This document shows, in pieces, positions 1 through 64,000 of a stretch of 64,000 nucleotides of DNA. How positions within the stretch are numbered: the stretch's first letter is position 1; each line of letters opens with the position of its first letter. Made by a program: the position numbers and the translations under genes. The stretch is from Arthrobacter crystallopoietes (GTDB lineage Bacteria; Actinomycetota; Actinomycetes; Actinomycetales; Micrococcaceae): assembly GCF_002849715.1 (NCBI RefSeq), contig NZ_CP018863.1:3410001-3474000 (forward strand). The letters are read 5' to 3'. Below the pieces are notes generated by a model. That model had not been told where the DNA came from and made no database searches. It saw only the letters and a program-made list of their open reading frames with translations.

Positions 1-139
1 AGACGGTCAGGACCTGGATGAGCCGCCAACCTTCCGGAATCTGCTGTTCCAGGGCGATTTTGGCCTCGGCATAGTCAACTCCTTCGGCTTCAATTTCCTT
101 GATTTCCACCGGTTGAATTTTTCCTTTTACCTTGACCAC
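1..139 (-). CDS. Hypothetical protein, N-terminal part (runs off the window)
   Basis: Reading leftward from GTG at 139 there is an open frame of 46 codons to the window edge, beginning VVKVKGKIQPVEIKEIEAEG and continuing with charged and hydrophobic residues (…YAEAKIALEQQIPEGWRLIQVLTV). An in-frame TAA at 149-151 just upstream fixes the start at GTG 139. There is no Shine-Dalgarno sequence; a TAGGCT hexamer lies about 11 bases upstream of the start, so the message may be leaderless or nearly so. Codon use matches the neighbours. I do not recognise the family. The real length is unknown because the 3' end lies outside the window. Confidence 0.5.
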   Translation of the reverse strand, partial: MVKVKGKIQPVEIKEIEAEGVDYAEAKIALEQQIPEGWRLIQVLTV

Positions 140-236
140 AGGGACAGATTAGCCTATTCCGGCAGTGGATCGGGGGAGCGGCGGGGGTGGTTCCGGTCAC
201 CTCGCCCGGAGCGCACTCACCTCACCGGTCGCGCAC

Positions 237-857
237 TCACTTCGCCGAAATGTTGTTGCCGGAGCCCTCGTCGTCGATCTGGGGGTTGCCGGCGCCGAAC
301 GTGACCTGATTGCCCTGTCCCTCGAGGACGATCTTGCCCACCTCGTCGGCGTGCAGGGTGTTGTTACTGCCCTCGGCCCGGAGCCCGGCAGCTTTCTCCA
401 CCGTGACAGTGTTCCGCGGCCCGTCGACATCGATTTCATTGACCGATTCGGCCCGCACAGTGGTGCCGGAAGACAGGATGTCGATTTCCTGGCAATGGCC
501 CGTGACCGTCAGCGTAATGCCGTTGGCCAGCACTTGGATCTTCCCGCCGCCGTCACAGACCAGTTCCACATCCGCGTCGGCCAGCGTGAGCTTGCGTTCC
601 CGGCCAGGCGCCAGGACCGGCTGCGCCAACGCAGTGCTGCTTGCCGCCGGCGGGTCGGGGGCCTCAACAGCGGCGGGGACGTCAACCGCGGCGGGAGCCT
701 CGGCGGGCGCGGGCGCCGCCGGCGCGGGCGCCGACCCTTGCACGGCGCTGCCGATCGGGGTGGCGGTGTCCGTCGTGGCGTTCGCCGTGCAGCCGGACAT
801 CAGGAGTACGACGGCGGCAAGACCCACCACGGTGCGCAGGGCCGGCTGGTACTTCAT
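237..857 (-). CDS. DUF3060 lipoprotein
   Basis: A 206-residue predicted lipoprotein. The N-terminus MKYQPALRTVVGLAAVVLLM-SGC is a lipoprotein signal with the acylated cysteine at residue 23. An Ala/Pro-rich linker (about residues 24-90) follows, then a C-terminal beta-rich domain (about 95-206) with the alternating short-strand pattern of DUF3060 (for example LTVTGHCQEIDILSSG, GSNNTLHADEVG, GQGNQVTFGAG). DUF3060 proteins occur in actinobacteria, often in several copies, and their biochemical role is unknown; a cell-surface location follows from the lipobox. ATG at 857 is preceded by GAGGGAG at good spacing. The gene stands alone, with tex about 125 bp upstream reading the same way. Confidence 0.85.
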   Translation of the reverse strand: MKYQPALRTVVGLAAVVLLMSGCTANATTDTATPIGSAVQGSAPAPAAPAPAEAPAAVDVPAAVEAPDPPAASSTALAQPVLAPGRERKLTLADADVELVCDGGGKIQVLANGITLTVTGHCQEIDILSSGTTVRAESVNEIDVDGPRNTVTVEKAAGLRAEGSNNTLHADEVGKIVLEGQGNQVTFGAGNPQIDDEGSGNNISAK

Positions 858-982
858 CGGGCACTCCCTCGATCAGCGTGCGCGAGGGACACCCGTCAGC
901 TGTGGCCGGCGGAGCCATCGCCCTACCCAGAGGCTAGCCCATGTAGGTTGGAAAATAACTGCAGCGGCCCAACCCGCCGTCG

Positions 983-3490
983 TTACTTACCCAGACCGGC
1001 GCGGCGCAGCGCTTCCGCCATCGCGGTGTTTCCCGGAGCCGGTTCCTTGCGGTTGTCCCGGCCACGCGGCGGGTTGGGGCGGCCGCCGGAGCGGGAGTTG
1101 CCCTTGGATTCCCCGCGGTCGCGGGACGGGCCGGGCCGCCCACCCTTGCCCGGGCCGCCGCCTGACGAACCCTTGTCCGCGGAGCCGTCCCGGCCTGCTG
1201 CGGCGCGGCCGCCCTGCTTGGCTCCCGCTTCGTCGTCCAGCCGCAGGGTGAGGGAAATGCGCTTGCGGTCCGGATCGGCCTCAAGCACCTTGACCTTGAC
1301 TACCTGGCCGGACTTGACCACCTCGTGCGGGTCCGAGATGAACTTGTTGGACATGGCCGAAATGTGGACCAGCCCGTCCTGGTGCACGCCGACGTCGACG
1401 AATGCGCCGAAGGCAGCCACGTTGGTGACGGTACCTTCCAGGACCATGCCCGGCACCAGATCGGAGATCTTCTCCACGCCCTCAGAGAAGGATGCCGTGG
1501 TGAACGTGGGCCGCGGGTCACGGCCGGGCTTCTCGAGTTCGGAGATGATGTCCCGCACCGTGGGCAGGCCGAAGGCGTCGTCCACGAAGGTCTGCGGGTC
1601 CAGCGTTGCCAGCGAACCCACGCCGCGCGGCACATCGGCGGCCGCGGCGCCAGCGGCCGAAAGGATCTTGCGGGCAACGCCGTAGGCCTCGGGGTGCACG
1701 CTGGAGGAATCCAGCGGCTCGGCGCCGCCGGTGATCCGCAGGAAGCCCGAGCACTGCTCAAACGCCTTGGCGCCCAGCCGCGGCACCTTCTTCAGGTCCG
1801 AGCGCTTGGCAAACGGCCCGTTCTCGTTCCGGAAGGACACGATGTTCTCGCTCAGCAGCGGGCCGACGCCGGCCACCCTGGCCAGCAGCGACGGCGAAGC
1901 GGTGTTCACATCCACACCGACGGCGTTCACACAGTCCTCCACCACGGCGTCCAGCGAACGCTCCAGCTTCGCGGCCGTAATGTCGTGCTGGTACTGGCCG
2001 ACGCCGATGGACTTCGGATCGATCTTCACCAGCTCTGCCAGCGGATCCTGCAGCCGGCGGGCAATCGACACCGCACCGCGGATCGAGACATCCAGCTCCG
2101 GCAGCTCGGCCGAGGCCAGGGCGGACGCCGAGTAGATGGAGGCGCCGGCCTCGGAGACCACCAGCTTCTGGATCTTCTGCTTCGGTGCCAGCAGCTTGAT
2201 CAGTTCGGTGGCCAGCTTGTCCGTCTCGCGGGAGGCGGTGCCGTTGCCGATGGCCACCAGGTCCACGTTGTGCTTTTCGGACAGGCGGGCCAGGGTGACC
2301 AGGGAGTCGTCCCACTTCTTGGCCGGCGCGTGCGGGTAGATGGTGTCCGTGGCGACCACCTTGCCGGTGCCATCAACGACCGCGACCTTCACGCCGGTGC
2401 GCAGCCCCGGATCCAGTCCGAGGGTGGCTCGGTTCCCGGCGGGGGCGGCCAGCAGTACGTCGCGCAGGTTGGCGGCGAAGATCCGCACGGCTTCGTCCTC
2501 GGCGTCGGTGAAGAGGCGCACGCGCAGGTCGATGGCGAGCTTGACCAGAATGCGGCGCCAGCCCAGCTGCGCCGTCTGCATCAGCCACTTGTCCGCCGGC
2601 CGGCCTTGGTCGGCGACACTTAGTTTGTAAGCCACGGCGTTTTCGTAGCGGCCGCGCGCAGCGGCGAACTCTTCCTTGTCCGAGACGTCGCCCTCGACAA
2701 TGTTCAGGTCCAGCACGCCTTCCTTCTCGCCGCGCAGCAGCGCCAGGACACGGTGCGAGGGTAGCCCCGAAGGTGCCTGCGCGAAGTCGAAGTAGTCGGC
2801 GAACTTCTGCCCCTCGGATTCCATGCCTTCACGCACCTGCGCACGGACCAGTCCCTGTTTCCAGAGCCGCTCGCGCAGTTCGGTGACCAGATCCGCGTCC
2901 TGGCTTATCCGCTCCACCAGGATGGAGCGCGCCCCGGCCAGCGCTTCGGCCGCATCGTTGATGGCATGCTCGGAATTCAGGTAGCCGGCAGCTTCAGCCT
3001 CAGGCTCAAGGCCAGGGTTGGCCAGCAGGGCGTCCGCCAGCGGCTCGAGCCCGGCCTCGCGGACGATCTGCGCCTTGGTCCGCCGCTTGGACTTGAACGG
3101 GAGGTAGATGTCTTCGAGCCGGGCCTTCGTGTCCGCGGCTTGGATGCTCGCCTCCAGCTCGGCGGTCAGCTTGCCCTGCTGCGCAATGCTTTCCAGCACG
3201 GAACGACGGCGGTCCTCAAGCTCGCGGAGGTAGCGCAGCCGTTCTTCCAGGTCGCGCAGCTGGGCATCATCGAGCGTCCCGGTGACTTCCTTGCGGTAGC
3301 GGGCGATGAACGGCACGGTGGAACCGCCGTCGAGCAGCTCCACGGCGGCCTTGACCTGCCAGGGCTTGACGCCGAGTTCTTCGGCAATCTGGGCGTAGAT
3401 CCGGGCGTTGAGCTCATCCGGATCTACCGGCTTCAGAGCGGGGCTGGCGGCGGGCACTGCGGAGCTGGGCGTTTGCGTCACCCGATCCAT
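983..3490 (-). CDS. tex: Tex family RNA-binding protein with S1 domain
   Basis: An 835-residue Tex homologue. Tex/Spt6-type proteins are cytoplasmic nucleic-acid-binding proteins implicated in transcription and transcript quality. Visible parts are the N-terminal Tex region (about residues 20-210), the YqgF/RNase H-like core with GLDPGLRTGVKVAVVD (about 330-460), helix-hairpin-helix segments (TASPSLLARVAGVGPLLSENIV) and a C-terminal S1 domain (about 660-735, GTVTNVAAFGAFVDVGVHQD). A Gly/Arg/Lys-rich tail of about 80 residues makes it longer than the usual 720-780; such basic tails are common in high-GC actinobacteria. The open frame extends to 3766, but the upstream part is compositionally non-coding and overlaps the gene at 3540-3875, so ATG 3490 (MDRVTQTP) is taken as the start. 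Confidence 0.95.
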   Translation of the reverse strand: MDRVTQTPSSAVPAASPALKPVDPDELNARIYAQIAEELGVKPWQVKAAVELLDGGSTVPFIARYRKEVTGTLDDAQLRDLEERLRYLRELEDRRRSVLESIAQQGKLTAELEASIQAADTKARLEDIYLPFKSKRRTKAQIVREAGLEPLADALLANPGLEPEAEAAGYLNSEHAINDAAEALAGARSILVERISQDADLVTELRERLWKQGLVRAQVREGMESEGQKFADYFDFAQAPSGLPSHRVLALLRGEKEGVLDLNIVEGDVSDKEEFAAARGRYENAVAYKLSVADQGRPADKWLMQTAQLGWRRILVKLAIDLRVRLFTDAEDEAVRIFAANLRDVLLAAPAGNRATLGLDPGLRTGVKVAVVDGTGKVVATDTIYPHAPAKKWDDSLVTLARLSEKHNVDLVAIGNGTASRETDKLATELIKLLAPKQKIQKLVVSEAGASIYSASALASAELPELDVSIRGAVSIARRLQDPLAELVKIDPKSIGVGQYQHDITAAKLERSLDAVVEDCVNAVGVDVNTASPSLLARVAGVGPLLSENIVSFRNENGPFAKRSDLKKVPRLGAKAFEQCSGFLRITGGAEPLDSSSVHPEAYGVARKILSAAGAAAADVPRGVGSLATLDPQTFVDDAFGLPTVRDIISELEKPGRDPRPTFTTASFSEGVEKISDLVPGMVLEGTVTNVAAFGAFVDVGVHQDGLVHISAMSNKFISDPHEVVKSGQVVKVKVLEADPDRKRISLTLRLDDEAGAKQGGRAAAGRDGSADKGSSGGGPGKGGRPGPSRDRGESKGNSRSGGRPNPPRGRDNRKEPAPGNTAMAEALRRAGLGK

Positions 3491-3539
3491 TTTGCCGTAT
3501 CCGGGCGGCAGCGTGGGAAACGGCGCCGGGCATGGAGCG

Positions 3540-3875
3540 TCACTGCTCGTCAGGGTAGTAAAAGCCGTAGTCGTCATACGGGTCCCGCCAGGCGGATTCG
3601 TCCCGGGTAATGCGTCGAACGTCCGACGCCGGAACCCACTGGGTGCGCATGGAACCGTTTTCGTCCACCCACTTGAGCTGGACTGTGTTGCGGTCCCAGG
3701 AAATGGCCTTCGCGTCCACGGTGTCATCGGCGCCGACGCCGATGCGGGCGCGCACATAGGGCTCACGGCGGTAGGGCGCCCGGGTGACTGTTCCGCGCTT
3801 AACCGGGCGTCCGCCGTCGTTCCTTGCGTATTCCCTGGCGGTCACAACATCCACTTTATTCACGAACGCGAGCAT
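3540..3875 (-). CDS. Conserved hypothetical protein, 111 aa
   Basis: A small soluble protein, MLAFVNKVDVVTAREYARND…, with a basic middle (KRGTVTRAPYRREPYVRARIG) and an acidic aromatic tail ending DPYDDYGFYYPDEQ. It has no signal peptide or membrane segment. ATG 3875 is preferred over the longer frame to 3971, whose extra 32 codons look non-coding. It lies about 50 bp upstream of tex on the same strand and may be co-transcribed with it. I do not recognise a named domain; the WVDENGSMRTQWVPASDV stretch suggests a small beta-barrel, but that is only a guess. Confidence 0.75.
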   Translation of the reverse strand: MLAFVNKVDVVTAREYARNDGGRPVKRGTVTRAPYRREPYVRARIGVGADDTVDAKAISWDRNTVQLKWVDENGSMRTQWVPASDVRRITRDESAWRDPYDDYGFYYPDEQ

Positions 3876-3991
3876 GGCAGCCGGCTCGGACAATATTCGT
3901 GCGGGCGTTCGGACATCCGGCGGCCCCCTGTTATTCCCAGGGCGAGGCACTAGCATGGGGCCAACTGCCAATCATCGGGTGTGGGGATCCA

Positions 3992-4114
3992 ATGGGACTG
4001 AAACGGAAATGGCGCCGCTTGAGCGACGCAAAGAAGAGGAACATCGCCAATACCGTGGTGGCGGTGCTGGCCGTGCTGGTGCTTGCGGCGGTTGCCTACG
4101 CCATGCTGGTCTAG
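3992..4114 (+). CDS. Small single-pass membrane protein, 40 aa
   Basis: ATG 3992 is preceded by GGGGA at 5-6 bases. The product, MGLKRKWRRLSDAKKRNIAN followed by one hydrophobic helix TVVAVLAVLVLAAVAYAMLV, is a 40-residue basic-tail/membrane-helix protein; the helix ends at the last residue. The gene is convergent with the drug exporter, and the two share the tetranucleotide CTAG at 4111-4114, which supplies TAG stops to both. The function is unknown. The good ribosome-binding site and ideal positive-inside topology argue it is real despite its size. Confidence 0.65.
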   Translation: MGLKRKWRRLSDAKKRNIANTVVAVLAVLVLAAVAYAMLV

Positions 4115-5325
4115 GTGCCGCCGGTCATGCGCGCTTCGATCCGGCCGGAGACAAGGAACAGCGCGCCCGCACAGAGGCAGCAGCCGAGCATCAGGATGGC
4201 CATGGGAACGGCCGTGAAGCCGCCGCCGATGCCGGCCAGCGGAGTGACGATGGCACCCAGCACGAACTGGGAGGCGCCCAGGACGGCCGAGCCTTGGCCC
4301 GCGGCCTGGCGGACCGTGCCGATGGCCAGGCTGGTCGTGTTGCCCATCAGGAAACCTGTGCAGCTGATGGCAAAGAAGATGGGCAGGGCCGCCCAGATGG
4401 CCGGTACGTCGGACAGCACCAGGACAAAGATGGCTGCGGTCATGATCAGCTGTGCCGTCAGGGCCGCGGCGATGATGCGGCGCACGGCGAAGCGGCGGAT
4501 CAGCCGGACCGAGACCAGGCCGCAGGTCATCATCCCCAGCGCGTTGACGGCCGCGGCCGCGCCGTAGCCGATGGCGCTGAAGCCCATCAGGTTCTGGTAG
4601 ACAAAGGACGAGGCCGAAATATAAGAGATGATCACGCCGAAGGTGAAAGCGAACTGGAGCACGTAGGCCGGAAACAAGCCTCCCTTGAAGGCCCGCCTGA
4701 CCACGTCGCCGGCGGCAAGCAAGGCGGCCTTGTCGCGGGCATGCGGCGGATGGGTTTCGCGGACCAGCAGCAGGACACCGCCGAGCATCACCGCGAAGAT
4801 TCCTGCCAAGACCCAGAAGATGCTGCGCCAGCTGCCGGCGGCAAGCAGGACGCTGCCCAGCAGGGGAGCCAGGACCGGAGCCAGGCTGGAAATGGTCAGC
4901 AGCAGCGTGAAAGCCCGCGCCGCGCCGGTACCGGCGTTGAGGTCCGAAATGATGGCGCGGCCAATGACGATTCCGGCCGCGGCGGCGAAACCCTGAACGA
5001 AGCGGGCTCCCACCAAGAACCAGATATCCTGGGCCAGCGCAGCGGCAACACAGGCGACGACGGCGATGGCGATGCCAACCATCAGCGGGCGGATGCGCCC
5101 GTACCTGTCTGAAAGCGGGCCGAACGCCAGTTGCCCGAGCGCGATGCCGAGCAGCAACGCCGTCAGCGTGAGCTGGGCGCCGGAGGCACGCACCCCCAGG
5201 TCGGTGGCGATCATGGGCAGCGACGCCAGATACATGTCGGAGGACAACGGCGCCGCGGCGGCCAACAGCGCAAGGACAGCCAGCAGCGGTCCCGACATGG
5301 CCGGCGTCGTACGTTGTGCAGTCAT
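4111..5325 (-). CDS. MFS multidrug efflux transporter, Bcr/CflA type
   Basis: An approximately 404-residue major facilitator protein with 12 predicted membrane helices. The N-terminal half shows the drug:H+ antiporter signatures of the Bcr/CflA subfamily: PLSSDMYLASLPMIATDLG in helix 1, the loop 2-3 motif GPLSDRYGRIRPLM and the helix 4 motif ARFVQGFAAAAG. Proteins of this group export drugs or small metabolites across the cytoplasmic membrane. Two closely spaced ATGs (5331 and 5325) are possible; GGA at 8 bases favours 5325. It is divergent from the MHS transporter, with about 190 bp between them for both promoters. Its substrate cannot be told from sequence. Confidence 0.9.
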   Translation of the reverse strand: MTAQRTTPAMSGPLLAVLALLAAAAPLSSDMYLASLPMIATDLGVRASGAQLTLTALLLGIALGQLAFGPLSDRYGRIRPLMVGIAIAVVACVAAALAQDIWFLVGARFVQGFAAAAGIVIGRAIISDLNAGTGAARAFTLLLTISSLAPVLAPLLGSVLLAAGSWRSIFWVLAGIFAVMLGGVLLLVRETHPPHARDKAALLAAGDVVRRAFKGGLFPAYVLQFAFTFGVIISYISASSFVYQNLMGFSAIGYGAAAAVNALGMMTCGLVSVRLIRRFAVRRIIAAALTAQLIMTAAIFVLVLSDVPAIWAALPIFFAISCTGFLMGNTTSLAIGTVRQAAGQGSAVLGASQFVLGAIVTPLAGIGGGFTAVPMAILMLGCCLCAGALFLVSGRIEARMTGGT

Positions 5326-5515
5326 GGCCATTATCCAAACACGCTCCGGCAGCAACTCATGGCTGTATGACGCGTAGCGGGACACCAAAAGCTGAAGGGT
5401 ATTCCGGCGCCACGTGTCCAGAGCCGTCCACATATTGGAACAATGTCCGGATGCTGGACGGAACGGAGTAGAATTTTCGGCGGTAATCATTCGTTTTCAT
5501 CGAAAGCCGACACCC

Positions 5516-6919
5516 ATGTCTTCTGCAGCACCAGCCTCAACAGGTGCGTCCAAGGCCCCGGTCAACTCCCGCGGCCGCGTGATCGTTGCCAGCCTCATTG
5601 GCACGTCCGTTGAGTTCTACGACTTCTACGTCTACGCCACGGCCGCCGTGCTCGTTTTCCCGGCCTTGTTCTTCCCCGGCGCCGATGCCGCCACCGCGCT
5701 GCTGAGCTCGTTCGCCGTCTTCGGCGTCGCCTTCATCGCGCGGCCGCTCGGCTCCATTGTTTTCGGACACTTCGGCGACAAGTTCGGCCGCAAGGGCACG
5801 CTGGTCGCCTCGCTGCTCACCATGGGCATCGCGACCTTCCTGATCGGCTGCCTCCCCACCGCGCAGGTCAGCGGCTGGTCGTTCTGGGCTCCAGCCCTGC
5901 TGGTGGTCCTGCGCTTTGCCCAGGGCCTGGCCCTTGGCGGCGAATGGAGCGGTGCCGCACTGCTGGCCACAGAGAACGCCCCGGCGAACAAGCGGGCCAT
6001 CTACGGCACGTTCCCGCAGCTGGGCGCCCCGATCGGCTTCATCATTGCCAACTCGCTCTTCCTGGTCCTCAGTATGAACCTGAGCAATGAGGCGTTCATG
6101 TCCTGGGGCTGGCGCGTTCCGTTCCTGGGCAGCGCCGTCATGGTCATCATCGGCCTCTACGTCCGCCTGAAGCTGGTGGAAACCCCGGCCTTTCAGAAGG
6201 TCGTGGACAAGGGCGAGGTCACCAAGCTGCCGCTCGGCCGCGTCTTCAAGTCCAGCTGGCGCCAGCTGATCCTGGGTACCTTCATCATGCTGGCCACCTA
6301 CGTGCTGTTCTACCTGATGACCACCTTCACGCTGTCCTACGGCACTGCGGCCAAGACGGTGGACGACGCGGCAGCGGCCGCTGCCGCAGCAGGGAAGGAC
6401 TTCGACCCCTCGGCGTTCACCGCCGGCCTGGGTTACGCTCGCAACGACTTCCTGCTGATGCTGATCATCGGCGTCGTCTTCTTCGGGATCTTCACGATGG
6501 TGGCCGGGCCGCTGGCAGAAAAGTTCGGCCGTCGGAAGACGCTGATCTGGGTCTCGCTGGGCATCGTGGGCTTCGGCTTCCTCTGGGTTCCGCTCTTCGG
6601 CGGCGGCTTCGCCGGCACCATGCTGCACCTGATCATCGGCTTCACCCTGATGGGCCTGACCTTCGGCCCCATGGGTGCCATGCTGCCCGAGCTGTTCCCG
6701 ACCAACGTCCGGTACACCGGTTCGGCCGTGGCCTACAACTTCTCCTCGATCCTGGGTGCCTCCGTGGCCCCGTTCATCGCGGTGGCGCTGTGGCAGGCGG
6801 CCGATGGCAGCACTTTCCTGGTGGGCATGTACCTCAGCGGCGCAGCCGTCGTCACGCTGATCTCCCTGTTCCTGACCAAAGAAACCAAGGACATGGATTA
6901 CGAGGGACTCAGCAGCTGA
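5516..6919 (+). CDS. MHS-family MFS metabolite:H+ symporter
   Basis: A 467-residue MFS carrier of the metabolite:H+ symporter group (ShiA/ProP/KgtP-like), which import organic acids, osmolytes or aromatic acids with protons. It starts MSSAAPASTGASKAPVNSRG and shows the family hallmarks SLIGTSVEFYDFYVYA in helix 1, RPLGSIVFGHFGDKFGRK in loop 2-3, RFAQGLALGGEWSGA in helix 4 and LPELFPTNVRYTG in helix 10. An Ala-rich insert (about 290-310) lies in a central loop. The open frame continues upstream to 5414, but ATG 5516 begins the family-length protein. A strong intrinsic terminator follows 21 bases after the stop. The substrate is not predictable. Confidence 0.92.
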   Translation: MSSAAPASTGASKAPVNSRGRVIVASLIGTSVEFYDFYVYATAAVLVFPALFFPGADAATALLSSFAVFGVAFIARPLGSIVFGHFGDKFGRKGTLVASLLTMGIATFLIGCLPTAQVSGWSFWAPALLVVLRFAQGLALGGEWSGAALLATENAPANKRAIYGTFPQLGAPIGFIIANSLFLVLSMNLSNEAFMSWGWRVPFLGSAVMVIIGLYVRLKLVETPAFQKVVDKGEVTKLPLGRVFKSSWRQLILGTFIMLATYVLFYLMTTFTLSYGTAAKTVDDAAAAAAAAGKDFDPSAFTAGLGYARNDFLLMLIIGVVFFGIFTMVAGPLAEKFGRRKTLIWVSLGIVGFGFLWVPLFGGGFAGTMLHLIIGFTLMGLTFGPMGAMLPELFPTNVRYTGSAVAYNFSSILGASVAPFIAVALWQAADGSTFLVGMYLSGAAVVTLISLFLTKETKDMDYEGLSS

Positions 6920-6940
6920 TTCTCCTCTGATTCGGAGTCA

Positions 6941-6978
6941 AAGAAGCCCGCGGTTCCAGCAGGAACCGCGGGCTTCTT
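6941..6978 (+). terminator. Intrinsic terminator (bidirectional)
   Basis: A perfect 17-bp stem, AAGAAGCCCGCGGTTCC paired with its complement, around a 4-base AGCA loop. The stem ends in TTCTT on this strand and in the same bases on the other, so it can end transcription of the MHS transporter from the left and of the GlsB-like gene (stop at 7003) from the right. Confidence 0.9.
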
Positions 6979-7002
6979 CTCAGTTAAGAATCCGGCTGTC
7001 CG

Positions 7003-7269
7003 TTAGTGGACTGCCTTCCGTTTAGTGATGAAGCCCCAAATCAGCAGTACAACGAGGGCGCCCGCGATGGCAACGAGCCAGGTCTGGATGCTCCAGAACT
7101 CTTCCAGCCCAACGTTGAAGACGGCGCTGCCTACCCAGCCGCCCAGCAGGGCGCCGACGACGCCGAGTACTAGGGTTGCGATCCAGCCGCCGCCTTGGTC
7201 ACCCGGCAGGATCAGCTTGGCGATAGCGCCCGCAATTAGTCCGAGAATAAGAAAAGCAAGAAAACCCAT
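7003..7269 (-). CDS. GlsB/YeaQ/YmgE family stress membrane protein
   Basis: An 88-residue integral membrane protein with three hydrophobic segments and the Gly-rich family signature GLIAGAIAKLILPGDQGGG followed by a GALLGGWVG-type helix. Members are small transglycosylase-associated or YeaQ proteins, often induced by envelope or general stress; their exact activity is unknown. ATG 7269 has an excellent site (AAGGAGAG, 6 bases). It is monocistronic between the shared terminator and a 157-bp AT-rich upstream gap, and is convergent with the MHS transporter. Confidence 0.92.
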   Translation of the reverse strand: MGFLAFLILGLIAGAIAKLILPGDQGGGWIATLVLGVVGALLGGWVGSAVFNVGLEEFWSIQTWLVAIAGALVVLLIWGFITKRKAVH

Positions 7270-7426
7270 GATGCTCTCTCCTTACGGTGATCAATGGTCC
7301 CCCGACGGGATTGCCGGAGAGTGTCCCTTACCAATTCCCACGGTACAACAAAGCATGCTTATTGTATTGTCTTTTTGCCAAAGGAATTTATTGCCAGTGG
7401 TCTTGCATGTGGTGCGCCGTGAGCGC

Positions 7427-10400
7427 TTACGGCGCCGCCTGAACCTCATTCACAGTCGGTTCGGAAACCAACTGGACGGGGGTTCCGTCGCCTCCGGTGT
7501 AGGTGACGACCACCTGGACAGTGAAGCCGACTTCAGCTTCGCCGAGCAGGAAATTGCCGGTGGTTCCATCCTGGGTGGTGGCTGCTTCGCCCGTGCCGGG
7601 GTCAACGATCTGGAGTTCGAACCGGAGGTCCGTGACTTCCGGATCGGGGATCTCCGCCGTTGCGTTTACCGTCTGCCCTTCCACGAGGTCGCCCACATTG
7701 AGGTTGACCGTTCCGGCGGGCAGTTCAACCGGTGCTTCAACACCGTCAGAGACGTCCACAGTTTCATCGCTGAACTGCAGTTGCTCGACGTTGCGCAGAA
7801 TGTCCTGGCGGATACCGGGATTGGCAACACTGGTGACCCGGATGACGCCATCGGACAGCTGCTCGATCTCGAACTCGTCGCGGGTTTCCGCGTAGACGAT
7901 CGTATCGGTGGCATCAGCCTGGTTGGCGTCGGCGCCGACAACACTGCGCTCAATGAACAGATCGACCGGGCTGATGGTCCGGTTGAAGATCCGCTCCGAG
8001 AAGGCAGAGATCGACTTGGCCCTTTCGGCTACTGCACCATCGGCGGGCCGCCAGACAACGTTCACGTCCAGCCAGGCGTCGCCGTCGACAAAGTTGCGGC
8101 CGAGGCGGGGTTCGACGAGGTCGCTGCCCGCACCGGCTAACAGGATGTTGTTGTTGAAATCGTCCGGCGTGGTGGGCTGGCCGTCGAGGAACGGCAGGGC
8201 GTATTCGGGCAGCTCGCCACCACCGAGCAGGTCGCGCAGACCGGCTATCCGGTCCAGATGTTCCTGGGTCAGTCGGTGACCGTACCCGAGGGTGCCGATT
8301 TCCGGAGCGACGAGGTCATCTTCCGACTGGGAGCCGCGGATCACGTCGTTGCTGTTCCAGCCGGCGACCGCCTCGACGCCGAGGTACCTGTCGCGGATGC
8401 CCGACTCGACTTCGGGCACGATCTGCAGCCTGTCCATGTCGACCCTGGCCGGGAACCTGTTGTCCTTGAAGGTCACCCAGTCGAAGCCGAGCATCCCGCC
8501 GAACCGCTCCGTCCCGGTGCCAGCGACCATGATGTCGTCGCCGCCTTCGGCATCGTGGTCCGCGTTGCCGGAGCCGCCGTTGAGGACGTCGTGCCCGCCG
8601 TGCCACAGGGCCGGATCGTTCATCATGGTGTTGCTCAGATCGCCGACCAACAGATCGCTGCCGCCCGGACCGCCTTCGATCCAATCGTCCCCCTCATCGC
8701 CGCGGAGGTTATCCGGGCCGGTGGAGCCAAGAATGAAGTCGTTACCCAGTCCGCCAAAGACCGTGGAATTGTCATTGCCGCCGAGGATGAAGTCCTGTCC
8801 GGAGCCGCCGAACAGCAGGTCCGCAACACCGGGCCCGCCGGCCAGGGCGTCGTTGCCGGCCTCACCCTGGAGCCTGTCGTCGCCGTTGAGATCGGTCAGG
8901 ATGTCATCGCCGTCGCCGCCCATCAGGGCATCGGCGCCGTCGTCGCCTTCAATCCGGTCGTTGCCGGCCCGGCCCCAGAACGAGTCGTCGCCGATGCCGC
9001 CCCGGAGGCTGTCGTTGCTATCTGTTCCCTGCATGGTGGTATGTTCCCCGCCGGTAAAGCGGGACCATCCGTCCAGCTCCTGCAGCCCGGCGGCGGCGAG
9101 ATCCACTGCCGGCTCGCTTAGGTCGAAGGTCGCCTGGGCTGCAGCGAAGACGTCGTGGGGCAGCTTGTCTGCGGCAGTGTTCCGCAGGATCAACTGGGAG
9201 AACGAGTTCGCCTCCAGCGTGTGAAACAAGGAGTTGCCCAGATTCCTGGTCAGGTAGTAGAAACGGTCGCCGTTCTGCAGGTTTTCCAGCTGCTGTTCGA
9301 ACACCACGTTGAAGGTGGTACCCAGCATGCCACCGAAAACGAACGGCTTTTCAGCCAGGCCGCCCATCCAGAAGTCGATGTCGTTGACACCGGTTTCCGC
9401 GGCCGGGGCGGTCATGAACGCCTCGTCCTCGATGAGCAGCGCCGCCGCGGCACGCTTTGAATCCAGCGTGTCAACGTCCAGCGATGGGTGGATTCCGTAG
9501 GCGGCCACGAAGTTCAGGATGGACTCCGGATTCTTCATGGCGAGCCGGAAGTCCTCCCAGCTGGTGTACGGGGCAAGTTCCGGATGCCGCGAATCTTCGT
9601 AGAACGTTTGGCGTGCCACCTGCAGGGACGGAACACCGGTCTCGCGTGCCCGCAGCATATTGATCGTGACCAGATCCAGCGGCAGTCCCAGCAGTTGGTT
9701 TCGCAACGTATCGGTCACGAATTCGTCGATGGCGTTGGCCGTCTGATGCGTGGTGCCCCGGATGATGGAACCGGCAGCCTCATTCGGTGACAGCGCGGTG
9801 CCGTCCGGTGCTGTCAGGTAACCTTGCGGGTTCAGGAAGCCGTCGAAGAGCGGGATGTCCTCCATCTCGCCGTTGACCTCGCGCCGGATGTCCTCGGTCA
9901 GCAATGAATGCCCGAACCGGTAGACCACGTGTGCGAATTCCGCGACGATCGCCGGGTCGACATCCGGCATGTAGGAATTCTCATTCAGGGTGGTTGGATC
10001 GATATTCGGCTGGATGCGGCGGGCAAACTCTTCGAAAACGAGATGCTGGTACTGCATCTCCGTAAAGAAGCGTGCCGCTTGGAACAGCCGCTCGCCGTAG
10101 TCCCAAATGCCGTCCTCGGCCATGTAGCGGTCCCGGAGCTCGGCCGGTGCCTCGTTCTGCAGGAAATCATCGATCTGTTCCATGACCCGGTTATGCTCCG
10201 AATGGAACACATGGTGCACAGCTGTCAGGGCGATGTTCTCGTTGCCGCGTCCGTCGCCGGTGGCGAAATGGCTGCCCAGCAGTTCGGCGTCGTAACCGCT
10301 CGGCGGATTTGGCGTAGCACCATGGGCAATGTCGTCCAGGAACGCCTGGTTTACGCGGATTACGTTCTCCGGTACGGCAACACCGCCATTGGCAGGATCG

Positions 10401-12508
10401 CCCTCGATCATGGTGCCGTCTTCGAGGACCAGTTGCGGATAGCCGTTCGGGCCGGGCACAAAATGGCCGTACGGATCCATCCGCAGCATCGGTACGTTCA
10501 GGACGTCCATGTCCGTCAGGTTGATGCCGAGGACAGTACGGGCTTGGTTCTTGACATCGTTCCAAGTGGCCACGCCTTCACCGCCGGCGCCGTTGAGCAG
10601 TTTACCGGTGACCTCGGGCCCGTTTTCTCCGGCCACATACTCTCGGAGGAACGCCTGGTGCGAGGGGTGCGAAGTGTAGGTCTGGTTCTGGTCGACGAAC
10701 GGGGTGGTGCGGTTGATATGCTCCTGGCTGCCGTCCTCGCCGATGGTGGCGCGGGAGAGAGTCAGGAAGTTGGTGCGGGAGCCCTCCTCATACAGCGGAT
10801 CATCGGGCTGCAGCGGGACCACGATGGTGCCGTTGCCGCCCTTGGAGACCTGGTCCAGACCGTGGTCGAAGAACTGCCCAAAGAACGTGAAGAAGCTTGT
10901 GACGGAAGCCGAGAGGCCCTCATCGGTAGCAATGTCGGGGATAAACATTTCCGAACCCCCGACCAAGCCGGCCAGCTCGTCTTCCACCCCTGCGCTGACG
11001 GCCAGCGGGCCGCCGAGGATAATGGCTCTTTTAGCCTTGAGCCGCTGCAGTTCGGCAGCAACACTGGCCGGGACTGAGCCGCTCCTGGGCACCAGCAGGA
11101 TGGGGGCACCCTGTTTGCCCGCGGCAGGTGAACCGGAAAGTGCGTCCGGGAAGTTCTCCCCGGTGGTGAGATAGACGGTGTCCACGCCCGGTGCGTAGTG
11201 TTCGGCCGAGATCATGGCGGCCGTGTCGTACAGGGTGGTTCCGCCGATCCGGGTGACCGTCGCGCCGTCCCGGCCGTTCAACTCGTTGAAGACCGGCTCG
11301 CTGACTGCCCTCGGCCCGCCGAGAACGACTATCTCGGAGGGATTCAGCCGGTCCAGTTCGGTGGCGGTGGCCGCAGGGATGCCGTCCCTGGTGACCAGGA
11401 GGACGGGATTCCCGTCCCTGGCCGCAGGGGCCGCGGCCGCCAGCGCATCCGGGAAATTCAGGCCCGTGGCGATGAACACCTTCGACGCACCATCGGGATG
11501 GTTGGCCCGGCTGATGGCCGCCGCGGTGTCGTAGCGGGTTGTCCCGGCCTGGCGGGTCACCGCTCCTGCCGTGAATTGCTGGAGTGTAGTGGCGACGGTG
11601 GCCGTAACAGCCACATCACCACCGACAACCACGATCCGCTGCGGCTGGAGCCGGGCCAGTTGGGTCCGGATGGATGCGGGAATGCTGTTTGAATTGACCA
11701 GCAGCAGCGGTCCGCCGCTCGCCGTAGCCGCCGGTCCTGCTGCCAGCGCGTCGGAGTAGTCGTCTGCTCGCGCTATGTAGACCACCGGTACGCTTGGGTT
11801 GTAGTTGGCCTTGCTGATGGCAGCTGAGGTGTCGAACAAAGTGGTGCCATACGTTCGGCTGAACGCGGTGCCGTCAACGAGGCCGGATCCTTCAATCCGC
11901 TCGGACGCTGCCACCGCGGCAGGATTGTCGGTGGTCTGGTCGACGACCAAGTTGCTGATGATGCGGGGTTCCGCGTCGTAGACGAACTCCCCGTCGGTGC
12001 TCTTGTACGAGGTCGGCGTCCCCGGAGCGCCGCCTGGCGCGCCGCCGCCGGGAATCGGATCGGCATCCTTGAAATCGGCCGGAAGCAGCCGCGGAAAGTC
12101 CTTCCCGCTGGTTCCGTAGCCGTCCTGGCCGGGCATGAGGTTGTTCCAGCGGCCGTCGACGGTCCGCAGCCCGAACGGCAGCGTCGGCGAGCCCACGCAA
12201 GGGTCGCCGTCGACGTCGTAATGCGTCTGTTCGGCGATGTTGAAGGTGGCGCCGGTCTGGCACAGCGGCGATGAATCCTCGTCTTCGAGAATGGTGTCCT
12301 CGGCGTGCGCTTCGGAAATATCGATCTGCTTGATGATGAATTCCAGATCACCGGTGGTGACGTTGAAATCCTGCCCCGGCGGCGGTGCCGCCGCAGCTTG
12401 GCCGGGGACCATGACCCCGGATAGGACCACCGCGCTGCCGGTGGCCAATGCTGCCAGTTTTATGCTTGTTTTGCGGCGCGCCGAAAGGTGCCGCGGACTC
12501 TTGTCCAT
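7427..12508 (-). CDS. Secreted animal-type haem peroxidase with CWB2 insert and RTX repeats
   Basis: A 1693-residue secreted protein. A Sec signal peptide (residues 1-41, MDKSPRHLSARRKTSIKLAA…QAAAA) leads into the start of a bacterial animal-haem-peroxidase domain (about 50-205). Three cell-wall-binding type 2 repeats follow (about 218-516; IVVVGGDVAV, IVVLGGPRAVS, AIILGGPLAVS). The peroxidase then resumes with the distal haem motif FGQFFDHGLD (His about 549) and the proximal motif YRFGHS (His about 867). RTX-type nonapeptides (GDDILTDLNGDD, GGSGQDFILGG, GNDFILG) lie at nucleotides about 8640-9050 and should bind calcium outside the cell. An Ig-like domain closes the chain (about 1595-1693). 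No LPXTG or membrane anchor is seen; CWB2 presumably holds it to wall polymers. TTG 12520 is possible, but ATG 12508 with GGGGAA upstream fits better. Confidence 0.9.
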   Translation of the reverse strand: MDKSPRHLSARRKTSIKLAALATGSAVVLSGVMVPGQAAAAPPPGQDFNVTTGDLEFIIKQIDISEAHAEDTILEDEDSSPLCQTGATFNIAEQTHYDVDGDPCVGSPTLPFGLRTVDGRWNNLMPGQDGYGTSGKDFPRLLPADFKDADPIPGGGAPGGAPGTPTSYKSTDGEFVYDAEPRIISNLVVDQTTDNPAAVAASERIEGSGLVDGTAFSRTYGTTLFDTSAAISKANYNPSVPVVYIARADDYSDALAAGPAATASGGPLLLVNSNSIPASIRTQLARLQPQRIVVVGGDVAVTATVATTLQQFTAGAVTRQAGTTRYDTAAAISRANHPDGASKVFIATGLNFPDALAAAAPAARDGNPVLLVTRDGIPAATATELDRLNPSEIVVLGGPRAVSEPVFNELNGRDGATVTRIGGTTLYDTAAMISAEHYAPGVDTVYLTTGENFPDALSGSPAAGKQGAPILLVPRSGSVPASVAAELQRLKAKRAIILGGPLAVSAGVEDELAGLVGGSEMFIPDIATDEGLSASVTSFFTFFGQFFDHGLDQVSKGGNGTIVVPLQPDDPLYEEGSRTNFLTLSRATIGEDGSQEHINRTTPFVDQNQTYTSHPSHQAFLREYVAGENGPEVTGKLLNGAGGEGVATWNDVKNQARTVLGINLTDMDVLNVPMLRMDPYGHFVPGPNGYPQLVLEDGTMIEGDPANGGVAVPENVIRVNQAFLDDIAHGATPNPPSGYDAELLGSHFATGDGRGNENIALTAVHHVFHSEHNRVMEQIDDFLQNEAPAELRDRYMAEDGIWDYGERLFQAARFFTEMQYQHLVFEEFARRIQPNIDPTTLNENSYMPDVDPAIVAEFAHVVYRFGHSLLTEDIRREVNGEMEDIPLFDGFLNPQGYLTAPDGTALSPNEAAGSIIRGTTHQTANAIDEFVTDTLRNQLLGLPLDLVTINMLRARETGVPSLQVARQTFYEDSRHPELAPYTSWEDFRLAMKNPESILNFVAAYGIHPSLDVDTLDSKRAAAALLIEDEAFMTAPAAETGVNDIDFWMGGLAEKPFVFGGMLGTTFNVVFEQQLENLQNGDRFYYLTRNLGNSLFHTLEANSFSQLILRNTAADKLPHDVFAAAQATFDLSEPAVDLAAAGLQELDGWSRFTGGEHTTMQGTDSNDSLRGGIGDDSFWGRAGNDRIEGDDGADALMGGDGDDILTDLNGDDRLQGEAGNDALAGGPGVADLLFGGSGQDFILGGNDNSTVFGGLGNDFILGSTGPDNLRGDEGDDWIEGGPGGSDLLVGDLSNTMMNDPALWHGGHDVLNGGSGNADHDAEGGDDIMVAGTGTERFGGMLGFDWVTFKDNRFPARVDMDRLQIVPEVESGIRDRYLGVEAVAGWNSNDVIRGSQSEDDLVAPEIGTLGYGHRLTQEHLDRIAGLRDLLGGGELPEYALPFLDGQPTTPDDFNNNILLAGAGSDLVEPRLGRNFVDGDAWLDVNVVWRPADGAVAERAKSISAFSERIFNRTISPVDLFIERSVVGADANQADATDTIVYAETRDEFEIEQLSDGVIRVTSVANPGIRQDILRNVEQLQFSDETVDVSDGVEAPVELPAGTVNLNVGDLVEGQTVNATAEIPDPEVTDLRFELQIVDPGTGEAATTQDGTTGNFLLGEAEVGFTVQVVVTYTGGDGTPVQLVSEPTVNEVQAAP

Positions 12509-12748
12509 CGTGTTCCCCAATTCCGAATGGACCCGCTCTGTGCGCGGAGCCTCCCCATGACGGCAGGGCCGTCCGGTGCGAGTGGATGGAGTCCCTGTGC
12601 CGTCCCTGCGAGCCTTACACCAGCACCCTTGGAAAAAGTTGAGGCCCTAGTGAGAGCGCAGATCCGCGCACGTTAACCAGCGGTGCCCGGTCCGTCGACG
12701 GAACCGGGCACCTTGGGCACGAGCTGCGGGGGAGGAGCTGCGCTGGCC
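12509..12748. other. Intergenic gap between peroxidase and accA3
   Basis: About 240 bp holding the promoter and leader of the peroxidase gene (right to left) and, at 12682-12712, a hairpin downstream of the carboxylase alpha gene. No further gene with plausible coding character is visible. Confidence 0.5.
12682..12712 (-). terminator. Hairpin downstream of accA3
   Basis: A 10-bp stem GGTGCCCGGT/ACCGGGCACC, extended by CC/GG across a single bulged base, with GTCGAC in the loop. It lies about 40 bases beyond the accA3 stop. There is no U-run, so termination, if any, would be of the U-less type common in actinobacteria. Confidence 0.5.
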
Positions 12749-14533
12749 TTAGTCGATGATGGCGGCCAGCACCGCGCCGGCAGAAACGGTGGCGCCCGGC
12801 TTCGCCGTCAGTTTGGAGATGGTGCCGGCCTTGTGCGCGGTCAGCGGCTGCTCCATCTTCATGGCCTCAAGCACGACGACGAGATCGCCTTCCGCGACCG
12901 TGTCACCTTCGCTGACGGCCACCTTCACGATGGTGCCCTGCATCGGTGAGGACAAATCGTCCCCGCTGGCCGCAGCGCCGGCCGAACCGCCGGAACGCCC
13001 GCGGCCGCGCTTGGGCTTGCCGTTGGACTTGGTAGCGGCGCCGCCGGAGGTGTTCAGACCCGCGGGGAGCACAACTTCCAGCCGTTTGCCGCCCACCTCA
13101 ACGGTCACGCGCTGGCGTTCGCCGTCGTCGTCGGTGGTTGTTGACGCCGCGGCATCGAAGGCGGGAATCTCGTTGACGAATTCGGTCTCGATCCAGCGGG
13201 TGTGGACTTTGAAGGGCTCCAGCGGGTCCGCCGGGGCGAAATCCGGATCCGCCGTCACGGCCCGGTGGAAGGGCAGGACGGTCGGCATGCCGCCGATCTC
13301 CATCTCCGCCAGGGCGCGGCGGGCGCGCTGCAGGGCCTGGTTGCGGCTGGCGCCGGTGACCACGAGCTTGGCGAGCAGGGAGTCGAAGTTGCCGCCGACC
13401 ACCTCGCCGGCTTCGACGCCGGAGTCCACGCGGACGCCGGGGCCGGTGGGCAGCTTCATGGATTCCACGGTGCCCGGGGCCGGCATGAAGTTGCGGCCGG
13501 CATCCTCCCCGTTGATGCGGAACTCGAAGGAGTGGCCGCGGATCTCGGGATCGCCGTAGCCCAGTTCCTCGCCGCAGGCCAGCCGGAACTGCTCGCGGAC
13601 CAGGTCCACGCCGGCGACCTCCTCGGAAATGGGATGCTCCACCTGCAGGCGCGTGTTGACCTCAAGGAAGGAGATGGTGCCGTCCTGGCCGACCAGGAAT
13701 TCGCAGGTGCCGGCGCCCTGGTATCCGGCCTCGAGCATGATGGCCTTGGACGCCTCGTACAGCCGGTAGTTCTGGTCCGCGCTCAGGAACGGGGCGGGGG
13801 CTTCCTCGACGAGCTTCTGATTGCGGCGCTGCAGCGAACAGTCGCGGGTGGAAATAACGACGACGTTGCCGTGCGCATCCGCGAGGCACTGGGTTTCCAC
13901 ATGCCGGGGTGCATCGAGGAAGCGCTCGACGAAGCACTCGCCGCGGCCAAAGGCAGCGGTTGCCTCGCGGACCGCGGAGTCGAAGGCCTCGGGGATCTCG
14001 TCCCGGTCACGGACCACTTTGATGCCGCGGCCGCCGCCGCCGTAAGCGGCCTTGATGGCCAGCGGGAGACCGTAGGTGTCCGCGAACGCGAGGACTTCAT
14101 CCACGCCCTGGACCGGATCCGCGGTGCCGGGAACCAAGGGAGCGCCGACCTTTTCGGCAATGTGCCGGGCCTGGACCTTATCACCGAGTTTGGCAATGGC
14201 GTCGGGGGAGGGGCCGATCCAGATCAGCCCGGCGTCGATGACCCGCTGGGCGAAGTCCGCGTTTTCGGCGAGGAAGCCGTAGCCGGGGTGGACGGCGTCG
14301 GCACCGGAGGTTGCGGCCGCTTCGAGCAGCTTGTCCATGGCCAGATAGGACTCCGTGGCGGTGCTGCCGCCCAGGGAGTAGGCCTCGTCGGCCAGACGGA
14401 CATGCAGCGCATCCCGGTCAGGCTCTGCGTAAACGGCGACGGAGGCGAGGCCTTCATCCCGTGCGGCTCGGATTACGCGGACGGCAATTTCACCACGGTT
14501 GGCGATCAGTACCTTGGTGATGCGCTGGGTCAT
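12749..14533 (-). CDS. accA3: Acyl-CoA carboxylase alpha subunit (biotin carboxylase + BCCP)
   Basis: A 594-residue cytoplasmic subunit that carboxylates its own biotin with ATP and bicarbonate, for acetyl-/propionyl-CoA carboxylation in fatty-acid and methylmalonyl supply. Residues 1-450 are biotin carboxylase: [18 protein letters not shown] at the N-terminus, the ATP-grasp loop [13 protein letters not shown], and catalytic [17 protein letters not shown] and [12 protein letters not shown] Gly/Ser/basic linker precedes the biotinyl domain (about 520-594) with the modified lysine in EAMKM. ATG 14533 has AAGGAG at 7 bases. The beta and epsilon subunits and the biotin ligase lie about 11 kb away at 25242-28311, so the locus is conserved but split by inserted genes. 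Confidence 0.95.
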
Positions 14534-14834
14534 TCAAAGCTCCTTCTATCCTTGAGGAGCCTAGCGCGGTTTTGCGGGTATCACCCAATAACCATGCCAA
14601 TTGTGCGTGTGTGGGCGCAGTTCTTTGTAGGTGTTCTACAAAAGGGGCGGTGCCGGGAGCTGGTGCTTAGTGCTTCCTCCCGACCCGACGCCGAAATCCC
14701 CTTGTAACGATAATCCCTTAGGACCCATTCGCTGTTTTAGGTACCGCCGGCCGTTCGCCTCGTGTATACCTGTCGGTAACCCGTAGGGAGAATCAAGCGC
14801 GCCAAGCGGTGCCCTTGGGAGCAAAGGAAGTCAG
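14534..14834. other. Divergent control region accA3 / Ser-Thr kinase
   Basis: About 300 bp without a gene. It contains an inverted repeat at 14624-14642, about 90 bases upstream of accA3, and a TATACC -10-like hexamer at about 14765 pointing toward the kinase. Nothing else coding is seen. Confidence 0.5.
14624..14642. promoter_or_regulatory. Inverted repeat, candidate operator of accA3
   Basis: TTTGTAG-GTGTT-CTACAAA, a perfect 7-bp inverted repeat with a 5-base spacer, in an otherwise GC-rich gap about 90 bases upstream of the accA3 start. The size and symmetry suit a dimeric HTH regulator (GntR or TetR type). Which regulator binds is unknown. Confidence 0.45.
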
Positions 14835-15974
14835 TTGGGGGACGTGTATTTGGGGCAGTCTCTGCCAGTTAGCTTGGGCGGCCGTTACAAGCTTCAGGAA
14901 CTGATCGGGCGGGGCGGATCGGCAGCGGTCTATAAGGCCGTGGATGACGTGCTGGGCCGATTGGTTGCGGTGAAGGTTTTCCGTCCTGATATCAGTGACG
15001 AAGGGGAGTTGCGGCGCCAGGAGGCAGAAGTACAGCTGCTGTCGACATTCAACCACCCAGGCCTGGTCACTGTTTACGATGCGGGCAGGGAAGATTCAAC
15101 TTCCGACGGGACCCGCTCCTTTGTGGTGATGGAGCTTGCGCAAGGCAAGGACCTGCGAAACCGGCTTCGGCTGGGGCGGCTGGAGTCCAGGGATGTAGCA
15201 AAGATCGGCCACCAACTGGCGGCTGCACTTCACTATGTCCACGTTCAGGGAGTGATCCACCGCGACCTCAAACCGGCGAACATCATGCTGGCGTTCGATG
15301 AAGACACCGGTGAAGCCCGGGCCAAGCTCATGGATTTCGGCATTGCCCGCGTCATAGAAGGAACACGGCTGACCGCCACCGGGCAGACTGTTGGAACCGC
15401 AACCTACCTGAGCCCGGAGCAGGCCCAGGGCGGGGCATTGGGAACATCCAGCGATATCTATTCCCTCGGACTGGTCCTGCTGGAGTGCCTGACCGGCCAC
15501 GTCGAATTTCCCGGCAGTCCAGTCGAATCGGCTGTGGCCCGCCTGCAACGCGGACCGGTTATCCCGGCGGAGATCGGCCCCGGATGGGTTCGCCTTCTGT
15601 CGAGGATGACCGCGATGGATCCAGCCGCACGGCCCGATGCCGCCGAAGTAGCTGCTGCGCTTGCCGACCTGGACAATACAGCGTGGGAGCTGGATCCGGC
15701 ACTGGACGTGCGGGAGACGCCGGAGGCGCCGGAGAGCAGTACGGCAGCCATTCCGGTTGCCCAGGCGGCAAGACCTCTGCGGTCACGGCCTACCCGCAAG
15801 TTTCCCGTCTGGGTCATCGCAGCAGTCCTCGTGCTCGCTGGCATTGCGGTCTTTGCGCTTTCGCTGACCTCCAATCCGCAAGAGGCTCAGACATCTGTCC
15901 CTACACCATCGCCGACCCTGACCGGAGAGCTCGAAGAGCACATGCGCAACCTCGAACGGAACCTTGTCCCATGA
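14835..15974 (+). CDS. Membrane Ser/Thr protein kinase
   Basis: A 379-residue Hanks-type kinase. The cytoplasmic kinase domain (about 15-270) has the glycine loop GRGGSAAVYKA, the ATP lysine in VAVKVF, the catalytic loop HRDLKPANIML, DFGIAR, and SPEQ in place of APE; all key residues are present. A Pro/Ala linker leads to one membrane helix (about 322-342, VWIAAVLVLAGIAVFALSL), then a short extracellular tail of about 35 residues with no PASTA domain. TTG 14835 is chosen because AAGGAAG lies 4 bases upstream; GTG 14844 is the alternative. Its stop overlaps the start of the lipoprotein gene (ATGA), so the two are translationally coupled. Confidence 0.88.
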   Translation: MGDVYLGQSLPVSLGGRYKLQELIGRGGSAAVYKAVDDVLGRLVAVKVFRPDISDEGELRRQEAEVQLLSTFNHPGLVTVYDAGREDSTSDGTRSFVVMELAQGKDLRNRLRLGRLESRDVAKIGHQLAAALHYVHVQGVIHRDLKPANIMLAFDEDTGEARAKLMDFGIARVIEGTRLTATGQTVGTATYLSPEQAQGGALGTSSDIYSLGLVLLECLTGHVEFPGSPVESAVARLQRGPVIPAEIGPGWVRLLSRMTAMDPAARPDAAEVAAALADLDNTAWELDPALDVRETPEAPESSTAAIPVAQAARPLRSRPTRKFPVWVIAAVLVLAGIAVFALSLTSNPQEAQTSVPTPSPTLTGELEEHMRNLERNLVP

Positions 15975-16714
15975 AGAAGCCGCAAGGTATTCGCCGTATC
16001 GCAGCTGCAGCGGCAGTTTGCGTCATGCTGCTCGGCAGCGCCTGCACTGCGCCGCCACAGCTAGGGGCAGGAGCCGCCGAAAGAATGCAGGCGCACGCAG
16101 CCGAGGTCCGGAGCGCCGCGGCCGCCGGGGATTACGAGAAAGCGATCGAAGGCCTGGGCGACCTGACGGAGGAATTGAGACAGGCTGCCGGGGACGGCGA
16201 CGTCTCTTTCGCCCGCTACCAGAGCATTGAAGCCGCCATCGAGCAACTCAGCGCGGGCCTCGCCGCCGAACTCGCCGCAGCATCGCCTACTTCGGAACCG
16301 CCGAAACCTGAAACAGAAGCGGCTGCGCCGGAGGCGCCGAACAGTGTTGGGAATACGCAACCAATCCAGGGGCAGCCCGTTCCTCCTGCGCCGGCCCCGG
16401 TGCCCGCACCGCCTCCCACGGTTTCTGCCCCGGAGCCTTCCGAAACCTCGCCTGCGTCGCCTGCGCCGGCTGAGTCTGCAACGGCTGAGCCGGACAGCGA
16501 TCAGGGAGACGGCAACGGTCAGCAGGACACCGCACTTCCAGGCCGGGGCAACAGCGACCAGCAGAAGGATGACGGAGCCGGCCGGGACGATGCGGAAGGC
16601 CCGGATGATTCGACCGGCCGGGATGGATCCGAGGATGATGAGAACAACGGAGGGGCTGGGGGTGGTCCCGGTCCCGACCAAGACAAGGATAATTCCGGCA
16701 AGGACGATAACTGA
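15971..16714 (+). CDS. Lipoprotein with Pro/Ala-rich and acidic C-terminal stalk
   Basis: A 247-residue lipoprotein coupled to the upstream kinase by an ATGA overlap. The signal MKKPQGIRRIAAAAAVCVML-LGSAC places the lipid-bearing Cys at residue 25. A predicted helical domain (about 35-110, rich in Ala/Glu, RMQAHAAEVRSAAAAGDYEK…) is followed by a long low-complexity Pro/Ala/Glu stretch and a Gly/Asp-rich acidic tail ending DKDNSGKDDN. The helical part could be a sensor or partner of the kinase outside the membrane; this is inferred only from the coupling. No known domain is recognised. Confidence 0.8.
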   Translation: MKKPQGIRRIAAAAAVCVMLLGSACTAPPQLGAGAAERMQAHAAEVRSAAAAGDYEKAIEGLGDLTEELRQAAGDGDVSFARYQSIEAAIEQLSAGLAAELAAASPTSEPPKPETEAAAPEAPNSVGNTQPIQGQPVPPAPAPVPAPPPTVSAPEPSETSPASPAPAESATAEPDSDQGDGNGQQDTALPGRGNSDQQKDDGAGRDDAEGPDDSTGRDGSEDDENNGGAGGGPGPDQDKDNSGKDDN

Positions 16715-16762
16715 TTCCCCAGGGACCATGCAGGGGCCGGATCGCCCGGTAGCAGCCGGCTG

Positions 16763-17428
16763 TTATTGCCCCCAGAGAGCAGTGATCTGCACGTTGGCAC
16801 TTGCCAGCAGGTGGCGCAGGGTGGAAACCGAAAGACCGACGACGGCGTGCGGGTCGCCGTCGACGCGCTCGATGAAGGCTCCGCCCAGCGAGTCGATGGT
16901 GAAGGAGCCGGCGACCTGGAGCGGCTCACCGGTGGCGACGTAGGCGTCTATCTCGGCATCGCTGAGCTGGGCGAAGTACACGCCGGCCGAGGCAACCGCG
17001 CCAATGGTGGCGCCTGATCCAATAGTGCTATCCAGGGAAGCATCCTCGTCCGCGTCCGCGGGTGCATCTCTGCAGTCGACCAGCCAGTGACCGGTGTGCA
17101 GCACACCGTGGCGGCCGCTCATTCGGTGCCAGCGCTCGCGGGCGATCTCCGGTTCGTACGGCTTGCCGTGCGGTTCGCCGTCGAGCTCGAAGACGGAGTC
17201 GCAGCCCAGAACCAGCGCGCCCTCCGCCTCGGGGAGGCTGGCGACAGCTTCAGCCTTGGCCCGCGCGAGCAGCAAGGCCGTGTCATGTGGGTCCGTCAGC
17301 CCGTAGTGCGCTGTGACGGCATCTTCGTCGACGTCGGATACAAGAATGCTGTGGGAGATGCCTGCGTCGGTGAGGAGTTTGGTGCGGGCGGGGGAGGCGG
17401 AGGCGAGAATCAGGCGCAAATCAGTCAC
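16763..17428 (-). CDS. maf: Maf family nucleoside triphosphate pyrophosphatase
   Basis: A 221-residue Maf/YceF/YhdE-type protein, a cytoplasmic house-cleaning pyrophosphatase hydrolysing dTTP/UTP or modified nucleotides. It shows the N-terminal signature LASASPARTKLLTDAGI, the phosphate-binding GCDSVFELDGEPHGKP region and a conserved C-terminus GLSVSTLRHLL. GTG 17428 begins directly before the family N-terminus (MTDLRLILASAS); the open frame up to 17731 looks non-coding. In mycobacteria maf lies next to the accE5/accD5 genes, so its place here supports a rearranged acc locus. Confidence 0.92.
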   Translation of the reverse strand: MTDLRLILASASPARTKLLTDAGISHSILVSDVDEDAVTAHYGLTDPHDTALLLARAKAEAVASLPEAEGALVLGCDSVFELDGEPHGKPYEPEIARERWHRMSGRHGVLHTGHWLVDCRDAPADADEDASLDSTIGSGATIGAVASAGVYFAQLSDAEIDAYVATGEPLQVAGSFTIDSLGGAFIERVDGDPHAVVGLSVSTLRHLLASANVQITALWGQ

Positions 17429-17655
17429 GTCCCTAAGCGTAATGCCCTCGTCGCTCAGGTCCGCATCAGGAGGTCCGATAGCCAGACCCGCATCAGCCAG
17501 CGAAGAGCGCCGTCGCTTCGGGGCACCGACCCTCCAGCCTCGCATAAACCGATATACCAGATGTTGATTTATCAACGTGCCGCTCCGGCCCGTATGATCT
17601 CCACGGGGATTCTTCCGGTTGCCCTTTCGCGCAGTGAGTGGCGAGGCAGCGGAAT

Positions 17656-17721
17656 GGACCGGTGCACCGTTGGGGCTGCATCGTTCCGGGACCGGTGGAT
17701 CGTTGGGGGATACACCGTTCC
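17656..17721. repeat. Imperfect tandem repeat, two 32-33 bp units
   Basis: Unit 1 (17656-17687) and unit 2 (17689-17721) both begin GGACCGGTG, contain CGTTGGGG and end CGTTCC, with scattered mismatches. It lies just beyond the terminator hairpin and is probably non-coding. Confidence 0.55.
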
Positions 17722-17730
17722 TGAACAGCA

Positions 17731-17769
17731 AAACGCTCGGCCGGAGGCACTTTCCGGCCGAGCGTTTTC
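17731..17769 (-). terminator. Intrinsic terminator of the DAACS symporter
   Basis: A perfect 16-bp stem AAAACGCTCGGCCGGA with its complement and a 7-base loop (GGCACTT). On the minus strand the stem ends in a T run (GTTTT). It lies about 70 bases past the stop of the symporter gene. Confidence 0.88.
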
Positions 17770-17838
17770 TTGTATGTACTGCTGTTTTTGGTTCTGCCCG
17801 CCGGGGGCGCCGGGGTTAGCCCAGCGCCCAACAAGCGG

Positions 17839-19293
17839 TTAGTTCCTTGAGTCGACCAGGTCTTCCTCGCGACGTCCGGCGGGAACCCCGGCAGGCTCGG
17901 CGCCGGTTTCAACGTGGTCTATCCCATCCGCGTCCACGGCGGCGTCGTCGGTAAACGGATCGCCGGTGCGCTTCGCGCTGTAGAGGCTCAGGTCCAGAAT
18001 GCCCTGGCGCTTGGAGACGATCGTCGGGACCACGGTCTGGCCGGCCACGTTGACCGCGGTGCGGCCCATGTCCAGGATCGGGTCGATGGCCAGCAGCAGG
18101 CCGATGCCTTCCAGCGGCAGCCCCAGCGTGGACAGCGTCAGGGTCAGCATGACGGTGGCGCCGGTGGTTCCGGCCGTCGCGGCGGAGCCGAGCACGGCCA
18201 CCAAAGCGATCAGCAGATAATGCGTGAAGTCCAGCTGCACACCGAAGAACTGGGCGACGAAGATCGCGGCGATCGCCGGGTAGATCGAGGCGCAGCCGTC
18301 CATCTTGGTCGTCGAGCCCAGCGGCACGGCGAAGGACGCGTAGGCCCGGGGAACGCCCAGGTTCCGCTCGGTCACCCGCTGAGTCAGGGGCATGGTGCCC
18401 ATGGAGGAACGCGATACGAAGGCCAGCTGGATCGCGGGCCAGGCGCCTGAGAACCACTGCTTGACGGACAGCCCGTGGGCGCGGATCAGCACCGGGTAGA
18501 CCACAAAGACCACCAGCGCCAGGCCTACGTAGATGGACAGCGTGAACATGGCCAGCGAACCCATGGTGTCCCAGCCGTACGTGGCAACGGCCTTGCCGAT
18601 CAGGCCGACGGTGCCGATCGGGGCCACACGGATGATCCACCACAGCACCTTCTGGATCACGGCCAGCGCGGAGGCGTTGAGCTTCAGGAACGGCTCGGCG
18701 GGCGCGCCCACCTTCAGGGCGGCGATGCCGACGGCGATGGAGATGACCAGGATCTGCAGCACGTTGAAGCTGACGCTCGTGGTCATATCGCCGGACTCGG
18801 CCACCTTGGTGCTGGCTTCCAGCCCTAGGAAGTTGCCCGGGAACAGGCCGGTCAGGAACGCCCACCAGTCACCGGTGCGCCCGGTGTACTCGCCAGGCAC
18901 GTCGCCGGCAGCACTGGCGCCGGGCTGCATGACGGTGCCCAGCACCATGCCGATCACCACGGCGATGAAGGCGGTGATGGCGAACCAGAGCAGCGTGTTC
19001 CAGGCCAGCTTGGCAGCATTGGAAACCGCGCGAAGATTGGCGATGGAGCTGACCACGGCGGTGAAGATCAGCGGCACCACCGCGGCCTTCAGCAGCGAGA
19101 TGTAGCTGGAGCCGATGGTCGTCAGCGTCTCGGTCAGCCAGTTCGGTTCGCCGGCGGCCGACTCGCCCATGTTCTTGGCCACGAGACCAAGGATGAGGCC
19201 GGCGATCAGCGCGGCGATGATCTGCGGGCCGAAGGCGGTGGCCCACGAGGGCAGTCTCCGGGCCTGTTTTTCGGGGCTGGTAGCAGTAGTCAC
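17839..19293 (-). CDS. Dicarboxylate/amino acid:cation symporter (DAACS)
   Basis: A 484-residue membrane carrier of the DctA/GltP/SstT family, importing C4-dicarboxylates or glutamate/aspartate with H+ or Na+. It has about eight membrane helices and two re-entrant loops. The serine-rich hairpin HP1 signature is present as SRSSMGTMPLTQRV, and the substrate/cation region as FAVPLGSTTKMDGCA (helix 7 NMDGT-like motif, here TKMDGC). The hydrophilic C-terminal tail of about 40 residues is acidic. GTG 19293 has no clear ribosome-binding site. The gene ends near a strong terminator and is probably monocistronic. The substrate is not decided by sequence. Confidence 0.92.
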   Translation of the reverse strand: MTTATSPEKQARRLPSWATAFGPQIIAALIAGLILGLVAKNMGESAAGEPNWLTETLTTIGSSYISLLKAAVVPLIFTAVVSSIANLRAVSNAAKLAWNTLLWFAITAFIAVVIGMVLGTVMQPGASAAGDVPGEYTGRTGDWWAFLTGLFPGNFLGLEASTKVAESGDMTTSVSFNVLQILVISIAVGIAALKVGAPAEPFLKLNASALAVIQKVLWWIIRVAPIGTVGLIGKAVATYGWDTMGSLAMFTLSIYVGLALVVFVVYPVLIRAHGLSVKQWFSGAWPAIQLAFVSRSSMGTMPLTQRVTERNLGVPRAYASFAVPLGSTTKMDGCASIYPAIAAIFVAQFFGVQLDFTHYLLIALVAVLGSAATAGTTGATVMLTLTLSTLGLPLEGIGLLLAIDPILDMGRTAVNVAGQTVVPTIVSKRQGILDLSLYSAKRTGDPFTDDAAVDADGIDHVETGAEPAGVPAGRREEDLVDSRN

Positions 19294-19587
19294 TCGAAGA
19301 CCATAGATGGCGCGTATACCAAGTAAAAGGCAGCGTTGCGAAATATTACATCCACGTACGACGGCGGGCCGTCACCATTCCTGCGACGGCCCGACGATGC
19401 GTGGGTTGTGTGAAGTTATTCCCGGTGCCCGTGTGAGGAACATCGCCGGCGGGCCGCACCTGCGAAAACGGTTCTGGCCAACACCGTTTTCGCAGGCGAG
19501 GACCGTCGCCGGTGAGGGGTCCGCCGCAAACCGAGGCGGCCTACGCACGGACGGGGCCCGTGAGAGGAAGATCGCCGGCGGCTCGCC
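19294..19587. other. Intergenic region with repeats and a hairpin
   Basis: About 294 bp between the symporter start and the DUF885 stop. It holds a 33-bp imperfect direct repeat (19425-19457 and 19554-19586, about 28 of 33 identical) flanking a 14-bp hairpin at 19459-19496. No gene is apparent. Confidence 0.55.
19459..19496 (-). terminator. Hairpin, probable terminator of the DUF885 gene
   Basis: A perfect 14-bp stem CCTGCGAAAACGGT with its complement and a 10-base loop, about 90 bases beyond the DUF885 stop. It lacks a long U tract. Confidence 0.55.
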
Positions 19588-21333
19588 CTACGCCTCGGAC
19601 GAGACCGCGCTGTCGCCCAGCAGTGCGCGGCGCAGGGTGTCCAGCCCCACCGAGCCAAGGTTCAGGGCCTCGCTGTGGAACCGCTTGATGTCGAAGGACC
19701 CACCTTCGCGGCGTCGGCGCTCGTCGCGGATCTGCTCCCACAGCCGCTGGCCCAGCTTGTAGGAAGGAGCCTGCCCCGGCCAGCCCAGGTAGCGGGTGAA
19801 CTCGAACTTGAGCTGGCCTTCGCTGATGGCGATGTTCTTCCGCAGGAACTCGTAGCCCTTCTCCGGCGTCCACGTCCCCGAACCCCACCGTGCCGGCACC
19901 TCAAGTTCCAGATGGACGCCGATGTCGAAGACCACGCGGGCGGCGCGCATGCGCTGGGCATCCAGCATGCCCATCTTGTCGCCCGGATCGGCCAGATAAC
20001 CCAGGTCCTCCATTAGCCGCTCGGCATAGAGCGCCCAGCCTTCGCCGTGGCCGGACACCCAGCAGATGTTCCGGCGCCAGTTGTTCAGGAGCTCGCGGCG
20101 GTAGGTCGCCGTCGCAATTTGGAGGTGGTGGCCCGGCACGCCCTCGTGGTAGACGGTGGTGGTTTCCTTCCACGTGGTGAAGGTGTCCTCGCCCTCGGGG
20201 ACGGACCACCACATGCGGCCCGGGCGGGAGAAGTCGTCGGACGGCCCGGTGTAGTAGATGCCGCCTTCCTGCGTGGGCGCGATGCGGCATTCGAGCCGGC
20301 GCATCGGTTCGTAGATGTCGAAGTGCGTGCCGGACAGTTCCGCCACTGCACGGTCGGAGAGCTTCTGCATCCAGGCCTGCAGCGCGTCGGTGCCGTGCAG
20401 CTGCCGGGACCCATCGGCGTCCAGCGCGGCCATGGCCTCTTCGATGGAGGCGCCCGGCTTGATCTGCTGGGCCACGGCCTCCTGTTCGGCGATGATGCGG
20501 TCCAGTTCCTCCACGCCCCACTGGTAGGTCTCTTCCAAATCGATCGTGGCGCCGAGGAAACGGCGGGACATCAGCGAGTAGTGCTCCCGGCCGACGGCGT
20601 CCTTCTTCGACGCGTCCGGCAGCAGCTCGTTTTCGAGGAACGCAGCCAGCGAGGTGTAGGCATGGGAAGCGGCCTCGGCGCCGGCGGCCAGGCGCTTGCG
20701 CAGGTCCTCCGGCACCGAGGCTCCGCCGTCGCCGTCGTCAATCCGGGCGGATGCGGCCAGCGAATGGAAGAAGCCGTCCTCGGCCGCGTACGCCCTGGCC
20801 TGCTCTATCACCGTGCGGATCTGGCGCTGCGCTGCCACCAGCCCGCGTTCCTTCGCCGCCCGGAGCGAGCTGGCGTAGCCGCTGATGGCGTCCGGCACGT
20901 TGCCCATCCGGCCGGCGATGTTGTTCCAGTCCTCCGCCGTGGCCGTGGGCATCAGGTCGAAGATGGCGCGGATATCCTGCGACGGCGAGGCGATATTGTT
21001 CAGGTCCGCAAGGTCCAGGCCGGTCTCGTGGATTTCCAGCTCCAGTCCCAGACGCTCGCGCATGGCATCCAGGGTCACCCGGTCCACATCGTCCGTGGGC
21101 TCCAGGTCCTCCAGTCGTCGCAGTGCCTCGCGGGTGCACTCGGCCAGCGCCTCGGCACCGGCTGGGGAATAGTCCGGGTACTCGGTCTCGTGCCCGGGAA
21201 TGCCCAGCGACGTGGCGAGCGAGGGGTTCATCTCCAGCAGCGACTCGGTGAAGGAGTCCGCCACGGCGTCGATCGCGGAGGGGCTCCGCACGGCCGTGTT
21301 ATCCAGGGTGGTTTCAGATGTCTGGTTAGTCAC
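19588..21333 (-). CDS. DUF885 family protein (putative metallo-carboxypeptidase-like)
   Basis: An approximately 581-residue soluble protein of the DUF885 family, which resembles zinc carboxypeptidases. The signature YHEGVPGHHLQIA at about two-thirds of the chain supplies candidate metal ligands, with a conserved GEGWALYAERLMEDLG downstream that may give the third ligand. There is no signal peptide, so it is presumably cytoplasmic. GTG 21333 is preferred over ATG 21354: TAGGCT lies 7 bases upstream of the GTG, a leaderless promoter arrangement, and neither start has a Shine-Dalgarno sequence. The enzymatic role is unproven for the family; peptidase activity is an inference. Confidence 0.88.
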   Translation of the reverse strand: MTNQTSETTLDNTAVRSPSAIDAVADSFTESLLEMNPSLATSLGIPGHETEYPDYSPAGAEALAECTREALRRLEDLEPTDDVDRVTLDAMRERLGLELEIHETGLDLADLNNIASPSQDIRAIFDLMPTATAEDWNNIAGRMGNVPDAISGYASSLRAAKERGLVAAQRQIRTVIEQARAYAAEDGFFHSLAASARIDDGDGGASVPEDLRKRLAAGAEAASHAYTSLAAFLENELLPDASKKDAVGREHYSLMSRRFLGATIDLEETYQWGVEELDRIIAEQEAVAQQIKPGASIEEAMAALDADGSRQLHGTDALQAWMQKLSDRAVAELSGTHFDIYEPMRRLECRIAPTQEGGIYYTGPSDDFSRPGRMWWSVPEGEDTFTTWKETTTVYHEGVPGHHLQIATATYRRELLNNWRRNICWVSGHGEGWALYAERLMEDLGYLADPGDKMGMLDAQRMRAARVVFDIGVHLELEVPARWGSGTWTPEKGYEFLRKNIAISEGQLKFEFTRYLGWPGQAPSYKLGQRLWEQIRDERRRREGGSFDIKRFHSEALNLGSVGLDTLRRALLGDSAVSSEA

Positions 21334-21543
21334 AAGCCCGAGCCTACCTGCCATCGGTTGCCTCTGGACACCGCCTGTGGGTTTCGCAGGCCTCCCGTGT
21401 CCGGATTGTGGCCCGTGCGGGTCTGTTGTTTGCCGGCGGGTGAACGTAGGTTGAAAGGACGGGGCCGGCCTGGGCGGCGGACCGGGAACAGTAAACGTGC
21501 CGGACGCAACGCGGCCGGAATGTCAAGAGGACGGTGCAGGGAT

Positions 21544-22803
21544 GTGCGCACAAGAACGACGGCGGTGCTCGCCGCGCTCGGGCTGGTGCCGGTTTTGACG
21601 CTGGCCGGGTGCGGCGCACCGGAGCCGGAACTGCTGGCGGCGGACGGGGTTCAACAGCAGTCGGTCGCACTGCAGGAGTATCCGGAGGCCGTGGCATCGC
21701 TGCAGGATGCCACGCTCAAACTCGGTGCCGCCATGCTTGCCGGCCAGCCGGAGGCGAACCAGGTCACCAGCCCGGCGAGCCTGCTCTACGCGCTCGCCAT
21801 GCTGCGCACCGGCGCGGGCACCACGACGGCAGCGGAAATGGATGCGATGCTCGGCCTGCCTGCCGAGGACAGGGACCAGGCGATGAACGCGCTGCTCAAG
21901 TCGTGGCAGGAGCACGACGGCGATCCCGGCTCCGTGGACGAGGACGAGCCTCCGGCCAGGCCGCTGCTGCACCTGGCCAACGGGGTGTTCGTCGATACGG
22001 GCACGCCTACCGGCGAGGAGTATCTGGCCCGACTGGCGGAGCACTACGGCTCTGGTGTGTATCCGGTGAACTATGCGGATCCAGCCACCAAGGACAAGCT
22101 GGACTCCTGGGTAGACCACCATACCGGCGGCCGGATCACGGAAGCGCCCGGCGGGTACGACGAGGACAACACGCTGACCCTGCTGAACGCGGTGTACTTC
22201 GCGGCGGCCTGGGCGGATCCGTTCTCGCCGTCGTCAACCAACACCGAGGACTTCACCTTGCTGGACGGGGAGGTGGTCCAGGCGGAACTGATGGGGAAAC
22301 TGCTGCGCGCCGACTACGCCCGCGGCGAGGGGTGGCAGGGCATTGACCTTCCCTACAACGAGGGTTTCCTGATGCGCCTGGTCCTGCCTGACGATGGTTC
22401 GCCGGTGCTGGACGAAGCAGGGCTGGCCGCGGTGAACCGGGCGATGGCTGGAGCCGATCCGGCAATGGTGTCGCTGGGGTTGCCGAAGTGGGAGCACGAG
22501 CATACCCAGGATCTGATCCCGGTACTGCGCAGCCTGGGACTGGCGGAGACTTTCGGCGAGACACCGGACCTCCGAGCCATCCAGCCGGAAGCGCGTGTCA
22601 CCGGGGCAACGCAGCAGGCCAACATCACCGTGGGGGAGAAGGGCACGGTGGCGGCCGCAGTCACGCAACTGGATGTGATGGCCGGTTCGCTCCCGCCGCA
22701 GCCGGACGTGAGGCTGGACTTCAACCGCCCGTTCCTCTACCAGATCATCCACGCCGAAACCGGGCTGCCGCTCTTCCTGGGCACAGTGATGGATCCGCGC
22801 TGA
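21544..22803 (+). CDS. Serpin family protease inhibitor, lipoprotein
   Basis: A 419-residue serpin with a lipoprotein signal (MRTRTTAVLAALGLVPVLTL-AGC, Cys 23). The shutter and core motifs are visible: NQVTSPASLLYALAMLRTGA, LLNAVYFAAAWADPF and the C-terminal DFNRPFLYQIIHAETGLPLFLG. The reactive loop EKGTVAAAVTQLDVMAGS aligns without gaps with human antitrypsin from P17 Glu to P1', keeping Gly P15, Thr P14 and Ala P12-P10, as in inhibitory serpins, and predicting Gly at P1 and Ser at P1'. It should trap serine proteases at the cell surface. ATG 21520 is an alternative start, but GTG 21544 gives the cleaner signal peptide. It is divergent from the DUF885 gene. Confidence 0.9.
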   Translation: MRTRTTAVLAALGLVPVLTLAGCGAPEPELLAADGVQQQSVALQEYPEAVASLQDATLKLGAAMLAGQPEANQVTSPASLLYALAMLRTGAGTTTAAEMDAMLGLPAEDRDQAMNALLKSWQEHDGDPGSVDEDEPPARPLLHLANGVFVDTGTPTGEEYLARLAEHYGSGVYPVNYADPATKDKLDSWVDHHTGGRITEAPGGYDEDNTLTLLNAVYFAAAWADPFSPSSTNTEDFTLLDGEVVQAELMGKLLRADYARGEGWQGIDLPYNEGFLMRLVLPDDGSPVLDEAGLAAVNRAMAGADPAMVSLGLPKWEHEHTQDLIPVLRSLGLAETFGETPDLRAIQPEARVTGATQQANITVGEKGTVAAAVTQLDVMAGSLPPQPDVRLDFNRPFLYQIIHAETGLPLFLGTVMDPR

Positions 22804-22810
22804 CAGCAGC

Positions 22811-23722
22811 TCAGCGGTAGCCGGTGGTGTCCGCTGGTTTGTCCGGATCCTGGACCTCGCGCATGTACCGCCAGGCATCGGGCTGGCTGCCGTCCACGTC
22901 GGTGAAGCCGTAGACCTTGGCCAGCTCGCCGCTGGAGAGCGACTTCCCGTTCCAACGGGAGACCTCGGGATCCTGGGCGAGCGCCGCGACGGCCCGGCCC
23001 ACGTAAGCCGGAGTCTCGGAAATGGCGAAGTGCGGAATGCGTTCGGTGGCATCGCGCCAGTTCGCTTCGGTCACGCCAAATTCGTCCAGCATCGCTTCGG
23101 ATCGCAGCCAGCCCGGGGTCAGCGAGAGTGCAGTGGCGCCGTAAGGCCTCAGGTCGTGTGCCAGCAGGAACGCCATCCGGTTCACCGCAGCTTTGGCCAA
23201 ATCGTAGAAGAACGAAGCCCGGTAGTTCTGCGCGTTGTACTCGTCCGTCCCGTCGGTGACTTCGATAACCAGTCCGCCCGGCTGCCGGATCAGCAGCGGC
23301 AGGGCAAAGTGGCTGGTAATGGCGTGGGTGTCCACGCCCAGCCGGAGCATGTGCAGGCCGATATCGAGCGAGGACTCCCACACCGATTTGTCCCACTCCA
23401 TGACGGTGCCGCCCCAGATGTCGTTGACCAGGATGTGGAGGGCGCCCTGCTCGTCGTCGATACGAGCTGCCAGGTCTCGCACGTCATTGGGCACGAGGTG
23501 GTCCACCCTGACCGCGATCCCGTGGCCGCCGGCCGCCTCGACCAGCTGCGCGGTCTCCTCGATGGTTTCCGGCCGGTTCATCTCCGACGGCTGGTCCCGG
23601 GTGGTCCGCCCGGTGACGTAAACGGTGGCGCCAGCCGCGCCGAGCTGGACGGCGATGCCCCGGCCTGCGCCCCTGGTCCCTCCGGCGACGAGGGCAACTT
23701 TGCCTGCCAGCGATGCTTGCAT
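22811..23722 (-). CDS. SDR family oxidoreductase
   Basis: A 303-residue short-chain dehydrogenase/reductase. The cofactor-binding glycine motif GGTRGAGRGIA lies at the N-terminus, followed by TGRTT (favouring NADP) and VNDIWGG in place of NNAG; the catalytic Tyr and Lys are in YDLAKAAVNR. A C-terminal extension (about 230-303) carries DPEVSRWNGKSLSSGELAKVYGFTDVDG. ATG 23722 (MQASLAGK) starts at the family N-terminus. It lies 25 bp downstream of the MarR gene on the same strand, so it is likely the second gene of a MarR-SDR operon. The substrate is unknown. Confidence 0.9.
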   Translation of the reverse strand: MQASLAGKVALVAGGTRGAGRGIAVQLGAAGATVYVTGRTTRDQPSEMNRPETIEETAQLVEAAGGHGIAVRVDHLVPNDVRDLAARIDDEQGALHILVNDIWGGTVMEWDKSVWESSLDIGLHMLRLGVDTHAITSHFALPLLIRQPGGLVIEVTDGTDEYNAQNYRASFFYDLAKAAVNRMAFLLAHDLRPYGATALSLTPGWLRSEAMLDEFGVTEANWRDATERIPHFAISETPAYVGRAVAALAQDPEVSRWNGKSLSSGELAKVYGFTDVDGSQPDAWRYMREVQDPDKPADTTGYR

Positions 23723-23747
23723 GCGGCCGACGTTAGTCCTGCGCAGG

Positions 23748-24215
23748 TTACTCCGGCAAGTGCGGGAAGTCGGCGCCGAGCAGCGTCCTGCTGATGGCAG
23801 CCAGCTGGTGGACCTGCTCTTCGTCCAGCCGGTCGAAGACGGCGGCCCGGACGGCGGCGACGTGGCCCGGTGCGGCGGCAGCAATTTTAGCTATGCCGGC
23901 TTCGGTGATGCGGGCCAGCACCACACGGCGGTCATTGGTGTCCATGGCCCTGATGACGTAGCCGTCCTTTTCCAGCCGGGCGACAATCCGGGAAAGCCTG
24001 GACTGCGAGGTATTCGTCAGCTCCGCCAGTTTGCTCATCCGGCATTCGCGGGTGGCGGACTCCGAAAGCATCGCCAGCACCATGTAGCCGGCGACGGTAA
24101 GGTCCTCGTCGCGCTGCAGCTGGGACTCCAGCGTGGCCGGAAGCCGGAACATCAGCGAGGCAACGGCCAGCCACGCCTTGCGTTCCTCGGGATTCAACCA
24201 CTGCGGCTCTGTCAT
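23748..24215 (-). CDS. MarR family transcriptional regulator
   Basis: A 155-residue winged-helix repressor of the MarR type. The recognition region MSKLAELTNTSQSRLSRIVARLEKDGYVIR and the wing DTNDRRVVLARITEAG are clear. No cysteine lies in the sensing part, so it is more likely ligand-sensing than thiol-sensing. It is divergent from the NmrA-like reductase; a 24-bp imperfect palindrome in the intergenic region overlaps the -35 elements of both promoters. ATG 24215 lies 6 bases after TAGAGT, with TTGAAG 18 bp further upstream, so its mRNA appears leaderless. Confidence 0.92.
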   Translation of the reverse strand: MTEPQWLNPEERKAWLAVASLMFRLPATLESQLQRDEDLTVAGYMVLAMLSESATRECRMSKLAELTNTSQSRLSRIVARLEKDGYVIRAMDTNDRRVVLARITEAGIAKIAAAAPGHVAAVRAAVFDRLDEEQVHQLAAISRTLLGADFPHLPE

Positions 24216-24233
24216 GGAACAACTCTACCGGGA

Positions 24234-24268
24234 ATTCACTTGACGCTTCAAATGATTCCACCTACATT
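24234..24268. promoter_or_regulatory. Back-to-back divergent promoters with a shared palindromic operator
   Basis: Rightward: TTGACG (24240-24245), a 17-bp spacer, TACATT (24263-24268). Leftward: TTGAAG, the complement of 24246-24251, an 18-bp spacer, then TAGAGT 6 bases before the MarR start. Both -35 boxes are halves of TTGACGCTTCAA, the core of a 24-bp palindrome (24234-24257) matching at 8 of 10 positions per arm. A bound MarR dimer would block both promoters. Confidence 0.7.
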
Positions 24269-24303
24269 AGTTTCAGTTGCAAGTAATCAACGCAAGGAGC
24301 AAC

Positions 24304-25164
24304 ATGACCACGTATGCAGTAACGGGAGCAACAGGCGAATTGGGTGCGCTCGTCATCGATGCCCTGCTGGAACGCGAGATTGAAGCGGCAGCTATTGTCG
24401 CCGTCGTACGCAATACGGCAAAGGCAGCCGGCCTGCAGGAACGTGGCGTGACGGTCCGTGAGGGCGATTACGACAAGCCCGAAACCCTGGCTTCGGCACT
24501 GGCAGGCGTGGACACCCTCATGTTTATCTCCGGCAGCGAGGTCGGCCAGCGCGTCCGGCAGCACGGCAACGTCGTGGAGGCTGCTAGGGCGGCCGGCGTG
24601 CAGCGGATTGCTTACACCAGCGTGCTGCGCGCGGATACCAGCGACCTGGCCCTGGCTCCGGAGCACAAGGCCACCGAGGCCCTGATCCGCGAATCCGGAA
24701 TCCCGTTCACGCTGCTGCGCAACGGCTGGTACATCGAGAACTACACCGGGCAGCTGGGCCAGTACCTGCAGGCCGGCGCGGTCATCGGCGCCGCCGGCGA
24801 CGCGAGGATTGCCGCCGCCACCCGTGCTGACTTCGCCGAGGCAGCCGCCGTTGTGCTGACCGGCGAAGGCCACGAGAACGCCGTTTACGAACTCGGCGGC
24901 ACGCCCTTCGCCATGGTCGAATTCGCCTCCGCCGTCTCCGAGGTGACCAGCCGGAGCATCGGCTACCGCAACGTCACGCTGGACGAGTACAAGCAGGGCC
25001 TGCTCGCCGCCGGCCTGGATGAGGGAATGGCAGGCTTCCTCGCCGCGCTCGAGGCCAACACGGCCGCAGGCGACCTCGATACCGAAAGCGAGGACCTGGC
25101 GAAGCTGATCGGCCGTCCCAGCACGCCGCTGACTGAAGCGGTGCGGGCGGCGCACACCGCCTGA
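24304..25164 (+). CDS. NmrA-like NAD(P)H-binding oxidoreductase
   Basis: A 286-residue atypical SDR of the NmrA/quinone reductase-2 group: Rossmann motif TGATGELGALVIDALL at the N-terminus, AVVRNTAKA after strand 2, and no SDR Tyr-Lys pair at the usual place. Members reduce quinones or act as NADP sensors. ATG 24304 has AAGGAG at 6 bases. It is divergent from, and probably repressed by, the adjacent MarR protein, and ends 29 bp before a strong terminator. The combination of MarR, SDR and quinone-reductase-like genes suggests an electrophile or quinone response; that is inference. Confidence 0.9.
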   Translation: MTTYAVTGATGELGALVIDALLEREIEAAAIVAVVRNTAKAAGLQERGVTVREGDYDKPETLASALAGVDTLMFISGSEVGQRVRQHGNVVEAARAAGVQRIAYTSVLRADTSDLALAPEHKATEALIRESGIPFTLLRNGWYIENYTGQLGQYLQAGAVIGAAGDARIAAATRADFAEAAAVVLTGEGHENAVYELGGTPFAMVEFASAVSEVTSRSIGYRNVTLDEYKQGLLAAGLDEGMAGFLAALEANTAAGDLDTESEDLAKLIGRPSTPLTEAVRAAHTA

Positions 25165-25193
25165 TCCACGGGACTAGATCCCGTACAAAAACC

Positions 25194-25228
25194 GGAGACC
25201 GGCAGCTCGTTGGGGGCTGCCGGTCTCC
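25194..25228 (+). terminator. Intrinsic terminator (bidirectional)
   Basis: A 13-bp stem GGAGACCGGCAGC with its complement and a 9-base loop, followed by TTATTTTG. It lies between the reductase gene and the convergent accE gene (stop at 25242) and may serve both. Confidence 0.85.
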
Positions 25229-25241
25229 TTATTTTGTGGCC

Positions 25242-25589
25242 TTACCGGAAGGTGTGCCGCCAGGCGCCGGGACCGTGCTGGACCACCGGGCGCAGCAGTT
25301 CACGACGGCGGGAGCCCCGGCGGCGCGATTTGCCGCCGGTTTCGTCCTCGGTAGAGGAGGACTGCAGCGCAAGAACGACGGCGGTCAGCGCCGCGAGTTC
25401 CTCGGCGCTGGGATTTCCCTTGGCAACAGTAAACAACGGAGCCTGCTCGGCCTGGGCCTCGGCTTCTGCATGCATGCGTTCCTCATTTCCGGACCAGCGC
25501 GTGGCGGTCTGGTCGGGGCTGGACCAGCGGGTATGGCCGGCGGCTGTGCCCGTCGGGCGGATGTGTGTCCTGACGTGAGCGGCGGTCAC
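25242..25589 (-). CDS. accE: Acyl-CoA carboxylase epsilon subunit
   Basis: A 115-residue small subunit that strengthens alpha-beta assembly in actinobacterial acyl-CoA carboxylases. Residues about 52-80 ([20 protein letters not shown]…) match the only well conserved part of the family; the N-terminal half is Ala/Glu-rich and the C-terminus basic. GTG 25589 overlaps the beta-subunit stop as GTGA, giving tight translational coupling. Met 39 ([10 protein letters not shown]) is a possible internal start that would give a more usual size of about 77 residues. Confidence 0.85.
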
Positions 25590-27181
25590 AGCGGGATGTT
25601 TCCGTGTTTCTTGTGCGGCATGGTGGCACGCTTGTCGCGCAGTGCCCGGAGCCCGCGGACAATCTGCAGTCGCGTGTCGGACGGCGCCACCACCGCGTCC
25701 AGGTAGCCGAGTTCGGCGGCCTGGTACGGATTGAGCAGTTCTTCCTCGTACTGGGTGACGATCTCCTGGCGGCGGGCTTCAACGTCTCCGCCTTCGGCCT
25801 GCACGGCGGCCAGATCCCGGCGGTAGAGAATGTTGACCGCGCCCTGGGCGCCCATGACGCCGATCTGGGCGGTGGGCCAGGCGATGTTCAGGTCCGCGCC
25901 GAGCTTCTTCGAGCCCATGACAATGTAGGCGCCCCCGTAGGCCTTGCGGGTGATGACGGTCAGCTTGGGCACGGTGGCTTCCGCGTAGGCGTAGAGCAGT
26001 TTCGCGCCGCGGCGGATAATGCCGTTGAACTCCTGGTCCTTGCCCGGCAGGAAGCCCGGGACGTCCACCAGCGTCAGGATGGGGATGTTGAACGCATCGC
26101 AATGCCGGACAAAACGGGCAGCCTTTTCCGAGGCGTTGATGTCCAGGGTGCCGGCGAACTGCATGGGCTGGTTGGCGACGACGCCAACGGTATGCCCCTC
26201 CACGCGGCCGTAGCCGATGATCACGTTCGGCGCGTAGAGGGACTGCATCTCCAGGAAGTGGCCGTCGTCCATCACATGCTCGATGACCGTGCGCATGTCG
26301 TACGGCTGGTTGGCCGAGTCCGGGATGAGCGTGTCCAGCTCAAGGTCCGCCTCGGTGGTCTCGAGCACCTCGTCGAAGTCCAGCAGCGGGGCTTCGGTCA
26401 GGTTGTTTGAAGGCAGGAAGTCCAGCAGCTCGCGGACGAACTCGATGGCGTCGGCTTCATCGGCGCCCAGGTAGGTGGCGGTGCCGGTGGTGGCGTTGTG
26501 CTGCCGGGCGCCGCCCAGGGTTTCCATGTCCACTTCCTCGCCGGTGACCGTCTTGATGACGTCCGGGCCGGTGATGAACATGTGCGAGGTCTTATCCACC
26601 ATGACCACGAAGTCCGTCAGCGCGGGGGAGTAGGCAGCACCGCCGGCACACGGGCCCATGATCAGGGAAATCTGGGGAACGACGCCGGAAGCGGCCACGT
26701 TGTTGCGGAAGATGTCCGCGAACATGGCCAGCGAGGCCACGCCTTCCTGGATGCGGGCGCCGCCGCCGTCGTTAATCCCGATGACCGGGCAGCCGTTGCG
26801 CAGCGCGAACTCCTGCACCTTGACAATCTTTTCGCCGTTGACCTGGCTCAGTGAACCGCCATAGACGGTGAAGTCCTGGCTGTAGAGCGCCACCAGCCGG
26901 CCGTCCACCGTGCCGTAGCCGCTGACCACGCCGTCGCCCAGCGGCTTCTTCTTCTCCATCCCGAAGGCGGTGGAGCGGTGCGTGGCCAGGGCGTCGAACT
27001 CCACGAAGGAGCCCTCGTCCACCAGCAGTTCAATGCGCTCGCGGGCGGTGTGCTTGCCGCGCGCATGCTGCTTTTCAATGGCTTCTGCGCCGGAGGGCTG
27101 CATGGCCTGGGCCTGGCGGCGGCGGAATTCCGCGATCTTGCCGGCAGTGGTCGACAGATCAAGATCTGTTTCGAGGCTCAT
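25586..27181 (-). CDS. accD5: Acyl-CoA carboxylase beta subunit (carboxyltransferase)
   Basis: A 531-residue biotin-dependent carboxyltransferase, transferring CO2 from biotin to propionyl- or acetyl-CoA. The crotonase-fold halves are clear: the N-terminal half has [18 protein letters not shown] and [21 protein letters not shown], and the C-terminal half [26 protein letters not shown] and [16 protein letters not shown], with the oxyanion-hole glycines present. Substrate choice depends on a single residue I cannot assign confidently. ATG 27181 is preceded by GGAG at 6 bases; the upstream frame to 27298 looks non-coding. It is co-translated with accE and divergent from birA. Confidence 0.95.
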
Positions 27182-27411
27182 GAAATCTCCGGATTCTGCG
27201 CGCTTGGCGTTGCTGGTGGCGATGCTGGTGGCGGTCTCAGTGTGCCCGCGGGGAGGCGTTAAGTAGGTTTCGTACAAAAAGTCTGCCGACCGCGGCACTG
27301 TTTCACCAAGTCTAGTAAGCGTCGGTGGGTCAATAGCTGTAGCAATCCTACAATTTCGTGCGCAGACATTTTGCCGTCCGCGCGTCCGGTGCCTAAACGG
27401 GCTGCTCTGCG

Positions 27412-27417
27412 TAGGAT
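27412..27417 (+). promoter_or_regulatory. -10 element of birA (probable leaderless promoter)
   Basis: TAGGAT sits 6 bases before the birA ATG, the spacing expected for transcription starting at the start codon. The same bases could act as a weak ribosome-binding site (AGGATGGA), so the two explanations compete. The rest of the 240-bp gap to accD5 contains no gene. Confidence 0.45.
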
Positions 27418-27423
27418 GGATTC

Positions 27424-28311
27424 ATGAGCCAGAGTTTCTCCGACGTTGACCGACCGGCGCTGGATTTCGAAGGACTCAGCGATGCGCTCTGTGCTCCGCT
27501 GGGACCCTACCGGAAGCTGGAACTGGTGGAGTCCACCGGCTCCACGAACTCCGATCTGGCCACCAAGGCCGGCGGAGACAAAGTGGGCTTCTCCGATCTG
27601 AGCGTCCTGGTGGCTGAAGAGCAGACCCAGGGCCGCGGCCGGCTGGACCGGCAGTGGACCGCCCCGCCGCGTTCCTCCGTTATTGTCAGCGTGCTGCTGC
27701 GCCCGTTCAACCACGCCGGCAACCCGGTGCCCACGCAGAGTTACGGCTGGTTCTCGCTGCTGGCGGCCATGTCCCTGGCCGAGGCGCTGGGCGAGTACGC
27801 GCAGCTGGAGGCCAAGGTCAAGTGGCCCAATGACGTGCTGGTCAGCGGCCGGAAAATCTCGGGCATCCTCGCGCAGATGGTGAGCTACCCGGACGGCACG
27901 CCGCCCGCCGTCGTTATTGGCAGCGGCGTTAACGTGACCCTGGGCAAGGAGGATCTGCCCGTTCCCACGGCCACCTCCGTGGCGCTGGAAAAGGGCGCGA
28001 CGACGGACCGCACTATCCTGCTGATGTCCTACCTGCGGGTTTTTGCCCAGCGCTACCGCCAGTTCTGCAACGTCAACGGGGACCCGAAGGCGCAGTGGAA
28101 GGACGGCAGCAGCCTGCTGTCCCGGCTGCAGAAGGTCATGGTCACGCTCGGCCAGCAGGTGCGCGCGGAGCTGCCGAACGGCGGCGAGATCATCGGCGAG
28201 GCGTTCGGGCTGGACAGCTTCGGCGCGCTCAAGGTGCGTGAAGCGGACGGCACCGAACATGTAGTGTCCGCCGGCGACGTCGTACATCTGCGCCCCTACG
28301 AAGGTTCATGA
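27424..28311 (+). CDS. birA: Biotin--[acetyl-CoA-carboxylase] ligase
   Basis: A 295-residue biotin protein ligase that adenylates biotin and attaches it to the EAMKM lysine of the carboxylase alpha subunit. The biotin loop is EEQTQGRGRLDRQWTAPP, with VKWPNDVLVSGRKISGIL for ATP and biotin contacts and a C-terminal SH3-like domain (GEAFGLDSFGALKVREADG). No N-terminal HTH is present, so it is a group I ligase without repressor function, the usual actinobacterial form. It is next to accD5/accE, its functional partners, and is followed by the PH-domain gene at 37 bp. Confidence 0.95.
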   Translation: MSQSFSDVDRPALDFEGLSDALCAPLGPYRKLELVESTGSTNSDLATKAGGDKVGFSDLSVLVAEEQTQGRGRLDRQWTAPPRSSVIVSVLLRPFNHAGNPVPTQSYGWFSLLAAMSLAEALGEYAQLEAKVKWPNDVLVSGRKISGILAQMVSYPDGTPPAVVIGSGVNVTLGKEDLPVPTATSVALEKGATTDRTILLMSYLRVFAQRYRQFCNVNGDPKAQWKDGSSLLSRLQKVMVTLGQQVRAELPNGGEIIGEAFGLDSFGALKVREADGTEHVVSAGDVVHLRPYEGS

Positions 28312-28347
28312 TTTGCCCCACTCAACCACCCCGGTCCCGGAGCTGCG

Positions 28348-28932
28348 GTGCGGCTGAAACTGGACCCGGGGGAGCGTGTCATTGTCATAACCCGTCCCCA
28401 GGCGCGGCGCCTGTTCTGGCCTGCCGTGGCGTTCCTGCTGGTGCTGGCCGCCGGCGGTTTCGGCGCCGGCTGGCTGAGCCGGGAAGACCTGCCCGCGTGG
28501 CTGGTGGACTGGCGCGCGCCCTTGCTGCTGATCGGGCTGCTGCTGGCGGTGCTGCTGGCGGGCAAAATGTCCGTGCTGCCGCTGCTGCGCTGGCTGGGCA
28601 CCAGATACCTGCTCACCAACCGGCGGCTGATTGTCCGCCAGGGCTGGGGCAGGCGGCGCGAACACCAGCTGCTGCTGGCATCGATCTTCGGGCTGGCCAC
28701 CGAGCAGAGCGTGTTGCAGCGGATGCTGCGCAGCGGGCAGCTGCGGGCGGACGTGGGCTACGGGCGGTATTCGGTGCTGCCGGACGTGCCGGAGGTGGTC
28801 CGGTTCCGTTCACTGGTGGTGAAGGCCATCGAGGATCTGCCGCGGACTGCAATGTTCGATGGCGTAGACGTGGAAAGATTGCAGGAGATGGAATACGGCG
28901 AGGAAGGTTGGCAAGGCGATGACCAGCAATAG
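28348..28932 (+). CDS. PH domain-containing membrane protein
   Basis: A 194-residue protein. After a short basic cytoplasmic start (MRLKLDPGERVIVITRPQAR) two membrane helices lie at about 23-42 and 55-75, followed by a bacterial pleckstrin-homology domain (about 83-160) with the family signature RYLLTNRRLIVRQGWGRR. GTG 28348 has GGAG at 5-6 bases. The C-terminus is acidic. The gene overlaps the adenylate cyclase start by 14 bp, so the two are coupled. The function is unknown; PH proteins of this kind are found beside birA in relatives, as I recall. Confidence 0.85.
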   Translation: MRLKLDPGERVIVITRPQARRLFWPAVAFLLVLAAGGFGAGWLSREDLPAWLVDWRAPLLLIGLLLAVLLAGKMSVLPLLRWLGTRYLLTNRRLIVRQGWGRRREHQLLLASIFGLATEQSVLQRMLRSGQLRADVGYGRYSVLPDVPEVVRFRSLVVKAIEDLPRTAMFDGVDVERLQEMEYGEEGWQGDDQQ

Positions 28933-30064
28933 CGAGCAACGGGAACCGGAGCCGCTGACGCTGTCCATGCCCAGGATCGTGCCCAGGGAAGAGGTCCGCG
29001 CGGTCCAGGCGGATGTGCGCGAAGACCCGCAGCCGAACAAGGTGAACCGGCAGGCGGTCCGGGACCTGGAGGTGCGGCTGCTCGGTTCCGAACGGACCAT
29101 GCGCCGCCGCGAGGTGGCTGCCGGGGCTGGCGTGTCCCTGCTCTCGGCGCGCAAGATCTGGCGCGCGCTGGGTTTTGCCAACCTCGGCGACGAGGACGTG
29201 GCGTTCACACAGGCTGACCTGGAGGCGCTGACCACCATAATCGACATGGTCCGCGACGAGCGGCTGACCGAGGAAGCGGCCATCTCCATCACTCGCTCCA
29301 TCGGCCAGATGACGGACCGCATGGTGGTCTGGCAGGTGGAGGCCCTGGTGGAAGAAATGGTCCACCAGATGCGGATCACCGACGCCGAGGCCCGCAAGCG
29401 CCTGGTCACCGAACTGCCCAACCTGATCGAATCGCTGGAGAAGGTGCTGCTGTACTCCTACCGGCGCCAGCTCAACGCGGCGGTCGCGCGGCTGACCGTC
29501 CGGGCCGAGGCCGGCCTGGGTGCGGCCGGCGAGCACGACGACGATTCGATGCCGCTGCTGCGCGCCGTCGGGTTTGCGGACCTGGTCTCCTACACCAGCC
29601 TGTCCCGCCAGATGAACGAGAAGACGTTGGCCCAGCTGGTGCAGCGGTTCGAGAACAAGTGCGCCGAAATCATTTCCGTGGGCGGCGGCCGGCTGGTCAA
29701 GACAGTGGGCGATGAAGTGCTCTACCTGGCCTCCACACCGCACGCCGGCGCCGAGATTTCGCTGGCCCTGGCCAAGGCGATGGCCGAGGACGAGCTGCTT
29801 CCGTCAGCCCGGGTGGGCATGGTCTGGGGCGGCATCGTCTCCCGGCTCGGGGACATCTACGGTCCCACAGTGAACCTCGCCTCCCGGCTGACCGCCCTTG
29901 CGGAACCGGGCACGGTGCTGCTGGATTCGACCACCGCGGCCACGCTGGCCGGGGACGAACGCTTTGTGCTGATGCCGCAGAAGGTCCGCACCATCCGCGG
30001 CTTCGGCGAGATCCACCCGGTGACCCTGGCCCACGGCACGGGCACCGGCCTGATCGTGGACTGA
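28919..30064 (+). CDS. Class III adenylate/guanylate cyclase with N-terminal regulatory domain
   Basis: A 381-residue cyclase making cAMP. The N-terminal part (about 30-200) is a helical regulatory domain like that of mycobacterial Rv1264, which silences the enzyme at neutral pH. The catalytic domain (about 205-370) keeps both metal aspartates (GFADLVSYT and KTVGDEVLY), the adenine-specifying Lys in VKTVGDE with Asp in GDIYGP, and the transition-state Asn/Arg pair in VNLASRL, so it should be active. It overlaps the PH-protein gene by 14 bp. No membrane helix is seen. pH control is inferred from family resemblance. Confidence 0.9.
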   Translation: MTSNSEQREPEPLTLSMPRIVPREEVRAVQADVREDPQPNKVNRQAVRDLEVRLLGSERTMRRREVAAGAGVSLLSARKIWRALGFANLGDEDVAFTQADLEALTTIIDMVRDERLTEEAAISITRSIGQMTDRMVVWQVEALVEEMVHQMRITDAEARKRLVTELPNLIESLEKVLLYSYRRQLNAAVARLTVRAEAGLGAAGEHDDDSMPLLRAVGFADLVSYTSLSRQMNEKTLAQLVQRFENKCAEIISVGGGRLVKTVGDEVLYLASTPHAGAEISLALAKAMAEDELLPSARVGMVWGGIVSRLGDIYGPTVNLASRLTALAEPGTVLLDSTTAATLAGDERFVLMPQKVRTIRGFGEIHPVTLAHGTGTGLIVD

Positions 30065-30297
30065 TAGCGCCAGCGGGGTGGCGGGCTATTTTGCGGGACC
30101 CGCGGCACGCACGGCACGCGCGGCGCATGGGTAGTTGTGCCCATCGGTGGCGGTTTACCTCAATCGGTTAACCTGCCATAGTCGAACACGGACAAAACCG
30201 AAGATGAGGATCCTTGGCGCGCCCGGGCATCGCGGCCTGCGCGCAGGACCATAGCTGGACAATAACGGGGAAGAAACTACTTTGCGAAGGCAGCAGA
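30065..30297 (+). promoter_or_regulatory. Promoter region of the first giant surface-protein gene
   Basis: A 233-bp gap. It holds an inverted repeat ATGGGTA-GTTG-TGCCCAT (30127-30144, one mismatch) and a likely promoter TTTACC (30154-30159), 17 bp, CATAGT (30177-30182). The leader to the TTG start is about 110 bases. A related inverted repeat lies before the third giant gene at 44923-44946. Confidence 0.5.
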
Positions 30298-33200
30298 TTG
30301 TTTGGGCGTAACCGGCGCAGGAAAGCCGTCGCTTCGACCACCACTTTTTCGGTTGCCACCGCGCTGGTGGTTGGCGGCGCCCTGTACTACGAAGGCTTCC
30401 CTACGGCGGACGTCGACCTGAACGACGGCGGTGTCTGGGTCACCAACAACAGCGCCAACATGGTGGGCCATCTCAACTACCCTTCCAAAACGCTCGACGG
30501 CGGCTTCCTCGCCAACAGCACCGGCTTCGATGTGATGCAGAACGCCGGCACGGTCTTTATGGAAAACCGGGACCAGGCCATGCTGAGCCCGGTCGATGTA
30601 GCGGAGATGTCCCGCGGCGCCGAGCAGCAGCTGCCCGGCAGCGCCGACGTCAGTTTCGGCGAGGATCTGCTGGCCATCACGGACAAGGTCAAGGGCCAGG
30701 TCTTCATCAGCCCGGCGGCCGAACTGGCTTCCTTCAGCGAGGAAACCGCCGAACCCGTGGTCGCCGGCGCCAAGGGATCGGTGGCCACGGTCGCGCCGGA
30801 CGATACGGTCTTCGTCGCCAACCCGGACGCCAACGAAATCTACACTTACCGTGTGAACGACGACGGCGTGCCCGAACGGGTCGAAACGCAGTCCGCGGAG
30901 CACCTCGACGAGACCGGGGACGCACAGATTGCCGCCGTCGGCGACAAAGTGGTGGTGCTCGACGCCGAAGCCGGCACGGTTTTCCTGCCCGGCGGCCGGA
31001 GCGTGGAGCTGCCCGGACTGGACGGGGCCAAACTCCAGCAGAGCAGCAAGGGCAGCGACTTCGCCGCCATCGCCACCGAGACCGACCTGATCAAGCAGCC
31101 GCTGGACGGCTCCGAGGTCATCCGCACTCCGATTGAGGGCACCGGCACGCCCGCCGCGCCGGTCCAGCATAATGGCTGTTTGCACGCCGCGTGGTCCGGC
31201 GCCAACCACTACATTCGCGACTGCGGCAACGACGCCGACGACCTCGCCCAGCCGATCAAGGGCATCGGCTCCAACGCCTCGCTGGTGTTCCGGGTGAACC
31301 GCGACGTCGTCGTACTCAATGATGTCAACGCCGGCAACGTCTGGCTGGTGCTCGAAAACATGCAGCTGGTGGACAACTGGAGCGACCTGATTCCGCCGGA
31401 GCAGGAGAGCGACGAAGAGGACGAGGACTCCGCGGACGAGAACCCGATCAACACGCTGCCGGACCGGACCGAGGAGAACCGGCCGCCGGTGGCGCAGGAT
31501 GATGACTTCGGGGTCCGGGCCGGGCGCACCACCACGCTGACGATTCTGGACAATGATTCGGATCCCGACGGGGACGTGCTTACTGCGTCACTGAGCGGGA
31601 ATCCGCCGTCGGTCGGCACGGTCCAGAGCATTTACGAGAAGACCGGGCTGCAGATTGTCATCGACGCCGGCGCCTCGCCCGGCCGGCACAGCTTCGAGTA
31701 CGAGGTCAACGACGGCCGCGGCGGCACGGACACCGCCACCGTGAACATCACGGTCCGGGCCGAGGGCAGCAACGAGCCGCCGCAGGCGAAGCGCAAGACC
31801 AGCATCCTGCTCGAACAGGGCCGGGAAATCAGCCAGAACATCCTCACGGACTGGATGGACCCCGACGGCGACGACCTGTTCCTGGTCAGCGCCGAAAACA
31901 CCGCCGACGGCGATCTGGTGCGGACCCGGCCGGACGGGCTGCTAACGTTCCAGGACGTGGGCAAGACCTACGGCAAGAAGGAAGTGAAGATCCAGGTTTC
32001 GGACGGGACCGAGACGGTCAGCGGCACGCTCATCGTGGACGTGCGGCCGCCCGGGGCGTTGCCGCCGGTGGCGAACGCGGACCACTTCTTCACCACGGTG
32101 GGCCAGGAAATCCAGATCTCGCCGCTGAAGAATGACCTGGATCCCAACGGCGGGCAACTGCGCCTGGCCAAGGTCGAACCGGTGGGCAATGCCACCGCGG
32201 TGCCGGACTACGACGCGAACACCATCAAGTTCAGCGCCGAAACCCCGGGCGCCTACTACCTGACCTACCTGGTGACCAACGGCCCGTCCAGCTCCACCGG
32301 ACTGGTGCGGGTCGACGTCGGTGCTACCGCCGGCGACGGCGCGCCCGTGGCGGTGCGCGACGTGGCGCTGCTGCCGCAGAACGGTCAGGTGCTGGTGGAC
32401 GTGCTGGCCAATGACAATGACCCGGCCGGTGGGGTGCTGGTGGTCCAGGGCGTGGAATCCGGCGCCTCCGAGGTCAGCGTGGAGGTGCTCAACCACAACA
32501 TCCTGCGCGTCACCGATGTGAAGGGCCTGAACCAGCAGACCACCATCAAGTACACGGTCTCCAACGGGTTCGCGTCCGCCACCGGCGAGGTGAGCATCAT
32601 TTCCGTGCAGGGCCCTGACAAGCTGCTCCCGCCGCAGGCCGAGAATGACACCGCCACCGTGCGCGCCGGCGACGTGGTGACCGTGGATGTGCTGCACAAC
32701 GACAGCCACCCCAACAATGACGAACTGACCCTCGTGCCGGAACTGGCCGAGACCATGGACCAGGCCGACGGGGAGATCTTCACCGCGGAGAACTCCGTGC
32801 GCTTCATCGCCGGCGACACGGCCAAAACCGTGTACGCGGTGTACGAGGTGGTGGATTCGGCCGGACAGAAGGATTCGGCGGAGATCCGGATCAACATCAT
32901 CCCGCGCGATGACGAGTCCAACTCCCAGCCGGCCCCGAAGAACCTCGAGGCCCGCGTGATCGCCGGCTCCACCGTGCGCATTCCGATTCCGCTCAACGGT
33001 ATCGACCCGGACGGGGACTCCGTGTTCCTGCAGGGGATCGACCGCGCGCCGCAGCAGGGCGCCGCCGTCGCCGGCCCCAACTACATCGACTACACCGCCA
33101 GCGAGCAGGGCGCGGGCACGGACACCTTCACCTATCTGGTCAAGGACCGGCTCGGCGCCACCAACACGGCGACCGTGCTGGTGGGCATCGCCCCGGCGCA

Positions 33201-35724
33201 GGAGACCAACCAGAACCCGATCGCACTGGACGACGGCATCGTGATCCGGCCGGGCAAGTCCGTGGCCGTGGACGCGCTGGCGAATGATTCCGACCCCGAC
33301 GGCGATCCGATCCAGCTGGACCCGGACAAGATTGCCGGCGAACCGGCGTCGTTGAACGCCGCCGCCAACAAGGGCCGCGTGCAGTTCACCACGCCCGAGG
33401 AAGAGGGCACGGTCAACGTCCGCTACACCGTGGCAGATGGCCGGGGCGGCTCCGCCGTGGGCACCGTCACGGCCGAAGTGCGCCGGGACGCGCCGCTGCT
33501 GGCACCGGTCGCGCGGGACGACAGGGTGGAACCGGTGGACACCAAGGGCAAGACCGCCGTCGATGTTCCGGTGCTGGAAAACGACGAGGATCCCGACGGC
33601 GTCGCCGAGGACATGGACATCCTGCTCAACGGCGACTACCCGACGGCGTCCGTCACCGCGGGCGGCGAGGTCAATGTTGAACTGACTGAGAACGTGCAGC
33701 TGATTCCCTACGCCGTGCGCGACGTCGACGGACTGCAGGCCACCGCGGTGATCTGGGTGCCGGCGCTGGGCGAGCAGTACCCGACGCTGCGCGACACCAC
33801 GCCGGTCGATGTCACCGCCGGGCAGGAACTGGTCCTGGATCTGGCGGACCGGGTGGAGGTCCGCGACGGCCGCACCCCGCGCATCACCGTGGTGGACAAG
33901 GTCTCCGCCATCGGCACCAGCAACGACGACTGGGTGCAGGACCCGCAGACACTGAGCTATCAGGCGGATATCGACTATGCCGGGCGCGGCTCCATCACCT
34001 TCGAAGTGACGGACGGTTCCGGCCCGGACGATCCCGAGGGCCTGAAGGCCACGTTGACCATCATGACCAACGTCATCCCGGACGAGAACCGCAACTTCCC
34101 GCCGGAGTTCACCACCGGCAACGTGGACGTGGCCAAGGGCGAGGACGCCGTGGCGTATAACCTCGCCCCGCTGGTCACCGACCCCAACCCCGAAGATCTG
34201 GAGAACCTCGAGTTCGCGCTCGAAGGCGGCGTGCCGGAAGGCTTCGCGGTGAACCTCGACGGCGGCGTCCTCAACGTCTCCGCCGACGCCGACATCGAGA
34301 CCGGCGCCAGCGGCGTCGTCAATGTCTCCGTGACGGACGGACGCTCCGAGAAGGTGATGAGCCGGGTTACCGTGACCGCGACGGCGACCACCCGGCCTGC
34401 GCCGGTGGCGAACGACGACGAGATTCCGGAGGCTGTGCAGGGCGAACCAGTCACGGTGCCCGTGCTGGAGAACGACGTTAACCCGTTCCCGGACACGCCG
34501 CTGAACATCGTCAAGGCGACGGCCGGCAACGGCGGGACCGCGCAGGTGCAGGGCGAGAACATTGTGGTCACGCCCGGGGCGGACTTCTCCGGCACCATGA
34601 ATGTCGAATACACCGTGGAGGACAGGACCAAGGAAGGTGCCCGGCAGGCCAGCGCGAACATCTCGCTGGTGGTCAAGGGCCGGCCCGAGGCGCCGACCAC
34701 GCCGCTGGTGGACTCCGTCCGCGACCAGACCGTGGTGCTGTCCTGGGGAGCCCCCGCGGACAACGGCGATCCGATCACCAACTACCGGGTGACGGGCACC
34801 GGCGGCTTTAGCCAGGACTGCCCGACCACCACCTGCACGCTTACGGGCTTGACCAACGACGTTGAATACACCTTCACCGTGGTCGCCGAGAACAGCGTCG
34901 GCGAGTCGGAAGCCTCGGCGGAGTCCGCCGTCGCACGTCCCGATGTGCGGCCGGAAGCGCCCGCAGCCCCGCAGTTGAAGTTCGGGGACAAATCGCTGGA
35001 CATCAGCTGGGAACCGCCGGTCAACGAGGGCTCCGCCATCGAGAGCTACACGCTGGAGATCTCGCCCGCCCCGCCGAGCGGCCAGCTGCAGAAGACCGGC
35101 CTAACCGGTACCGCCTACACCTGGGAAGGGCTGGAGAACGGTCAGGCCTATGAAGTACGGGTCCAGGCGCACAACAAGGCGCCCGAGCCCAGCGAGTTCA
35201 GTCCGTACTCCGCCAAGGAAGTGCCCGCCGGACCGCCTGCCGCCGCAGCGGCGCCGAGCACCGAACGGGTGAAGTCGGTGGGGGAGCAGAGCCAGCTGAA
35301 GGTCAGCTGGGGCGCCCCGGGCAACAACGGCGGCGAGATCCTCGACTACACCGTGCGCGAGTACCAGGGCGGGGACCTGCAGCGGACGTTCCCGCCGGTC
35401 AACGGGACCTCGCAAACCGTGACCGCGCCGAACTCGGAGACGGACTACACCTACACCGTGACCGCGCGGAACAAGGCCGGCGACGGCGAAGCGAGCCCCC
35501 AGTCCAACGCCCGCCGGGCCGTGGGCGCCCCCGCGGCTCCCACGGGGGTGTCGCTGAAGGAAGCCAACACCGGCGGCGCCGGCCGGGCGGTCACAGTCTC
35601 CTTCAACGAGCTCACCGCTGCCCAGCGCAAGGGCCCGCGCCGGAGAAGTCAGCTACCGCGCCAGCTTCAGCGATGGCCGGTCCATGGCCATCACCAACGG
35701 CCAGAAGGTCACCGGCTTCACTAA
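30298..35724 (+). CDS. Giant Ig-like/FN3 surface protein 1 (frameshifted near the 3' end)
   Basis: First of three collinear paralogues. TTG 30298 (read LFGRNRRRKAVASTTTFSV) gives the same short basic tail as the others; AAGG lies 8 bases upstream. A membrane helix (about 15-31) anchors an outward-facing chain: predicted beta-propeller (about 35-380) with GCLHAAWSGANHYIRDC, an acidic linker, 11 cadherin/Ig-like repeats (about 394-1460; LDNDSDPDGD-type calcium-like motifs) and FN3 domains from about 1461. The fourth FN3 breaks near 35630-35645, where the frame shifts by one base at GGGCCCGCGCC; the original frame stops at 35724 after about 25 unrelated residues, while homology resumes in the next frame. 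The function is unknown; adhesion or ligand binding is likely from architecture. Confidence 0.85.
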   Translation: MFGRNRRRKAVASTTTFSVATALVVGGALYYEGFPTADVDLNDGGVWVTNNSANMVGHLNYPSKTLDGGFLANSTGFDVMQNAGTVFMENRDQAMLSPVDVAEMSRGAEQQLPGSADVSFGEDLLAITDKVKGQVFISPAAELASFSEETAEPVVAGAKGSVATVAPDDTVFVANPDANEIYTYRVNDDGVPERVETQSAEHLDETGDAQIAAVGDKVVVLDAEAGTVFLPGGRSVELPGLDGAKLQQSSKGSDFAAIATETDLIKQPLDGSEVIRTPIEGTGTPAAPVQHNGCLHAAWSGANHYIRDCGNDADDLAQPIKGIGSNASLVFRVNRDVVVLNDVNAGNVWLVLENMQLVDNWSDLIPPEQESDEEDEDSADENPINTLPDRTEENRPPVAQDDDFGVRAGRTTTLTILDNDSDPDGDVLTASLSGNPPSVGTVQSIYEKTGLQIVIDAGASPGRHSFEYEVNDGRGGTDTATVNITVRAEGSNEPPQAKRKTSILLEQGREISQNILTDWMDPDGDDLFLVSAENTADGDLVRTRPDGLLTFQDVGKTYGKKEVKIQVSDGTETVSGTLIVDVRPPGALPPVANADHFFTTVGQEIQISPLKNDLDPNGGQLRLAKVEPVGNATAVPDYDANTIKFSAETPGAYYLTYLVTNGPSSSTGLVRVDVGATAGDGAPVAVRDVALLPQNGQVLVDVLANDNDPAGGVLVVQGVESGASEVSVEVLNHNILRVTDVKGLNQQTTIKYTVSNGFASATGEVSIISVQGPDKLLPPQAENDTATVRAGDVVTVDVLHNDSHPNNDELTLVPELAETMDQADGEIFTAENSVRFIAGDTAKTVYAVYEVVDSAGQKDSAEIRINIIPRDDESNSQPAPKNLEARVIAGSTVRIPIPLNGIDPDGDSVFLQGIDRAPQQGAAVAGPNYIDYTASEQGAGTDTFTYLVKDRLGATNTATVLVGIAPAQETNQNPIALDDGIVIRPGKSVAVDALANDSDPDGDPIQLDPDKIAGEPASLNAAANKGRVQFTTPEEEGTVNVRYTVADGRGGSAVGTVTAEVRRDAPLLAPVARDDRVEPVDTKGKTAVDVPVLENDEDPDGVAEDMDILLNGDYPTASVTAGGEVNVELTENVQLIPYAVRDVDGLQATAVIWVPALGEQYPTLRDTTPVDVTAGQELVLDLADRVEVRDGRTPRITVVDKVSAIGTSNDDWVQDPQTLSYQADIDYAGRGSITFEVTDGSGPDDPEGLKATLTIMTNVIPDENRNFPPEFTTGNVDVAKGEDAVAYNLAPLVTDPNPEDLENLEFALEGGVPEGFAVNLDGGVLNVSADADIETGASGVVNVSVTDGRSEKVMSRVTVTATATTRPAPVANDDEIPEAVQGEPVTVPVLENDVNPFPDTPLNIVKATAGNGGTAQVQGENIVVTPGADFSGTMNVEYTVEDRTKEGARQASANISLVVKGRPEAPTTPLVDSVRDQTVVLSWGAPADNGDPITNYRVTGTGGFSQDCPTTTCTLTGLTNDVEYTFTVVAENSVGESEASAESAVARPDVRPEAPAAPQLKFGDKSLDISWEPPVNEGSAIESYTLEISPAPPSGQLQKTGLTGTAYTWEGLENGQAYEVRVQAHNKAPEPSEFSPYSAKEVPAGPPAAAAAPSTERVKSVGEQSQLKVSWGAPGNNGGEILDYTVREYQGGDLQRTFPPVNGTSQTVTAPNSETDYTYTVTARNKAGDGEASPQSNARRAVGAPAAPTGVSLKEANTGGAGRAVTVSFNELTAAQRKGPRRRSQLPRQLQRWPVHGHHQRPEGHRLH

Positions 35725-36439
35725 CGGCACTGCCGTCACCGCCCAGGTCACGGCCGTGGCCAACAGCGACGGCGCCAGTTACAACAGCCCCGCCAGCGCG
35801 AAATCCGGTGCGGCGAATCCGTACGGCGCGCCGGGCAAGCCCAGTGCCTCGGGCAAGGGCCAAAGCGGGGAGACAACCAATCCGCAGGTCACACTGAGCT
35901 GGGGCCCGCCGAACACATCCACCCACGACGTGGACAAGCTGCAGATCAATATCGACGGTAAGGGCTGGGAGAACGTCGCGGTCCGCTCCGGCAGCCGCAC
36001 CGTCAACGTCGGCCACAGCGAGACACACTCGATCAAGGTGCGCGCCGTTAACTCGCGCGGCGATGCCGGGTCCACGGCTTCGGCCTCTGCCACCAGCGGC
36101 AGCAAACCCAAGCCCAAGCCGAAGCCGCCGACTTCCTGGCAGCTCACCGTCGGCGGAAACGGCACAACATTGGAAAGCCGTTCCTGCATGGAGTACCGCA
36201 ACAGCCTTGGCGATAACTACGGCGGACCGGGCGACTGCAAGGGCGACCACTGGAGCTACCCCGGGAACTCGATTACGGCCACGTGCTACATCGTTTCCGG
36301 CAGCAACAGGTGGTACTACCAGGGATCCGGAACCCGGTCGATCAACAACGGGCTGCTGATCCGCGGTGACCACGTGCGTGAAGCAGGCGGCAACCGTCAC
36401 CTCAACGGCGGCGCTCCCAGCGGCATGGGCACGTGCTAA
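35684..36439 (+). CDS. C-terminal part of giant surface protein 1 in the shifted frame
   Basis: Homology to paralogues 2 and 3 resumes at GTC AGC TAC (35648) in this frame; ATG 35684 is the first internal start but probably not used independently. It encodes the rest of FN3 domain 4 and FN3 domain 5 (QVTLSWGPPNTSTHDVDKL…), a Lys-Pro linker (SKPKPKPKPP) and a terminal module of about 85 residues with several cysteines, ending GAPSGMGTC, that neither paralogue has. With one base removed from the GGGCCC run the two parts form one chain of about 2046 residues. It is either a sequencing error or a recent inactivating or tip-removing mutation. Confidence 0.7.
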   Translation: MAITNGQKVTGFTNGTAVTAQVTAVANSDGASYNSPASAKSGAANPYGAPGKPSASGKGQSGETTNPQVTLSWGPPNTSTHDVDKLQINIDGKGWENVAVRSGSRTVNVGHSETHSIKVRAVNSRGDAGSTASASATSGSKPKPKPKPPTSWQLTVGGNGTTLESRSCMEYRNSLGDNYGGPGDCKGDHWSYPGNSITATCYIVSGSNRWYYQGSGTRSINNGLLIRGDHVREAGGNRHLNGGAPSGMGTC

Positions 36440-36667
36440 CCCAGAGAGGTGAAGGCAGCGTCCGCAAAATGGGCGGCAGCGCCGCGTCCGGTATGCCTAG
36501 GTGCAGCGGCTAGAAGACGCCGAATGTGGTTTCGGCGAGCCTACAGCAGTCCTACTCGAACGGATCCGCAGCCTGGATTCACCTGGTCTCCACTTCAGGC
36601 GTTCCACCCCAAGGCGGCCTCCCCGCTCATTACCTGACCGCGCCTCGCCTCAATTTCTTCTGACTGG
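36440..36667. other. Intergenic gap between giant gene 1 and the DUF222-HNH gene
   Basis: About 228 bp with convergent gene ends. The only structure seen is a short hairpin CGCCGAA…TTCGGCG (36518-36537) without a U run, a weak terminator candidate. No gene. Confidence 0.4.
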
Positions 36668-38776
36668 TCAAAAGGGAGGTGGGTCGTTCTTGATGGTGCC
36701 GTCCCATGGTGGTGCCGGTTTTGGACGGAGCCGTTGACGGTGGTCATCGGGCAGATTGTCCAGAACCGTATCGGGGTAGGTCGGTGGGCTGGTGTCGCGG
36801 AAATCGCCTGGCCTGGTGGTGTATTTCTGGTTCCCGGGCGTGGTGGTGGTGAATTCGCCGGGACCGGTTTGAATGATTTTCCAACCGGCATGGGATTTGA
36901 GTCGGTGAAGCAATTTACACAGCGGACCGAGATTGATGTAGTCGGTTTCGCCGTGGCCGCCGTTTCCGTGGTACTCGATCGTGTGGTCCAGCTCGCAGTC
37001 CCTCGCGGCGGCGGTGCAGCCGGGTCCGGCACAGACAGGGTCGCGGTGTCTGACGGCGCGGGCCAGATCCGCCGGCGGTTTGTAGGTGGTTTTGCCGTAG
37101 GAAAGCACGGCCCCGGTCTCCGGGTGCGTCAGGATCCGGTGGAACGAGGGCGCGTCCTGGCACAACCGCCGTGCCACGTCGGCGGGAATCGGGCCGTATC
37201 CTTCCAGCGTGGCGGGTTCGTCGTCCAGCCCCAGAAGCGTGAACACGGGCACCGTGAGGGCGACTTCGGGGCGGATGCCGGCGGCGGGGCCGGTTTCCAT
37301 GCCTGCGTGCAAGAGCAGGTCGGCGAACACATCAGCCCGCAGCTGGCCCACGGTGCGGGTCTCGGCCTCGGTCTGTAGACTGCGGGCAGCATCGGTGAGC
37401 CGGTTGTGGATGGCCAGCCCGGTCTCAGCGGACACGCGGGCGCGGAGTGTGACCATGCCGTCGCCATCCGGTTCCAAGCACACATTGCGGCGCTTAACGG
37501 CCTGCGCATGACGTTTGGCCAGGGAGTCCGGGTCACGGGATTCGCGTTCTTTCCGCGCGGCATAAAGCAGTTGCCGGGGGGTCTGCTGCCCGGCTTTGGC
37601 CAGGAGAGCCCCTTCGTATCCCGGTTTCTGTCCGTCGGGCAGGGTTTCGCCTTGCCGCACGATGACGGTGGCCTGGTCCAGGTCCATTTCCCCCGCGGAC
37701 AGCGCGGCCAGCGTGCCCGGGTAATGGGCACATAGCTCGCGCGCCTGCTGGAGCGTTTGCCTTCCCTCCAGCTCGGTGATCCGGTACAGGCAGGCGAGTT
37801 CCTCGGCCGCGGACTGATCAGCCAGATCCTGCAACGGACCCGTCACATCCGGGCCGGCACCTTCGCGCGGCGGCGGGAGTTGAGCCAGCGCCGCGTCGCC
37901 GACGTGTGCGGCCAGGCGTACCATGCAGGCCTGAACCCAGGCGACCAGTCGCCGGCCCGCTACCAAGTGCTCGACTGCCCCTTGGTAATCCAACTCGTCA
38001 ACCCCCGCCAACGCCGAAGCTTCACTGGCGACGCCGCCGGTTGTGGCTGCGGCAACGGCGTCCGCCGCGTTGGCGGCGTCAACAGCGCCGGCAGCGTTGG
38101 TGGTGCTTGATGCGTTGATGGTTCCGAAGAGACGGAACCATTCGGCAGGACCGCCGGCGGCGATCCGGCTAAGGCGGTGGGCGTAATACTCCGCGTGATC
38201 TTCGGTGAACAGTTCCGCAGGGACATCGCCGAGTTCCTCCGCAGGCCCCCAGCAGACCGGTACCGGTCCGACCAGTGGCCGGCACGCCCATTCGGGTTCG
38301 CGGTCCCAGGGCGCGAAGTCATCGAACCCCACCTCGCCGTCGTACGGTAAGGGTTCTTCCGTGGGCCGCGGGATGTCCTGTTCGGCCAGCGGATCCGGAC
38401 CGTACGCCGACAGTGCTGGGTCCGGGTATCTGGCTTTGAAACTCAATTCCTCCATGGCCCTGGCCTTCGCCCGCAGCTCCTCCATGTCCTTGGCCATCGC
38501 CGGGCTCCGCGGCGGCAACCCGGCGGCGAGACGTTCGCGTGCCTCTTCCCGGCGCCGCTTTATCCAATGCGCAACATTCTCCCGCAGCTTCTCCTGTGTT
38601 CCCCGGTAATGGCTCCAGCCATCCTCGCGGCGGACCACGGTCTCACGTTCACGATCCCGGGGCCGCCGGTCGCCGGGCATCGGGGAAGGGACACTCTTCT
38701 GCCCGGGTACTGGCCCGGCAGACACGTGTCCGTCCGCCGGGGATCCGGTATCCGGTGAGTGCTCTTCTGCTGCCAT
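36668..38776 (-). CDS. DUF222 and HNH nuclease domain protein
   Basis: A 702-residue protein of the DUF222-HNH group (13E12 family), found in many copies in actinobacteria. The N-terminal 170 residues are charged and low in complexity; an Asn/Ala-rich stretch (NASSTTNAAGAVDAANAADA) separates them from DUF222 (about 250-560). The C-terminal HNH domain is CAGPGCTAAARDCELDHTIEYH…NLGPLCKLLHRLKSHAGW, with all cysteines and the catalytic DH present. Its role is unproven; the family is often linked to repetitive or mobile loci. It sits in opposite orientation between giant genes 1 and 2, and no terminal repeats or transposase are seen beside it. Confidence 0.88.
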   Translation of the reverse strand: MAAEEHSPDTGSPADGHVSAGPVPGQKSVPSPMPGDRRPRDRERETVVRREDGWSHYRGTQEKLRENVAHWIKRRREEARERLAAGLPPRSPAMAKDMEELRAKARAMEELSFKARYPDPALSAYGPDPLAEQDIPRPTEEPLPYDGEVGFDDFAPWDREPEWACRPLVGPVPVCWGPAEELGDVPAELFTEDHAEYYAHRLSRIAAGGPAEWFRLFGTINASSTTNAAGAVDAANAADAVAAATTGGVASEASALAGVDELDYQGAVEHLVAGRRLVAWVQACMVRLAAHVGDAALAQLPPPREGAGPDVTGPLQDLADQSAAEELACLYRITELEGRQTLQQARELCAHYPGTLAALSAGEMDLDQATVIVRQGETLPDGQKPGYEGALLAKAGQQTPRQLLYAARKERESRDPDSLAKRHAQAVKRRNVCLEPDGDGMVTLRARVSAETGLAIHNRLTDAARSLQTEAETRTVGQLRADVFADLLLHAGMETGPAAGIRPEVALTVPVFTLLGLDDEPATLEGYGPIPADVARRLCQDAPSFHRILTHPETGAVLSYGKTTYKPPADLARAVRHRDPVCAGPGCTAAARDCELDHTIEYHGNGGHGETDYINLGPLCKLLHRLKSHAGWKIIQTGPGEFTTTTPGNQKYTTRPGDFRDTSPPTYPDTVLDNLPDDHRQRLRPKPAPPWDGTIKNDPPPF

Positions 38777-38803
38777 GACTCCAGTCCATCATCTGCCTCT
38801 GAC

Positions 38804-38858
38804 ACTCAAGAGGCACAATCCACACAAGTACACGCATCTTGAGAAATTTCTTGAGAAA
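38804..38858. repeat. AT-rich cluster of TCTTGAG repeats upstream of the DUF222-HNH gene
   Basis: TCTTGAGAAA occurs twice 12 bp apart (38837-38846 and 38849-38858), with the palindrome CTCAAGAG at 38804-38811 carrying the same core in reverse. The patch is markedly AT-rich for this DNA and lies 28-82 bases upstream of the HNH gene start. It is a possible operator array. Confidence 0.4.
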
Positions 38859-38934
38859 CTTTTTTCTCGCGTGTTCTTTTTCTGATGTTTCCCTCGCCGG
38901 CAGATCCGAACCGACGTTTAACCGGTAGCCGGTC

Positions 38935-39011
38935 TAGACTGTTCTGGTGCGGCAAGGGGGCCGCGGGTTCCGATCTCGGGCAAAACATCAGTCTCTCAAA
39001 GGTCTCTCGCG
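38935..39011 (+). promoter_or_regulatory. Promoter and conserved 5' leader of giant gene 2
   Basis: TAGACT (38935-38940) is followed by a 69-base block (38943-39011) that is nearly the same before giant gene 3 (44973-45041), including GGCAAGGGGGCCGCGGGT and TCTCTCAAAGGTCTCTC. The block begins where transcription should start and ends at the GTG, so it is probably an untranslated leader. AAAGG in it serves as the ribosome-binding site. Confidence 0.55.
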
Positions 39012-42000
39012 GTGAAGTTCAAGGGGTTTGGCAGGAAACGTCCTGCCTCAATGCGTCATGGGGCTGTCCCTGCTACTGCCTTTTCCATTGTGCTGGCAGT
39101 CATCGGTGCCGGAATTTTCCTGCATCCGGGCACGGATACTGCGGACGTTGACCTGCACGACGGCGGAATCTGGGTCACGAACCAGAGCGCCAACCTGGTC
39201 GGCCATGTCAATTACCAATCCCGGACGCTCGACGGCGGCTTCCTGGCCAACAGCACCTCGTACGACATCCTCCAGCATGAGGGCGATGTCCTGCTGCGCA
39301 ATTTTGATCAGTCCAGCCTGAGCACGGTGGACACTGCCGCCATGGCCTTTGTCGGCGGCACCGCCATTCCCGCTGGCGCCGATACCAGCCTGGCCGAAGA
39401 CCTGCTGGTGGTTACCGATCCGGCGAAGGGACTCGTCTGGGCCATGGATCCGGCCTCCTTGCCGGCCTTTACCCCGGACGGGCTGGAACCGGTGCATACC
39501 GCTACGCCGGGGGTCACCGCCGTCGCCGGTCCGGATCAGACCATCACGTTGGCTGAGCCGGAGTCCGGAACCCTGACGACGGTGGAGCTGGACGAACAGT
39601 ATCTGCCCGCCGGGACCAACAGTACGGAGGTTCCCCAGCTACGGGGTGCCGACGAACTGCAGTTGGCCGCGGTGGGGGACCAAGCGGTGGTCCTCGACGC
39701 CGCACGCGGGCAGGCTTTTACGGGCGCCGGCCGGCAGCTTGACCTCGGCGCCGGTACTTCATCCACTCTCCGGGGCGAACAGGCGGCGGCTTTTCAGAGC
39801 GCACAGCTCCAACAGTCCGGTGGCGCCAGTACTTACGCCGCGATCGCCACCACGGATGCTTTGGTCCAAGTCCCGTTGGATGGGGATGAACCCACGGTTC
39901 TCCCTGCCAAGGGCGGGACACCGGCCGCGCCGGTCCAGCTGGATGGTTGTACCCATGCAGCCTGGATCGGGAATGCGCAGTACCTGCGCAGCTGCGAAGA
40001 CCCGGCCCACAACCTTGACCAGGAGCTGCCCGAACTCAGCGAATCCTCGGTGCCGGTTTTCCGCGTCAACCGGGACAACGTCATCCTCAACGATGCCACC
40101 AGCGGCAATGTCTGGCTGGTCAAAGATGACCTGGTGCTGGTGGATAACTGGGAAGAGCTGCTGCCGCCGCCGGACGAGACCGACGAGGAGGAGGAGACGG
40201 CGGATACCACCACCAACAACACCTTGCCGGACCGTACCGAGGCCAACCGTCCGCCGTTGGCCGTGGCCGATGAATTCGGCGTCAGGCCGGGCCGGACCAC
40301 TGTGTTGCCGGTGCTGGACAATGATTCGGACCCCGACGGCGATGTCCTGACCTCGGCGGTCCGCGGCAAGCAGCCGGATATCGGCCAGGTCCAGCGGATT
40401 TACAACGGCGGCGGTCTGCAGATTCGGGTCGCCGAGGATGCCGAACCCGGCACCCGCTCCTTCAGCTACCAGGCCGACGACGGCCGGGGCGGCACCGCCG
40501 ATGCCGACGTCACCCTGCGGATCCGCGGCGACGACGAAAACGGCGCCCCGCAGCAGAAGCGCAAAACCATCATCCAGCTGGAGCAAGGCAAGTCCATCAC
40601 CCGGAACGTGCTGAATGACTGGACGGATCCGGACGGCGATGACCTGTACCTGGACGAGGGCACTGCAACCGGTGACAATCAGGTGGCCGTGCGCCGGGAC
40701 GGCCTGCTGACCTTCCAGGATGCCGGCGATGAACCGGGCCGCAAGGAGGTGCGCATTTCCGTCTCGGACGGGCGCAGCACCACCGAAGGCGTGGTGACTA
40801 TCGACGTCCGTCCTACAGGTTCGCTGGCTCCAGTGGCGAACGCGGACCACGTTTCGGTGGTGGCGGGCCAGGACCTGCGCATCAGCCCGCTGGAGAATGA
40901 TCTGGATCCGGGCGGCGGCACGCTCGCGCTGGCCCGCGTGGACGTGGAGGGCCAGGGCGAAGTCGAACCGGACTTCGCCTCCAACACCTTCGTTTTCAAG
41001 GCCGCCACGGTGGGACGGTACTACGTGACCTACCTCGTGACCAACGGCCCGCTGAGCTCCACCGGCCTGGTCCGGGTGGACGTCCTGGGCAGTGCCCGCG
41101 AGGGCTCGCCGGTAGCTACCCGGGATACGGCGCTGCTGCCGGCCGGCGGGGAAGTGCTGGTGGACGCGCTGGCGAACGATTCGGACCCCGGCGGCGGCGT
41201 GCTGGTCATCCAGGGTGTCTCCGCCCCAGGTAATGACGCGATCTCCGTTGCGGTGCTCGAACACGGGGTCATCCGCATCCAGGACCTGCGTGGTCTGGCC
41301 GAACCCACCACCCTGAGCTACACCATCTCCAACGGCAGCCAAAGCGCCGTGGGGGAGATCGCCGTCGTTCCTGTTCCTGCGCCGGAACGGGCGGAACCGC
41401 CGGAGGCCAATCGCGACACCGCCCGTGTGCGTGCCGGCGACATCGTGACCATCGACGTGCTGGCGAACGACACCCACCCCAACGGGGACCGGCTCAAGCT
41501 CGTGCCGGAACTGGTGGAAACGGTGGACGGGTCCGCCGGCCGGCTGTTCGTTTCGGAGAACTCGCTGCGCTTCATCGCCGGCGCCCAGGCCCGGACGGTC
41601 TCGCTGGTGTACGAAGTGGAAGACTCGCTGGGCCAGCGGGACTCGGCCCGGGTGCTGATCCATATCGAGGCGCTGGACGCGGAGAAAAATGACCGGCCCA
41701 ACCCGCGGCATCTGACGGCCCGTGTCTTATCGGGCGCCACGGTGCGTATCCCGGTGCCGCTGAACGGGATCGATCCGAACGGGGATTCGGTCAGCCTCAC
41801 CGGAATCACCAAGGCGCCCACCCAGGGTACGGCGCTGCCGGGCAGCAACTACATCGACTACGTCGCCACCGATATTGCCCGCGGAACCGACACCTTTACC
41901 TACTCCGTCACGGACCGGCTGGGTGCCACCAACACGGCAACGGTGCGGGTGGGCATCGCCCCGGCCGGCGAGACCAACCACGCGCCCGTGCCGGTGGATG

Positions 42001-44909
42001 ACGCCTTCGAACTGCGCCCGGGCCGCGCGGCCGCCTTGGATCTGCTCGCCAACGACACGGATCCCGACGGCGACCGGCTCACCCTGGTCCCGGACGGCGT
42101 CGAGGGCCCGCAGCTGACTGCCGAAGCCCGGCAGGAGCGCGTCTGGCTGCAGACGCCCGCCGAGGCCGGGGCACACAATGTCCGCTACCGCGTGGCTGAC
42201 GGCCGCGGCGGCACGGCGTTGGGAACGGCCACGGTTACGGTCGACCCGGACGCGCCGCTGCAGTCGCCGATCGCCCGCGATGACCGGGTGGAGCCGGCGG
42301 AGGCCATGGGCCGGACCGCCGTGGATGTGCCGGTACTGGAAAATGACGAGGATCCGGACGGCGTGGCCGACGCGCTGGACGTGGAAGTCGATGCGTTCGG
42401 CGGCACCGCCACGGTGATGAACGACGGCGTGGTGAGGGTTAATCTCACGGCGGCACCGCAGCTGGTTCCCTACACCGTGACGGACGCGGATTCGCTCAGC
42501 GGCACGGCCGTGATCTGGGTGCCGGGGCTGGGCGACCAGTTCCCGGTGCTGGCAGAGGCGGCTCCGCTGGAAGTCATCGCCGGGCAAAGCCTGACGCTGG
42601 ATGTTGCCGACCTGGTCCGGGTGCGCACGGGCCGCACGCCGGTCATCACGCAGGAAGACTCACTCCGCGCCATCGGTACGGACGGTAGCCCGCTGCTGGC
42701 GGATCCGACCACCTTGACCTACACAGCGCACCAGGACTTCATCGGCCGCGGTTCCGTCACGTTCGAAGTCACGGACGGAACAGGACCGGACGATCCGGAG
42801 GGGCTCAAGTCCACCCTGACGGTGCTGATCGACGTACTCGCCGACCCCAACCGCAACCAGCCGCCGGCCATGCGCAACGGCGCACTGAACGTTGCTCAGG
42901 GGGAGGAACAGCAGACGCTGGACCTGCGCGAGCTGGCCGAAGACCCCAACCAGGACGACGTCGACCGGCTGGACTTCTCCCTGTCCGACGCCGTTCCGCC
43001 CGGCTTCACCGCTTCGATAGCAGACGGCCGGCTTGAGGCGGCGGCAACCGATGACGCCGCCGTCGGCTCCACAGGGGTCCTGGCGGTAACAGCCACCGAT
43101 CCCGACGGCGAACAGGCGACAGCGCAGATTTTCCTGAACGTCGTGTCCTCCACGCGGCCGCTCGCCGTGGCCAATCCGGACAGCCGCGACGACGCGGTCC
43201 AGGGGGAGCCGGTCACGGTGGACGTGCTGGCGAATGACACCAACCCGTTCGACGGCGACCCGCTCCGGCTGGTCAGCGCGAAGGTGACCACCGGGGACGG
43301 CCGTGCTGAGGTCGCGGGCAATGCCGTCCGCGTCACGCCGGGCGCCGATTTCACCGGTGTCCTCCAGGTGACCTACACGGTGGCGGACAAGACGGGCCAG
43401 ACGGACCGGCAGGTCGACGGGCAGCTGCGGGTCACCGTCCGCGGTAGGCCGGACACGCCGGCCCAGCCGGTGGTGGAATCGGTGGAGGACAGCTCCGTGG
43501 TGCTCAGCTGGGCGCCGCCGAACAACAACGGGCTGCCCATCACCGGCTACACCGTGCGCGCCGCGGGCTTCGCGCAGGAATGCGCCGCCACCACCTGCAC
43601 CCTGACCGGGCTGACCAACAACGTGGTGTACAACTTCACCGTCGAGGCAACCAACGACGCCGGCACCTCCGAGGTTTCGCCGCCGTCGGCCGATGCGCGT
43701 CCCGACACCCGACCGGACAAGCCCCAGCCACCCACCCTGGTCAGCGGTGACGGCAGCCTGGCGGTCAGCTGGGCGCCGGCCACCAGTTCGGGTTCGCCGG
43801 TGGAAAGCTACAACGTGCGCATCACGCCGGCGCCGGCCGCCGGTAATCCCACGAAGACCGGCGTAACCGGGACCAGTCTGGTCTGGGAAGGCCTGCAGAA
43901 CGGCCAGGCCTACACGGTGGCCGTGCAGGCCGTGAACCAGGCGCCGGAGCCGTCCGACTTCAGCGAACCGTCCGCACCCGGGACCCCGGCGGGTCTGCCG
44001 CGGCAGCCGGCGCCGCCGTCGGCCGCCGTCGTTCCTTACGGGGCCAGCCAGTCCCAGCTCACAGTCAACTGGCGGGCACCGGGTTCCAACGGCGCACCGA
44101 TCCAGCACTATGTGCTCTCCGTTTTCCGCGGCGGTGCGTTGCAGCAGAAGCTGGAGACGGCAGGCACCAGCCAGGCGGTCACGGTGGCCAACGCGGAGCA
44201 GGACTACACGTTCGCCGTCGCCGCCGTGAACAAGGTGGGCCAGGGCGAGTCGAGCGCCACCTCGCCGCCCAAGCGCGCGGCCGGCGAGCCGGGCGCCGTT
44301 TCCGGGGTCAAACTGGTGGCCCACAACACGGCGGGCGACGGCGGGCAGGTCCAGGCGAGCTTTACCCCGGTGCCGGATTCCGGACTCAACGGTGCCCGGC
44401 GCAGCGAGATCAGCTACAGCTGGACGGCATCGACCGGGCAGTCGGGCACGTTCTCCGGGAGCGGCCAGCCCGAGGTGCTTGCGGGCTTCACCAACGGAGT
44501 ATCCACCTCGGTGACGGTCCGCGCCGTCTCAAGGGCCAGCGGCACAGCCGTGCGCGGTGCCGGCGCCAAGTCCGGTTACGTGGCGCCCTACGGCAAACCG
44601 CTGCCGCCCAGGGTGCAGGGCCACGATGCCCCGAAGGGCTCGCAGGACGTCAAGTTCACCTGGGAGACTCCGGTGGCCAACGGGAAGGACGTGGACCGGA
44701 TCGAATGGCGCCACATCGCCACCACCTACCCCTGGGATGACCCGAACCCGGACCGTGCCGGAGACCTTGCGCCGCGAGCAGGCAGCAAGACGATCAAGAC
44801 CAGCTGGGACAACTCCACAACCTTGGAATTCCGGGTGTGCGATGTCACCAACGTCTGTTCGGATGGCGTTATTGTCCACGGCAGGACCGGTCCGGCGCCG
44901 GGCGGGTAG
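39012..44909 (+). CDS. Giant Ig-like/FN3 surface protein 2
   Basis: A 1965-residue intact paralogue. The basic cytoplasmic tail MKFKGFGRKRPASMRHG is followed by a membrane helix (about 20-36) and an extracellular chain: predicted beta-propeller (about 45-395, with the signature GCTHAAWIGNAQYLRSC), an acidic linker, 11 cadherin/Ig-like repeats (about 412-1475) and five FN3 domains (from about 1478; the first carries a C-x4-C pair, ECAATTC). The last FN3 contains CDVTNVC, and the chain ends GRTGPAPGG. GTG 39012 is fixed by agreement with paralogue 3. There is no sortase motif; anchoring is by the N-terminal helix. It is separated by 132 bp from giant gene 3. Confidence 0.9.
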   Translation: MKFKGFGRKRPASMRHGAVPATAFSIVLAVIGAGIFLHPGTDTADVDLHDGGIWVTNQSANLVGHVNYQSRTLDGGFLANSTSYDILQHEGDVLLRNFDQSSLSTVDTAAMAFVGGTAIPAGADTSLAEDLLVVTDPAKGLVWAMDPASLPAFTPDGLEPVHTATPGVTAVAGPDQTITLAEPESGTLTTVELDEQYLPAGTNSTEVPQLRGADELQLAAVGDQAVVLDAARGQAFTGAGRQLDLGAGTSSTLRGEQAAAFQSAQLQQSGGASTYAAIATTDALVQVPLDGDEPTVLPAKGGTPAAPVQLDGCTHAAWIGNAQYLRSCEDPAHNLDQELPELSESSVPVFRVNRDNVILNDATSGNVWLVKDDLVLVDNWEELLPPPDETDEEEETADTTTNNTLPDRTEANRPPLAVADEFGVRPGRTTVLPVLDNDSDPDGDVLTSAVRGKQPDIGQVQRIYNGGGLQIRVAEDAEPGTRSFSYQADDGRGGTADADVTLRIRGDDENGAPQQKRKTIIQLEQGKSITRNVLNDWTDPDGDDLYLDEGTATGDNQVAVRRDGLLTFQDAGDEPGRKEVRISVSDGRSTTEGVVTIDVRPTGSLAPVANADHVSVVAGQDLRISPLENDLDPGGGTLALARVDVEGQGEVEPDFASNTFVFKAATVGRYYVTYLVTNGPLSSTGLVRVDVLGSAREGSPVATRDTALLPAGGEVLVDALANDSDPGGGVLVIQGVSAPGNDAISVAVLEHGVIRIQDLRGLAEPTTLSYTISNGSQSAVGEIAVVPVPAPERAEPPEANRDTARVRAGDIVTIDVLANDTHPNGDRLKLVPELVETVDGSAGRLFVSENSLRFIAGAQARTVSLVYEVEDSLGQRDSARVLIHIEALDAEKNDRPNPRHLTARVLSGATVRIPVPLNGIDPNGDSVSLTGITKAPTQGTALPGSNYIDYVATDIARGTDTFTYSVTDRLGATNTATVRVGIAPAGETNHAPVPVDDAFELRPGRAAALDLLANDTDPDGDRLTLVPDGVEGPQLTAEARQERVWLQTPAEAGAHNVRYRVADGRGGTALGTATVTVDPDAPLQSPIARDDRVEPAEAMGRTAVDVPVLENDEDPDGVADALDVEVDAFGGTATVMNDGVVRVNLTAAPQLVPYTVTDADSLSGTAVIWVPGLGDQFPVLAEAAPLEVIAGQSLTLDVADLVRVRTGRTPVITQEDSLRAIGTDGSPLLADPTTLTYTAHQDFIGRGSVTFEVTDGTGPDDPEGLKSTLTVLIDVLADPNRNQPPAMRNGALNVAQGEEQQTLDLRELAEDPNQDDVDRLDFSLSDAVPPGFTASIADGRLEAAATDDAAVGSTGVLAVTATDPDGEQATAQIFLNVVSSTRPLAVANPDSRDDAVQGEPVTVDVLANDTNPFDGDPLRLVSAKVTTGDGRAEVAGNAVRVTPGADFTGVLQVTYTVADKTGQTDRQVDGQLRVTVRGRPDTPAQPVVESVEDSSVVLSWAPPNNNGLPITGYTVRAAGFAQECAATTCTLTGLTNNVVYNFTVEATNDAGTSEVSPPSADARPDTRPDKPQPPTLVSGDGSLAVSWAPATSSGSPVESYNVRITPAPAAGNPTKTGVTGTSLVWEGLQNGQAYTVAVQAVNQAPEPSDFSEPSAPGTPAGLPRQPAPPSAAVVPYGASQSQLTVNWRAPGSNGAPIQHYVLSVFRGGALQQKLETAGTSQAVTVANAEQDYTFAVAAVNKVGQGESSATSPPKRAAGEPGAVSGVKLVAHNTAGDGGQVQASFTPVPDSGLNGARRSEISYSWTASTGQSGTFSGSGQPEVLAGFTNGVSTSVTVRAVSRASGTAVRGAGAKSGYVAPYGKPLPPRVQGHDAPKGSQDVKFTWETPVANGKDVDRIEWRHIATTYPWDDPNPDRAGDLAPRAGSKTIKTSWDNSTTLEFRVCDVTNVCSDGVIVHGRTGPAPGG

Positions 44910-44922
44910 CCACCGCGGCGGT

Positions 44923-44946
44923 GCCATGGGTAGTTCTCCCCGTGGC
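44923..44946. promoter_or_regulatory. Inverted repeat upstream of giant gene 3
   Basis: GCCATGGG and CCCCGTGGC arms around TAGTTCT. The core ATGGGTAGTT matches the inverted repeat before giant gene 1 (30127-30144). It lies 19 bp upstream of the TACACT -10 candidate (44966-44971), in a position suited to a regulator. Confidence 0.45.
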
Positions 44947-44965
44947 AGCGTTTAACCTGGCGGTT

Positions 44966-45041
44966 TACACTATCTGGGGTGGCAAGGGGGCCGCGGGTCC
45001 CGGTTCCGGGCAAAATTCAGTCTCTCAAAGGTCTCTCAGCG
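44966..45041 (+). promoter_or_regulatory. Promoter and conserved 5' leader of giant gene 3 and its operon
   Basis: TACACT (44966-44971) precedes the 69-base block 44973-45041, which matches 38943-39011 with one gap and few substitutions. GTGGCA about 18 bp upstream is a possible -35. It would drive the giant gene 3 to kinase operon. Confidence 0.5.
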
Positions 45042-48000
45042 GTGAATTTCAAGGGTTTCGGCCAGGCGCGCAATGCTGCCTTCCGCCGTAGGGGCATGCC
45101 CGCCACCGCCTTTTCGGTGGCGCTCGCCGTGATCGGCGCGGGCATCTTCCTGCACCCGGGCACGGACACCGCGGACGTGGACCTGAACGACGGCGGCATC
45201 TGGGTGACGAATAAGTCCCAGTCCCTGGTGGGCCACCTGAACTACCAGTCCCAACTGCTCGACGGCGGTTTCAAGCCCGCCAGCGCCAACTTCGACGTCC
45301 AGCAGGAAGCGGCAACAGTGCTGCTGCAGAACCTGGACCAGAATGCCGTCAGTACCGTAAGCGTCGCCGAGATGATCCACGGTGCCGAAAACCAGCTCCC
45401 CGGCTCGGCCAAGCTGTCACTGGGTACCGAGGTGGCAGCAGTCAGCGATCCGGCGGCCGGGCAGGTCTGGGCCGTCGCCTCGGCGGGCCTGGACTCTTTT
45501 ACTCCTGAGGCCACGCAACCGCTGGCCGAGGACGCACCGGGCGCCGTCGCCGTCGTTAGTAACGCCGATACGGTCTATGTGGCCGATCCGGCGGCGGGCA
45601 GGCTGACCGGTTACCGTGCCCCCGAGGGCGGCATGTTCGAGGAAGTCTCCGCCCAGGACCTGCCGGGCATCAAGGACGCGGACGGGCTGCAGCTGACCAC
45701 CGTGGGCGATGAACCGGTGCTGCTGGATCCGGCCGGCGGCACGCTGTACCTGCCCGCCGGCGAGTCGGTGGAGCTGGAGGACGCGCAGGACGCCCGGCTG
45801 CAGCAGCCCGGCGACGCCAGCGAAAGGGTGGCCATTGCCACCTCGAACGGCCTGCTCGCCCAGCCGCTGGACGGCGGCGAGGCGCAGCTGACCGAAATCC
45901 ACAACCCCGCGCCGCCCATTGCGCCGGTGCAGGTGGCCGGCTGCATCCACGCCGCGTGGACGGGTGATGCCGGCTATCTGCGCGACTGCGCCGATGATGC
46001 CTTCGACCTGTCGCAGCCCATCCCGTCCCTGTCCACCCAGTCCGAGCTGGTGTTCCGGACCAACCGGGACGTGGTGGTCCTCAATGACGTCAACGCCGGC
46101 AACGTGTGGCTGGTCAACAAGAACCTGCAGCTGGTCAACAATTGGGGCGATTTGATCCCGCCGAAGGGCGACGACGAGGACGACACCACCGAATCCGCGG
46201 ACATCACGGCGGCCACCCGGCTGCCGGAGCGCCAGGAGGAAAACCAGGCGCCGGTCGCCGTGGCCGACGAGTTCGGTGTCCGCGCCGGCCGCACCACCGT
46301 GCTGCCGGTGCTCTTCAACGACTCGGACCCGGACGGGGACCTGCTCACGGTCACGGTCAACGGCGACCAACCCGCCACCGGAACCGTCCAGCGGATCTAC
46401 CAGGGGACCGGCCTGCAGATCGTACTGCCCGAGGACGCCTCCGGATCGTCGTCGTTCTCCTATGAGGTCGACGACGGCCGCGGCGGCACGGACACCGCCC
46501 AGGTCAGGCTCCGCGTGGTGCCCGAGGGTTCCAACGCGGCGCCGGAGCAGAAGCGCGAGACCATCCTCGCCGTCGAGTCCGGGCAGAGCCTGAGCCGGAA
46601 CGTGCTGACGGACTGGCTGGACCCGGACGGCGATGACCTGCTACTGATGGGCGCGGTGGCCGAGGATCCGGGGGACATTGTCCGCACCCGGCCGGACGGC
46701 GTGCTCACCTACCAGGACGTGGGGACGTCCGACGGCGAGAAGAAGGTCACCCTCACGGTCTCGGACGGCCGCACCAGCACCACCGGAGAGGTCACGGTGG
46801 AGGTCGAACCGCGCGGCGAGCTGGCCCCGGTGACCAACCCGGACCACGTGCGGACCACGGTGGGCGAGGAAGCCACCATCTTCCCGCTGCGCAATGATGC
46901 AGATCCCACCGGCGGCTCCATGCGGCTGGCCAGCGTGGGCGAGGTGCCCAATGCCACCGTGCAGGGGAATTACGACGTCGGCACGGTCACCTTCAGCTCC
47001 GCTGCCGCCGGCACCTACTATCTGGAGTACCTGGCCACCACCGGCCCCACGAGTTCCCCGGGGCTGATCCGGGTGGACGTGACCGAAGCCGAACAGGGCA
47101 GCGGCGTGCCCACGGCGGTACGCGATGTGGTGCTGCTGCCCTCGCGCGGCGAATCGCTGGTGGACGTGCTGGCGAACGACTCGGATCCGGCCGGCGGCGT
47201 GCTGGTGGTCCAGTCCGTTTCCGTGCCGCGCGGTGCTCCGGCGGACGTGGCCGTGCTGAACCACTCCATCCTGCGCGTCAACGATGCCCGCGGGCTGACC
47301 GCGCCGCTGACCATCACTTACACCGTCTCCAACGGCTCCGGCAGCGCCACCGGCGAAGTGGCGATTTTCCCGGTTCCCGCGCCGGCCAAGCTGCTGCCGC
47401 CGCGGGCCCACAATGACGAGGCGGTGGTCCGAGCCGGCGACATCGTAAACATCCCGGTGCTGGAGAACGATGAACATCCCAACGGCGCCGCCCTGACCCT
47501 GGACACGGAGCTGGTGGAAGCCCCCGCCGCGGCGGACGGCACCATCGCGATTTCCGGCAACCAGCTGCGGTTCAAGGCCGGGCCGGAGGCTACGGGTGGA
47601 AAAACAGTCACGGCCGTCTACCGGATCAGCGGGCCGGACGGCCAGGTGGCCAGCGCGCAGGTGCGGATCCGCATCACCGAACCGGACACTGAAAACAACG
47701 CCCGCCCGGTGCCGAAGAACCTGACCGCCCGCGTGCTGGCCGGCAAAACCGTCAGCATCCCCGTGCCGCTGGACGGGATCGATCCGGACGGCGACTCGGT
47801 CAGCCTGGCGGGACTGGAACGCGCGCCGACACTGGGCACCGCCGTGATCAAGGCCGCCGCCATCGAATACACCGCCGGCGGCGGCTCCACCGGCACGGAC
47901 ACCATCAGCTACGTGGTCCAGGACAGGCTCGGCGCGCGCTCCACCGCGACGATTTCCATCGGCATCGCCCCGTCCTCGGACGCCAACCAGCCGCCCAACG

Positions 48001-51000
48001 CCGTCGACGACGAGGCGAGCGTGCGCCCCGGCCGGAACCTGTCCGTGGACGTGCTCAAGAACGATTCGGACCCCGACGGCGACCGCATCGCCTTTGCCAC
48101 CGACGGCCTGAGCTCGGACGCGGACCTGCAGCTGAGCCTGCGGGAGGGACGCCTGCGGATTGCTGCCCCGGAAACGGAAGGCACCGCCGTCGTCCGCTAT
48201 ACCATCACCGATGGCCGCGGCGGCACCTCAACCGGGACGCTGACCGTGAAGGTTGATCCGGACGCGCCGCTGCTGCCGCCGGTGGCGCGGGATGACCGGG
48301 TGGCGGTGGCGGAGACCACCGGCAAGGACCAGGTCAGCGTTCCGCTGCTGAACAATGACGAGGACCCCGACGGCGACCTGGGCGAGCTGGCCATCAGCGT
48401 CGACGATCCGGCCGGCGGCGCCGCCCTGGCCGAGGACCGTACCCTGACCGTGCCTGTCCGGGCCGACACGCAGATCATTGCCTACACACTCGAGGACGTG
48501 GACTCGCTGACCTCCACCGCGTTCGTGGTGGTGCCCGGCAACGGGGACCAGCGGCCGGCGCTGAAGGACCAGCAGCCGCTGGAGGTCCGCTCCGGCGAGC
48601 CGCTGGCGCTGGACATCGGGCAGCTGGTGGCGGTCCGCGAGGGCAGGACTCCGCGGCTGACCCAGGATGACAAGGTGGCCGCCGTAGCCGGTTCTGCGCG
48701 GATCGACGGCGCCACGGACCTGACCTTCACCTCCAACGACGGCTACGCCGGTGCCGCCTCCGTCAGCTTCGAGGTCACCGACGGCTCCGGCCCGGATGAT
48801 CCGGACGGGCTGAAGGCCACGCTGACCGTGCCGATCACCGTGCTGCCGCTGCCGGAGCAGAATGCGCCGCCCACGCTGAGCGCCAACTCGCTGCAGGTGG
48901 CGCAGGCCGGCGAGCCGGCAACCCTGGACCTGCGGGAGGCGGCGAGCGATCCCGATCCTCAGGACGCGGAGGCGCTGGAGTTCGCCGTGACCGGCGGCTC
49001 CATCGACGGCGTGGACGTGTCCATCGACGGTAGCGTGCTCACCGCCCGGGCACAGAACAACGCGGCCAAGGGCACCGAGGGCACCATCAATGTCAGCGTC
49101 ACCGACGGTAACCACGATCCGGTGTCCTCCACCGTGACCATCAGCGTGGTGGCCACGGACCGGCCGCCCGCCGTGGCCGTGGATGACCTGGTGCCGGACG
49201 CGCACCAGGGTGAGACCGTGACCGTTCCCGTGCTGGACAACGACTCGAACCCGTTCCCGGAAACGCCGCTGAAGATCCTCAGCGCCCAGCCGCAGGACGG
49301 CGGGCAGGGCAGCGTGGCGGTCAGCGGGGACGCCCTGGAGATCACGCCGAACGAGGACTTCGTGGGCACCATGGGCGTGATCTACCGCATCCAGGACGCC
49401 ACCGAGGACCCGGACCGCGAGACCGAAGGCCGCGTCACGCTGACCGTGAAGGGCAAGCCGGACGCGCCGAGCACGCCGCGGATGGTCAGCGAGGGCAACC
49501 GGACCGCCGTACTGACGTGGGAAGTGCCTGCGGACAACGGTGAACGGATCACCTCCTACACGGTGTCCGGCGGCGGCTTCAGCCAAGAGTGCGCGGCCAA
49601 CACCTGCACGCTGGAGAACCTGACCAATAACCAGGAGTACAACTTCACCGTGACGGCCACCAACGCGGTGGGAACTTCCGAAGCTTCGCCGGCGTCCGGC
49701 GTCGTCCGTCCGGATGTGAAACCCGAAACTCCGGCCGTGCCGCAGCTGGTGTTCGGCGACGGCGCGCTGACCGTGACCTGGCAGACCCCGGCGTCGCAAG
49801 GCTCGCCGGTGGAGTCCTTCAACCTTGAGATCTCACCGGCCCCGCCGGTGGGCGAGCTGCAGAAGAACGGCGTCACCGGGAACTCGCTGGTCTGGAACGG
49901 ACTGGCCAACGGCACCGCCTACAAGGTGCGGGTGCAGGCGAATAACCGCGCGTCCACGCCGTCCGACTGGGGCGCCTACTCCGCCGAGGAGATTCCCGCC
50001 GGCGTGCCCGGCGCCCCGTCCACGCCCACCGCCACGCGGACCACCAGTGCGGTGAACGAGGGCTCCATCGATGTGGCCTGGACGGCACCGGCCAACACCA
50101 ACGGCGCTCCGGTGGAAGCGTACGACCTGCGGATCTTCGAAAACGGCGCGCCGGCCGGGACCCGCAGCGGGCTCTCCGCCGGCACCACGGGTGTGTCGCT
50201 GACCGGGCTGGACACCGCCGGCAGCTACACCTTCGACGTCGTCGCGCACAACAAGGCCGGTGCGGGGGAGTACAGCGCCCGCTCTGCCGCCGTCGTGCCT
50301 TACGGTGTTCCGCACCAGGTGCAGGGCGTGACCGCGGCGGCCACCGGGGCCAACGAGCAGGTCAAGCTGGACTTCGCCGCGCCGTACAATAACGGCAGCG
50401 CGATCACCGGCTACGAATACGCGATCGACGGCGGCGGCTGGCGTGCCTTCGGCGGTCCGGGTGCCACCGTCTCGTCGCCGACAAACGGGCAGAACCACAC
50501 CTGGAAGGTGCGGGCACTCAATGCCGGCGGCCCCGGGGCGGCGAGCCCGGCCTCCAACGCCACCAGCGCCTACGGGCCGATCACGGATGCCTCCAACCTG
50601 GCCGCCTCGACTGCCGGGCCGAAGGTGACGTTTACCTGGAACGCCAACTGGCAGGCCTACGGCAACGGCCGCCGGATTACCGGCTCCTCGGTCACAGTCA
50701 ACGGCCAGGCGGTCAACGCCGGAGCCGGCAGCTGGACCAGCCCGGAGGAAGCCAACAAGTCCTACACCATCACGGTGACCGTGAGCCGGTCCGACGGCAG
50801 CAGGAGCTTCAGCCGGACCCAGGTTGTCCCGCCGGCCGAGATCACCGGGATCTACCGCGGCGATAGGGTGAATGTGGACGGGACCTCCGGCTGGCATTAC
50901 GTGATTGTGGACTACCGGAACTTCCCGCAAGGCACCCGGGATGTCTGGTGCCGGGCAAACGGCAGCAACCTGGATCCGAACTACGGACGGGCACCGATAG

Positions 51001-51125
51001 GATTTGCCCATAGCGGCAGGGTCCAGACCAAGTGCATCGCGAAAATCGATTCCTCCGAACCAGGTGCCATCACCATGTCCGTGGAAGGACTGGGAGATTT
51101 TGCCTTCTCCAACTGGAGCGGCTGA
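45042..51125 (+). CDS. Giant Ig-like/FN3 surface protein 3 (first gene of the MoxR-kinase operon)
   Basis: A 2027-residue paralogue. The longer frame begins at 44979, but GTG 45042 (MNFKGFGQARNAAFRRRG) matches paralogue 2 and lies after the conserved leader. The layout is a basic tail, a membrane helix (about 22-38), a predicted beta-propeller (about 45-385, signature GCIHAAWTGDAGYLRDC), an acidic linker, 11 cadherin/Ig-like repeats (about 400-1470), five FN3 domains (from about 1472; first with ECAANTC) and a unique tail of about 90 residues with two cysteines (VWCRANG…TKCIAK) ending DFAFSNWSG. The MoxR gene starts 69 bp later with no terminator between, so this protein is the likely client of the operon's chaperone and signalling proteins. 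Confidence 0.92.
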   Translation: MNFKGFGQARNAAFRRRGMPATAFSVALAVIGAGIFLHPGTDTADVDLNDGGIWVTNKSQSLVGHLNYQSQLLDGGFKPASANFDVQQEAATVLLQNLDQNAVSTVSVAEMIHGAENQLPGSAKLSLGTEVAAVSDPAAGQVWAVASAGLDSFTPEATQPLAEDAPGAVAVVSNADTVYVADPAAGRLTGYRAPEGGMFEEVSAQDLPGIKDADGLQLTTVGDEPVLLDPAGGTLYLPAGESVELEDAQDARLQQPGDASERVAIATSNGLLAQPLDGGEAQLTEIHNPAPPIAPVQVAGCIHAAWTGDAGYLRDCADDAFDLSQPIPSLSTQSELVFRTNRDVVVLNDVNAGNVWLVNKNLQLVNNWGDLIPPKGDDEDDTTESADITAATRLPERQEENQAPVAVADEFGVRAGRTTVLPVLFNDSDPDGDLLTVTVNGDQPATGTVQRIYQGTGLQIVLPEDASGSSSFSYEVDDGRGGTDTAQVRLRVVPEGSNAAPEQKRETILAVESGQSLSRNVLTDWLDPDGDDLLLMGAVAEDPGDIVRTRPDGVLTYQDVGTSDGEKKVTLTVSDGRTSTTGEVTVEVEPRGELAPVTNPDHVRTTVGEEATIFPLRNDADPTGGSMRLASVGEVPNATVQGNYDVGTVTFSSAAAGTYYLEYLATTGPTSSPGLIRVDVTEAEQGSGVPTAVRDVVLLPSRGESLVDVLANDSDPAGGVLVVQSVSVPRGAPADVAVLNHSILRVNDARGLTAPLTITYTVSNGSGSATGEVAIFPVPAPAKLLPPRAHNDEAVVRAGDIVNIPVLENDEHPNGAALTLDTELVEAPAAADGTIAISGNQLRFKAGPEATGGKTVTAVYRISGPDGQVASAQVRIRITEPDTENNARPVPKNLTARVLAGKTVSIPVPLDGIDPDGDSVSLAGLERAPTLGTAVIKAAAIEYTAGGGSTGTDTISYVVQDRLGARSTATISIGIAPSSDANQPPNAVDDEASVRPGRNLSVDVLKNDSDPDGDRIAFATDGLSSDADLQLSLREGRLRIAAPETEGTAVVRYTITDGRGGTSTGTLTVKVDPDAPLLPPVARDDRVAVAETTGKDQVSVPLLNNDEDPDGDLGELAISVDDPAGGAALAEDRTLTVPVRADTQIIAYTLEDVDSLTSTAFVVVPGNGDQRPALKDQQPLEVRSGEPLALDIGQLVAVREGRTPRLTQDDKVAAVAGSARIDGATDLTFTSNDGYAGAASVSFEVTDGSGPDDPDGLKATLTVPITVLPLPEQNAPPTLSANSLQVAQAGEPATLDLREAASDPDPQDAEALEFAVTGGSIDGVDVSIDGSVLTARAQNNAAKGTEGTINVSVTDGNHDPVSSTVTISVVATDRPPAVAVDDLVPDAHQGETVTVPVLDNDSNPFPETPLKILSAQPQDGGQGSVAVSGDALEITPNEDFVGTMGVIYRIQDATEDPDRETEGRVTLTVKGKPDAPSTPRMVSEGNRTAVLTWEVPADNGERITSYTVSGGGFSQECAANTCTLENLTNNQEYNFTVTATNAVGTSEASPASGVVRPDVKPETPAVPQLVFGDGALTVTWQTPASQGSPVESFNLEISPAPPVGELQKNGVTGNSLVWNGLANGTAYKVRVQANNRASTPSDWGAYSAEEIPAGVPGAPSTPTATRTTSAVNEGSIDVAWTAPANTNGAPVEAYDLRIFENGAPAGTRSGLSAGTTGVSLTGLDTAGSYTFDVVAHNKAGAGEYSARSAAVVPYGVPHQVQGVTAAATGANEQVKLDFAAPYNNGSAITGYEYAIDGGGWRAFGGPGATVSSPTNGQNHTWKVRALNAGGPGAASPASNATSAYGPITDASNLAASTAGPKVTFTWNANWQAYGNGRRITGSSVTVNGQAVNAGAGSWTSPEEANKSYTITVTVSRSDGSRSFSRTQVVPPAEITGIYRGDRVNVDGTSGWHYVIVDYRNFPQGTRDVWCRANGSNLDPNYGRAPIGFAHSGRVQTKCIAKIDSSEPGAITMSVEGLGDFAFSNWSG

Positions 51126-51194
51126 CGGCCGGCTCCGCACATTTTGCCCCAACAGATTCATTTCCGCCCTGTACAAGAGAAAGACACAATCCCC

Positions 51195-52169
51195 ATGACG
51201 ATGACAGCAGAGCAGGCCGAATGGTTCGCCGAAACCTTCGAGAAGCTGGTCGGCAACGTCGGCCAGGCCGTGTTGGGAAAGCCGCACGTGGTCAAGCTGA
51301 TCCTGACCGCGATGCTCGCCGAAGGGCACGTGTTGCTCGAGGACGCGCCGGGCACGGGCAAGACCATGCTGGCGCGTTCGCTGGCGGCCACGGTGCAGGG
51401 CACGAACTCCCGCATCCAGTTCACGCCAGACCTGCTGCCCTCGGACGTCACCGGCATCACCATCTATGACCAGAAGAGGCAGAACTTCGAGTTCCACAAG
51501 GGCCCGATCTTCGCGAACGTGGTGCTGGCGGACGAGATCAACCGCGCCTCGCCCAAGACCCAGTCCGCGCTGCTGGAGGTCATGGAGGAATCCCGCGTCA
51601 CCGTGGACGGCGTCACATACGAGGCCGGCCGGCCGTTCATGGTCATAGCCACCCAGAACCCCATCGAGCAGGCCGGTACCTACCGCCTGCCCGAGGCCCA
51701 GCTGGACCGCTTCCTGATCAAGACCTCCATCGGCTACCCGGACCTGGCCTCCACCGTGGAGCTGCTCGGCGGCAGCACCACGCGGGACCGTTCGCTGGCG
51801 CTGAAGCCGATCATCACCACCGCGGCCGTGACCGATATGGCGGACCTGGCCACCACCAACCACACCGATACCGCGGTGCTGGAGTACGTCTCGCACCTCT
51901 GCGACGCCACCCGCACGGCCGAGGAAACGCGGCTGGGCGTGTCCGTCCGCGGCGCCCTGGCGATGGTCCGCGCGGCCAAGGTGTGGGCCGCCGTCCATGG
52001 CCGCAACTACGTGCTGCCGGACGACATCAAGGAACTGGCCCCAGTGGTCTGGACGCACCGTTTCGTGATGGATCCCGAGGCCGAATTCGCCGGCGCCACC
52101 CCCGAGGCCGTGCTTAAGCGTGTGCTGGCCGAGGTGGCCGCACCGCAGCAGCGCAGCGTCGCGGTTTAA
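51195..52169 (+). CDS. moxR: MoxR family AAA+ ATPase
   Basis: A 324-residue cytoplasmic AAA+ ATPase. MoxR proteins act as chaperones that mature or insert metal cofactors into partner proteins, usually paired with DUF58/VWA proteins as here. Walker A is DAPGTGKTMLARS, Walker B VVLADEINRASPK, followed by sensor 1 (IATQNPIEQAGTYRLPEAQLDRF) and the C-terminal lid. ATG 51195 (MTMTAEQAEWFAE) is chosen over a TTG at 51144; the Shine-Dalgarno sequence is weak (GAGAAAG). Its TAA stop overlaps the DUF58 start (TAATG). Confidence 0.95.
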   Translation: MTMTAEQAEWFAETFEKLVGNVGQAVLGKPHVVKLILTAMLAEGHVLLEDAPGTGKTMLARSLAATVQGTNSRIQFTPDLLPSDVTGITIYDQKRQNFEFHKGPIFANVVLADEINRASPKTQSALLEVMEESRVTVDGVTYEAGRPFMVIATQNPIEQAGTYRLPEAQLDRFLIKTSIGYPDLASTVELLGGSTTRDRSLALKPIITTAAVTDMADLATTNHTDTAVLEYVSHLCDATRTAEETRLGVSVRGALAMVRAAKVWAAVHGRNYVLPDDIKELAPVVWTHRFVMDPEAEFAGATPEAVLKRVLAEVAAPQQRSVAV

Positions 52170-53512
52170 TGTCCGCCACCAAAGCGGGTGCCGGCCGCGT
52201 CCGGCTCAAACGCCTGCTGCGCAAGGCCACCCCGGAACGCAGCAGCAAACTGCACCCGGCGTCGTTGCTGAAGCTGGCCAGGGAAACGTCCGCGTTGGCC
52301 GGCGAGTTTTTGGCACCGCATTGGCAAAGAACGACGGCGGTGCTCGCCAAATACGTTCAGCCGGCGGTTTCCATCGTCTCGCCGCTGGGCTGGATCGTGC
52401 TCGGCACTGCCGTGCTGTTGTTCGGCCTCGGCGCCGCCTACGGCTGGGCGGAGGCCAAGGCCGGCGGGCTGATGGCGGTGCTGCTGCTGCTGATCGCCAT
52501 CGGCTTTGTGCTCGGGCGCTCCTCCTATGGCGTGAAACTGGACCTCGCCCGCACCCGGGTGGCGGTGGGGGACCACGCCATCGGCAGCGTGGAAGTCACC
52601 AACACGGACCCCAAGCCGCTGCTGCCAGCCGCGCTGGAACTGCCGGTGGGCGCCTCCACCGCGGTGTTCCACCTGCCGCGGATGAGGCCGGGCCAGGTGC
52701 ACGAGGACCTCTTCACCATCCCCACCCAGCGCCGCGCCGTCATCGTCGTGGGCCCGGTGCGCTCCGTGCGGGCGGATCCGCTGGGGCTGCTGCGCCGGCA
52801 GATGCTGTGGACCGAGCCGACCGACCTGTTTGTGCACCCGAAGACCACCGCACTGATCGGCTCCGCCTCCGGTTTCATCCGCGACCTGGAGGGGCTGCCC
52901 ACCAAAGACCTCTCCAGCGCGGACGTGTCCTTCCACGCGCTGCGCGACTACGTTCCCGGCGATGACCGCCGGCATATCCACTGGAAGACCACCGCCCGCA
53001 CCAACGAGCTGATGGTCCGCCAGTTCGAGGAAACCCGCCGCGCCCATCTGGCCGTCGCCGTTTCCACGAATACCGAGGAGTACACCAGCGAGCATGACTT
53101 CGAGCTCGCCGTCTCGGTCGCCGCCTCGATCGGGCTGCAGGCCATCCGGGAGCAGCGCAACCTCTCGGTGCTCACGCAGCAGGGGCCGCTGCGGACCGAG
53201 ACCGGGCGCAACCTGCTGGACGAAATGACCCGGATCGAAGGCCGGCCCCAGCGCGCGACGGCGGTAGACCTGGCACGGACCGCGGCCGACACGGTACCGA
53301 ATGCGTCCGTCTTCTTCCTGGTGGTCGGCGAACACGTCACCGCCACGCAGCTGCGCCGTGCCGCGGCAGCCGTCCCGCCCGGCATCCGGGCCTTCGCCAT
53401 CCGCTGTGCCCACGGACTGGACGCGGGCAAAGCCTCCATCGGGGACCTCACCGTCCTCTCGCTGGGCAACCTGGACGACCTCGCCATCATTCTGCGAAAG
53501 GCTGCCGCATGA
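52169..53512 (+). CDS. DUF58 domain protein
   Basis: A 447-residue membrane protein. A basic N-terminus with about 65 hydrophilic residues precedes two membrane helices (about 70-112); then come a beta-rich domain and the DUF58 signature DYVPGDDRRHIHWKTTARTNELMVRQFEE (about 268-297), the start of a VWA-like fold. DUF58 proteins accompany MoxR ATPases and are thought to be their adaptors. It is linked on both sides by overlapping start/stop codons (TAATG before, ATGA after). Confidence 0.92.
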   Translation: MSATKAGAGRVRLKRLLRKATPERSSKLHPASLLKLARETSALAGEFLAPHWQRTTAVLAKYVQPAVSIVSPLGWIVLGTAVLLFGLGAAYGWAEAKAGGLMAVLLLLIAIGFVLGRSSYGVKLDLARTRVAVGDHAIGSVEVTNTDPKPLLPAALELPVGASTAVFHLPRMRPGQVHEDLFTIPTQRRAVIVVGPVRSVRADPLGLLRRQMLWTEPTDLFVHPKTTALIGSASGFIRDLEGLPTKDLSSADVSFHALRDYVPGDDRRHIHWKTTARTNELMVRQFEETRRAHLAVAVSTNTEEYTSEHDFELAVSVAASIGLQAIREQRNLSVLTQQGPLRTETGRNLLDEMTRIEGRPQRATAVDLARTAADTVPNASVFFLVVGEHVTATQLRRAAAAVPPGIRAFAIRCAHGLDAGKASIGDLTVLSLGNLDDLAIILRKAAA

Positions 53513-56127
53513 GCGCCCCCGACAGCCCCGGGAACGAATCCAGGCGCAGCCGCCGCCGGGTTGCATCTGGAGGCCGTGCTGCCTCACGCCGGGAAGGCGC
53601 CGCCTTCCGCGGGGAGCGGGCCGCCGCACCCCGGGAACGGGCCGCACCGCGCGACCGCGGGCTGCCCCCGCAGGAGCGCGGGCTGGTGCTGCCGCGTTCC
53701 TGGCAGCACCTCGGCATCGATGCCGCCCTGCTCACCTTGCTGCTGGGGATGGGCGTGCTCGGCTTCCACAACGTCTTCGCGGGCGAACCGCGCTATCTGG
53801 TCGCCGGGTTCGGCGGCATCGTGGCCGGGCTCGGCCTGGCCCTGGCGTGCGCCTGGTACCGGCTGGGCCTGCTGGCCACCGCGACCGCCGGGCTGCTGAC
53901 ATATGTGCTGCTCGGCAGCGCCTTTGCCGCGCCCACCCAGGCGATTGCCGGCGTCGTGCCTTCGCTGGAATCCCTGCGCACCGTCCTGACCGGGTTCATC
54001 TTCGCCTGGAAAGACATCCTCACCGTCGCCGCGCCGGTGGGCGTCAACGGCGGCATGCTGGTGGTCCCGTTCCTGGGCTCGCTTGCCGCGGCGCTGCTCG
54101 CCGGCACGCTGGCCTGGCGGGTCAAGACCCCGTACTGGACCGTCCTGCCCGTGACGGCGATGTTCATCCTGGGCATCGCGTTCGGTACCAATGCGCCCAC
54201 CCTGCCGCTGCTGCGCGGCGTGCTGCTGGTGGCCGGGGCCGTATCGTGGCTGGCCTGGCGCCGGCACATCTCCCGTACCGACAGCACCGCGCACGTCTCC
54301 GCCAACCCGCAGGCCGCCGACGCCGCCGCCCACCGGACCGGCGTGCTCCGGCGGCTGGGCCTGGGTGCCGGAGTGCTGCTGCTGGCGACGGCGGTCACCG
54401 CGCTGGCCGGCCCCGCGCTCACCGCAGGGGGTGAGCGCAAGGTGCTGCGCGACGTCGTTGTTCCCCCGGTGGAGCTGTACGACTACCCGTCGCCGCTGAT
54501 GGACTTCCGCCAGTTTGTGAAGGACAAGTCCGAGGACACGCTCTTCACCGTGCAGGGCCTGCCGCCGGGGGAGCGGGTGCGGCTGGCGGCGCTGGATACT
54601 TACGACGGCGTGGTCTACAACGTGAACCCGCGAAGCGGCGGCAACTACGCGCCCGTGGGCGATGCGCAGTCGCTGGGCAACGTGGACGGCGACGGCGGAA
54701 ACCCGAACTCAAACACCGCGCAGATGACGTTCAGCATCGCCGACTACAACGGCGTCTGGCTGCCGGCCGGCGGGCAGCTTAACGGGGTGGCGATGGACGG
54801 GCCGCGGGCGGACGAGGTGGCCGGATCCCTCTACTACAACGAGGACTCCGAAACCGCGCTCTCCACCCGGTACATCCGGCCCGGAGACAACTACTCGGTC
54901 AACGTGTCCTTCCCGGCCAAGCCCGAGGACGGGCAACTGGCCCAGTACGATTTCGCGCCGCTGAACCTGCCTGAACCGGAGCAGGTGCCCAACATCATCG
55001 GGACCAAGGCCAGCGAACTGGTGGGCGATGAAACCGTGCCGATCGAGCAGGTCCGCCAGCTGGAGCGGAGCCTGCACGAGAACGGCTTCTTCTCCAACGG
55101 CAAGGAGGACGAGGCGCGCAGCCTCTCCGGGCACAGCGCCAGCCGCATGACCACGCTGCTGGACGCCGAGCAGACGATCGGCGACGACGAGCAGTACGCG
55201 GTGGCGATGGCGCTGATGGCCCGGCACCTGGGCATGCCCGCCCGCGTGGTGATGGGTTTCTACCCGGATCCCAGCATCGAGCGCACTGCCGGAGAGCCGG
55301 TGGAGATCAAGGGCAAGGACGTCCACGCCTGGGTGGAGATCGCGTTCACCAACGCCGGCTGGGTGGCCTTCGACCCGACGCCGGACAAGGACAACGAGCC
55401 GACCCCGCCGCAGCAGCAGCCGAAGTCGACGCCGAAGCCGCAGGTGCTCCAGCCGCCGCCACCGCCGCAGGAACCGGCCGAGCTGCCGCCGGACTCTGCG
55501 CCCGAACCGCAGGACGCTGAGCAGAACGAGAAGGGCTTCTGGGAGCAGTGGGGCTGGCTGGTGACGGCCATCGGCGTGGCCATGATTCCGTTGGCCATCC
55601 TGCTGATCCCGCTGCTGCTGATCGCCTGGCTGAAGCTGCGCCGCCGCAAGCGCCGCGCCGCCGAAGGCTTGCCCAGCACCCGTGTCAGCGGCGGCTGGAG
55701 CGAGGTCATGTCGCTGGCCACGGACATGGGCGCCAGCGCCAATGCCAAGGCCACCCGGCGCGAGCATGCCAGCGAGCTGGCGGACGCGTTCCCCGCGGCC
55801 TCCGGCACGACGACGGCGCTGGCGCACCGGGCGGATGCGGCCGTGTTCGGCGGTGTCGAGCCCACTGAGGTGCAGGTGCGCGAGTACTGGGACATGGTGG
55901 AGAAATCGCTCGACGAGATCGGCTCGTCGGTGGGCTTCTGGAAGCGCCAGCGGGCGCGGTTCTCGCCCCGCTCGCTGGTGGCCGAGGCACGCTTCAGACT
56001 GTCACAAAAGCTCGGCAAGGGCGTTTCCGGCCGGTCCTTTGGCACCGCCGAGAGCACAAACCGTAAAGTAGAGTCACCGACCGAGGAACAACACAAGGGA
56101 GTGAGCCATACGTGGCAGCAAGACTGA
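53509..56127 (+). CDS. TgpA-type transglutaminase-like membrane protein, catalytic Cys replaced
   Basis: An 872-residue protein. A charged N-terminal segment (about 1-60) leads to several membrane helices (about 70-315), an extracellular domain with a transglutaminase-like core (about 490-640), a Pro/Gln linker, one more helix (about 683-705) and a cytoplasmic tail. The core keeps the His (DVHAWVEIAF) and Asp (GWVAFDPTP) of the triad, but where the family has GxCEQYA this protein reads GDDEQYA, so the nucleophile is Asp 560. It is therefore predicted not to be a transglutaminase and may bind or scaffold partners. It overlaps DUF58 by ATGA and the RDD gene by 16 bp. Confidence 0.9.
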   Translation: MSAPDSPGNESRRSRRRVASGGRAASRREGAAFRGERAAAPRERAAPRDRGLPPQERGLVLPRSWQHLGIDAALLTLLLGMGVLGFHNVFAGEPRYLVAGFGGIVAGLGLALACAWYRLGLLATATAGLLTYVLLGSAFAAPTQAIAGVVPSLESLRTVLTGFIFAWKDILTVAAPVGVNGGMLVVPFLGSLAAALLAGTLAWRVKTPYWTVLPVTAMFILGIAFGTNAPTLPLLRGVLLVAGAVSWLAWRRHISRTDSTAHVSANPQAADAAAHRTGVLRRLGLGAGVLLLATAVTALAGPALTAGGERKVLRDVVVPPVELYDYPSPLMDFRQFVKDKSEDTLFTVQGLPPGERVRLAALDTYDGVVYNVNPRSGGNYAPVGDAQSLGNVDGDGGNPNSNTAQMTFSIADYNGVWLPAGGQLNGVAMDGPRADEVAGSLYYNEDSETALSTRYIRPGDNYSVNVSFPAKPEDGQLAQYDFAPLNLPEPEQVPNIIGTKASELVGDETVPIEQVRQLERSLHENGFFSNGKEDEARSLSGHSASRMTTLLDAEQTIGDDEQYAVAMALMARHLGMPARVVMGFYPDPSIERTAGEPVEIKGKDVHAWVEIAFTNAGWVAFDPTPDKDNEPTPPQQQPKSTPKPQVLQPPPPPQEPAELPPDSAPEPQDAEQNEKGFWEQWGWLVTAIGVAMIPLAILLIPLLLIAWLKLRRRKRRAAEGLPSTRVSGGWSEVMSLATDMGASANAKATRREHASELADAFPAASGTTTALAHRADAAVFGGVEPTEVQVREYWDMVEKSLDEIGSSVGFWKRQRARFSPRSLVAEARFRLSQKLGKGVSGRSFGTAESTNRKVESPTEEQHKGVSHTWQQD

Positions 56128-57458
56128 ACCTCGTCAGCGCTTCAGCTGGCAAGCGGGTCGGCGCGTGGCTGATCGACAAACTCCCTCCCGCCGTGCTGGT
56201 GGGTATCGGCTACGGGGTCGGCATGGCCGGGCTGCTGGGTGCAGCCGGTGCCGGCACTGAAGAGGCCGTGGCCTCCGCCGCCGCGGGCCTGTTCCTCTGG
56301 CTGGGCATCACCTCGCTGCTCGCCGTGGCCTACGGCATCTGGAAGTGGGGCTGGGAAGCGCGGACGGGCAAGACCCCGGGCAACGTCCTGCTGGGGCTGC
56401 GGACCTCCAACGAGGACGGCAACGCCCCCGGCTGGGCCGCCATCTTCATCCGCGGACTGATCATCGCCGTGGGCGGACTGGTCCCGGTTGTCGGTGCGGT
56501 CATCGTGGTCATTTCCAACCTCTGGGACGCCAACCACCAGCGGCAGGGCTGGCACGACAAGGTAGCCAAGACCCTGGCCCTGGACGTGAATGCCGGGCGC
56601 GACCCGCTGACCACCGGCGGCCTCTACGGCCACAGCACCTTCACCCCGGACGGCGGGCAGGCTGGCGTTCCGCAGGCAAGTTATGCCGGGGCAGCCGGTG
56701 CAAATGCCCCCGCTGGCGTTCACGGTGCCGGCCTGATGGGAGAGCCGGCCGGCAACGGCGGTAGCCCCGCCGGCGGTCCCGGTCCCGGTTCCGACCAGAG
56801 CCCGCAGTGGCCGCCTTTCGACGACAATGCTGCCCGTTCGGGCGGCATCATCTCCGGCATCCCGGGCTTCAGCGGCACTCCCGCAGCCGGCACGAACGCT
56901 GGTAACACTGCCGCCGGCGCCACTGCAGATGGATCGGCCGCACCTGCGGATACGTCGGCCGCCCCCGCCGCCGTGGCACCAGCCGCCCCGGACGTATCCG
57001 AAAGTCCGCCAGGAGGCTCCGCGCCCACGCAAGCACCGCCGTCGCACGTTGATGACGAGTTCGCGTACACGCGCATCCGCGACGCCGCACCAGCACCCGC
57101 GGAGGCAGCCGGCTCCGGGCAGGAACCGGCCGGCATCAACATCCGCTTCGACGACGGCCGCGAAGTCGCCATCGGAACCAGCGCGCTGATCGGCCGGAAC
57201 CCGGCCGCCGCGGCGGGTGAAGAAGTGGACCAGCTGATCGACTTCGCCGATCTGGACCGCTCCGTTTCCAAGACGCATCTGGAACTGCGCGTCGAGGGCG
57301 ACACTATCTGGGTCAATGACCGTAATTCAACCAATGGCACCGCCGTGACCGGATCGGACGGCGTGCGCCAGCAGCTTGTCCCCGGTGCTCCGGTAGCGGC
57401 CAAGTCAGGAGCAACCGTGGAATTCGGCGACCGAAGCTTCGTCATTGGTCACGCATGA
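56112..57458 (+). CDS. RDD membrane protein fused to FHA domain
   Basis: A 448-residue protein joining an RDD-type membrane domain (about 8-160; three to four helices, GKRVGAWLIDKLPPAV, GKTPGNVLLGLRTSN and NHQRQGWHDKVAKTLAL) to a Pro/Gly/Ala linker (about 165-335) and a C-terminal cytoplasmic FHA domain (about 345-448) with the phosphothreonine-binding residues LIGRNP, SVSKTHLEL and NDRNSTNGT. It probably recruits targets phosphorylated by the operon's kinase to the membrane. GTG 56112 lies inside the end of the transglutaminase gene, with GGGAG upstream. The stop overlaps the phosphatase start (ATGA). Confidence 0.92.
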   Translation: MAARLNLVSASAGKRVGAWLIDKLPPAVLVGIGYGVGMAGLLGAAGAGTEEAVASAAAGLFLWLGITSLLAVAYGIWKWGWEARTGKTPGNVLLGLRTSNEDGNAPGWAAIFIRGLIIAVGGLVPVVGAVIVVISNLWDANHQRQGWHDKVAKTLALDVNAGRDPLTTGGLYGHSTFTPDGGQAGVPQASYAGAAGANAPAGVHGAGLMGEPAGNGGSPAGGPGPGSDQSPQWPPFDDNAARSGGIISGIPGFSGTPAAGTNAGNTAAGATADGSAAPADTSAAPAAVAPAAPDVSESPPGGSAPTQAPPSHVDDEFAYTRIRDAAPAPAEAAGSGQEPAGINIRFDDGREVAIGTSALIGRNPAAAAGEEVDQLIDFADLDRSVSKTHLELRVEGDTIWVNDRNSTNGTAVTGSDGVRQQLVPGAPVAAKSGATVEFGDRSFVIGHA

Positions 57459-58309
57459 CCGGGGACAAACCGAGCCACATCGAGAACATCAGGCTCACCG
57501 TCGGAGCGGGCACGGACCGCGGACTGCGGCGTGAGCTGAACGAGGACTCCTTCACCACCGCGTCACCGCTGTTCGCCGTGGCCGACGGCATGGGCGGCCA
57601 CGAGGCCGGCGAAGTGGCCAGCAGGATTTGTGTGGAGACGATGACGGAGTACGTCCGCCGCCACGAGCTGGGCGCGGCCGAGTTGCAGCAGCTCATTGCG
57701 GATGCCGACCGGCGGATCCGGGCCGCTGCGGGCTCGCGCGCCGGCACCACGGTCACCGGCGCGGCGCTGGTTGAGGAACGCGGCGTGCCGTACTGGCTGG
57801 TGTTCAACGTGGGGGATTCGCGGACCTACCGGCTGAACCAGGGCATGCTGGAGCAGATCAGCGTTGACCACTCGGAAGTCCAGGAACTGCTGGAGGCCGG
57901 CCGGATCACCGCGCAGGAAGCGCTGGTCCATCCGCGCCGGCACGTGGTGACCCGCGCCCTGGGCACCGGCGACGATTCAGAACCGGATTTCTGGATGCTT
58001 CCGGTCGAGGCCGGGGACCGCATGCTGATTTGTTCCGACGGACTCACCTCAGAAGTCAGCGACGAGCACATCCACGCCATCCTCAGCTCCACAGTGCGCC
58101 CGCAGGATGCTGTCCAGGCGCTGATCCAGGCGGCGCTGTGCTCAGGCGGCCGGGACAACATCACGGCGATCGTCGTCGATGCGGCCGATGTGGCGCAGGA
58201 CGCCGCGCAGGCAGCGACCGCGCCGCGTACGGAGGACGAAGAGACGGATACGCTGCCGCGGCTGGAGCCCGGCGGATCGGGGCCGGCGGGACAGCAGGGG
58301 CAGATCTGA
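57455..58309 (+). CDS. PP2C family Ser/Thr protein phosphatase
   Basis: A 284-residue soluble metal-dependent phosphatase that would reverse the kinase encoded two genes downstream. All PP2C metal-binding motifs are present: NEDSF, ADGMGGHE, GDSRTYRL, CSDGLTSEV and GGRDNITAIVVD. The C-terminal 40 residues are acidic and Ala-rich. Unlike mycobacterial PstP it has no membrane helix. It is linked by ATGA to the RDD-FHA gene and by TGATG to the next gene. Confidence 0.95.
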   Translation: MTGDKPSHIENIRLTVGAGTDRGLRRELNEDSFTTASPLFAVADGMGGHEAGEVASRICVETMTEYVRRHELGAAELQQLIADADRRIRAAAGSRAGTTVTGAALVEERGVPYWLVFNVGDSRTYRLNQGMLEQISVDHSEVQELLEAGRITAQEALVHPRRHVVTRALGTGDDSEPDFWMLPVEAGDRMLICSDGLTSEVSDEHIHAILSSTVRPQDAVQALIQAALCSGGRDNITAIVVDAADVAQDAAQAATAPRTEDEETDTLPRLEPGGSGPAGQQGQI

Positions 58310-59871
58310 TGGCAGCAATTACCTACTGCCCGGGCCCCTGGCTCGGGCTGGTCCGCGGTGGCACCATCGTGCTGCTGGAACAAAGCGCCCGCGAAGACGT
58401 GGTCATGGCCGTGTGGGACGTGCTCGGTACGCAACCGGCACCAGAATCCGTGCTCGGTTCCGTGGTGAGCGGCTATGGCATGGACCTGGCTTCAATACCG
58501 CAGTTCGCCATCGTGTCCTTCCGGGACAAGCTGCACGCGATCCTGCGCGGCGACGTTGTCCTTAATAGCGACGGCGTGGGGACATCGGCCGAACTTTCCG
58601 GCGCGGGTGTGACCACCTGGACGGAGCGGCTGCTGCCTGCCCAGGAGCTGTTTGACCTGGTGATCAATGACGGGCGCGACGGCGAGGGCCGCTGGCTTCC
58701 GCTGGCCGAAGGCATCGTCCAGCTGGGCGGCATCCGTGTCGGCGTGGACACAACAGTTGGCGCGGTTGAAGAACCGGAGCCAAAGGCCGAACTCATGCCG
58801 GAGCCCGTTACCGCTCCTGTTGCAGAGCCAGCGTCAGCGCCGGAGACAGGGAGCCAGTCAGAACCGGTTGACGCTCCTGCCTCGGACCAACCCGGATCGG
58901 CTGAACCTGCCGAACGCATATCGATGCATGAGGAACTCAACGTCCCGGAGGGCATCGAGGTCACCGGTATCTACGATCCCGATGCCCTGGACGAGGTGGG
59001 AGACCTCGAAGACACGGTCATCCATACCAAGGCCCGGCGGGCCAACCTGCCGCCATCGGCGGCCGTTCCGCCGGCAGAGAACAACGTGCCTGCGAGTCCG
59101 GCCCTGTCTCCGGCAGCTGCGGCGCAGCCGGCAGCCCCCGCTCAGCAAGCCGCCCCGGCACCGCAGTCCGCGCCGGCAAGCCTGATCGATTCCGTGCCGT
59201 GGCTGACACCGTCGGCTTCCGCGCGGGCACGGGCGGCGGAATCAGCCGCGGCTGAAGCTGCCCGCGATCTGCGCCCGGTGAAGCCGGTGGACCGAATAAC
59301 CGAAGCACCCGAGGGCGACCATGACGGGCAGACCCTGCTGCGCCGCGACCTGCCGAAGGCGCCCAAAACCGCGCCCGCTCCCGTGCCGGATCCGGCACAG
59401 CGGCCGGCCACCGGCCCGATGGTGCTGGCCCGCGTCTGCCCGCAGGGGCATGCCAACCCGCCCACCAGTTCCAACTGCAGCATCTGCGCCGCCGGGCTGG
59501 CCGACGACGCCAGCCAGGTGCAGCGCCCCATCCTGGGCCGCATGCGGCTTTCCACCGGGGAAGTCATCGAGCTTGACCGCGCGGTGATCGTCGGACGCCA
59601 GCCGTCGGCCTCGCGCGTGCAGGGCAACGGCATGCCTCGCCTGGTCCAGGTGCGCAGCGTCAGCGGCGACATTTCGCGCTCCCATCTGGAGGTGCGGCTG
59701 GAAGGCTGGCACGTCATGCTGCGCGATCTGAAAGCGACCAACGGCACCATGCTGATCCGCGAAGGCCAGCCGCCGCGACGGCTGGGACAGGGCGAATCTA
59801 TGATCCTGCTCGACGGCGACATCGCGGACCTGGGCGACGGCATCTCGCTGCGGTTCGAGGACCTGCCGTGA
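58309..59871 (+). CDS. Zinc-ribbon and FHA domain protein
   Basis: A 520-residue protein. An N-terminal alpha/beta domain (about 1-140, MAAITYCPGPWLGLVRGG…) of unknown type is followed by a long Pro/Ala/Glu linker (about 145-380), a short zinc-ribbon-like motif (CPQGHANPPTSSNCSIC) and a C-terminal FHA domain (about 415-520) with VIVGRQPSAS, DISRSHLEV and LKATNGT. TxxD-like sites suitable for kinase docking occur in the linker (DLEDTVIHTKA). There is no membrane helix. It probably links phosphothreonine recognition to another partner. It overlaps the kinase start as GTGA. Confidence 0.9.
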   Translation: MAAITYCPGPWLGLVRGGTIVLLEQSAREDVVMAVWDVLGTQPAPESVLGSVVSGYGMDLASIPQFAIVSFRDKLHAILRGDVVLNSDGVGTSAELSGAGVTTWTERLLPAQELFDLVINDGRDGEGRWLPLAEGIVQLGGIRVGVDTTVGAVEEPEPKAELMPEPVTAPVAEPASAPETGSQSEPVDAPASDQPGSAEPAERISMHEELNVPEGIEVTGIYDPDALDEVGDLEDTVIHTKARRANLPPSAAVPPAENNVPASPALSPAAAAQPAAPAQQAAPAPQSAPASLIDSVPWLTPSASARARAAESAAAEAARDLRPVKPVDRITEAPEGDHDGQTLLRRDLPKAPKTAPAPVPDPAQRPATGPMVLARVCPQGHANPPTSSNCSICAAGLADDASQVQRPILGRMRLSTGEVIELDRAVIVGRQPSASRVQGNGMPRLVQVRSVSGDISRSHLEVRLEGWHVMLRDLKATNGTMLIREGQPPRRLGQGESMILLDGDIADLGDGISLRFEDLP

Positions 59872-61481
59872 GTTCCAAGCGTCCCCCCGCACCACCGCCC
59901 GCGATCGAGGGCTACCGGTACGTCAGCCTGCTCGGTTCCGGTGGCTTTTCCGACGTCTATCTCTACGAACAGGACCGGCCTAAGCGCAAGGTCGCCGTCA
60001 AGGTCCTCGTCGCCGACCTGAAGACCGAGGGTGCGCGCCGCCGCTTCGAGTCCGAGGCGAACCTGATGGCGCAGCTGTCCACCCATCCGTTCATCGTGAC
60101 CATCTACGAGGCGGACATCACCGGGGACGGCCACTCCTACCTGGCCATGGAGTACTGCTCGCGCCCGAGTCTGGACGTGCGCTACCGCAGCGGCCCGCTC
60201 GGTGTAGATGAAGTGCTCTCGCTCGGCATCCAGGTGGCCTCCGCGGTGGAAACCGCGCACCGGGCCGGGATTGTGCACCGGGACATCAAGCCGGCCAACA
60301 TCTTGGTCACGGACTACAACCGGCCCGCGCTGACCGACTTCGGCATCTCCGGCACCACGGACAGCATCGACGACGACGCCGGCATGTCCATCCCGTGGTC
60401 CCCGCCCGAAGCGTTCCAGGGCGAGGGTGCCGACGGCATCAAGATCGACATTTGGGCTCTCGGCGCCACGCTCTACACCCTGCTGGCCGGCCGTTCGCCC
60501 TTCGTCCGGCCCGGCGGGGACAATTCGCAGCGCGAACTGATGAACCGGATCGCCACGTCACCGGTCCCGCCGTTGCGCCGCGCCGACGTGCCCGAATCCC
60601 TCGAACAGGCGCTGGCCACGGCCATGGCGAAGGCGCCGTCCTCGAGGTTTCCGACGGCCCACGCCTTCGCGCTGGCGCTGCAGCGGATCCAGGCGGAGCT
60701 GAACCTTTCGGTCACACCGTTCGAAGTGCTGGAGGAGGCCCATCCCGGGGATGAACCGCCGCAGGACGACGGCGGGGAAGCCACCCGGGTGCGCCAGGTG
60801 GTCTCGATCGATCCGAACGCGACGACCAATTCGCCCACGGTTTTCCGCCCGCGCTTCCCCGAGCGCACCAACACCGCGCAGCAGCCCGATGACCGGACGG
60901 TCCTGCGAGCAGCGCACAGCGGGACGGAGCCGACTACCGGCTGGGTTCCGTCGCCGCCGGCTGGCGCGGAAAACACTGCGTACGACGGCGAATCCGCCAC
61001 CCAGCCCACCGCCGGCTTTGGTGACACTCACTACGAAGGCGGGGACACCGCCGTCGTACCTCGGCGCCGCAAGAATCTGGTCGGGATTATCGGCGGCGCC
61101 GCCGCTGTGGTTGTCCTGGCCGTGGCAGCCGTGCTGGTGGTCACTGCGCCGGAACCGGAAGCGGCCGAATCGCAGCCGCCGGTCAGCCAGCCGCCGGCGA
61201 ACGCCATCGAGGGCCTGTCCGGAAACGTGGTGCCGCCGGAAGAACTGGCGGGCAAGGTGGACGGGGACGATGCCGTCTTCACCTGGACCAATCCGGACAA
61301 GCGCGACGGCGACCTGTTCATCTGGACCCCGGTGACCGCGCTGGGCAAGGGCGAGCCGCAGCGGACGCCGGATCCCGGCGTGAGCATCCCGGTGGCCGAG
61401 AACGACCGGACCTGCATCGAGGTGGTGGTGTTGCGGGCCAACGGAAAGTCATCGGATCCGGTCCGCGGCTGCGCCGACTAA
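59868..61481 (+). CDS. PknB-type membrane Ser/Thr kinase with FN3-like extracellular domain
   Basis: A 537-residue kinase, last gene of the operon. The kinase domain (about 15-275) has GSGGFSDVY, the Lys in VAVKVL, HRDIKPANILV, DFGIS and PPEAF in place of APE, and looks active. A linker rich in Thr/Pro (about 290-395) offers autophosphorylation sites. One membrane helix follows (about 401-423), then an extracellular domain (about 440-537) with an FN3-like pattern and two cysteines (RTCIEVVVLRANG…GCAD), in place of PASTA repeats. It may sense the giant FN3 proteins or wall state; inferred from domain likeness and linkage. Confidence 0.93.
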   Translation: MSSKRPPAPPPAIEGYRYVSLLGSGGFSDVYLYEQDRPKRKVAVKVLVADLKTEGARRRFESEANLMAQLSTHPFIVTIYEADITGDGHSYLAMEYCSRPSLDVRYRSGPLGVDEVLSLGIQVASAVETAHRAGIVHRDIKPANILVTDYNRPALTDFGISGTTDSIDDDAGMSIPWSPPEAFQGEGADGIKIDIWALGATLYTLLAGRSPFVRPGGDNSQRELMNRIATSPVPPLRRADVPESLEQALATAMAKAPSSRFPTAHAFALALQRIQAELNLSVTPFEVLEEAHPGDEPPQDDGGEATRVRQVVSIDPNATTNSPTVFRPRFPERTNTAQQPDDRTVLRAAHSGTEPTTGWVPSPPAGAENTAYDGESATQPTAGFGDTHYEGGDTAVVPRRRKNLVGIIGGAAAVVVLAVAAVLVVTAPEPEAAESQPPVSQPPANAIEGLSGNVVPPEELAGKVDGDDAVFTWTNPDKRDGDLFIWTPVTALGKGEPQRTPDPGVSIPVAENDRTCIEVVVLRANGKSSDPVRGCAD

Positions 61482-61533
61482 CCTAGAAGCAAACAACATC
61501 GTGCCCACGGCCGGCTCAGCGGCTGTTAAACGT

Positions 61534-61551
61534 TGCACGATCTGCACGATC
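61534..61551 (+). repeat. Tandem 9-base repeat upstream of the FHA-wHTH gene
   Basis: TGCACGATC twice in direct succession, 29 bases upstream of the GTG at 61580. It could be a half-site pair for a regulator, possibly the FHA-wHTH protein itself. Weak evidence. Confidence 0.3.
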
Positions 61552-61579
61552 AAAACGAGCGACCATAGGGGGACCAGCA

Positions 61580-64000
<2,421 letters not shown>

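What the first reader, a model, noticed from the sequence alone, without database searches (positions are those of the whole stretch)
30298..61481. Expanded PFNA-like locus: three giant FN3 surface proteins wired to a MoxR/DUF58/TgpA/RDD-FHA/PP2C/FHA/kinase operon
The third giant gene and seven signalling or assembly genes overlap or abut in one direction for about 16.4 kb. The set (kinase, FN3, AAA ATPase, DUF58, transglutaminase, phosphatase, FHA) matches the PFNA cluster known from bifidobacteria. Here the FN3 component is present three times with the same order of domains, and the proteins have N-terminal propellers. This suggests a phosphorylation-controlled surface display system with interchangeable outer proteins.
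Basis: partly seen in the sequence, partly recalled or inferred. Interest (0 to 1): 0.8.

Follow-up and report, generated by a model that had tools for sequence, protein, structure and literature searches.

The report
Swappable-tip surface stalks on PFNA operon
A soil-type bacterium carries three giant stalk-like surface proteins beside one conserved control operon; the operon was described as unique to gut bifidobacteria but is widespread in actinobacteria, and relatives often keep the stalk's base the same while exchanging its tip.

Summary
The observation largely holds: three FN3/Ig giants and a MoxR–DUF58–TgpA–RDD/FHA–PP2C–FHA–kinase run lie at 30,298–61,481. Corrections: giant A1 is frameshifted near 35.63 kb and cut off from A2–A3 by an opposite-strand DUF222 gene; the "propeller" is not confirmed.

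The locus is homologous to bifidobacterial PFNA, in print "found only in bifidobacteria", yet occurs in several actinobacterial families. Of 174 Micrococcaceae genomes with a giant, 173 have the operon's TgpA; the exception has a broken giant; one further genome has TgpA without a giant.

Further results. (1) The operon's "transglutaminase" lacks the catalytic cysteine in 94/94 rows, bifidobacterial-family ones included; nine TgpA homologues from outside the locus keep it. (2) In 15 of 27 tandem pairs the N-terminal head is kept near-identical by gene conversion (dS 0–0.26) while the shaft is 52–58% identical; long tracts stop at the head's end. (3) C-terminal tips can be exchanged.

Best reading: an envelope-spanning display/sensing platform; a conserved head docks on a phospho-regulated MoxR–DUF58–pseudo-TgpA machine and stalks carry variable tips. 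Conversion is absent in the window itself. Docking and phosphorylation are inferred. Structure prediction was never accepted.

The parts
30298..35724 (+). A1: first FN3/Big_9 giant (head, 10 Big_9, 3 fn3), frame broken near 35.63 kb
   Evidence: intact A1-type giants in relatives
35684..36439 (+). Continuation of A1 in another frame: last distal domains and tip; no Pfam match
36668..38776 (-). DUF222 gene lying between A1 and A2; present also in two close relatives (91% and 88% identity)
39012..44909 (+). A2: second giant, 1965 aa
44979..51125 (+). A3: third giant, 2048 aa, next to MoxR
45183..46163 (+). Conserved N-terminal head of A3 (327 aa, propeller-like, not proven); the region homogenised by gene conversion in relatives
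50763..51122 (+). Tip end of A3 (last 120 aa), no Pfam match
51195..52169 (+). MoxR AAA+ ATPase (start may be 51144); Walker A/B intact
52169..53512 (+). DUF58 protein, two TM-like segments
53509..56127 (+). TgpA-like protein, 7+1 TM-like segments, catalytic Cys position holds Asp (pseudo-transglutaminase)
56112..57458 (+). RDD membrane protein with FHA domain
57455..58309 (+). PP2C phosphatase, metal-site residues intact
58309..59871 (+). FHA protein
59868..61481 (+). Ser/Thr kinase, one TM-like segment (407-425), about 112 aa beyond it; catalytic residues intact

Best explanation
The locus is a PFNA-type envelope-spanning display and sensing platform. Each giant is a signal-anchored (N-in, C-out) membrane protein: a short basic tail and one hydrophobic segment, a conserved head of about 320 aa just outside the membrane, a rod of 10-11 Ig-like plus FN3 domains long enough to cross the wall, and a variable tip. 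The head is the part that docks on a shared membrane machine made of MoxR, DUF58 and a catalytically dead TgpA. That machine is controlled by the kinase/PP2C pair and read out by two FHA proteins. Several giants can share one operon because they share the docking head; their shafts and tips supply different outer specificities. SHOWN: gene set and its conservation, co-occurrence, intact kinase/ATPase/phosphatase/FHA motifs, dead TgpA, head-limited gene conversion in relatives, tip exchange. INFERRED: docking of head to TgpA/DUF58/kinase; phospho-control of MoxR (MoxR is reported as a Pkb2 substrate in B. longum, PMC8430577 passages); binding or adhesion by tips; topology and wall spanning (domain lengths and wall thickness recalled).
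For: Of 174 Micrococcaceae genomes with a giant (395 searched), 173 have PFNA-type TgpA (171, G804 and G806); the exception G559 has its giant in broken frames; G751 has the TgpA without a giant. In 59 relatives giant and PFNA-type TgpA are found in the same 33 genomes. The giant is directly followed by operon genes in 91 of 137 distinct heads and is a tandem-upstream copy in 37. Kinase, MoxR, PP2C and FHA motifs are intact while the TgpA Cys is absent in 94/94 rows and present in the 9 informative of 12 homologues from outside the locus. Head-limited conversion: own-genome partner nearest for the head in 15 of 23 pairs, for shaft and FN3 in 0 of 23; a tract of 300 codons or more in 14 of 27 pairs, ending at residues 322-327 after the head motif in all 14; again in 8 of 17 pairs from hand-chosen further genomes, single-contig ones included. 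Trees of the 15 pairs so selected: head 15/15 within-genome sisters; shaft two clades at 100/100. Tips: bodies 95-96% identical with tips 28-33%; bodies 81% with tips 84%; G605 twin giants near-identical to about 1,705 residues after the head motif, then different. In G015 no giant lies in the 3.2 kb held before MoxR and the only full giant found is on another contig, suggesting action in trans.
Against: In the window adjacent heads are only 42% (A1-A2) and 44% (A2-A3) identical with dS 1.0 and 1.2, A1-A3 52%: divergent heads share one operon, so head identity is not required. Orphan giants of two genomes have heads 48-49% identical to the operon copy, no more than the shaft. Some tandem pairs show no conversion (L055, L100, L102 and the window's clade; L165, L166, L174, L176, L177). 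Tips usually follow the body when bodies are very close: tip identity under 45% in only 2 of 14 pairs with bodies of 95% or more, 39 of 114 at 90-95%. Two loci (L108, L133) show no MoxR at the usual place. The head's fold and every protein-protein contact are unproven; phosphorylation is untested here.
Confidence: 0.58

Rival explanations
1. Passive concerted evolution: the upstream giant arose as a chimera with a copied head, and gene conversion keeps that stretch identical only because it is the sole stretch similar enough to recombine. The head's identity has no functional meaning.
For: The right boundary is constant, as expected if conversion cannot extend into shaft DNA of about 60% identity. 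Divergent heads coexist with one operon in the window and in genomes with orphans. Conversion was seen only between tandem copies.
Against: Several tandem pairs are not converted. Conversion has recurred after species split: L080/L085 upstream shafts are 2.4% apart, their heads 9.6% apart, yet each head is 1.4% or 4.5% from its own partner. In orthologues the head evolves about as fast as the body, so it is not simply a conserved region.
Confidence: 0.25
2. Polymorphic effector system: tips are C-terminal effector cassettes delivered to other cells, as in contact-dependent competition.
For: C-terminal exchange on a long conserved stalk.
Against: No Pfam family over its cut-off in the 8 tip ends scanned (ten proteins, one of them the head and one other tip end also without a match); no room for an immunity gene between A3 and MoxR in the window (69 nt); tips share conserved Cys and Trp as in small binding domains.
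Confidence: 0.07
3. Covalent cross-linking: the operon transglutaminase fixes the giants to the wall.
For: TgpA-like domain in the operons examined; [quoted passage not shown]
Against: Catalytic Cys missing in 94/94 rows; in the two rows of the bifidobacterial family it is Ser and the His is also lost. Homologues outside the locus keep the Cys.
Confidence: 0.03
4. Host immune-recognition device, as proposed for bifidobacterial PFNA.
For: A B. longum FN3 fragment binds TNF-alpha (PMC10688814, passages).
Against: The same system is common in Arthrobacter and Pseudarthrobacter and present in other actinobacterial families, mostly free-living (lifestyle recalled), so this is unlikely to be its original role.
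Confidence: 0.03

Closest known systems
PFNA gene cluster of Bifidobacterium (pkb2-fn3-aaa-duf58-tgm, with or without prpC, hypothetical, fha)
   Same: Homologous genes. Giant of about 2000 aa with FN3 domains near residue 1500 (B. longum FN3: 1994 aa, FN3 domains 1494-1671, PMC10688814 passage; A3: 2048 aa, best fn3 stretch 1495-1572).
   Different: Kinase last rather than first; two to three giants beside one operon; not restricted to bifidobacteria. The missing Cys of TgpA is shared by both and is not mentioned in the passages I saw.
Canonical MoxR-DUF58-TgpA operons (MoxR Proper subfamily)
   Same: Same three-gene core; the window's genome has a MoxR with DUF58 next to it and a Cys-bearing TgpA about 3 kb away.
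   Different: TgpA there keeps the Cys; in the one such cluster whose surroundings I fetched (G053, L154) no giant is present.
MoxR-vWA-beta-propeller ternary conflict systems (Kaur et al. 2020, PMC7159879, passages)
   Same: MoxR plus a DUF58 partner (vWA-like, recalled) and here perhaps a propeller. The MoxR passes PF20030 (43.6 bits, cut-off 27) but AAA_3 scores 212.
   Different: There the propeller is fused to the vWA protein. Here the possible propeller sits on a separate membrane-anchored giant.

Membership tests
PFNA cluster | Linked kinase, FN3 giant, MoxR ATPase, DUF58, TgpA-like | tested here: met
PFNA cluster | Homology of parts to a bifidobacterial cluster | tested here: met
   G055 (phosphoketolase near-identical to PDB 8io6/3ai7; organism of those entries recalled as B. 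longum) has kinase-giant-MoxR-DUF58-TgpA-PP2C-RDD/FHA; its giant matches A3 at E 7.8e-182
PFNA cluster | Gene order starting with the kinase | tested here: not met
   kinase is last in the window; kinase-first order occurs in other families, e.g. L109, L111, L113, L114, L119, L128
PFNA cluster | Co-transcription | not testable with these tools
   only overlaps and short gaps seen
PFNA cluster | MoxR phosphorylated by the kinase | not testable with these tools
   reported for B. longum (PMC8430577, passages)
Active transglutaminase (TgpA) | Catalytic Cys | tested here: not met
   94/94 rows lack it; the 9 informative of 12 homologues outside the locus have it
MoxR-vWA-propeller ternary system | Propeller fused to the vWA protein | tested here: not met
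   the 447-aa DUF58 protein shows only DUF58 in Pfam and two TM-like segments
Beta-propeller (head of giant) | Propeller fold | tested here: inconclusive
   no Pfam match, no significant PDB match, weak 46-aa repeats; structure prediction never accepted

The most novel reading that the evidence does not exclude
PFNA is an ancient actinobacterial envelope-spanning receptor/adhesin platform with polymorphic tips. Tandem stalks share one gene-converted docking head that must match a phospho-regulated MoxR-DUF58-pseudotransglutaminase machine, so that a cell shows several exchangeable outer specificities through one signalling device.
Probability: 0.4. Interest if true: 0.85.

Novelty: new variant of a known kind. 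Interest (0 to 1): 0.7.

Why it matters
It contradicts the printed statement that PFNA is found only in bifidobacteria, and weakens the idea that the system arose for talk with the gut immune system. It also indicates that its 'transglutaminase' is a pseudoenzyme, in the bifidobacterial family too. Head-limited gene conversion next to exchanged tips gives a sharp, testable map of which part may bind inside and which outside, in culturable soil bacteria.

Tried and rejected
Rejected: assembly collapse as the cause of identical heads, because single-contig genomes show it (G763, G694, G793, G639 among others) and many pairs are near- but not fully identical. Rejected: strong protein-level selection alone, because synonymous sites agree too. 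Rejected: active transglutaminase. Phosphosites on basic tails: only short N-terminal tails were seen; no phosphosite search was made. Promoter/terminator scan of the A1-A2 gap was uninformative (0 promoter-like; 4 terminator-like, shuffle mean 2.6). Head profile against PDB gave nothing significant. Tips in Pfam: none over cut-off. Paper searches for gene conversion of propeller surface proteins, for fibronectin type III with Arthrobacter and MoxR (0 papers), for PFNA with other genera (2,228 papers held two of five terms; none of the 10 listed holds PFNA) and for TgpA pseudoenzymes (1 paper, seen as a listing) showed no earlier report; these bound the search, not the literature.

Papers were seen as passages only: PMC8430577, PMC10688814, PMC6803598, PMC12607495, PMC12067865, PMC7159879. 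All others were seen as search listings.

Rows dropped or limits: giants whose open frame was 5.4 kb or shorter were left out of the pair counts, which removes frame-broken copies such as those in L062, L071 and L095. The 15 pairs in the trees were chosen because one search had found them homogenised. The 94 TgpA and 95 DUF58 rows, and the kinase (30), PP2C (20) and FHA (12; 18) rows, passed a score filter, so divergent members are missing, and some genomes are in twice (named locus and unnamed handle). The 20 regions were picked by hand and may overlap the named genomes, so the counts are not added; three of the 20 (L167, L169, L175) gave only one giant by the pattern used. For one search handle lists were typed by hand, and the E <= 1e-19 cut for PFNA-type TgpA was set after seeing the bimodal list; the same class was set by E-value or position beside the giant, with G053 (1.8e-32) counted as canonical because its TgpA keeps the Cys. 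In one search only four candidates per genome were scored, so copy numbers are rough. In one search only two of three planned orphan comparisons were printed.
Full report
WHAT IS THERE. A1's frame breaks near 35.63 kb, its C-terminal part continuing in another frame to 36,439, while A1-type giants of six relatives have open frames of 2,072-2,081 aa. Between A1 and A2 lies an opposite-strand DUF222 gene, also present in two close relatives at 91% and 88% identity; in G007 the A1-type and A3-type giants abut without it. So A2, A3 and seven genes could be one unit of 22.5 kb, and A1 stands apart. Each giant has a short basic tail, a hydrophobic segment (over threshold in A2 and A3, not in A1), a conserved head, 10-11 Big_9 and three fn3 stretches, and a tip. 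In 24 diverse heads two Cys are invariant and 16 columns in all. The fold of the head is not proven.

HOMOLOGY WITH PFNA AND DISTRIBUTION. In 59 relatives full giants occur in 33 genomes (a 34th match, G001, is FN3 only) and PFNA-type TgpA in the same 33, in G005 and G015 on another contig than the giant. In a draw of 396 genomes of the phylum 12, the window's own included, have a full-length head match; 48 pass the nominal threshold, but the others match in part, mostly Ig repeats. Of 40 stretches fetched around giants (several from one locus), 36 hold a giant followed by operon genes, 34 of them with MoxR recognised first; four hold giants only. The kinase is either last, as here, or directly before the giant, as in bifidobacterial PFNA. 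G055 is taken to be a Bifidobacterium because its phosphoketolase is near-identical to PDB 8io6/3ai7 (organism of those entries recalled). Its locus (L106) reads kinase, giant, MoxR, DUF58, TgpA, PP2C, RDD/FHA. [quoted passage not shown] In Micrococcaceae 174 of 395 genomes have a giant head. Of these, 171 are among the 172 with PFNA-type TgpA in the draw of 390, and G804 and G806, not listed there, have it too. G559 has a giant in broken frames and only a weak TgpA hit; G751 has the TgpA, with one in-frame stop, and no giant. Head matches per positive genome were one in 81, two in 78, three in 12, four in 2 and five in 1 of 174 (fragments counted), so three copies are uncommon but not unique.

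ENZYMES. Catalytic or binding residues are intact in the kinase (29-30 of 30 rows per residue), MoxR (97/97), PP2C (20/20 for the Asp and Gly residues, 18 of 20 for one Arg) and both FHA domains (12/12; 17 of 18, the other a gap). TgpA differs: the catalytic Cys position holds Asp in 81, Ala 4, Glu 4, Gly 3 and Ser 2 of 94 rows; the His is kept in 73 and the Asp in 76, the window among them. Of 12 TgpA homologues from outside the locus, 9 aligned well and all 9 have the Cys; 3 were uninformative. The first vWA metal-site position of DUF58 is Ser in 79 and Asp in 11 of 95 rows (the site is named by alignment to a paralogue, and from memory).

CONCERTED EVOLUTION OF THE HEAD. In 27 adjacent pairs with both frames long, 15 pairs of Arthrobacter and Pseudarthrobacter have heads with dS 0.00-0.26 while their shafts have 52-58% identity and dS 0.54-1.91. 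A near-identical tract of 300 codons or more occurs in 14 of 27 and ends at residues 322-327 in all 14, where the head ends; the left end varies from -67 to +9. In named tandem pairs the own-genome partner is the nearest relative for the head in 15 of 23, for shaft and FN3 in 0 of 23. Trees of those 15 pairs place all 15 as within-genome sisters for the head but as two clades (100/100) for the shaft. Further hand-chosen genomes repeat this in 8 of 17 pairs, with partial tracts in 3, a whole-body copy in 1 and none in 5. The window's clade shows no such conversion.

TIPS. Among 59 MoxR-adjacent giants, tips under 45% identity occur in 2 of 14 pairs with bodies of 95% or more and in 39 of 114 at 90-95%; tips over 80% occur in 7 of 661 pairs with bodies of 80-85%. 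So tips mostly follow the body at close range but are exchanged often. Extreme cases are bodies of 95-96% with tips of 28-33%, and a body of 81% with a tip of 84%. In one pair (L056/L068) the break is sharp at a Pro-rich linker; in others it is more gradual. In G605 two tandem giants are near-identical to about 1,705 residues after the head motif and then differ.

POSITION SWAP AND TRANS ACTION. A1-type is the sole, MoxR-adjacent giant in Arthrobacter sp. CAU 1506, while A3-type holds that place in the window. Four of 137 distinct heads are true orphans (L057, L077, L099, L104); two more labelled so are frame-broken tandem copies. All four genomes carry the operon's TgpA (L077; L099: L094 of the same strain; L057 and L104). 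G015 has an operon with no giant in the 3.2 kb held before it and one unlinked full giant.

INTERPRETATION. A shared docking head, a wall-spanning rod and exchangeable tips on a phospho-regulated MoxR-DUF58-pseudo-TgpA machine explains these facts best. Docking, phosphorylation and tip binding are inferred. The chief rival is passive gene conversion, helped by the divergent heads of the window and of orphans.

Noticed in passing
window 35,600-36,439: Frame break in giant A1; A1-type giants of relatives are intact, so sequencing error or recent loss.
   Followed up: partly
window 36,668-38,776: DUF222 gene between giants, also in L035 and L036 but not between the giants of G007.
   Followed up: partly
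window 7,430-12,520 (-): 1,697-aa frame with animal haem peroxidase, CWB2 cell-wall binding and RTX-type repeats.
   Followed up: no
window 14,835-15,971 (+): A second Ser/Thr kinase upstream.
   Followed up: no
window 28,919-30,061 (+): Adenylate/guanylate cyclase-domain protein directly before A1.
   Followed up: no
L152, L153 (G015): PFNA operon without a giant next to MoxR in the DNA held; the only full giant found is on another contig.
   Followed up: partly
L163 (G605): Two tandem giants near-identical over most of their length with different distal ends.
   Followed up: partly
L062, L071, L095; G559: Giants broken into several frames; in L071 both copies.
   Followed up: no
L108, L133: No MoxR recognised between giant and DUF58.
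   Followed up: no
L162 (G034): About 3 kb between MoxR and DUF58.
   Followed up: no
L057, L077, L099, L104: A clade of orphan giants not next to the operon.
   Followed up: partly
L110, L111, L121 (G056): One genome with three separate giant-MoxR-DUF58-TgpA clusters.
   Followed up: no
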